From IMG/VR virus record IMGVR_UViG_3300032053_013164, positions 1 to 29,160 of that record: 29,160 bases of DNA; one strand, written 5' to 3'. Origin of the DNA: a virus. Below, one piece after another: positions 1-29,160 of this stretch. A program made the translations under genes and the position numbers. Each line of letters begins with the position of its first letter. Position 1 is the stretch's first letter. The notes beneath the pieces were generated by a model. The model saw only the letters and a list, made by a program, of their open reading frames with translations, was not told where the DNA came from and made no database searches.

Positions 1-57
1 TGTTGTAAACCAGGAGCCTATAGTCCCTGATGCTCAAAAAGTATGATTTTCTATAAA

Positions 58-828
58 TTATACAACTATAACATTGTATCCAATAAATACAGAATTACAA
101 CATCCTATTTCTGTCATCGATTCAGTAATAGCGTCCTTATAAGAAATATTATAATCTACATTAAAATCTGGCATCTCTTCTTTATTAAGATAGGGGAAAT
201 ATTCAACATCCGTCTTTTGTTTTATCTTATGTGTGTCAATCATTTCACCAATTCTGGCATGGGGATATTTAATATTGTAATAATATCTTCTAACACATGG
301 TGGAAATTGAGGATTGATTGCCTTCCCCCATCTTTCTTCTTTTGAAGCACAAACTGATCTGTTGTTGTCTTCTACAATAAAAATACAAGGAAGGTCAAAT
401 CCATCAACATAGCGAGCCGCTTCAAACAGATGGCCAGAATCCTCAGTTCCATCACCAATAAAACACCATACTTTTTGAAAAGAATGTTTACGTTTTAAAG
501 CCAAGGCAATTCCAGCAGCAATTGCCGGGGTTCCACCTATAATTGACGAAGTAAAGAAATTGCGTTTTCTATCATAAATAAACATACTTCTTCCATTAAG
601 AATTCTATCTTTCAATATTTGAGGAGAAATGCCAGCAAGAAGAGCATGATAATGATTCCTATGATTTGATATTACATAATCTCCTTCTTTTATTTCTTTA
701 AATATTTCTATCAATTGGTTTTCATTGCCTCCAGAAAGATGAAAGAGAAATGGAAGTTTGTGATCTTTATAAAGCTGAACAATTTCATTTTCAAAACCAA
801 TAAGAGATTCTTTAGAAAAATAATTCAT
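58..828 (-). CDS. Thiamine-diphosphate E1-alpha-like dehydrogenase/decarboxylase subunit
   Basis: The 256-residue protein resembles the alpha subunit of 2-oxoacid dehydrogenase E1 enzymes, which use thiamine diphosphate. An HRNHYHALL segment (about residues 56-64) matches the conserved HR(D/N)H region. GDG at 125-127, followed about 28 residues later by EDNN (153-156), is the classic ThDP/Mg-binding motif. Residues from about 222 (SYKDAITESM...NSVFIGYNV) instead look like the first strand and helix of an E1-beta subunit, after which the frame stops. The ATG overlaps the stop of the radical SAM gene by one base (TAATG), so translation is probably coupled. The substrate is unknown; the cassette context suggests sugar or small-acyl chemistry. 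The family call is firm and the role is inferred. Confidence 0.75.
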   Translation of the reverse strand: MNYFSKESLIGFENEIVQLYKDHKLPFLFHLSGGNENQLIEIFKEIKEGDYVISNHRNHYHALLAGISPQILKDRILNGRSMFIYDRKRNFFTSSIIGGTPAIAAGIALALKRKHSFQKVWCFIGDGTEDSGHLFEAARYVDGFDLPCIFIVEDNNRSVCASKEERWGKAINPQFPPCVRRYYYNIKYPHARIGEMIDTHKIKQKTDVEYFPYLNKEEMPDFNVDYNISYKDAITESMTEIGCCNSVFIGYNVIVV

Positions 829-2144
829 TATTTGCCTAACATCGATTTATATGGCTTATTAAATTGTGCAACATTCGACATATTGCGATTAAACAAGAAC
901 TCTTTTAACATCTCACGATTTCTCTCCATATCTTCTGAAGTTACGGTAGATAATTTGTGAACAAATGGACGATGAACATCTCTTGCAAGAGCTTGATTAT
1001 AATATATCCACTCATTGTTAATTATTGTTATTCCATATTTTTCAGAGTTATTATAAAAATCGGAGCCAGGTGTTGGAGTAAAAGAAGTCAAAGTCACCAC
1101 ATCTGGTTGTGTTTTTTCTAAGAACTTAATCATATGGCTTGCCGATTCAGATGTTTCTCCTGGTAATCCGGTCATGATAAATATGCGAACTTTAAAACCT
1201 TTATCTCTTAAGATTTTCATGGCATTTATATTATGTTTAACAGTTGTTCCTTTTGCTGTCAATTCTAGAACTTTTTCTTCTGCCGCTTCAACGCCAATTC
1301 CAACTTCCCTACAACCACTATTCCAAAGTAAATCAGCAGTTTCTTCATTTACATGATCAGCCCTCATTGAGCATCTATAGTTTATTCCTGCTTTATAAAG
1401 AATTGTTGCCAATTCCTTGAACCTATTATTATTGAGGGTGAAACAATCATCTTGAAATCTAATTTCCGAAACATTGTATTCTTTTTTAAGTAATTCGATT
1501 TCTTCTTTTACTGTTTCAGTATTGCGATATCTGACTTTTCTTTTGTGTAGTTGTGGAGAAGCACAAAATGCACAATTAAAAGGACAGCCTCTACTTGCCA
1601 TTAAGGTTGCAGAATTGCCGGGATTAAAGATCGTTCCAGAAAAAGTATTTCCTGGCTTAAAGTAAAATTCTCTGTTAAGAAATTCTCTAGCAGGTATAGG
1701 AATTTCATCTGGTTTTAAAAGTCCTTCTTGTGTAATTATTTTTTTGACAGGTTTGTTGCCAGTTGATTCCAAGTATTCTATAGCTTTTTTAAATGTATAT
1801 TCACCTTCTCCTCTAAGGATCATGTCTATAGGCACATTGTCTATATCTTGTTGCCATATTTCTGAAGATATAGAATCAAAATGCGGACCCCCTACAATAA
1901 CAATTCCGTTGTATAAATTCTTAATTTCTTGTGCTACTATTAATAACAATGGGTAAGTAGGAGTGCAAGAAGAAATCGCATAAACATCTGCTTTTGGTAT
2001 TTCTTTTTCATGAGCCATATCTAACAACTGTAAATCACAATTAAGTTGTTTTGCCGCTGCCATTACAGATAACAATCCAAGTGGCGGATCAGAATATTGA
2101 TCGACAACCCAAGGCACATTCAATTTAATAAACAAAACTTTCAT
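828..2144 (-). CDS. B12-binding-domain radical SAM protein
   Basis: The 438-residue protein has an N-terminal cobalamin-binding-like Rossmann domain (about residues 1-130, with VIVGGPHF and ILRGEGEYTF signatures) and a radical SAM core with the CxxxCxxC iron-sulfur motif at C187, C191 and C194. Later segments such as GIGVEAAEEKVL and FIMTGLPGET are typical of this class, whose members do methylations and other radical reactions on unactivated carbons. The chosen start is the Met of MKVLFIKLN, 10 bases after the upstream stop; an upstream extension (to 2210) would overlap the previous gene and has no family match. It lies between a methyltransferase and the E1-like gene in one apparent operon. 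The substrate cannot be told. Confidence 0.85.
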   Translation of the reverse strand: MKVLFIKLNVPWVVDQYSDPPLGLLSVMAAAKQLNCDLQLLDMAHEKEIPKADVYAISSCTPTYPLLLIVAQEIKNLYNGIVIVGGPHFDSISSEIWQQDIDNVPIDMILRGEGEYTFKKAIEYLESTGNKPVKKIITQEGLLKPDEIPIPAREFLNREFYFKPGNTFSGTIFNPGNSATLMASRGCPFNCAFCASPQLHKRKVRYRNTETVKEEIELLKKEYNVSEIRFQDDCFTLNNNRFKELATILYKAGINYRCSMRADHVNEETADLLWNSGCREVGIGVEAAEEKVLELTAKGTTVKHNINAMKILRDKGFKVRIFIMTGLPGETSESASHMIKFLEKTQPDVVTLTSFTPTPGSDFYNNSEKYGITIINNEWIYYNQALARDVHRPFVHKLSTVTSEDMERNREMLKEFLFNRNMSNVAQFNKPYKSMLGK

Positions 2145-2154
2145 AGAGAGCTTT

Positions 2155-2826
2155 CTAACCGATTTTTCGCCTAGCAATAGGAGGAGACAACTTTTTATGA
2201 CGGCGGTCATCCATTAAGTAATCAAGCACATAAATACTATTGATATTATTCATAAACTTAAGATAGTATTTTTTAGAAAATAAAAGAGCATCGATAGCTT
2301 TCCGGAAGTTATGTTTATCTGCTGTTTCTGAACATATTAGTGGTATTTTATACTTATCAAAATCTAATGTTTGTAGTATATTTAAATCTTTTCCTTCTGT
2401 ATGAATACAAATAAATGTGGGAAACGGATCAAAATAATTTTGTATTAAGTCGTTGATTTTATATAATTTAACCTCAAGACATGAAGGATATCCTTTCCAC
2501 TTATAATCGGAAAGATAACTTCCTGCTCCACGTCTACCGTGTCTCTTTAAAATTGCCGTTTTTTCTTCTGTCCAGCCAACTGCGCCTTCTATTACTATGT
2601 CTTCTGGGCGGTTTTGTTTAATTAATTGTATCAATTCAGACAATGGTTCAATTAAAACTCCTCTACAGCCATATTTGTAAAATAAATAGGTGTTGTTCCA
2701 TATAATTGGATGGTTTACACCAATTTCTAGATAGGTGACTTTTTGTGGATCAATTGTTCCACCAAAACAATTTAAAATCATTAAATCTTGGAGGCATTGC
2801 GCATAACTTTCGGGATGAGTCAACAT
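2155..2826 (-). CDS. FkbM-type SAM-dependent methyltransferase
   Basis: This 223-residue protein has a class I methyltransferase layout: the SAM-binding loop YLEIGVNHP (about 32-40), then GVLIEP as the acidic end of strand 2, and FICIHTEGKDLNIL, which corresponds to the K-I-D-x-E-G-x-E segment of FkbM methyltransferases that modify sugars or polyketides. The Asp of that segment is replaced (IHTEG), so it is a divergent member. It is first in the run after structured element A and has no Shine-Dalgarno sequence; a TACTATATAG box ends seven bases or fewer before the ATG. Function in O-methylating a glycan is inferred from the neighbours. Confidence 0.75.
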   Translation of the reverse strand: MLTHPESYAQCLQDLMILNCFGGTIDPQKVTYLEIGVNHPIIWNNTYLFYKYGCRGVLIEPLSELIQLIKQNRPEDIVIEGAVGWTEEKTAILKRHGRRGAGSYLSDYKWKGYPSCLEVKLYKINDLIQNYFDPFPTFICIHTEGKDLNILQTLDFDKYKIPLICSETADKHNFRKAIDALLFSKKYYLKFMNNINSIYVLDYLMDDRRHKKLSPPIARRKIG

Positions 2827-2828
2827 AT

Positions 2829-2839
2829 CCTATATAGTA
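2829..2839 (-). promoter_or_regulatory. TACTATATAGG box directly before an ATG (possible leaderless promoter)
   Basis: On the minus strand the sequence reads TTTACTATATAGGATATG. The first T of TATATA is 10 bases before the ATG at 2826 and there is no ribosome binding site. A -10-type element here would start transcription at or near the start codon. The same arrangement recurs at several other genes in the window. Confidence 0.45.
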
Positions 2840-2879
2840 AAATTACAACTTATTCTACTTTATCCAGAGGCGGCGAAAA

Positions 2880-2966
2880 ACCCCTACATTCCGAAGGAAT
2901 GTTTGCTCTGTGAGCGAGGAAGTGAGCGTAGCGAATGAACAGAACAAACCTCTTTAGGGTAGGGGT
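2880..2966. repeat. Structured intergenic element A (multi-stem, cloverleaf-like)
   Basis: An 87-base palindromic element fills the gap between two minus-strand genes. The outer stem is ACCCCTAC (2880-2887) with GTAGGGGT (2959-2966). Inside are a hairpin ATTCC-GAA-GGAAT (2888-2900), a long arm GTTTGCTCTG (2901-2910) with CAGAACAAAC (2940-2949) having one mismatch, and a short CCT-CTTT-AGG hairpin. The long arm's loop holds GTGAGCG twice and TAGCGAA. It is not a tRNA: arms and loops do not fit and no T-loop is present. It may be a small mobile or REP-like palindrome, a processing site or a weak terminator. Confidence 0.6.
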
Positions 2967-2972
2967 AATTGA

Positions 2973-3449
2973 CTATTTCTGCGGTTCTCGTTTAAGAAAA
3001 ATAAAGGACGGTGACGTATTGTGTATGGCCTCTGAAAAAATACCAGTCAATTCTTGTGATTTCTTTGGATAATATGCATGGAAATTCGTTAATAATTCCA
3101 TCATGGTTTTTGGGTTTAAAGCAATGTGAGTTATACCCAAATTTGGGTAATCATCGTAACCCACAAACACCACGGGAATATTTTGTTGGTTTACAGTAAT
3201 TTTTAATTGTTCAAACGGTCTTTCTAAAATAAAGGGGGTAATGGAATACACTATTGGGATAAAACCCTCAATAGCCATACCAGCAGCAACAGCAACTAAT
3301 GATTGTTCACAAGTTCCGAGATTAATTAATCTATTTGGAAATTTCTTTTTGAAACTGTTAAGTCCAGATTCATAATCTCCAATTAATACAAATATTCTTT
3401 CTTCTTTTTCAGCAAGTTCAACAATAACTCTTCCAAATTCATTTCTCAT
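2973..3449 (-). CDS. Transketolase C-terminal-type subunit (pyrimidine-binding domain)
   Basis: The 158-residue protein matches the Pyr domain of split transketolases: RLINLGTCEQSLVAVAAGMA contains the catalytic-type Glu (E48) that activates the thiamine ring, followed by PIVYSITPFILERPFEQLK. It ends soon after the Pyr domain, so the usual third (C-terminal) transketolase domain is missing. The start at MRNEFGRV is preceded by GGAGAAAATT, a good ribosome binding site, and overlaps the N-subunit gene by 11 bases; a longer upstream start at 3509 would overlap by 71 bases. It should form the ThDP active site with the N subunit next door, transferring a two-carbon ketol unit or making a related sugar. 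Confidence 0.85.
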   Translation of the reverse strand: MRNEFGRVIVELAEKEERIFVLIGDYESGLNSFKKKFPNRLINLGTCEQSLVAVAAGMAIEGFIPIVYSITPFILERPFEQLKITVNQQNIPVVFVGYDDYPNLGITHIALNPKTMMELLTNFHAYYPKKSQELTGIFSEAIHNTSPSFIFLKREPQK

Positions 3450-4191
3450 AATTTTCTCCAAGGTCTGAATATATTTCCCGAAATTGCTCTTCGGTTGGAA
3501 ATTTTCCATGCCAAGAAGCTGGATCTTTTTCCATTATCTTAGCTCCCTTGCCCTTTATTGTGTGTGCTATGATAGCATTGCATTTATTGTGTTCAAGACC
3601 ATTATAGGCTTCTAGAAGTTCATTGTGTGAATGGCCATTTACGTTTTTAACATAACAACCAAAAGATCTAAGTTTTTCTTCTAAATTTCCAAGCGATAAT
3701 ATATCGTCAACACAACCAGAACCTTGATAATTATTTTTGTCAATAATGACAATTAAATTGTCCAATTTGTGTTGAGAAGCAATTAGCAAAGATTCCCATG
3801 TTGTTCCTTCTTGACATTCTGCCTCTCCTAATAAAACAAATATTCTTCCTTGTTTATTCTGTAATTTCTTGGCAAGAGCCATACCAGTTCCAAATGGTAA
3901 ACTCAGTCCTAAACTTCCACTGGTGCAAAAAATTCCATTAGAACAATCCATAAAAGGATGATCATTTATTTGTGGATCATATCCACAATCTTGAAGAAGT
4001 GGGTAAAGTGCTAAGACTGCATGACCCTTGCCTAAAAGAAATTTGTCATTTATTTGAAGAATTTTCTTGTATAAAGTCACCAATATCTCCACACAGGAAA
4101 ATGTTCCACCAAAGTGATAACCATGACCTTTTCTGGCTAAATCGCAAATTTGAATTCTTAAAATTCTTGCTCTTTCAATTAATTCTTGCAT
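3439..4191 (-). CDS. Transketolase N-terminal-type subunit (pyrophosphate-binding domain)
   Basis: This 250-residue protein has the ThDP PP domain: GKGHA at about 54-58, SGSLGLSLPFGTGMALA, then LGEAECQEGTTWESLL (121-136) and IVIIDKNN. The family motif is normally GDG(E)xxEG; here it is GEAE, with Asp changed to Glu at a Mg ligand and Gly to Ala, so metal binding may be altered. An AGGAAG ribosome binding site precedes the ATG, which follows the stop of the upstream methyltransferase by a single base. It pairs with the C subunit immediately downstream. Such split transketolases occur in sugar-nucleotide clusters; the actual donor is unknown. Confidence 0.88.
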   Translation of the reverse strand: MQELIERARILRIQICDLARKGHGYHFGGTFSCVEILVTLYKKILQINDKFLLGKGHAVLALYPLLQDCGYDPQINDHPFMDCSNGIFCTSGSLGLSLPFGTGMALAKKLQNKQGRIFVLLGEAECQEGTTWESLLIASQHKLDNLIVIIDKNNYQGSGCVDDILSLGNLEEKLRSFGCYVKNVNGHSHNELLEAYNGLEHNKCNAIIAHTIKGKGAKIMEKDPASWHGKFPTEEQFREIYSDLGENYEK

Positions 4192-4192
4192 A

Positions 4193-4885
4193 TCACTTCC
4201 TAGTAAACTTTAAATATTTGTTTGGATCTTCAGGATACTGTTTTTTTCTTGGAGTTTCTTCTGACAAAAATCCTAAATTATTCATAAATTTCTCGAACAT
4301 AATAGGATTATAACGCTTGTATTCTTCTTCTGATATTAAATTGTTTCCCCAAACCTTTCCACTGTGAATCTCTGAATAAATATATTTGAATCTTCTTAAG
4401 ACTAGTGGGGGGCACGGAAAAATAATATCATATTCTGAACCCTCACAATCTATTTTCATTATTATATCGTCCACGCTATCAGCAATATATTTTTTAATAA
4501 ATTCTTCTAACGAAATACAGCAAACAACATCACCAACAATGTCTTCGGAAATTTGAAAATCTGTTTGCTTGGAATTTTCAAAAGGAAGTTGCACATATGC
4601 TCTTTCTAGCCCAGGCTTTGATATAGCCACATTTATCGGTATAATATTGTGGAATGAACTGATGTTAGAAATAAGTTTATTGTAGTTATCCTTTTGTGGC
4701 TCAATAGAAAAAACTTGTTTGGCTCCATTGAGAGCCGCAAAAATAGAAAAATATCCTACATTACTGCCTATGTCTATTATTATACTTTCTTTTAATTCAT
4801 TGCCAAATGCTTTATAATTGTTTAGCAAAAATATTTCGTTAAATAATGACGGATATTCTTCTTGTGGTTTTGTCAATTTTAGCAA
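4193..4885 (-). CDS. FkbM family methyltransferase
   Basis: The 230-residue protein has a clear SAM-binding motif IIDIGSNVGYFS (36-47), then VFSIEPQKDNYNKL, and IMKIDCEGSEYDIIF, the KIDxEGxE signature of FkbM O-methyltransferases. Translation probably starts at a TTG codon, because AAGGAG lies eight bases upstream and no ATG precedes the SAM motif. It is the first gene of the leftward cassette. Family known; acceptor (probably a sugar hydroxyl) inferred. Confidence 0.88.
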   Translation of the reverse strand: MLKLTKPQEEYPSLFNEIFLLNNYKAFGNELKESIIIDIGSNVGYFSIFAALNGAKQVFSIEPQKDNYNKLISNISSFHNIIPINVAISKPGLERAYVQLPFENSKQTDFQISEDIVGDVVCCISLEEFIKKYIADSVDDIIMKIDCEGSEYDIIFPCPPLVLRRFKYIYSEIHSGKVWGNNLISEEEYKRYNPIMFEKFMNNLGFLSEETPRKKQYPEDPNKYLKFTRK

Positions 4886-4949
4886 GGATAGTTCTCCTTA
4901 AGTCAAAATAGTAACCCCATTTTAAGAAAATAAGAAAAATTATACCATA

Positions 4950-4960
4950 TACTATATTAA
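4950..4960 (+). promoter_or_regulatory. TACTATATTAA box directly before an ATG (possible leaderless promoter)
   Basis: TACTATATTAATTTCATG places the TATATT hexamer 12 bases before the ATG at 4965 with no ribosome binding site between. It lies in the short region between the divergent methyltransferase genes and fits the recurring box of this window. Confidence 0.45.
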
Positions 4961-4964
4961 TTTC

Positions 4965-5546
4965 ATGGATAAATATCAAGTTAGCAGTAGATCATCAATA
5001 GGAAAAACTTATCGAAATCTTTTGTTCGAGATATTGATGAATTGTAAGTTTAAAAATGTCTTAGAGATAGGTTGTTTAAGAGGTTATTCATCTTGTGCTT
5101 TTTTTGAAGCTCTTAATCAAGGAGCGGATTTTAATTACACTATTTGCGATCCAGCACCACGAATGGATGTTAAATTATTTGATTTGTGCAGAAAGAAAGA
5201 TTCCATTAACCTTATAAAAAAACCATCATTAGAAATCATTGAACCAGGATACGATTTCATATTTATAGATGGCGATCATTCCATAAATTATGTGCCATTA
5301 GAATTAATGAGATTAGTCGATGTAAATGCCGAGACAATGCTTGCTCATGACACTTATATAGAAAATCCAAAATATAAAGGACCTCCTTTATACAGATATT
5401 TCTTTTCTAAACATAAAGAATACTATTATGTGGATCATAGTACATTTAGACCCAACGAAGAAAAAGAAAAATGTGGTATTTCTTTTTTTACAAAAAACAA
5501 AGAAACATTTAATTTAGTTAAACCTTTGTTTGAAAAATTAGTGTAA
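4965..5546 (+). CDS. Class I SAM-dependent methyltransferase (Methyltransf_24-like)
   Basis: The 193-residue protein has the SAM-binding loop NVLEIGCLRGYSS (31-43) and FIFIDGDHSINYV (98-110), a signature of the Methyltransf_24/cephalosporin-hydroxylase-like group. These often modify sugars or small molecules in polysaccharide clusters. It opens the rightward half of the glycan region, divergent from the FkbM gene at 4885. There is no Shine-Dalgarno sequence; see the adjacent TACTATATT box. The acceptor is not predictable. Confidence 0.8.
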   Translation: MDKYQVSSRSSIGKTYRNLLFEILMNCKFKNVLEIGCLRGYSSCAFFEALNQGADFNYTICDPAPRMDVKLFDLCRKKDSINLIKKPSLEIIEPGYDFIFIDGDHSINYVPLELMRLVDVNAETMLAHDTYIENPKYKGPPLYRYFFSKHKEYYYVDHSTFRPNEEKEKCGISFFTKNKETFNLVKPLFEKLV

Positions 5547-5627
5547 TATGGGGAATATTAACATCCGTATTAGTTCAATTTCCAAAGATCAGTTAATCTT
5601 CGAACACCTTTAAAGTCCTAACCAAAT

Positions 5628-5637
5628 TACTATATTA
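5628..5637 (+). promoter_or_regulatory. TACTATATTA promoter-like box
   Basis: TTACTATATTACTC lies 22 bases before the first of two duplicated ATGs (5650). It matches the box found close to starts elsewhere in the window; a second TATTAA lies nine bases before each ATG. Confidence 0.35.
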
Positions 5638-5640
5638 CTC

Positions 5641-5694
5641 TATTAAACTATGACAGAAGTAAAAGGATATTAAACCATGACAGAAGTAAAAGGT
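5641..5694 (+). repeat. 27-bp tandem duplication covering a start codon
   Basis: Two adjacent 27-base units (5641-5667 and 5668-5694) differ at two positions. Each contains TATTAAAC(T/C)ATG followed by ACAGAAGTAAAAGG. The first ATG (5650) gives only MTEVKGY and a stop; the second (5677) starts the real gene. The AAAAGGA at the end of unit 1 falls at a reasonable ribosome-binding distance from the second ATG. Confidence 0.9.
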
Positions 5695-5997
5695 TTATTA
5701 GTTTTTTATGTTGATGTTGGAAATTTACCTCCAAATGTAGCAAAAGAATTCGTTAAAAAAATAGAACAACAATTACAACATGGTAGTGATGATTTACCCG
5801 AAGAACGAAAATGGATTGTTCCTAAAGATGTTGGGATGTTTTTTGTTCCGGTGCGAGACAAGAAGAGTAAAATTGAATATATTAGTTTCAAGAGAATTAC
5901 ATCTGATGTCAAGAAACAGGTTGACAATCTTAAAAATAAATTCTCTGAATTTTATATGTGCTGCGGACAGCAAACCTCTACACCTACTGATGCTTGA
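5677..5997 (+). CDS. Hypothetical protein, 106 residues
   Basis: I do not recognise this family. The protein begins MTEVKGLLVFYVDVGNLPP, has a helix-forming stretch VAKEFVKKIEQQL, and ends with a lysine-rich part and a CCGQQ segment. The start is within a duplicated 27-base unit, so a 7-codon mini-frame with the same first six codons lies just upstream. Its last codons overlap structured element B. It sits between a methyltransferase and glycosyltransferases, but nothing in it suggests an enzyme. Confidence 0.65.
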   Translation: MTEVKGLLVFYVDVGNLPPNVAKEFVKKIEQQLQHGSDDLPEERKWIVPKDVGMFFVPVRDKKSKIEYISFKRITSDVKKQVDNLKNKFSEFYMCCGQQTSTPTDA

Positions 5998-6048
5998 CCT
6001 GTGAGCGTAGAGAGTGATGCGAACTAGATCAAGCCCTTGTGGTGGAGG
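5975..6048. repeat. Structured element B, overlapping a ribosome binding site
   Basis: The outer stem CCTC-(TA)-CACC (5975-5984) pairs with GGTGGAGG (6041-6048). The inner stem GCTTGA (5992-5997) pairs with TCAAGC (6029-6034) and extends to nine pairs with one mismatch. The inner loop has CTGTGAGCGTAGAGAGTGA then GCGAAC, like the loop of element A. The GGAGG that would serve the ATG at 6053 lies in the outer stem, so folding could hide it. Confidence 0.55.
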
Positions 6049-6052
6049 ATAA

Positions 6053-6112
6053 ATGCCCGAAAGAAAATGGTATAAAATTAAATTGTATGAAGACCACAGA
6101 GAGAAAAACTAA
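6053..6112 (+). CDS. Possible 19-residue peptide/leader ORF
   Basis: ATG at 6053 is preceded by GGTGGAGGATAA, the best ribosome binding site in this stretch, and gives MPERKWYKIKLYEDHREKN before TAA. The frame overlaps the likely start (6087) of the glycosyltransferase. It may be a leader that couples translation, or a chance frame; there is no family match. The strong binding site is the only positive evidence. Confidence 0.35.
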   Translation: MPERKWYKIKLYEDHREKN

Positions 6113-7109
6113 AAAAAAACCAATAAAATTAATATTAAAAAACCATCAATCAATAGGGGATGTCTGCATGCTTGCTTATGCTCTAAAGGCATTGCATGAA
6201 AACTATCCAGACCGATTTGTAACGGGCGTGGATACTCCTTGTAATGCAATTTTTGAAGGCAATCCATATGTCACAGATTTAAATATTGAAGATCCATCAG
6301 TTAAAGTAATAGACATGGATTATCCAACTATTCATCAATCAAACCAGAGACCCTATCATTTTGTAAATGCTTTTGTTAAAGATTTGGAAACAAAATTAGC
6401 TTATCTGTCAATTAAACTAGAGCCTACAGAATGGTCAGGAGCTATTTATATTACCGAGGATGAACAAGGATGGTATTCCCAAGTACATGAAATATTAGGA
6501 TACGATCCGCCTTACATCTGTCTCAATTGTGGTACAAAATGGGATTATTTAGCTAAAGCTTGGGATCATAGTAGGTGGCAAGAAATCATTAATAGATTTC
6601 CTGAAGTAACCTTTGTTCAAATTGGAGCCAAAGAACACAATCATCCTACAATGGAAGGCAAAAATTTAATAAACCTAATTGGCAAAACAGATTTGCGTCA
6701 ACTAATCAGATTGATTTGGCATAGTTGGGGAGTCATTACACCAATTAGCGCCCCTATGCATTTAGCTTATGCTATTCCACCTCACCCGAGATACAACAGA
6801 AAAAGTAGAGCATGTATTGTTATAGCAGGTGGTAGGGAACCAAATCATTGGCAAGCAGCAGCAAATCAACAATTTATCCATACGTGCGGAATGCTGGATT
6901 GTTCAGATGAAGGAGGGTGTTGGAAAAGCAGAATCAAGCCACTATATTTGGAAAAAAATGATGAAAAAGATGAAAGTTTATGCATTTACCCAGTTGAATT
7001 GTCAGGTCAATGGATTGGACGGTGCATGGATATGATTTCTGCTGATGAGGTCTGTTTACTTATTAAAAAATATATGGACAATTTAGATTATAAAGAAGAG
7101 AAACCATAA
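6087..7109 (+). CDS. Glycosyltransferase family 9-like (heptosyltransferase-like)
   Basis: The protein (340 residues from the ATG at 6087) has features of the GT9 heptosyltransferase fold: an N-terminal LILKNHQSIGDVCMLAYALKAL segment like the GDxxL/M region, CLNCGTKWDYLAKAWDHSRWQEII in the middle, then LINLIGKTDLRQLIRLIWHSWGVITPISAPMHLAYAI, matching the G-x-T-x-L...D(T/S)xxMH region. A GTG at 6039 is in frame but has no ribosome binding site. A cysteine cluster (CGMLDCSDEGGCW) near residue 290 is unusual for GT9. Expected role: adding a sugar from a nucleotide donor to a surface or virion glycan. Confidence 0.75.
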   Translation: MKTTERKTKKKPIKLILKNHQSIGDVCMLAYALKALHENYPDRFVTGVDTPCNAIFEGNPYVTDLNIEDPSVKVIDMDYPTIHQSNQRPYHFVNAFVKDLETKLAYLSIKLEPTEWSGAIYITEDEQGWYSQVHEILGYDPPYICLNCGTKWDYLAKAWDHSRWQEIINRFPEVTFVQIGAKEHNHPTMEGKNLINLIGKTDLRQLIRLIWHSWGVITPISAPMHLAYAIPPHPRYNRKSRACIVIAGGREPNHWQAAANQQFIHTCGMLDCSDEGGCWKSRIKPLYLEKNDEKDESLCIYPVELSGQWIGRCMDMISADEVCLLIKKYMDNLDYKEEKP

Positions 7110-7111
7110 AA

Positions 7112-8152
7112 ATGAAAATCGGTATTTTTTCTAAATTTGATATAAGCGGTGGCTCAGAAATGAGATGTATTGAATTAGCTAATTCAATACGACAATATAC
7201 AAAACATCGATCAACTATTTTCTGTATGGGCAAAATGGCTGATCGACTCAAAGCATTAGTAAACAAAGATGTTTCTGTTCATCAACATGCATTCAATAAA
7301 CTTGAACGATTGTATGATTTAGATTGCCTTATTGTAGTGAACACTGATTCTCGCCTATTCACAACCCTGGATTTCTGGACAGGGAAAAGTGAGAAACATC
7401 AAACTTTTGTAGATTTAACAAAAATTAAACAAATGATTTTTCTTTTTAATTTTTTAGTTTCTCCATCCAAACATCTGTCCGAATTAGAACAATATTGCCC
7501 CAACCTAAAAATAATTACAACGAATACTAAGTTCTTTCAAGAAATAGGAAGAAAATATGGCAATATCATTCACATTCCAAGAATTATACTCGAATCACCA
7601 ATTAACCCAGAAAGAGTCAATTCATCAAAAATCCCATCAGATAAAATTAGAATAGGCTGTCTCTCTAAACCAGTTCATGATAAATGGAATAATGATTGGT
7701 ACAAATTAATTGAACATGTAAACAGCGCAATCAGTAATATCCAATGGCGATTCCTTGGTTGTCCGCAATCCTTACAAGATAGTCTTACTTTTGAAAATAT
7801 TGAATTTAATAAAGAATTTGCTATTCCTGTTAAAGATTTTTTAGAAAATTTAGATATTTTTGTGTACTTCCCCTCATTTAAAAGAGAAGAACCTTGGTCT
7901 AGATCAGTTGCCGAAGGTTTATTGAGTGGATGTCCTGTGATTACAACTAATAGAGGTGGAAATATTGATCAGATTGTTCATGGAAATAATGGTTTTATAT
8001 GTACTAATTTAGAAGAGTTTCAAAAGTTTGTTGTTTTCCTTTGTCAGAATCAACATGTGTTAAAAACAATGAAAAAGATATGCTTAAATAGATCTCAATA
8101 CTTTACATCTCCTCAAATAATTAAAAGATTAATGGATTTCATACAATGGTAA
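7112..8152 (+). CDS. Glycosyltransferase family 4-like (GT-B)
   Basis: The 346-residue protein opens with MKIGIFSKFDISGGSEMRCIELA, the glycine-rich loop of GT4 enzymes. Near the C-terminus is EEPWSRSVAEGLLSGCPVITTNRGGN (about 259-284), which holds the E-x7-E motif (E260/E268) that binds the nucleotide sugar. The start is two bases after the previous stop and its end overlaps the next gene by seven bases, so the four glycosyltransferases form one transcription unit. Retaining sugar transfer is expected; donor and acceptor are unknown. Confidence 0.85.
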   Translation: MKIGIFSKFDISGGSEMRCIELANSIRQYTKHRSTIFCMGKMADRLKALVNKDVSVHQHAFNKLERLYDLDCLIVVNTDSRLFTTLDFWTGKSEKHQTFVDLTKIKQMIFLFNFLVSPSKHLSELEQYCPNLKIITTNTKFFQEIGRKYGNIIHIPRIILESPINPERVNSSKIPSDKIRIGCLSKPVHDKWNNDWYKLIEHVNSAISNIQWRFLGCPQSLQDSLTFENIEFNKEFAIPVKDFLENLDIFVYFPSFKREEPWSRSVAEGLLSGCPVITTNRGGNIDQIVHGNNGFICTNLEEFQKFVVFLCQNQHVLKTMKKICLNRSQYFTSPQIIKRLMDFIQW

Positions 8153-8988
8153 CATTTATTCATGGCAAACGATACTGGACAGGTCAAAAAATGTGGGATG
8201 GTAAAATTACCACCCCAGTTAAAACAAATTATAAAATCTCCATTTGTACAACTTGTATGGATCGATTAAATGATTTAAGTCTTACTCTACCCTTCAATAT
8301 AGAACATAAAGCATACCCGTCCGTAGAATTTATTTTATTAGATTATAATAGTCATAAAGATGATGTTGGTAAATGGGTAAAAGAAAAAATGTCCGAGTAT
8401 ATTGAAAGCGGACTTTTAACCTATTATCGCACAGGAGAACCAAAGTATTATACTATGGCGCATTCTAGAAATGTTGCGTTTAATTTGGCTTCTGGCGATA
8501 TTATATTAAATGTAGATGCAGATAATTTCATCCAACCAAGAGATAAAGTAATTACACAATCATTTTGTGAATATGTTAATATATTGGCTAATCAATCAGG
8601 AGGAGAAAAAGCTATTTTTGCAAAAGGCAAAAGAATGATGCATGGACGATTGGGATTTTTCAAAAAAGAGTTTATATCAATCGGGGGTTTTGATGAAAAA
8701 ATGTGTGGATACGGCTATGATGATATTGATTTAATGCGGAGGGCGTGGGCGCTGGGATTTACCCTTTATTGGTTTGGTGGTCTTTATGTAGATAGAATTA
8801 AAACCTCAAATTCAATGAAAGGTGAAAATATGCAGAATAGGAATTGGAGAAAAACAGAATGGTGTAATCAACAAATGGGTTACGCTAATCTAGATGCAGG
8901 AATATTTGTAAGTAACCAAGGAACTACTTGGGCTAAATGTCATGTTACTAAGAATTTTAAAGAAGAAATGGATATAGCAATATCATGA
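8146..8988 (+). CDS. Glycosyltransferase family 2-like (GT-A)
   Basis: The 280-residue protein has ISICTTCMDRLNDL (31-44), a GT-A N-terminal strand and helix, AHSRNVAFNLASGDIILNVDADN (105-127) with the metal-binding DxD at D124/D126, and GGFDEKMCGYGYDDIDLMRRA (180-200), which matches the galactosyltransferase-C-like acceptor/base region. It overlaps both neighbours slightly. It is expected to be an inverting transferase in the same glycan pathway. Confidence 0.87.
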   Translation: MVTFIHGKRYWTGQKMWDGKITTPVKTNYKISICTTCMDRLNDLSLTLPFNIEHKAYPSVEFILLDYNSHKDDVGKWVKEKMSEYIESGLLTYYRTGEPKYYTMAHSRNVAFNLASGDIILNVDADNFIQPRDKVITQSFCEYVNILANQSGGEKAIFAKGKRMMHGRLGFFKKEFISIGGFDEKMCGYGYDDIDLMRRAWALGFTLYWFGGLYVDRIKTSNSMKGENMQNRNWRKTEWCNQQMGYANLDAGIFVSNQGTTWAKCHVTKNFKEEMDIAIS

Positions 8989-9704
8989 AAAATGTAATGA
9001 TCGCTAATTTTAATAAAAAATCACATACTAAACTTGATGATCTAATCACAATTCTTAAAGCTCAATTGGAAAACAGCCTCGAATTAAACTGGAAACCAGA
9101 AGATATTTACATCCTTAGTAATTTTACTTTTGAATACAATGGAATCAAAGCAGTAGAAATAAATCTAAATGATCATTGCTTAACTGGTAGTAAGATGTTT
9201 GGTGTTCAGTGGATTATAAAACAAAATATTGACAATGTTTATTGGGCGCATGATTTAGATTGTTGGCAAGGAGAAGAATTTGAATGCCCCGAATTCAAAG
9301 ATGTGGGTCTTGCCGAATATAGCCTGCCAAAATTTAATGGTGGAAGTGTCTTCTGGAGAAATACCGCTAAAGATATAGTAGACACCATTGTTGAATATAT
9401 TGAAAAACATAAATCCCCCAAAGAAGAACCAGTTCTTAATAAAATTTTAAAATCTGACCAATATAAGTCCAGAGTTACAGTCCTCAACACCACTTATAAC
9501 ATCGGTTGCTCTGGATTTGTCAAAAGATGGCAAAGAGCAATTAAACCCATCCGTGCTTCTCATTTTCATCCAACTAACAGAATAGCATGGGAAACTCATG
9601 CTCTGGATAGAAATAAATTAGGTAAAAAATCTATTTCAGATCGTCTTGAAAAATTAATAAGAAAATTTTACCCAAAGTTGGCTACCGAAGTGGTTTACAA
9701 GTAG
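8985..9704 (+). CDS. Putative GT-A-fold glycosyltransferase
   Basis: The 239-residue protein has a VYWAHDLDCW segment with a DxD (D90/D92) in the position expected for a GT-A metal site, preceded by an N-terminal region with a YILSN strand, and followed by FNGGSVFWRNTAKDIVDTI and a conserved-looking TYNIGCSGF. This is the arrangement of small capsule-type glycosyltransferases, though I cannot assign a family. Its ATG overlaps the preceding stop by four bases. It ends two bases from the convergent gene, with no visible terminator between. Confidence 0.6.
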   Translation: MKNVMIANFNKKSHTKLDDLITILKAQLENSLELNWKPEDIYILSNFTFEYNGIKAVEINLNDHCLTGSKMFGVQWIIKQNIDNVYWAHDLDCWQGEEFECPEFKDVGLAEYSLPKFNGGSVFWRNTAKDIVDTIVEYIEKHKSPKEEPVLNKILKSDQYKSRVTVLNTTYNIGCSGFVKRWQRAIKPIRASHFHPTNRIAWETHALDRNKLGKKSISDRLEKLIRKFYPKLATEVVYK

Positions 9705-9706
9705 CA

Positions 9707-11137
9707 TCACATCCAATCTCTAAATGTACTTGGATCTAATCTACTAATATAATCTAATGCTGCTTTAAGTTCTTTAGCATGATAAGACCCCACACTATCC
9801 TTCCCCTGAGAATTATAGCGAACAATCATGTCATTTAATTTATCTTCATTTTCTTCTATCCATTGTTTTAATTGAGATAAATTAACTTTGGTTAATCTAG
9901 ATAAAAATTTTCCTAGATTCCCAGGATGTGTTTCCTTGTCTAACATCGCCCACATGCGCTCTATGTTCTTTTTATTGCCATATGTCCCCTGATAACTCTC
10001 AAAAACATGACTGCGGTTATCAGGGTCAGGAGCATCTTCATATACACTTAATATGTCCATCCATCCCATTTGCCCAGCTAAAATAATAAATTGCTCCTTC
10101 GCTAAATAGTATGGATCATATGACACATTAGCATGCTGTATTTTTGCTAGTTTTATAGCAGTCTCTTTGATGAGTGGTTCTAACTCCTTATTGGCATAAC
10201 CACCAATTCTCATCTTTGCAAACTTTTGATTTCTTCTTTTAGGATTGCGAGTTTTGTAAATTTTTCCACGAGTTAGCATAAGTGGATTTTTATGCCTAAA
10301 CATCTCTATTAGTTTTATTGCATTTCTGGTTTTAATAGCTGATTGTGGATGATCAATCACCATTTTTGCGCAGGCATGAGGATCAGAAAAATCTTCTCCC
10401 TCAATTTCTGCGCCTCGTAAATCAAAATGCGTTGCATTTCCACCACCACTTACAAAATCATTCCATACATCAGGAGATAGCATTCGCTGCTCATTTTCTT
10501 CATCATTATCGCTTGGAGGTGCTAATGCCCTTTTTGGCACATCAAATCCAAATTTTGTCTTTAATGTCATAGCATCAGCAAACTGAATCTGATATGGAGT
10601 CATTCTTTTATTGCCACCTCTATTGGAATGAGTATCAGAAGAATTATACCATCCACCTTGAGCACCATTTGGACCAACATTAGTTGGCACTGTTCCTAGT
10701 AATAAATAAGCAACGTCTCTGGGATCTATAATTTGTTTCTTTTTCCAAGCAGAAATAATTTGGTCTGCTCTTTTCTGTTCATTAGATCCAGACATTACAT
10801 CGTAGTCATGTTGCCCAAATATCGCACCACCTGCACCTACTCCAGTTAAAAAAGGATTAGGTGCAATGGGATCTAGAAAAATTCTTTCTTTTTTCTCATC
10901 TAAACCATTTATCACCCAGTATGGCGTCATGTTGAGAGCATAATCTGCTGCTTTATCCCCAACAGATACATCCTCAAAGTTACTTATAGAAGAAGAACCC
11001 GGAGTATCTGACCAATCATAATACCAACCCTCTGAAACATCATGTTTTATATCAGAAAAACGTATTAACCATACATCATGATGTTTTTTAATTAAATTGC
11101 CTAAATTACGAGCTTCTAACCATGATAAAAAATTCAT
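9707..11137 (-). CDS. Hypothetical protein with capsid-targeting-like N-terminus
   Basis: The 476-residue protein is not recognised. It starts MNFLSWLEARNLG, a motif shared with several other products here and similar to the T4 capsid-targeting peptide. No catalytic motif was seen; the middle is Gly/Asn/Asp-rich (for example DVWNDFVSGGGNATHFDLRG) and a basic patch KTRNPKRRNQKFAK lies near residue 305. GGAGGAATT precedes the ATG, which overlaps the previous stop by four bases. It is the last gene of a three-gene leftward unit. Confidence 0.7.
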   Translation of the reverse strand: MNFLSWLEARNLGNLIKKHHDVWLIRFSDIKHDVSEGWYYDWSDTPGSSSISNFEDVSVGDKAADYALNMTPYWVINGLDEKKERIFLDPIAPNPFLTGVGAGGAIFGQHDYDVMSGSNEQKRADQIISAWKKKQIIDPRDVAYLLLGTVPTNVGPNGAQGGWYNSSDTHSNRGGNKRMTPYQIQFADAMTLKTKFGFDVPKRALAPPSDNDEENEQRMLSPDVWNDFVSGGGNATHFDLRGAEIEGEDFSDPHACAKMVIDHPQSAIKTRNAIKLIEMFRHKNPLMLTRGKIYKTRNPKRRNQKFAKMRIGGYANKELEPLIKETAIKLAKIQHANVSYDPYYLAKEQFIILAGQMGWMDILSVYEDAPDPDNRSHVFESYQGTYGNKKNIERMWAMLDKETHPGNLGKFLSRLTKVNLSQLKQWIEENEDKLNDMIVRYNSQGKDSVGSYHAKELKAALDYISRLDPSTFRDWM

Positions 11138-11811
11138 AATTCCTCCAATGCCCGTCTTAAATTTTTAACAAAATCTTGATCATTGTTTGGATTTAAATTA
11201 AAAGATTCATGGATAAATTTAATATTTCTATCTGTCATCTCTTTTCCTTTAAAACGAATTAAAATTAATTCTTTCTCGCCAGTTCTATGGGCAAACACAG
11301 CTTTGGTTGGATAGGAATTAGCACCATAACTATTCCATTGTTCCATTGCCATTCCTGAAAAATCTAAGGTTGGTTCATTGCAAAATACTGTAAATACCCC
11401 ACGGAAAAACATACCATCAAAAGCTAAAATCACCCACCGTTTTAACTCTCCAACTTTTATCGCCTTTTCATAAATTATTTTCTTACAATAATTTAAATTT
11501 CTAAAATCATGCCCAACTTCATTATAAGCAGATCGCAAATCTGTCTGCCATGGTGGAATTTCTCTGCTATAATATATTGGTTGTTCCACCTTTGTGCCAA
11601 AACCATGATGTTGTAAATAATCATATGCAGCATTAATAAGTTTCGCTTTTCGTGAATCATGAATTATATCTGGATGATATTTCAACAATAATTTTCGTGT
11701 TGATAATTTTATCTCTTCTTCTGTTGCTCCTCGTTGTAAGTCTAATGTCCGCAAAGCATCCTCTAAAGAATTGATGAGACCAATTGACTCTAACCATGAT
11801 CTAAAGTTCAA
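11134..11811 (-). CDS. DnaJ (J-domain) protein with capsid-targeting-like N-terminus
   Basis: In this 225-residue protein, residues 15-72 form a J domain (EDALRTLDLQRGATEEEIKLSTRKLLLKYHPD in sense), with the HPD signature at 46-48 that stimulates Hsp70 ATPase. It is preceded by LNFRSWLESIGL, where the first codon is TTG and overlaps the upstream stop (TTGA). The remaining 150 residues (RWVILAFDGMFFRGVFTVF, then HRTGEKELILIRF) are not recognised. No DnaK gene is in the window, so it would act on a host chaperone. Confidence 0.8.
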   Translation of the reverse strand: MNFRSWLESIGLINSLEDALRTLDLQRGATEEEIKLSTRKLLLKYHPDIIHDSRKAKLINAAYDYLQHHGFGTKVEQPIYYSREIPPWQTDLRSAYNEVGHDFRNLNYCKKIIYEKAIKVGELKRWVILAFDGMFFRGVFTVFCNEPTLDFSGMAMEQWNSYGANSYPTKAVFAHRTGEKELILIRFKGKEMTDRNIKFIHESFNLNPNNDQDFVKNLRRALEEL

Positions 11812-12107
11812 CTTTCCGATTCCCCCGACCCTTTGTCTGCATTCGGTGGCACTACATCATCAAAATTATCATCAGCAGCCTTTGCAAGAGGTAAATCCTT
11901 ACCACCACCCTCTAATCTGTTAATCAAAGATTTTAAATCCTCATCATCATTCTCCTCTGCTAATCCCTTCAAGAAATCCATTAAAGAATCTCTATAACGA
12001 TTCCAGACCGTTTTAAACAATTCTTGCACATTCTGGGCCTCTGCTGGATCACCTGCCTCATCCGCCAACCCCTCCCGTATCCTAATATATTTTTCAAAAC
12101 TTCTCAT
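11808..12107 (-). CDS. Small acidic protein, first gene of a three-gene unit
   Basis: The 99-residue, Asp/Glu-rich protein begins MRSFEKYIRIREGLADE, reminiscent of the T4 capsid-targeting peptide (M-K-T-Y-Q-E-F-I-A-E). The rest is predicted helical with a disordered acidic tail (NADKGSGESES). A CAGGAG ribosome binding site lies 12 bases before the ATG. T4 packs small acidic head proteins, and this may be an analogue, but no family is recognised. Confidence 0.65.
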   Translation of the reverse strand: MRSFEKYIRIREGLADEAGDPAEAQNVQELFKTVWNRYRDSLMDFLKGLAEENDDEDLKSLINRLEGGGKDLPLAKAADDNFDDVVPPNADKGSGESES

Positions 12108-12178
12108 ATTTTTATTGACTCCTGTATAACTATAATTATATTTAGTAAATTTTTGTTTAAAAATTCAACATAAGTTAA

Positions 12179-12186
12179 TATATAAG
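12179..12186 (+). promoter_or_regulatory. TATATAAG promoter-like box before the head module
   Basis: TTAATATATAAGG lies 37 bases before the ATG at 12216, followed by a leader with AGGAG nine bases before the ATG. It is in the 108-base region between divergent units and resembles the TATA-type boxes elsewhere, here with a conventional leader. Confidence 0.4.
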
Positions 12187-12215
12187 GTTAAGCATAATCC
12201 TAGGAGTTTAAAAAT

Positions 12216-13934
12216 ATGAAACGAAAGCTGATTAACTTTGATGTGTTTGATAGGATTCAAAAAGATTCCTTGTCAGCGGCAGAAACTGAGCTTAAAGGAG
12301 CACAATCAGTTCTAGCCGATACATTGGATATAGAAAACACAAACCTCCGCTGCTTCGGATCAGAAAACGTTCTTTATGAAACATCGGATGGCACTTTTAT
12401 CCATGCTAACTATTCAATTAAAAATGAAAATATAACATTTGATAATATTGAACAGATAGTCATTGATGAAGATACAGAAAAAATGAAATCAAAAGAAATC
12501 CTGGGAAACCTCCTGGATTCTCTCTTAGACGAAGAAAAGAAAGAACAAGCCAATGTCCTGTTTAATGATTACCTGTCCCTTCCCTCCACAAAACGAGTAT
12601 TTAAAGAAAATTTTGCAAAAAAAAGAAGTAAGGACAAGCATTTTGTAGAAACTAATAATGTTAATGAAATGCTAGAATTTGGTATCCGACAAGGCAGAGG
12701 AGTAGTCAAAGAATGGTCGGCATTAGCAAAGAATGTTCTTGATTATGTTAATTTCAAGACAAATCAGCAAGTTCTAACCGATACTCAAGTAAAACGTGAT
12801 GAAAAAGGAAATGTGGTAGCCGTACAAATCCCAACTATTGAAACTGCTAACCAAAAGAAACTACTGCAATTGCAATATGACCATATGCTTGATACCGATG
12901 TAGAAGTTAAACGTTGGGCCGCTAAATCACTTTCCGAAAATGCTAAATTCTGCAAAGCAGTTAATGAACTTAGACGACATAATGCTCTCTCTGATGCTAA
13001 TGGACTCGAAGAAGCTTTAGAAAATGTAGTTAGCAACTGGCCACAAGTTCTTTATCTCACTCAATCCGAACTCGCTGGTCAAATCAAGGAAGGCTTAGAT
13101 TCCCTCCATGCCGCAAATTATGATGACCAAACCTGTGAATTTATGGCTGAAGGCATTCTAAGAACCGCTCAAGAAATCTACACAGACTCCGTAGAAAAAA
13201 TAGTAAAACTCGCTGGAACAAAACTCTGCGAAGAATGCGATCAATATGTGGCATTCCAAGAAATTGTAAATAAATTCTACCCGGCAGTTGATGAAAATTT
13301 CATGAGAGAAATGACCGTTTATTCAGATCTTTATGAAACTCTAAGAAAAGTATATGAAGCCACAACTGAAAATTATATTAAGGTCACAACCGCAGGACAC
13401 CTTAATGAATTAGCTTCCGTTCTACAAAAAGAAGTAGAACCAGATCTTAAAATCGTTAAAGAAGCAATGAACTGGTTGATACACCTTGTCGAAACAAATA
13501 TCGGCGGTGGGCCATGGACCGTTTCTAATAAACCACACCAAACTGTTTCTGGTGATCATCCAGCTATGACCCAAAAAGCAAAACAAACCTACTCACCAGC
13601 ATCCGATGCTTCCGGTGATTGGGGAGATGTTGCTCCTGTAAGCGATGGTAAAAACTATAAAGGCGGATTAGCAGATGAGATGAGAAATCGTGGTTGGGGC
13701 AACTGGTCTAATAACGATGTCTATCCAGAATTGAAAAACCCATATGTTCCTAAACCATTTGGCGATTACACTGGAACAGAAAAGGGTGTAGATAAAGTAG
13801 CCGATGCTACAGCACAATGGTCGTCTGGAGATACTTGGCCCGCCTTGCAAAACCCCTACGTTCCAAAAGCAGAAACCCCTGAAACTTACAAAATGAACGC
13901 AGGGGCTGAAGAAGACCTTATTGTAGATAAATAA
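12216..13934 (+). CDS. Putative head/virion structural protein
   Basis: This 572-residue protein is unrecognised but lies directly before the head-assembly genes, in the place where T4-like phages carry portal and prohead core genes. It is mostly helical from about 60 to 430. The C-terminal 130 residues contain two copies of a W-x(3-5)-(Y/W)P-x-L-(K/Q)NPYVPK unit (YPELKNPYVPK and WPALQNPYVPK) in a Gly/Asn-rich setting. AGGAG precedes the start. Use of C-ending codons increases along the gene, as in the capsid gene. Structural role is inferred from position. Confidence 0.65.
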   Translation: MKRKLINFDVFDRIQKDSLSAAETELKGAQSVLADTLDIENTNLRCFGSENVLYETSDGTFIHANYSIKNENITFDNIEQIVIDEDTEKMKSKEILGNLLDSLLDEEKKEQANVLFNDYLSLPSTKRVFKENFAKKRSKDKHFVETNNVNEMLEFGIRQGRGVVKEWSALAKNVLDYVNFKTNQQVLTDTQVKRDEKGNVVAVQIPTIETANQKKLLQLQYDHMLDTDVEVKRWAAKSLSENAKFCKAVNELRRHNALSDANGLEEALENVVSNWPQVLYLTQSELAGQIKEGLDSLHAANYDDQTCEFMAEGILRTAQEIYTDSVEKIVKLAGTKLCEECDQYVAFQEIVNKFYPAVDENFMREMTVYSDLYETLRKVYEATTENYIKVTTAGHLNELASVLQKEVEPDLKIVKEAMNWLIHLVETNIGGGPWTVSNKPHQTVSGDHPAMTQKAKQTYSPASDASGDWGDVAPVSDGKNYKGGLADEMRNRGWGNWSNNDVYPELKNPYVPKPFGDYTGTEKGVDKVADATAQWSSGDTWPALQNPYVPKAETPETYKMNAGAEEDLIVDK

Positions 13935-13939
13935 TTTTT

Positions 13940-14614
13940 ATGAATAATTGTGGAATTTATACTATTGAGAATGTTGTAAATGGTAAAAGATACCATGGTT
14001 CTACAAATAACTGGAATCGTAGGAAGCATGCTCATTTACACCAACTCAAAAATGGCACTCATAAAAACAAACATTTGCAAAGAGCATGGGTGAAATATGG
14101 GGAAAATAATTTTAAATTTATTTGGGAAATGGATGTATTAGAACCATATTTGCTTTTTGTTGAGCAAATATATCTTAATAATAATAAAGATGGATATAAC
14201 ATTAATCTAAATGCCTCTAAACCACCTTCACCTAAAGGAAAAAAGATTACCGAGGAGCACAGAAAAAATCTTAGTTTATCGCATAAAGGAAAAAAGATTA
14301 CCGAGGAGCACAGAAAAAATCTTAGTTTATCGCATAAAGGGAAGCCACAAACTAAAGAGTCTAATGTTAAGAGATCTGAATCTCTTAAAGGAAAAAAAAG
14401 ACCGCAAGATGTTGTTGATAAATATATTGAATCTAGAAGAAATGGGAAAGGATGGACTTATAAACATACTGAGGAAACCAAAAATAAACTGAGATCTTAT
14501 AAACCATCTGATGAGACTAAAAGAAAAATAAGTGAATCTATGAAACTTCATAGAAAAAATAAAATAAGCAAGTCATTAAAATTACATTTTGGTTTACTCA
14601 AGGAGTCCCAATGA
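13940..14614 (+). CDS. GIY-YIG homing endonuclease with NUMOD3-type repeats
   Basis: The 224-residue protein has an N-terminal GIY-YIG nuclease: GIYTI (5-9), GKRYHGS (15-21), Arg27/28 and the metal-binding Glu75 in LLFVEQIYL. The C-terminal half is a string of short NUMOD3-like DNA-binding repeats (SPKGKKITEEHRKNLSLSHKGK and variants). It is inserted between two head genes like the T4 seg genes, and its last codons contain the AAGGAG that serves the prohead protease gene. It has no ribosome binding site of its own and starts six bases after the previous stop. AT-rich codons differ from those of its neighbours, consistent with transfer. Confidence 0.92.
   Translation: MNNCGIYTIENVVNGKRYHGSTNNWNRRKHAHLHQLKNGTHKNKHLQRAWVKYGENNFKFIWEMDVLEPYLLFVEQIYLNNNKDGYNINLNASKPPSPKGKKITEEHRKNLSLSHKGKKITEEHRKNLSLSHKGKPQTKESNVKRSESLKGKKRPQDVVDKYIESRRNGKGWTYKHTEETKNKLRSYKPSDETKRKISESMKLHRKNKISKSLKLHFGLLKESQ
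14234..14335 (+). repeat. Perfect 51-bp tandem duplication within the GIY-YIG gene
   Basis: Units 14234-14284 and 14285-14335 are identical and encode the 17-residue repeat KGKKITEEHRKNLSLSH twice. Perfect DNA identity points to a very recent in-frame duplication. Confidence 0.95.
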
Positions 14615-15309
14615 TTTTACTTACAGAACATGGTATCCCCGGAACAAGCTATAAAGATGTGCTAATCTGCGATGGTGGTTATGGAGTCCTTAATGAAATG
14701 GATCTCCATGAATCCACCGATCAAGGTGTAAAATTAGTAAAATTTAAAGGCAAGTTCCAAGAAGCTGATATTGTTAACAAAAACAAAAGAATGTACCCAC
14801 ATGTTGTCCTTGACTCTAATGTTAAACGATTACAAGAAGTTATCGATGTAGGAGGTCTCATAGGGGAATGCGACCATCCTATTGATAGCATAATTCATTT
14901 TGCTAACGCTTCACATAAAGTCAATAAATTATGGTGGGAAGGAAATACCCTAATGGGCGAAGGCGTTATCCTCGATACGCCTATGGGAAAATTACTTAAG
15001 TCGCTCATTAATTGTAATGTACGAATTGGAATAAGTAGCAGAGGCGTAGGAAATGGAAAAGTGAATGAAGATGGAATACTAGTGATTGGGGAAAGTTATC
15101 GACTCATTACGTTCGATGCAGTCGCTGACCCAAGCACTTCGGCTGCGTTTCAAGAAAAAATAGTAGGAAAAGAGGAATCAATTTATGATAATCCTCCAAA
15201 AAACGAAAGTTGCAGCATAAATAGAATAAGCAATGAACTAATTCTTGCTTGCTTAAGTGGAACGATTAAAGAACAAATAAATAACTATAAAGAGAGGATA
15301 AGCTCATGA
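14611..15309 (+). CDS. 21: Prohead maturation protease (T4 gp21-like)
   Basis: The 232-residue protein matches T4-type prohead proteases: FQEADIVNKNKRMYP at 49-63, GGLIGECDHP with the catalytic-type His (H89), and VRIGISSRGVG with the Ser (S142/S143), followed by LITFDAVADPS. In T4 this enzyme cleaves scaffold, capsid and targeted internal proteins after (I/L)-x-Glu during head maturation. The start overlaps the homing endonuclease stop (ATGA) with AAGGAG upstream, and the end overlaps the scaffold start. The C-terminal 50 residues are likely the self-removed tail. Confidence 0.93.
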   Translation: MILLTEHGIPGTSYKDVLICDGGYGVLNEMDLHESTDQGVKLVKFKGKFQEADIVNKNKRMYPHVVLDSNVKRLQEVIDVGGLIGECDHPIDSIIHFANASHKVNKLWWEGNTLMGEGVILDTPMGKLLKSLINCNVRIGISSRGVGNGKVNEDGILVIGESYRLITFDAVADPSTSAAFQEKIVGKEESIYDNPPKNESCSINRISNELILACLSGTIKEQINNYKERISS

Positions 15310-16199
15310 AAGTTCTGGAAGCCCTTACTAAATTATTGCCTGAAAAACAGGCACAAGAAATCATGCCAACCGTTGAGGCTATGCTTGATGAGGCAAAGCA
15401 AGAGCTTGATAAAGAATATAACAAAAATCTAGAAGAAGCTTATGCTGAACTAGCCAATGAAATGAAAACGGCGGAAACAACCGCTGAGCAAGGCTACCAA
15501 GAAGCTTATTCTATTATTCAAGATCTTCGCAGCCGACTCGATACCCAACAGTCTGAATTTGCATCGTCCATGGATGAAGGCTATGAAGAAGCATACCAAA
15601 TGCTTATAGCCGAACGTGCTAAAAATGAAAAACTCGAAGTCGAAATTTATGAAGAATACGACAAGAAGCTCGCTGAAATGAGAGAATATATGATCGATAA
15701 GATCGATGAATTTCTCAACGTAAAAGGAAAAGATATTTATGAACAGGCCCGACGTGAGTTGCTTAATGACCCCACAGTAGCTGAACATAAAGTCGCTATG
15801 GATAAAGTCGTAAATATACTCTCCGACTATATCAGCCAAGAAGATTATACACTTGCTGCAAGTAGCAAACTAGAAGAAGCTATTAAAACCCTTGAGGAAC
15901 TTCGAAATAAACAACGTATCCTTGAAGCGAGAAATATTAGATTATCATCCGAAAATAAAAAGCTCAATGAGAACGTTCGTAATCTCAATGAAGCAGTACA
16001 GAATAAAAATGGTAAAACCATTACCGAAGAAAGAAAAGAAAGAGTAGAAACATCTAAGAATGCAACGGGGAGAGGACAAAAAATTGTCGAGGATGTCAAA
16101 GTTATTGCGGAACATAACGAAGAACTCGATGACAAACAACCAGCCTCCGATGAACTCCGACAAATGAGAGTCCTCGCAGGTATTGAAACAAGGAAATAA
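15306..16199 (+). CDS. 22: Prohead core scaffolding protein (T4 gp22-like)
   Basis: The 297-residue, highly charged, nearly all-helical protein with coiled-coil stretches (about 25-140 and 190-235; rich in Glu, Lys, Ala and Gln) lies between the prohead protease and the major capsid gene, the gp21-gp22-gp23 order of T4. Sequence similarity among such scaffolds is low, so the call rests on position and composition. Its start overlaps the protease stop (ATGA). It should form the inner core of the prohead and be degraded by the protease. Confidence 0.88.
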   Translation: MKVLEALTKLLPEKQAQEIMPTVEAMLDEAKQELDKEYNKNLEEAYAELANEMKTAETTAEQGYQEAYSIIQDLRSRLDTQQSEFASSMDEGYEEAYQMLIAERAKNEKLEVEIYEEYDKKLAEMREYMIDKIDEFLNVKGKDIYEQARRELLNDPTVAEHKVAMDKVVNILSDYISQEDYTLAASSKLEEAIKTLEELRNKQRILEARNIRLSSENKKLNENVRNLNEAVQNKNGKTITEERKERVETSKNATGRGQKIVEDVKVIAEHNEELDDKQPASDELRQMRVLAGIETRK

Positions 16200-16208
16200 T
16201 ACAAAGGT

Positions 16209-16216
16209 TATAAAAT
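16209..16216 (+). promoter_or_regulatory. TATAAAAT late-promoter-like box before the capsid gene
   Basis: AAAGGTTATAAAATATTATG places TATAAAAT 11 bases before the capsid ATG. It resembles the T4 late promoter core TATAAATA. AAAGG upstream of it could act as a distant ribosome binding site on longer transcripts. Confidence 0.45.
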
Positions 16217-16219
16217 ATT

Positions 16220-17665
16220 ATGAATGATAGATTTCTAAATGAAGCTGCTCAACTTGAAAACCTTTGGGGCGAGCTTGGAATGCTACAAGGGATCAAAGAT
16301 CCATATGTCCGATCCTGCACAGCCGTTCTACTCGAAAACCAAAGACTCATTAATGAAGTATCCACCGATACTTCAGATATCGCCCAATTCAAGCGTATTT
16401 CAATTCCATTGGTACGCAGAATTTATCCGCAGTTGATCGCCAATAAAGTAGTGTCCGTACAACCACTACTTGGCCCAACTGGTCTAGTATACTACCTGCG
16501 ATTCCGATACTCCACCAATAAAGGTGCCGTTCGTGGTGCAGATAATAACGCTGGATTTCCGGCAGATGATGTTAACTCTCTACAACAGTTGGCAAGCGGT
16601 GACGCTAACCTATACGTCTACTACAGCCACCAGTTCATAGAGAATGAAACAAGTTCAACCGATACAGGTGCAGACGTTACCTCAGTGTTCGCCCCACTGG
16701 AACATACCCCAGTAATCGGCGGAACCCTAACAGGTACAGTATATGATGGTGCCGTTGCTATCCAAACATTAACTTCAACTTCTGGCAGTACCGCACTTAC
16801 CTTCGCTGCAATTGGTGTACTAGCAGCCGTCCACGTTGATAGCGGTACTATTAACGTCACAACCGGTGAAATTACACTCACCTGGGATGCAGGCGGTGGG
16901 GCTCCCGGACCAAACCATATTATCACCTCCTATGAATATAATATGGAATGCAACCAAGACCTGCCCGAAATTAACCTGGTTATCGAGTCGGAAGAAATTG
17001 CCGCAAAAACCAGAAAGTTAAAGGCAGTTTGGTCATACGAAGCTCAACAAGACCTTCGCAGCCAACATAACTTGGACGCCGAGGCTGAGTTGACCGCAGT
17101 TCTAGCTCAGGAAATTAACCTCGAAATCGACCGTGAAATTCTGAACGACCTGCGCACCAATGCTGGCACAGTAACCGCTTGGGACTTCGCTACTGCACTC
17201 GGTGATACCATTAAGGAAAAGTATGAAGCCCTCTACGTAAAAGTAGTTGAAGTTTCAAACGTAGTTCACCGAAAGACTCTGCGTGGTGGATGCAACTGGA
17301 TTGTAACTTCACCTGAAGTTTCAAGCATATTTGAAACAGCTACAGCCGGTTTTGCTCCAGCACCTTCAGAGACCTTTACTTCCTCATTGGGCATCCAATA
17401 TGTAGGAACAGTAAATGCTCGTTGGCGGTTATATAAGGATCCATTGTTCCCAACCAACCAAATGTTGATGGGATACAAGGGTGATTCGTATATGGACAGC
17501 GGATATTTCTACTGCCCCTATGTTCCACTGACGCAAACTCCTGTTGTATTGGATCCTGAAAGTTTCTGCCCAAGAAAAGGTATATTAACCCGCTACGGGA
17601 AGAAGTTGCTTCGTGAAGGTGCTAAATTTTACGCTCGCATGTCGATCGCAAATTTCGTTATATAA
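16220..17665 (+). CDS. 23: Major capsid protein (T4 gp23-like)
   Basis: The 481-residue protein clearly belongs to the T4 gp23 family: ISIPLVRRIYPQLIANKVVSVQPLLGPTGLVYYLRFRYS (about 60-98), KLKAVWSYEAQQDLRSQHNLDAEAELTAVLAQEINLEIDREIL in the middle, and a conserved C-terminal region with a KGDSYMDSGYFYCPYVPL motif. A likely maturation cleavage site is LINE-V at residue 46/47, which fits the (I/L)-x-E rule of the gp21 protease. Residues about 145-235 form a Gly/Thr-rich beta-type insertion absent at that place in T4 gp23 and may be surface exposed. The gene uses C-ending codons more than its neighbours and is followed by two strong terminators. Confidence 0.97.
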   Translation: MNDRFLNEAAQLENLWGELGMLQGIKDPYVRSCTAVLLENQRLINEVSTDTSDIAQFKRISIPLVRRIYPQLIANKVVSVQPLLGPTGLVYYLRFRYSTNKGAVRGADNNAGFPADDVNSLQQLASGDANLYVYYSHQFIENETSSTDTGADVTSVFAPLEHTPVIGGTLTGTVYDGAVAIQTLTSTSGSTALTFAAIGVLAAVHVDSGTINVTTGEITLTWDAGGGAPGPNHIITSYEYNMECNQDLPEINLVIESEEIAAKTRKLKAVWSYEAQQDLRSQHNLDAEAELTAVLAQEINLEIDREILNDLRTNAGTVTAWDFATALGDTIKEKYEALYVKVVEVSNVVHRKTLRGGCNWIVTSPEVSSIFETATAGFAPAPSETFTSSLGIQYVGTVNARWRLYKDPLFPTNQMLMGYKGDSYMDSGYFYCPYVPLTQTPVVLDPESFCPRKGILTRYGKKLLREGAKFYARMSIANFVI

Positions 17666-17702
17666 GTATAACTAATTTAGTGCCATAAAGCATGAAATGA
17701 GT

Positions 17703-17727
17703 TAAGTCCTTAATGGATAAGGACTTA
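17703..17727. other. Perfect 10-bp inverted repeat after the capsid gene
   Basis: TAAGTCCTTA and TAAGGACTTA flank the 5-base loop ATGGA. No T-run follows, so it is not a simple terminator; it could protect the 3' end of the abundant capsid message. Confidence 0.6.
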
Positions 17728-17738
17728 TGAATATAAAA

Positions 17739-17770
17739 ACCCTGCTGAATAAAAATCAGCAGGGTTTTTT
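17739..17770 (+). terminator. Intrinsic terminator of the capsid gene
   Basis: Stem ACCCTGCTGA (17739-17748) with TCAGCAGGGT (17756-17765) and a 7-base loop, followed by TTTTTT. An A-run on the other side makes it potentially bidirectional. Confidence 0.93.
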
Positions 17771-17795
17771 ATTTGTTTTATATTTATATTTATAG

Positions 17796-17834
17796 TTTCA
17801 CATGGAGCAAATACCTGCTCCATGTGAAATTTTT
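17796..17834 (+). terminator. Second intrinsic terminator
   Basis: Stem TTTCACATGGAGC (17796-17808) with GCTCCATGTGAAA (17817-17829), an 8-base loop, then TTTTT. The 13-bp perfect stem backs up the first terminator and isolates the endonuclease gene from capsid transcription. Confidence 0.88.
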
Positions 17835-17847
17835 ATATTGACAGGGA

Positions 17848-17855
17848 TATATAAT
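17848..17855 (+). promoter_or_regulatory. TATATAAT promoter-like box for the endonuclease gene
   Basis: ACAGGGATATATAATATTG lies about 38 bases before the ATG at 17886. It is almost the same as ACGGGGATATATAGTATTG at 28137-28155, before the tandem small genes. Its place just after a double terminator supports a promoter. Confidence 0.5.
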
Positions 17856-17885
17856 ATTGTTAGAATACAACAAAGGAAATTTTAT

Positions 17886-19325
17886 ATGATATTAGACAAA
17901 GATACTTTTGAAAGAACTGGAGAAATATTTGAAACTGCCAGAAAGAGAACTAAAATAGTATGTCAATGTGATTATTGTGGAGGTGTATTTGACAGAGCAA
18001 AACATAATATTGAGCGATCAAGAAAGCATAGTAAAATAGATGCCTGTACTAATTGCACTCAGAAGAAACGAATTGATACTAATAATATAATATTTGGTAC
18101 AGATAATGCATTTCAAAACAAAGATATAAAAGAGAAAATAAAACAAAAAAATATGGAAATATATGGAGTGCCGAATCCTTTCCAGAATAAACAAGTTCAG
18201 GAAAAACAGAAAGCAACATGTCGTAAAAAATATAATGTTGATAATCCTTTTCAAAATGAAGAAATAAAAAAGAAAATTTACAAAACACTTCAAGAAAAGT
18301 ATGGTGTTTCTAATAACTTCCAACGTCCTGAAATCAGAGATAAGCAGCAAGATACACTTGTGCGGAGGTATGGTGTTAAGCATGCTTTACAGAATGCTAT
18401 ATTTCGCCAAAAGGCAATGGATACGTGCATTGCTAATTTTGGAATATTTCCAGCAAATAATTATGGAAAAACACAAGAAGATATAAAAAATTGGTTGAAT
18501 TCTTTTGGTTTTAATTTTAAATCTAATCGCTCATTAATTCCTGGTAAGGAAATTGATTTATATGATGCCAATAAAAACATAGCCATAGAATATAGTGGAT
18601 TACACTGGCATCATGAAAATTCACCAGAACCCAGAGATAAAAATTATCATCATTTTAAATTTCAAGAATGTTTGAAACAGAATATTCAATTATTAACTAT
18701 TTTTTCTGATGAGTGGGAAATAAGAGAAAAACAATGTAAATCTCATATTAAATCATTACTTGGAATAAATGATGTAAAAATATTTGGAAGACAATGTAAA
18801 GTTGAGCAAATTATTAAAGAACAAGGAAGATTATTTTTTAATGAATATCATATTCAAGGCACCAATAAGCTGGGAATTGTGTTTTTTGGATTATTTTATA
18901 AAGATGAGCTAATGGGCGTGATGTCTTTAGGCAGACACAATCGTCAGTGTAAAAATATTGTTTTAGATCGTTTGTGTTTCAAAGACGGTGTGCAGGTTTT
19001 AGGAGGTGCTAGTAAATTATTTTCACGTTGTGTTGATTGGGCAATAAAAAATGGATTTACAAAAATTATTAGTTTTAGCGATAATCGTTGGAGTATAGGC
19101 AAGGTATATAAAGCCATGAATTTTAAGGTTGATAAGGAATATGGTCCCGATTACAGTTACGTTGATATCAAGTCTCCGAGGAAAAGAATTAGTAAGCAAA
19201 GTCAAAAGAAAAGTAGTAATGGTTGCCCCGAAGGCATGACAGAACTTCAATGGACCTTGCAAAATGGGTTGTCTAGGATTTGGGATTGTGGTAAAATTAG
19301 ATGGGTTTACGATATAATAACTTAG
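17886..19325 (+). CDS. Putative homing endonuclease: repeat DNA-binding region plus PD-(D/E)XK/Vsr-like nuclease
   Basis: The protein has 479 residues from the ATG preceded by AAAGGAAATTTTAT; a longer frame from 17802 would begin inside a terminator hairpin. An N-terminal zinc-ribbon-like CxxC...CxxC part (CDYCGG, CTNCTQ) is followed by four or five copies of a (Y/F)GV-x-(N/H)-(P/A)-(F/L)QN-x-(E/D)I repeat. The nuclease core has GKEIDLYDANKNIAIEYSGLHWH, with the acidic EID...IEY pattern, and LTIFSDEWE. The C-terminal domain (GRQCKVEQII, LGRHNRQ, VLGGASKLF, SFSDNRWSIGKVY) is the one often fused to phage endonucleases of this kind. It sits directly behind the capsid gene, a usual homing position. 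Confidence 0.8.
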   Translation: MILDKDTFERTGEIFETARKRTKIVCQCDYCGGVFDRAKHNIERSRKHSKIDACTNCTQKKRIDTNNIIFGTDNAFQNKDIKEKIKQKNMEIYGVPNPFQNKQVQEKQKATCRKKYNVDNPFQNEEIKKKIYKTLQEKYGVSNNFQRPEIRDKQQDTLVRRYGVKHALQNAIFRQKAMDTCIANFGIFPANNYGKTQEDIKNWLNSFGFNFKSNRSLIPGKEIDLYDANKNIAIEYSGLHWHHENSPEPRDKNYHHFKFQECLKQNIQLLTIFSDEWEIREKQCKSHIKSLLGINDVKIFGRQCKVEQIIKEQGRLFFNEYHIQGTNKLGIVFFGLFYKDELMGVMSLGRHNRQCKNIVLDRLCFKDGVQVLGGASKLFSRCVDWAIKNGFTKIISFSDNRWSIGKVYKAMNFKVDKEYGPDYSYVDIKSPRKRISKQSQKKSSNGCPEGMTELQWTLQNGLSRIWDCGKIRWVYDIIT

Positions 19326-19335
19326 GAGGTATTAA

Positions 19336-19494
19336 ATGACTAAAGAAACTGAAATAAGAATGAACAATGGGGGTGCTGGACCGCATGAGTGTGATAATCA
19401 AGCAACATCTGGTAAAAACATTCCTGACCCACAATATGTCCCTGATCCAAAAAATATTCCTGAAATAAAAGCAAATGAACAAAATAAAAAATAG
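19336..19494 (+). CDS. Small hypothetical protein, 52 residues
   Basis: A perfect AGGAGG (19324-19329) sits six bases before the ATG. The product is hydrophilic, with MTKETEIRMNNGGAGPHECD at the start and a Pro-rich repeat-like part (NIPDPQYVPDPKNIPEIK). It overlaps the start of the next gene by 20 bases. No family is recognised; the strong ribosome binding site is the main support. Confidence 0.6.
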   Translation: MTKETEIRMNNGGAGPHECDNQATSGKNIPDPQYVPDPKNIPEIKANEQNKK

Positions 19495-20890
19495 TTTACA
19501 ATCCAAATTCCCAGAAATTGCTGCTCAATGGCATCCAACAAAAAATGGTGATTTGACATCAGATAAAGTAAGTTATGGAAGTCATAAAAAAGTTTGGTGG
19601 TGGGATACAAATGGACATGAATGGCAAGCATCAATCCATGGTAGAACAGCCAAAAACAAAAGTGGTTGTCCATATTGTTCTCACCAAAAAGTACATTATG
19701 ATAACTGTTTATCTACTCTACATCCAGAACTTGCAAAACAATGGCATCCAACCAAAAATGGGGATTTAACACCAAAAGATGTAGTTGGCGGCAAGAAAAA
19801 ACATTGGTGGGTGGATAAAAAAGGACATGAATGGCAGGCAACAATAGATGATCGCATAAACGGAGGAACAGGTTGTCCATTTTGTGTCAATCATATAGTT
19901 TGTAATGATAATTCTCTACAGACATTATATCCTGAAATAGCGAAGCAATGGCATCCAACAAGAAACGGAGACTTAACGCCAGATAAAGTAGTTTTTGGAA
20001 GTCATAAGAAGGTATGGTGGTTATGTGGAAAGGAGCATGCATATCTGGCAACAATTAGCAAGCGCACACATGGCAAACGTGGCTGCCCTTTTTGTGCTAA
20101 TAAAAAAGTTTGTGATGATAATTGTTTACAAACCAAATTTTCTGAAGTGGCAAAAGAGTGGCATCCAACAAAAAACGGTAGATTAACTCCAAAAGATGTA
20201 TTGCCAGGAAGCCATAAAAAAGTATGGTGGCTATGTAAAAAAGGACATGCATATTGGGCGGCAATTAGCGAGCGAACACATGACAAAGGTTGTTCATATT
20301 GTGCTGGTAAAAAAGCATGCTCTGATAATTGTTTGGCTAACTTATTCCCTGAAATAGCAAAAGAATGGCATTCAACACTAAATGGAAATTTAACCACAGA
20401 TAAAGTATTACCTGGAAGTGATAAAAAACGTTGGTGGCAGTGTTGTAAAAAAGGACATATATATCAGACGACTCCAAATAATCGCACTAACCCTAATACT
20501 CGATCTGGTTGTCCCATTTGTTCCGAATCCAAAGGCGAGAAAAAATTAGAAGAGATATTCACAAAACTAAACATTACCTACATAAGACAATACAGACATC
20601 CAGAAATAAAAAATATAAAACCATTGCCATTTGATTTTTATTTACCTGATTTTAATTGTCTTGTAGAATTTCATGGACATCAACATTATAAACCAATAAA
20701 TTGGTCTGGACATATGACCAAAGAGCAAATGGAAGATAATTTAATTGATGTGAAACAAAGAGATAAAATAAAGAGGCATCGTGCCAGAGAATTGAAAATT
20801 CCATATCTTGCTATAAATTACAAGCAAATAGATGAGATGGAAGGTATTATTAAATTTTTCATGAATAATAACAGCAAAGGAACATGGTGA
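19475..20890 (+). CDS. Zinc-ribbon repeat protein with Vsr-like endonuclease domain
   Basis: The 471-residue protein has five tandem units of about 65-70 residues, each with (F/L)-(P/S)-E-(I/L/V)-A-x-(Q/E)-W-H-(P/S)-T-x-N-G-x-L-T, a K-x-W-W strand, GHxx, and a CP(Y/F)C-type zinc knuckle, matching the probable zinc-ribbon family PF14311. The C-terminal 120 residues (GEKKLEEIFTKLNITYIRQYRHPEI, FDFYLPDFNCLVEFHGHQHY, KIKRHRARELKIPYLAINY) form a Vsr/PD-(D/E)XK-like nuclease with the D...E-x-H pattern. It probably acts as a DNA-binding homing-type nuclease. The start lies within the preceding small gene, and the stop overlaps the next ATG by seven bases. Confidence 0.82.
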   Translation: MNKIKNSLQSKFPEIAAQWHPTKNGDLTSDKVSYGSHKKVWWWDTNGHEWQASIHGRTAKNKSGCPYCSHQKVHYDNCLSTLHPELAKQWHPTKNGDLTPKDVVGGKKKHWWVDKKGHEWQATIDDRINGGTGCPFCVNHIVCNDNSLQTLYPEIAKQWHPTRNGDLTPDKVVFGSHKKVWWLCGKEHAYLATISKRTHGKRGCPFCANKKVCDDNCLQTKFSEVAKEWHPTKNGRLTPKDVLPGSHKKVWWLCKKGHAYWAAISERTHDKGCSYCAGKKACSDNCLANLFPEIAKEWHSTLNGNLTTDKVLPGSDKKRWWQCCKKGHIYQTTPNNRTNPNTRSGCPICSESKGEKKLEEIFTKLNITYIRQYRHPEIKNIKPLPFDFYLPDFNCLVEFHGHQHYKPINWSGHMTKEQMEDNLIDVKQRDKIKRHRARELKIPYLAINYKQIDEMEGIIKFFMNNNSKGTW

Positions 20891-22335
20891 TTACTTCTTT
20901 TATTCAATCTGCCATTAATGTACACGGGGATAAATATAATTATTCCAAGGTTGAGTATAAGAATGCACATACTAATGTCATTATAATTTGTTCTATTCAT
21001 GGAGAATTTTTACAACGTCCGGATGCTCACATTCATCAGAAGCAAGGTTGTCCAATTTGTGGTTTAGAGAATAGAAAGCATCCTTGGCAGAAAACAACAG
21101 ACCAATTTATTACACAAGCCAAGAAGAAATGGAATTATGATTACAGTAATACTTTTTATATAAACAAAACAACTAAAATAAAGTATGTTTGTTCCAAGCA
21201 TGGAATTATAGAGCAATATCCCATTTTACATCTTCGATCTGGTTGTCCTTATTGCAATGGGAGGGGCATTAGTCGCCATTCTTTGGTATCATTTATTGAG
21301 ATTGCCAACAAGATTCATGAAAACAAATATGATTATTCAAAGACTAAATTTTTGAGGATGAACGATGATGTAATTATTATTTGCCCTATTCACAGTGATT
21401 TTGAGCAACGTGCTGGTAATCATATTCATTTAGAGAATGGTTGTCCGCAATGTGCGAGGCAATTAAGGACTTCCAAGGGCGAGAAGGAAATTCTTAATTT
21501 TTTTAAAGAACATTATGATAAAGAAATTTTGGAGAATAACAGGGAGATACTTAAGAGTGGCAGAGAAATTGATATATTTATACCTGATTTAAAGCTAGGG
21601 ATTGAATATCATGGCTTATACTGGCATGTAGAGACTGTAAGGGGGCGAAAATTTCATTACGAGAAGTATAAGGAAGCAAAGGACATTGGTATTTATTTGC
21701 TTCAAATTTATAGCAATGAATGGGAAGATAAGAGGGCTATTTTAGAATCTAAATTTTTGAATCTTATTGGAAAATCAAAGAGAATAGGGGCTAGGGAGAC
21801 TAAGATTGTTGAAATTGACAAACATAGCAAGGATGAGTTTTTAACAAAGAACCACTTACAAGGTTCAGATGCATCTAAATATTGGTATGGATTAATTTAT
21901 AATGGGGAGTTAGTTTCTTGTATGACATTTGGGGAGAGCAGGTTCAATTGTAGGTTCGATTATGAGTTAATGAGGTTTTGTAATTTATCCGGGTTAGTTG
22001 TGGTTGGTGGGGCGGGGAAATTGTTATCAGTTTTTAGAAAGGATCATTCTGGTAGTATTGTAAGTTATGCTGATAAAAGGTATTCGAACGGTAATTTATA
22101 TAGAAGATTGGGATTCACTTTAGATGGTGAATCGAATCCTAGTTTCACATATGTAAAAATTAGCAATGGGCAGATTTACAATAGAATGAAGTTCCAGAAG
22201 CAATATTTGAAGGACATGCCTTATTATTCAGATGATTTAACTGAGTATGAGATAATGCAATTAAACGGGTATGATAGAATTTGGGATGCTGGTCAATTTA
22301 GGTTTGCAATTAATGATAGTTCTGTTGGCTTATGA
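20884..22335 (+). CDS. Putative homing endonuclease: zinc-knuckle repeats plus Vsr/PD-(D/E)XK-like domain
   Basis: The 483-residue protein has three N-terminal repeats of the phage type (H-G/E-x-K-Y-x-Y-(S)-K/N ... I-I-C-x-x-H-(G/S) ... GCPxC), at about 14-60, 75-125 and 140-190. A nuclease region follows: KGEKEILNFFKEHY, SGREIDIFIPDLKLGIEYHGLYWH (EID...IEYHG) and LLQIYSNEWEDK. The C-terminal domain (GARETKIVEI, LQGSDASKYWYGLIY, LMRFCNLSGLVVVGGAGKLL, SYADKRYSNGNLYRRLGF) is shared with the protein at 17886, so the two are fused relatives with different DNA-binding fronts. Confidence 0.83.
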   Translation: MVITSFIQSAINVHGDKYNYSKVEYKNAHTNVIIICSIHGEFLQRPDAHIHQKQGCPICGLENRKHPWQKTTDQFITQAKKKWNYDYSNTFYINKTTKIKYVCSKHGIIEQYPILHLRSGCPYCNGRGISRHSLVSFIEIANKIHENKYDYSKTKFLRMNDDVIIICPIHSDFEQRAGNHIHLENGCPQCARQLRTSKGEKEILNFFKEHYDKEILENNREILKSGREIDIFIPDLKLGIEYHGLYWHVETVRGRKFHYEKYKEAKDIGIYLLQIYSNEWEDKRAILESKFLNLIGKSKRIGARETKIVEIDKHSKDEFLTKNHLQGSDASKYWYGLIYNGELVSCMTFGESRFNCRFDYELMRFCNLSGLVVVGGAGKLLSVFRKDHSGSIVSYADKRYSNGNLYRRLGFTLDGESNPSFTYVKISNGQIYNRMKFQKQYLKDMPYYSDDLTEYEIMQLNGYDRIWDAGQFRFAINDSSVGL

Positions 22336-22407
22336 AATTTGAGTTACGGGTGAAATTCCCAGAATTTTGGATACAATGGCAATCTCTGTAGTATAATAGA
22401 TCGGTGC

Positions 22408-23073
22408 TTATGGTAGGTTGTCCAATAGATTGTACAATCTTTGCTGAAATATTTTCCATAATTTAGGGTTCTGCCGCCATATTTGTTGGTGCATCTGCAT
22501 ATAATTGGTTAAAGATTTCGCATATTCACCACTGAAATTAAATAATGATCTTAAAACACTTGGTGGTTCAGCAGGAGAACCCCGACGCAGCCATTCCTTA
22601 ATTTTAGAAATAACTTTTTGCTGGAAATAGGGTGGTAATTGTAGTAGTTCTCTGCGAATGAATTTGGCGAAATTTGCTCCGTAAGCATCAAATTCAACTG
22701 GAAGTTTAAAATATCGTGGGTCACTAGTAGCAGCAAGGCGCTGATAATCTGGAGAATTTGGGAACTTTGATTTGGGGTCAATAGCATGTGTTAATTCATG
22801 GTGCAATATTTCCCACACAGCATCAGGTTTATTAAGTATTCTATAGTTAATTTCTATACGGTCACCGTTTTTATTGTAAGCTCCATCGGATTTAAGGTGC
22901 ATTGCATAAATGGGAATTCCATGTCTAATTGATATATAGCCAAGATATTCATTTCCATTGCCGGTAAGAATTTTTCTTATTTTTGGAAGTTTTTTTATGA
23001 AGTTTTCAATTTCTGTATTTATCCATTGGGGGGTTTCTAAAAATCGTCGTTCTAGCCATATCCTGAACTCCAT
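22408..23073 (-). CDS. HExxH zinc-metallopeptidase-like protein with capsid-targeting-like N-terminus
   Basis: The 221-residue protein begins MEFRIWLERRFLE and has HELTH at 92-96 (WEILHHELTHAIDP), the zinc-binding and catalytic motif, with a likely third ligand Glu127 in LPVEFDAYG. The C-terminal part is helical and ends PKLWKIFQQRLYNLL. It is paralogous to the protein at 25637-26545. The start overlaps the control region of the divergent gene at 23088; there is no ribosome binding site, but CTAAATAC lies close upstream. A secreted or virion-carried peptidase is possible but not shown. Confidence 0.72.
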   Translation of the reverse strand: MEFRIWLERRFLETPQWINTEIENFIKKLPKIRKILTGNGNEYLGYISIRHGIPIYAMHLKSDGAYNKNGDRIEINYRILNKPDAVWEILHHELTHAIDPKSKFPNSPDYQRLAATSDPRYFKLPVEFDAYGANFAKFIRRELLQLPPYFQQKVISKIKEWLRRGSPAEPPSVLRSLFNFSGEYAKSLTNYMQMHQQIWRQNPKLWKIFQQRLYNLLDNLP

Positions 23074-23087
23074 AGAGGTATTTAGTC

Positions 23088-23447
23088 ATGTTTAAGAAGA
23101 TTATCAATTGGTTTTCTGAAATGTTTCATGCATATAGAGGGATGTATCGTTGTTGGAAAGCGAACAGAATTATGGAAAAATTATGTACGAGACCAAGAAA
23201 AAAAAGCAACATAGCTTACTCCCTTTCTTGGTTTTTAAAGAATGGTGAATCACTTGTAGGAGAGGAGGATGTTGAATGTACTCCTGATGAGGTAAGAAAG
23301 TGGTTCGGTCTTCCAGAAGGGGATCCTGCATGTTTTTGTTATGATGTGAGTCCTGTTCAAGTTCCTATGATTCAAAGCCGTATTAGGCATAAAATTAATT
23401 TAGAGCAGTATGATTATTCGTTAGAGTGTTATAATCCATCTTTTTGA
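23088..23447 (+). CDS. Hypothetical protein, 119 residues
   Basis: Not recognised. The N-terminal 40 residues are basic and aromatic (MFKKIINWFSEMFHAYRGMYRCWKANRIM); the rest has a short WFGLPEGDPACFCYDVSPVQVP segment. AGAGG lies nine bases before the ATG. It is divergent from the metallopeptidase gene, and its 3' end overlaps the end of the interrupted small gene on the other strand by 19 bases. Confidence 0.65.
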   Translation: MFKKIINWFSEMFHAYRGMYRCWKANRIMEKLCTRPRKKSNIAYSLSWFLKNGESLVGEEDVECTPDEVRKWFGLPEGDPACFCYDVSPVQVPMIQSRIRHKINLEQYDYSLECYNPSF

Positions 23448-23495
23448 TTTTCTGTTCTGGGATCAGCGAAGCTGTTTACAAAATTTTCTATATTT
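23429..23495 (-). pseudogene. 3' part of a small gene split by the IS element
   Basis: Directly outside the right end of the element the minus strand reads, after one base completing a codon, NIENFVNSFADPRTENQKDG-L and TAA. Joined to the 5' part at 24904-25007 it gives one 56-codon frame without a frameshift. The joint is what precise loss of the element would restore. Confidence 0.6.
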
Positions 23496-23650
23496 GTGAC
23501 GTACCGCAGGGCAAGCCCGTGCGGCTTCTCTAGTTCATTGACTTCAACTTGCTTACTTTGATACCATTGATTGCCACCAATGTTTCAAAGAAAGTAGAGG
23601 TCAAAATCTCCCTAGTCTTAAAATTCCTATCGTCCATAGGTATTTGTTTC
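23496..23650 (-). ncRNA. Predicted omega/right-end RNA guide of TnpB
   Basis: TnpB proteins use an RNA made from the 3' end of tnpB through the right end of the element, with the guide taken from the flanking DNA. Here the hairpin at 23504-23524 begins six bases after the tnpB stop, and the guide would begin at 23495 reading AAATATAGAAAATTTTGTAA. The 5' limit is a guess. This is family knowledge applied to position, not direct evidence of an RNA. Confidence 0.4.
23504..23524 (-). repeat. Right-end hairpin of the IS element
   Basis: CCGCA-C-GGGCTTGCCC-TGCGG folds as an imperfect hairpin, then TACGTCAC marks the end. Repeat of GGGCTTGCC(C)TGCGG links it to the left end. Confidence 0.75.
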
Positions 23651-24765
23651 GTGGCTTCTTCCTCAATGCAAATTGCTGATTTCCAGTCTCTATCTTTCAC
23701 AAAACCGCAATCGCATGAGTAAGTCCTGTGACTTAAACTTAATTTCTGCTTATTACCACAATTAGGACAAAGTTGCGTGCTTGGAAAAAACTTACCAACC
23801 ATTATCGGCGTATGAGATTTGTGCTTCAAATCTCCAATAATCCCACCAATACCAGAAAATTGTATCTTTTTTCCATGAGTCCCAGCGTGCCAAGCATGAA
23901 TATTCTCGTCTTGAAAGCAAACATACTTATAATTTTTAACAATAGCAGAAACTAATTTGTGTCTAATATCTTTTTTCTTATTTGTAAGATGCCCGTATTC
24001 AACTTTTCTTTTTCTTTTGTCTTGTTCTTTCTTTTTAGAGGCAACTCTGTTGCCTCTCATTATTCTACGATCAAGTCTTTTAATTCTTTTGCTTGTCGGA
24101 ACTTGAAACTCTACTTTGATTCCGTTGCTAAAACTCAATTGTGTTTCACAACCAAAATCTATTCCAATACTCATATTTGGAACAACACTTGTTTCTTTAT
24201 CCACATAAGTCGTAATGTGTAAGAAGTAATCCTTGCCTTTTCTTACAAGTGTTGAGTTGGCAATATCAGCATTATCAGGAATTTGTTCAAGTCCATTAAC
24301 TCTCAACCACTTTTTCTTCATGCCTGCTAATTTAATTCTTTTACCATCAAAGTCAAGACGATAAGTTCTTTTGTATTCTCTCAATGGGACTGAATTGATT
24401 TCACTTTTGAATTTCAATCGTCCTACTTTATATCCTTGTTTCTTTCTTGATGATAGTGACTTTAGTGAGGTGAATAATCGTTCTTTTATTGCTTGCCGAT
24501 GTTGAGTTTGTAAGACATTGAATTTTCTATCCTCGTATTCGTCTTTAACTTTGACTGGCACACTTTTTAGTGTGCAATTTGCATCATTAAGATTTTCATT
24601 AGACAAGCAGTAATTGTAGAACCATTTTGCTTCTTTGAACAAACTTGATAAATGTTTATGAGCAAAATTTGATAAATGAGAACGATCTATCTTACACTCA
24701 TAAACTTTACAAGTTTGTGATTGTCGTTTAGCCCTTGTGAGGTTTCTACTTGTTAATCTATCCAC
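23530..24765 (-). CDS. tnpB: TnpB RNA-guided endonuclease (OrfB family)
   Basis: The 411-residue protein has a RuvC-like fold: SIGIDFG with D203, a zinc ribbon CPNCG...CDCG (C333, C336, C351, C353) and FVKDRDWKSA with D358/D360. The middle acidic motif reads CFQDENIHAW (about 283-292) rather than the usual (V/I)EDLN, so the catalytic Glu may be E287. The WFYNYCLSN segment near residue 48 is typical of the N-terminal part. The start is a GTG inside a perfect CACACTAT/ATAGTGTG palindrome (24763-24781). TnpB cuts DNA next to a short motif, guided by the element's right-end RNA, and promotes retention of the element. Confidence 0.93.
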   Translation of the reverse strand: MDRLTSRNLTRAKRQSQTCKVYECKIDRSHLSNFAHKHLSSLFKEAKWFYNYCLSNENLNDANCTLKSVPVKVKDEYEDRKFNVLQTQHRQAIKERLFTSLKSLSSRKKQGYKVGRLKFKSEINSVPLREYKRTYRLDFDGKRIKLAGMKKKWLRVNGLEQIPDNADIANSTLVRKGKDYFLHITTYVDKETSVVPNMSIGIDFGCETQLSFSNGIKVEFQVPTSKRIKRLDRRIMRGNRVASKKKEQDKRKRKVEYGHLTNKKKDIRHKLVSAIVKNYKYVCFQDENIHAWHAGTHGKKIQFSGIGGIIGDLKHKSHTPIMVGKFFPSTQLCPNCGNKQKLSLSHRTYSCDCGFVKDRDWKSAICIEEEATKQIPMDDRNFKTREILTSTFFETLVAINGIKVSKLKSMN

Positions 24766-24781
24766 ACTATTATATAGTGTG
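24763..24781. repeat. Perfect 8-bp palindrome over the tnpB start
   Basis: CACACTAT and ATAGTGTG with three bases between. On the minus strand it includes ACTATATAATA just before the GTG, so it may combine a promoter box and a control hairpin. Confidence 0.6.
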
Positions 24782-24830
24782 ATTAAATCATTTTTACAAA
24801 CAATTCTTAAAAATAATTATTCCCCATCGT

Positions 24831-24900
24831 GTCGGCTCTTGACCGCAAGGCAAGCCCTCGCTTCGCTCGCCCCTTTCAGGGGTTGCGGTTTGCCGCCGAC
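24831..24900 (-). repeat. Left-end structure of the IS element
   Basis: Nested stems GTCGGC/GCCGAC (24831-24836 with 24895-24900), ACCGCAA/TTGCGGT (24842-24848 with 24883-24889), a CCCCT-TTC-AGGGG hairpin (24870-24882) and a GGC(A/G)AGC arm give a branched fold. Strongly GC-rich compared with the surroundings. Confidence 0.7.
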
Positions 24901-24903
24901 ATT

Positions 24904-25007
24904 ATCACAGATTCCTTGGAAAGGGAACAGATTGTAATGCCGCCCTTTAAAGCCAACAATTCCTCTTCAGTATATTCTTTTGATTCATTTTCATTTGATT
25001 TGCTCAC
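24904..25007 (-). pseudogene. 5' part of a small gene split by the IS element
   Basis: A GTG at 25007, with AAGAGGAA about 12 bases upstream, opens a frame reading (M)SKSNENESKEYTEEELLAL, then KGGITICSLSKESV, and runs into the left end of the element. The start lies 21 bases after the stop of the GNAT-like gene. Joined to 23429-23495 it would make a 56-residue acidic protein of unknown function. Confidence 0.55.
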
Positions 25008-25027
25008 TGGGCGGTTATTCCTCTTAT

Positions 25028-25618
25028 TTAATCAAACCATTTAATATATTTTAAGTGCCATTCTGTTCCATTAAAATCTTCTGGAATGAATTGTGGAAAA
25101 GGATTGGTAACGGTTTCAATTATAATTCGCCAATCTGTATATTCTGAGACGCTTCTATATGTTTTTAGTGAAAAGTGATCTTCATTTGAATTATAAGGTT
25201 GTTTTTCCCCTGTTTTAACATTTAGCCAATACATAGGAAATCTACCACTAATAGACAGTGAACGAATGAATCCTTGTCCTGCTCTGGATTGTTCTCTACC
25301 AAACATAATAGATTTTTGTAATGAGTTTTTAAGGAAGAAAACTAATTTTTTCATTAGATTTTGTCCTCGAAACTCTGGGTTGGTATATATAATATTTAAT
25401 TCATCGAATATTTGGTTATTGATTTCCTTTGTGTTTAATTGAAGATAAGCGACTGGATTATTATTTACAGTTATTGCATAATAATTATTTTTCTTTATTA
25501 TTTTATGTTGTTCTATATCTCCTATATGGGTTGCATCTGAGAAATTAGGGAATGGCAGATCTGGCATTTCGCCATAACTCAATGTCATTTCTACGAATTC
25601 TTTGAATGATACACACAT
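25028..25618 (-). CDS. GNAT-like acetyltransferase with capsid-targeting-like N-terminus
   Basis: The 196-residue protein begins MCVSFKEFVEM, close in pattern to the T4 capsid-targeting peptide. The core AYLQLNTKEINNQIFDELNIIYTNPEFRGQNLMKKLVFFLKN matches GNAT strands 4-5 and the acetyl-CoA loop (FRGQNLMKKL in place of R/QxxGxG/A). The last third is not recognised. It has no ribosome binding site; a TACTATATA box ends five bases before the ATG. Substrate unknown. Confidence 0.65.
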   Translation of the reverse strand: MCVSFKEFVEMTLSYGEMPDLPFPNFSDATHIGDIEQHKIIKKNNYYAITVNNNPVAYLQLNTKEINNQIFDELNIIYTNPEFRGQNLMKKLVFFLKNSLQKSIMFGREQSRAGQGFIRSLSISGRFPMYWLNVKTGEKQPYNSNEDHFSLKTYRSVSEYTDWRIIIETVTNPFPQFIPEDFNGTEWHLKYIKWFD

Positions 25619-25623
25619 AAAAA

Positions 25624-25632
25624 TATATAGTA
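25624..25632 (-). promoter_or_regulatory. TACTATATA box directly before an ATG (possible leaderless promoter)
   Basis: The minus strand reads TTACTATATATTTTTATG; TATATA begins 11 bases before the ATG at 25618 and no ribosome binding site is present. Confidence 0.45.
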
Positions 25633-25636
25633 ATGA

Positions 25637-26545
25637 TTATATTTGAACTTTTTCTTCTGCTTTTAATAATTCTTTTAATTCTTGAATTAGGTTCCAAACT
25701 CTTTGTTGGAATTTTCTGAATAAAGTGGGTTTAGTTCGCCATGCTTTTAGAGTAAGTGGTCGCAAAAACATAATATTATCATCGTTATTTTTAAGCCAAT
25801 TAGTTAGGCGATCAATTATTTTTTGTTTTTCTTTTGAGGTTTGAAAATTTGATTTTACATTATGGTAAAAATGTGAACCTATGGCATCGAATTCCGATAA
25901 TTCCTTAACATACGTTGTGAATTCAGAATCTGAAAATGCAAGAGTTGGTTTTTTAGTTAATTCTTTATATTTATCGGTAGGACCTTTCCATGTTTTGCTC
26001 AATAATTTTTTATCTATTACATGTGAAATTTCGTGTTGAATTTGATTGCTAATTTCTGTGATATTTAAATTTCCTTTGCCATCGGTATCTCCATATGGGA
26101 TATTTATGCTATTTTTATCTTCGTCATAATAGGCATTTTCAAACTTCCCAATATAAACTTGTATTTTTTTGCTAATGACTGTAATAACTCCCAATCTGAA
26201 TTTTGATATAAAATTTTTAAATTCCGAAACTTTTTTGAAATTTATGTTATCCATTAGTTGGCGAAATGATGCAATTGTTTTTTCTGGTATTGTGGCAAAT
26301 CTACTTTCTAGCCAAGTTTTTATATAATATGGGGTGATGACACAACTTGCAGCACAACTCTCCAGTGAATTATATTTAGGATCTAGTTCTAATTCATCAG
26401 TTGATTCTTGTTCTGCTGATAAACAATTTTCATAAAAATTTTCTGCTTTGTATTGCCATCCACATTTACATGTTGGCTTATCTCTAAATCGCTCCGAGAC
26501 AACAAAGGTGTGAGAGCATTTTGGGCATTTAATGGTTAGTTTCAT
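25637..26545 (-). CDS. Zinc-ribbon plus HExxH metallopeptidase-like protein
   Basis: The 302-residue protein has an N-terminal zinc ribbon (C7, C10, C26, C28; CPKC...CKCG), a linker with a second Cys pair (C64, C68), then IKTWLESRF at about 75-83, which matches the start of the paralogue at 22408-23073. HEISH is at 171-175 and the possible third zinc ligand is Glu218 in LSEFDAIG. The C-terminus (LFRKFQQRVWNLI) again matches the paralogue. The zinc ribbon therefore looks like a later addition in front of a capsid-targeting-like motif. No ribosome binding site; TACTCTATATAA lies close to the ATG. Confidence 0.72.
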   Translation of the reverse strand: MKLTIKCPKCSHTFVVSERFRDKPTCKCGWQYKAENFYENCLSAEQESTDELELDPKYNSLESCAASCVITPYYIKTWLESRFATIPEKTIASFRQLMDNINFKKVSEFKNFISKFRLGVITVISKKIQVYIGKFENAYYDEDKNSINIPYGDTDGKGNLNITEISNQIQHEISHVIDKKLLSKTWKGPTDKYKELTKKPTLAFSDSEFTTYVKELSEFDAIGSHFYHNVKSNFQTSKEKQKIIDRLTNWLKNNDDNIMFLRPLTLKAWRTKPTLFRKFQQRVWNLIQELKELLKAEEKVQI

Positions 26546-26549
26546 TAAA

Positions 26550-26561
26550 TTATATAGAGTA
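26550..26561 (-). promoter_or_regulatory. TACTCTATATAA box directly before an ATG (possible leaderless promoter)
   Basis: The minus strand reads TTTTTACTCTATATAATTTAATG, with TATATA 11 bases before the ATG at 26545. The same TTACTCTATATAA precedes the zinc-ribbon relic near 27475. Confidence 0.5.
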
Positions 26562-26567
26562 AAAACT

Positions 26568-26576
26568 TATATATAA
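26568..26576 (+). promoter_or_regulatory. TATATATAA box directly before an ATG (possible leaderless promoter)
   Basis: AACTTATATATAACTCCATGG puts TATATA 13 bases before the ATG at 26581, without a ribosome binding site. It is back to back with the minus-strand box at 26550, both within 35 bases. Confidence 0.45.
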
Positions 26577-26580
26577 CTCC

Positions 26581-26775
26581 ATGGCTTTTCGTCATTGGTT
26601 AGAAAGTAATGATTACAGGGGTCTTCATGAGGCTCCTTTATATGATCTTTCTGTAACCTATCCTGAAGATATTTATGGTCCGAATGGAGCAAGATATTAT
26701 GGACATTTTGGTGGAGACGATGCTATGGATCGTGGTTCTATAGCAACACTTCTTGATTTAGGTGACTTTGGGTGA
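26581..26775 (+). CDS. Small protein with capsid-targeting-like N-terminus, possibly truncated
   Basis: The 64-residue product begins MAFRHWLESNDYRGLHEAPLYD and continues SVTYPEDIYGPNGARYYGHFGGDDAMDRG. The N-terminus matches the FxxWLE motif of other products here. Its last 79 bases overlap the 3' end of the methyltransferase gene on the opposite strand, so it may be the front part of a longer gene cut when the methyltransferase arrived. Function unknown. Confidence 0.55.
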   Translation: MAFRHWLESNDYRGLHEAPLYDLSVTYPEDIYGPNGARYYGHFGGDDAMDRGSIATLLDLGDFG

Positions 26776-27302
26776 ATTAGAAAAACACGTAGACCATTTT
26801 TCCACTGCGCTTTTAGATTATCATCCAGTTGCTTACCTTCCATGATTACTTCATGGAATTCATAATTATTCTTGTCTATAGAAGCAATAATTTCATTGCG
26901 TCTGTTCATGTCAATAACATCCTCAAGAACAGCAGTTCCATTTGGTTTTAATAATTTTAGATAATTTTGAAGAAAGAATTTTTGATGCTCTACTGAATGG
27001 CTGCCATCGTCAATAATTAAGTCATATCCAACTGGACTAATATCCATGAAATACTTTACAGTGCTTTCTGTGTATGCATTTCGTATATGTAAAGAGATCC
27101 TAGAATTTTCAACATCTAGTGGCACATGATTGATGTCTACCCCATCTATCTTTGCATTTGGGAACATTTTTTCCCATTCTTGTAATGAATATCCAAATGC
27201 CACACCTATTTCTAGCACTCTTAAAATACGATCAGAAATTGGTCCAAAAACAGGACTATAAATCTCCTTGAAATACCCCAAAGCAAATTTGTCAGTTGTC
27301 AT
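26697..27302 (-). CDS. SAM-dependent methyltransferase
   Basis: The 201-residue protein has VLEIGVAFGYSLQEW (SAM loop, about 29-43), IDGVDINHVP (acidic strand 2 end) and YDLIIDDGSHSVEHQKFFLQNY, typical of the methyltransferase group found with polyketide or sugar O-methylation (DDGSHS-type). The final 25 residues (SPKSRSVAIEPRSIASSPPKCP) lie over the convergent gene and look like an extension. The ATG is preceded only by AAAAAA, with no clear ribosome binding site. Confidence 0.8.
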   Translation of the reverse strand: MTTDKFALGYFKEIYSPVFGPISDRILRVLEIGVAFGYSLQEWEKMFPNAKIDGVDINHVPLDVENSRISLHIRNAYTESTVKYFMDISPVGYDLIIDDGSHSVEHQKFFLQNYLKLLKPNGTAVLEDVIDMNRRNEIIASIDKNNYEFHEVIMEGKQLDDNLKAQWKNGLRVFLIHPKSPKSRSVAIEPRSIASSPPKCP

Positions 27303-27342
27303 TTTTTTACCGCATTTCCCATAAAGTTAACAAATATTGTTA

Positions 27343-27474
27343 TTAATTTCCAAATGAGGACATTTCTCCTGAGCTATTTTCTGCTTTTTAGCCTGTGAAC
27401 TGGCAGGTGGTTTTACTTTCATAGCTTTCAGAGATTTCAAAAACATTGGAGCAAACAGGGCATTCTATGGTTTT
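27343..27474 (-). pseudogene. Relic of a zinc-ribbon gene start, paralogous to the protein at 25637-26545
   Basis: The minus strand encodes KTIECPVCSNVFEISESYES then KTTCQFTG, a stop, then KAEN in the same frame. The intact gene has LTIKCPKCSHTFVVSERFRD then KPTCKCGWQYKAEN. The start codon is lost (TATAAAACC where the parent has ATGAAACTAACC), the second Cys pair is broken and a stop interrupts the frame. The upstream TTACTCTATATAA is also conserved (27475-27487 on plus coordinates). Confidence 0.75.
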
Positions 27475-27552
27475 ATATAGAGTAATCTTGCTTTTTTTCC
27501 CACATTTTGCTACAGTTCAAGTGAGTTTTTTCACTAATTGGGGAGTCTAAAA

Positions 27553-27981
27553 ATGACGAACAAAAAAAAGATTGGGGAAATGTCTGAAGTTGAGTTGTAT
27601 TTTCTTATTGACGGTATTGGTGGTTTCATCTGGCAAATGAATCATGATATGGCTGATGGTAGAATTCCACAAAAAAATCACCAGGTGATTGATGATGATA
27701 TAGAGAAGATGCGGCAAACCCAATTGGAGGCAATTCGAGAATTATCCAGAATTGGGATTACTCAGCCTCTTGATGAGCAAGGTCGAGGTACACCAGAATA
27801 CTGGACTTGGTATCGGACGTGGAGTGCTTGGCACAAAAATAAGATTACTAGTGAAGAATGGAATGTTTTAAATCGACATATGAGTCATGGTTTGACAGCG
27901 GAGGAAATCGAGGAGTGTAAGTGTAGGGCTTTTGATTTGCTGTTACCTGAACATTGTGACACATTATTTTCGCACAAATGA
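27553..27981 (+). CDS. Hypothetical protein, 142 residues
   Basis: GGGGAG (27540-27545) lies seven bases before the ATG at 27553, so this start is preferred over an in-frame TTG at 27538. The product is acidic and mainly helical, with ELYFLIDGIGGFIWQMNHDM near the start and a Trp-rich part (YWTWYRTWSAWHKN). No family recognised. It faces away from the zinc-ribbon relic. Confidence 0.6.
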   Translation: MTNKKKIGEMSEVELYFLIDGIGGFIWQMNHDMADGRIPQKNHQVIDDDIEKMRQTQLEAIRELSRIGITQPLDEQGRGTPEYWTWYRTWSAWHKNKITSEEWNVLNRHMSHGLTAEEIEECKCRAFDLLLPEHCDTLFSHK

Positions 27982-28145
27982 GAATTTTTAACAATAATTC
28001 TATTTCTACGCCTTGGTTTAATGGACTTTACATGGACAGGGTCTAAATCTTGGTCTAGGTGGTGGCCTTTATGTTTAAGTGGGCACCAGTTTTACTCTAG
28101 ATCTTGGTCTTTAACTTATTTTCGTTCTTTTAACGGACACGGGGA

Positions 28146-28152
28146 TATATAG
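28146..28152 (+). promoter_or_regulatory. TATATAG promoter-like box before the tandem small genes
   Basis: ACGGGGATATATAGTATTG lies 31 bases before the ATG at 28177, with AAAAGGAG as ribosome binding site in between. It is nearly the same as the box at 17848. The 195 bases before this gene otherwise hold only a repeated ATCTTGGTCT (about 28048 and 28101). Confidence 0.5.
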
Positions 28153-28176
28153 TATTGCATCGGAAAAGGAGTAATT

Positions 28177-28461
28177 ATGAGATTTTTAGTAGTTTTAAAT
28201 GAGGCAGCAAAGAAAGCAGTAGCCGATGGCACAATTAGCAGCGAAGATTTGAATGTGCTTCGACGTGCCAGATTCCATCCGTTTATGATGGCTATTATAA
28301 AGAAACAGATTGCGGAAGAAGCAGTAATGTCTGGTGTGTTACCAGTAAGTGCTCTTGGTAGTATGGATGATGTTGATTGGGAAAAGGTATTAAATCTAAC
28401 GACAGAAATTATTCCATTGGTTATACAACTTATCAACGAACTTTGGCCATTATTTACTTAA
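28177..28461 (+). CDS. Small protein, first of a tandem paralogous pair
   Basis: The 94-residue protein has an N-terminal helical DG-T/K-I-x-x-(E/D)-D-L segment (ADGTISSEDLNVLRRARFHPFMMAIIKKQIAEEAVM) and a hydrophobic end (LTTEIIPLVIQLINELWPLF), which could be a membrane-associated helix. AAAAGGAG precedes the ATG. Unknown function; the sister gene starts 17 bases after its stop. Confidence 0.7.
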   Translation: MRFLVVLNEAAKKAVADGTISSEDLNVLRRARFHPFMMAIIKKQIAEEAVMSGVLPVSALGSMDDVDWEKVLNLTTEIIPLVIQLINELWPLFT

Positions 28462-28477
28462 ATGAAGGAGAAATTTT

Positions 28478-28762
28478 ATGAAGAGATTATTTGCACAGGT
28501 TCTTAATGATGCTGCTAATAAAGCATTAGAGGATGGCAAGATCACAAAGGATGATCTACTATTTATTCGACGTGCTAGATTTCATCCATTTGTGATGCAA
28601 GTTATAAAGAAGCGCATTACAGAAGAAGCGGTTATGGTTAATGCAGTTGGTGCAGTCAACATCTCTATTGAAGATATTGACTGGCAGACATTATTTGATT
28701 TTACTGTGGAGATTATGCCGCTTATTATAGAACTTGTTAAATTTGTTTTTCAGCTTATTTGA
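28478..28762 (+). CDS. Small protein, second of a tandem paralogous pair
   Basis: The 94-residue protein shares the pattern AxxKAxxDGxIxxxDLxxxRRARFHPFxMxxIKKxIxEEAVM and a hydrophobic C-terminus (DFTVEIMPLIIELVKFVFQLI) with its neighbour. GAAGGAG precedes the ATG. The pair clearly arose by gene duplication and has since diverged widely, so both copies are probably kept for use. Confidence 0.7.
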   Translation: MKRLFAQVLNDAANKALEDGKITKDDLLFIRRARFHPFVMQVIKKRITEEAVMVNAVGAVNISIEDIDWQTLFDFTVEIMPLIIELVKFVFQLI

Positions 28763-28765
28763 TTT

Positions 28766-29020
28766 ATGGGAACGAATAAATTAAACCTGGTAACTGCATT
28801 ATTGCAGGCATGTTTAATCCTTGATAGGATGTCTTTTGCTCAACGGGATTTACGTGATGGAACGCAAGCAATAGAATGTTTACCCACACCATTTAGTAAT
28901 GAAATATCGGAGAGGATAAGCAATCTGGTTTCTGAGTTGAATGTAGCAATCAGATCCATTTTGGACAAGGAACGGATTGAAATGCAGGAAGAAGCATCTA
29001 AATTATTGGAAGAGAAGTAA
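28766..29020 (+). CDS. Hypothetical helical protein, 84 residues
   Basis: The product is mostly helical and ends in a charged coiled-coil-like stretch (LDKERIEMQEEASKLLEEK). The ATG is three bases after the previous stop and depends on the upstream gene for translation, as no clear ribosome binding site is visible. No family recognised. Confidence 0.6.
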   Translation: MGTNKLNLVTALLQACLILDRMSFAQRDLRDGTQAIECLPTPFSNEISERISNLVSELNVAIRSILDKERIEMQEEASKLLEEK

Positions 29021-29044
29021 TGTCCCTTTAAAGGAGGGTTAGAA

Positions 29045-29160
29045 ATGAAGTCAAAATCTTGTGTTGTTTTGCTATTGCTCTTATCGCTTCTGTCTAATCA
29101 AGCCGATGGTGGTTGGTTTAGGAATCGATCTTCTGGAGTGTGTCCACATTGTTCACAACC
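29045..29160 (+). CDS. Secreted or membrane protein, start only (runs off the window)
   Basis: AAAGGAGGG lies seven to nine bases before the ATG. The first 24 residues (MKSKSCVVLLLLLSLLSNQA) form a typical signal peptide with a charged start, Leu-rich core and a possible cleavage after NQA. The mature part begins DGGWFRNRSSGVCPHCSQ, with a CPHC pair that may bind zinc or form a redox site. The frame is open to the end of the window. Confidence 0.65.
   Translation, partial: MKSKSCVVLLLLLSLLSNQADGGWFRNRSSGVCPHCSQ

Follow-up and report, generated by a model that had tools for sequence, protein, structure and literature searches.

A T4-like N-terminal tag on dozens of otherwise unrelated proteins in a group of uncultured T4-type phages

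The capsid targeting sequence of the T4 internal proteins was reportedly described by Mullaney and Black in 1996, and in (L/I)-x-E sites T4 gp21 cleaves behind the Glu. In the T4 record, IPI starts with MKTFKEF and IPII and IPIII start with MKTYQEFIAE; in IPI such a site first occurs at residue 19 (ITE↓A). The loading of anti-restriction proteins into heads by N-terminal signals is already known from T4, where the capsid targeting sequence is carried by IPI, IPII and IPIII (PMC3012670, PMC12373910), and from P1, where the N-terminus of DarB suffices to package a reporter in the head and an N-terminal stretch directs anti-restriction cargo (PMC9024508). The long propeptides of SPN3US are likewise known: in this phage and in phiKZ, the N-terminal propeptides of head ejection proteins are thought to act in targeting and are cut after Glu by a protease related to the T4-type prohead protease, which also cuts after Glu (PMC5694885). 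A literature search for the tag consensus, the number of tagged genes or the cargo range described below found no report.

The window analyzed here comprises 29,160 nt (29.2 kb) of the IMG/VR record IMGVR_UViG_3300032053_013164 (Table 1). Judged by its genes, it is a member of a T4-type phage group with an S77 (gp21-type) protease and a gp23-type capsid protein. The closest record of the annotated collection comes from an uncultured huge phage of 595 kb (LR756511; capsid protein 74% and protease 61% identical); all remaining records were less than 60% identical to the window and a cultured near relative was not found. The sole GTDB match was a 77-kb contig (L240, RXKI01000042.1) with a capsid identity of 72%, which encodes tagged genes and on which a tagged ORF similar to members of the conserved head-cluster family was also located. 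Its binning as Neisseriaceae is a weak host hint, as the link is possible and misbinning is possible as well. Homologue searches in viral contigs with proteins A and D returned no match and relatives were therefore traced through the protease. Six long records were read whole, namely LR756511 and IMG/VR contigs of 131-320 kb. The group consists of uncultured, mostly very large phages in which dozens of proteins per genome, otherwise unrelated to one another, carry the tag; neither a cultured member nor a virion proteome of any member was found.

The gp21-like protease named in the original prediction is encoded in the window. Its His and Ser positions match those of T4 gp21, which we take to be the catalytic residues, and by this alignment the enzyme is intact in its catalytic positions. 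No family match was found for the scaffold-position protein, and the capsid proteins of the group keep N-terminal (L/I/M)NE sites in the alignment. A GIY-YIG homing-endonuclease-like gene (13940-14614) lies among the head genes. Downstream of the capsid gene are three large ORFs (17802-19325, 19475-20890 and 20884-22335), one with DUF7487 and a Mom-family stretch, another with repeated DUF4379 treble-clef zinc fingers and another with DUF723. A TnpB/OrfB_IS605-like gene (23530-24765, minus strand) is flanked by tagged genes. The operon-like block at 58-9704 encodes dehydrogenase E1/transketolase-like halves, a radical SAM B12-binding protein and a glycosyltransferase of family 9, and by this content resembles a set of sugar or surface-modification genes.

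Table 1. Features of the window discussed in the text (arrows, predicted cleavage sites)
Feature	Coordinates	Strand	Remarks
Tagged protein A, 476 aa	9707..11137	-	Tag MNFLSWLEA at 11111-11137; without known domain
Tagged protein B, 225 aa, TTG start	11134..11811	-	J domain (residues 22-67) behind the tag
Tagged short acidic protein C	11808..12107	-	MRSFEKYIRIRE↓G; first gene of the C-B-A operon
Late-type box CTAAATA	12139..12145	-	Precedes the C-B-A operon; 32-38 nt ahead of ATG, GGAG between
Conserved 572-aa head-cluster protein	12216..13934	+	77 matching ORFs in the set of related loci, including the window
gp21-type prohead protease (Peptidase S77)	14611..15309	+	Pfam PF03420 E=1.7e-25; T4 gp21 alignment
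gp22-position scaffold-like protein	15306..16199	+	By gene order; conserved in relatives; 79 phmmer matches
gp23-type major capsid protein	16220..17665	+	Pfam PF07068 E=2.8e-84; alignment
Tagged protein D, 221 aa	22408..23073	-	Tag MEFRIWLER, then HExxH...EFDAxG metallopeptidase
Late-type box CTAAATA	23079..23085	-	5 nt before ATG of D
Tagged protein E, 196 aa	25028..25618	-	Tag MCVSFKEFVE, then GNAT domain
Late-type box CTATATA	25624..25630	-	5 nt before ATG of E
Protein F, paralogue of D with zinc-ribbon-like N-terminus	25637..26545	-	WLES internal, residues 78-81
Late-type box CTATATA	26551..26557	-	5 nt before ATG of F
Late-type box TTATATATA	26567..26575	+	Before ATG of G
Small tagged ORF G, 64 aa	26581..26775	+	MAFRHWLES...LHE↓A; PSSM 9.7

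The motif had been predicted at seven places and exists at all of them. The strict FxxWLE form stands at the N-terminus of the ORFs starting at 11137, 11811 (NFRSWLES after the TTG start), 23073 and 26581, and a looser form at 12107 (MRSFEKYIRIREG) and 25618 (MCVSFKEFVEM); the window tags include MNFLSWLEA, MRSFEKYIRIREG and MAFRHWLESNDYRGLHEA. The seventh place, already noted as lying inside the protein starting at 26545, does not fit the pattern: no alternative ATG, GTG or TTG start was found near its WLES, which is for this reason not N-terminal, and protein F carries no N-terminal tag. As predicted, the tag is shared by proteins that are unrelated to one another and continue behind it with a J domain, a HExxH peptidase or a GNAT domain. 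The tag of protein A scored 17.5 in the PSSM (16.3 with the window left out of training), and a single-sequence AlphaFold model of this protein was unusable (pLDDT 34). The J domain of protein B was matched by Pfam DnaJ (E=2.1e-8), and a relative with both tag and J domain is found on L113. Protein D and its divergent paralogue F have HExxH and EFDA.G in common; protein D gave a weak SprT-like match (E=0.028) and a weak model (pLDDT 59) with a marginal selecase/minigluzincin fold match (E=0.3). The GNAT domain of protein E was matched by Pfam Acetyltransf_1 (E=0.0075) and a PHROG acetyltransferase (6e-4), and a tagged relative is present in G001. ORF G, for which a homologue was searched and not found, overlaps the 3' end of an opposite-strand methyltransferase ORF and has a late-type box ahead of its ATG.

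The tag system proved to be group-wide, with tens of genes per genome, and is larger than originally predicted. In a genome-wide search of N-termini, the check named in the original prediction, the tag was found on 154 of 2,320 gene starts in the six long records vs seven of 1,741 in six control phages (P-SSM3, T5, phage G, KVP40, RM378 and T4, scored with the full profile), with primase-like matches taken out of the group set only (odds ratio 18, p = 9e-30). Strict N-terminal F..W[LIVM] occurred three times in the window vs 0.00 expected, and the observed and expected numbers in the long records were 17 and 0.76 (LR756511), 5 and 0.26, 12 and 0.24 (G002), 5 and 0.17, 4 and 0.11, and 6 and 0.18. 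With a window-free profile, four window genes scored at least 8 vs none expected. Leave-one-genome-out profiles gave 49, 16, 34, 18, 13 and 24 such genes in the six records, where internal methionines led to an expectation of 4.1, 0, 0, 0.5, 0 and 0; the number of tagged genes per long record is thus 13-49, with gene starts as assigned by a mechanical ORF caller. Among 80 related-protease loci and the window, 42 of the 67 matches to F..[WFY][LIV].?E fell at ORF residues 3-9, and this positional enrichment places the tag at the extreme N-terminus, within about 10-20 residues, the protein starting at 26545 being the exception. At the DNA level, 55 matches vs three for the backward pattern were obtained in 15 records (54 vs three without P-SSM3), compared with 12 vs seven in eight control phages. 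An IMG/VR scan for the late-type box plus MKTFxxW, which used DNA only and was blind to the protease, yielded 12 contigs; with one contig added from an earlier tag-only scan, whose very strict DNA pattern yielded just three, S77 was present in all four records above 250 kb and in one 27-kb fragment.

The pattern is short and hydrophobic, and some tag calls are false because the loose forms also match ordinary proteins such as primases (WAESRF) and, in one case, a baseplate wedge protein; primase-type N-termini (FxxFLxWAESRF) were discarded as false matches. The likeness could on these grounds be laid to chance or to the common descent of a few N-termini. Set against the comparison with the control phages (p about 1e-29), and against the 164 sequence clusters into which the 227 tagged proteins fall once the first 16 residues are trimmed, this explanation has a practically negligible probability and was rejected for the group overall. 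One of the seven control-phage matches is T4 gene 61.1 (AF158101, 18966-19130), which starts with MKTFKEFIKE, scores like a tagged gene and, by its N-terminus, may encode an unrecognised internal protein. T4 57B (Acb1) starts with MMEFKDF.

The consensus of the tag is M-K-(T/N/S)-F-(K/R)-(E/Q)-W-L-E-N-(E/K/R)-E, or in a shorter form M-K-(T/N/S)-F-K-E-W-L-E, and the information stops eight residues past F. The spacing of F, W and L (i, i+3, i+4) would place them on a single hydrophobic helix face. In multi-member clusters the linker drifts while the tag is kept. Codon choice in the tag tracks that of the genome, each of the two F codons and the six L codons being in use, and therefore selection acts on the peptide. 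The tag is also maintained across 28% to 48% G+C.

Tagged genes are probably expressed late, judged by their enrichment in late-type boxes, which resemble T4 late promoters. The strict box, defined as [CT]TA(A/T)ATA or ATAAATA ending 3-8 nt before ATG, was present at 39 of 119 motif genes vs 68 of 2,023 others (14-fold, p=2e-24), and the relaxed box at 82 of 158 tagged genes vs 84 of 1,511 others. Ten box genes without tag were inspected; family matches were to baseplate, tail or head proteins in four cases and to a DnaB-type helicase in one. Genes for baseplate wedge, tail lysin and head proteins are among the untagged box genes. A Shine-Dalgarno sequence was found at only one of 37 tagged genes with box vs 35 of 76 without, and the base preceding ATG shifts to a pyrimidine at box genes. 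The common spacing from box to ATG equals that from T4 late promoters to +1, and together with the pyrimidine before ATG this means that the mRNAs of box genes may be leaderless. In records L086-L161, the box ends 3-8 nt before the ATG of tagged genes that have no Shine-Dalgarno sequence; capsid-protein genes have a Shine-Dalgarno sequence and mostly no box. As the late box directly precedes the ATG in about half of the tagged genes, the N-terminal likeness could in principle be a nucleic-acid signal, either an extended promoter or a translation-start enhancer. Many tagged genes, however, have a Shine-Dalgarno sequence and no box, and the range of base composition over which the tag is kept also speaks against such a signal; with codon usage at the tag equal to genome usage, it was rejected, and we regard its likelihood as very remote.

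The original prediction had further placed a protease cut after WLE. A site of the form [LIVM]-x-E was found within the tag of 70 of the 164 cluster representatives vs 47 in within-segment shuffles (maximum 66 in 200 shuffles) and 10 in internal 8-mers. When followed by A, G, S, N, T or V, the counts were 34 vs 14 in shuffles, and control motifs with D, K or Q did not rise. More than half of the tags have no strict site in the segment examined, and several predicted cuts fall later than WLE (IRE↓G at 12107, LHE↓A at 26581). The site is thus enriched without being universal; cutting within the group is likely, though not necessarily directly after WLE.

Behind the tag, and in the cases inspected the cargo domain does start behind it, Pfam matches revealed DnaJ (two proteins), GNAT (three proteins, some weak), AAA_33 kinase, RNA ligase, PolyA_pol/tRNA nucleotidyltransferase, 2'-5' RNA ligase/Acb1, ArdC-N, NADAR, AdoMet decarboxylase, peptidase C39, NUDIX, UvrD and SNF2/ResIII helicases, RF-1 and GP88. 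Several more tagged proteins look ADP-ribosyltransferase-like by eye, without family support. Neighbouring tRNA nucleotidyltransferase-like and HAD phosphatase-like proteins, both tagged or tag-like, occur in G006 (64634-68553), G007 (73327-75386) and W01 (580680-583582) and may represent an injected RNA-repair set. A series of tagged genes in G007 (83588-98278, L123), many with their own late-type box and few with Pfam matches, looks like a hypervariable cargo island (83.6-98.3 kb); this genome contains 12 adjacent tagged pairs vs 2.9 expected genome-wide. Relatives of protein C (phmmer matches L042 and L036) form a 19-member tagged family near gp21/gp22/gp23, in whose alignment the tag and a (L/I/V/M)(K/R)E site are conserved, and this family is a positional analogue of the T4 core proteins gp67 and gp68. 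As gp21 degrades T4 core proteins (PMC5694885), such a tagged family would also fit a role of the tag in docking assembly helpers on the prohead core, which would be degraded or expelled at maturation and never reach a host. We consider this unlikely, since most tagged proteins are lineage-specific (139 of the 164 clusters are singletons) and enzyme or anti-defence domains fit delivery better.

A short amphipathic helix could equally serve as an address elsewhere, be it the host membrane, an adaptor, a degradation signal or a phage compartment, and some very large phages do build nucleus-like compartments (PMC13282480). This is highly unlikely given the matching starts of T4 IPI, IPII and IPIII, the protease motif enriched inside the tag, the presence of the tag on a head-cluster protein and the late-type promoters. 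FxxWLE very probably serves a set of injected effectors as an N-terminal, T4-class capsid-targeting propeptide; counting against a propeptide are the internal WLE of paralogue F and its position within a longer protein in one lineage. We infer that an amphipathic peptide of about 10 residues, with F, W and L as its hydrophobic face, would dock late-made proteins on the prohead core or scaffold, that after closure of the shell the gp21-type protease would cut past a nearby (L/I/V/M)-x-E, and that the freed proteins would remain beside the packaged DNA and accompany it into the next host. The tag would then be a general loading address for a large and variable cargo with putative roles in anti-restriction, anti-CBASS-like functions, RNA repair, as chaperone, peptidase, acetyltransferase and others. 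On balance it appears probable that, in a widespread uncultured T4-type group with many huge members, one short N-terminal address loads tens of proteins per head, that the injected set can be read from sequence alone and counts among its members RNA-repair, anti-CBASS-like, anti-restriction and ribosome-release-like proteins, which would act ahead of phage gene expression, and that many of the genes are singly driven by late promoters giving leaderless mRNAs. If so, the tag provides a sequence-only handle on the virion-packaged effectors of uncultivable phages. It would tell when and where dozens of functionally uncharacterised proteins act (injected at time zero) and might be a source of new addresses for delivering proteins with phage heads. 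Its presence on dozens of proteins predicts that each particle brings a large, swappable enzyme and anti-defence set into the bacterium with the DNA.

Compared with the described systems, the P1 Dar proteins resemble the group in that an N-terminal stretch routes cargo into the head, but their N-termini have no common consensus and P1 belongs to another phage family (PMC9024508). The SPN3US and phiKZ propeptides differ from the tag in being mostly longer than 100 residues and in their cleavage motif A-x-E (PMC5694885); the DNA pattern of the tag was not enriched in phiKZ. T4 Alt, gp67 and gp68 lack the tag consensus, so the tag is not the sole route into a T4-type head. The likeness to the T4 capsid-targeting sequence that had been predicted is evident when K-T-F-K-E-W-L-E is set beside the starts of the internal proteins: in both, an N-terminal stretch of about 10 residues with M-K-T-(F/Y)-x-E-(F/W)-hydrophobic stands on otherwise unrelated proteins, a gp21-type (L/I)-x-E site comes after the tag, though in the group not universally, and an S77 protease is co-encoded. 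The group differs from the T4 internal proteins in its W-L-E consensus (F-I-A-E in T4), in its number of tagged genes per long record, compared with three internal proteins in T4, in the many recognisable enzymes among its cargo, and in the late-type box that directly precedes the ATG of many tagged genes without a Shine-Dalgarno sequence. If the tag acts as proposed, the T4 internal-protein idea, so far limited to three small nuclease inhibitors, would extend to a large arsenal of enzymes.
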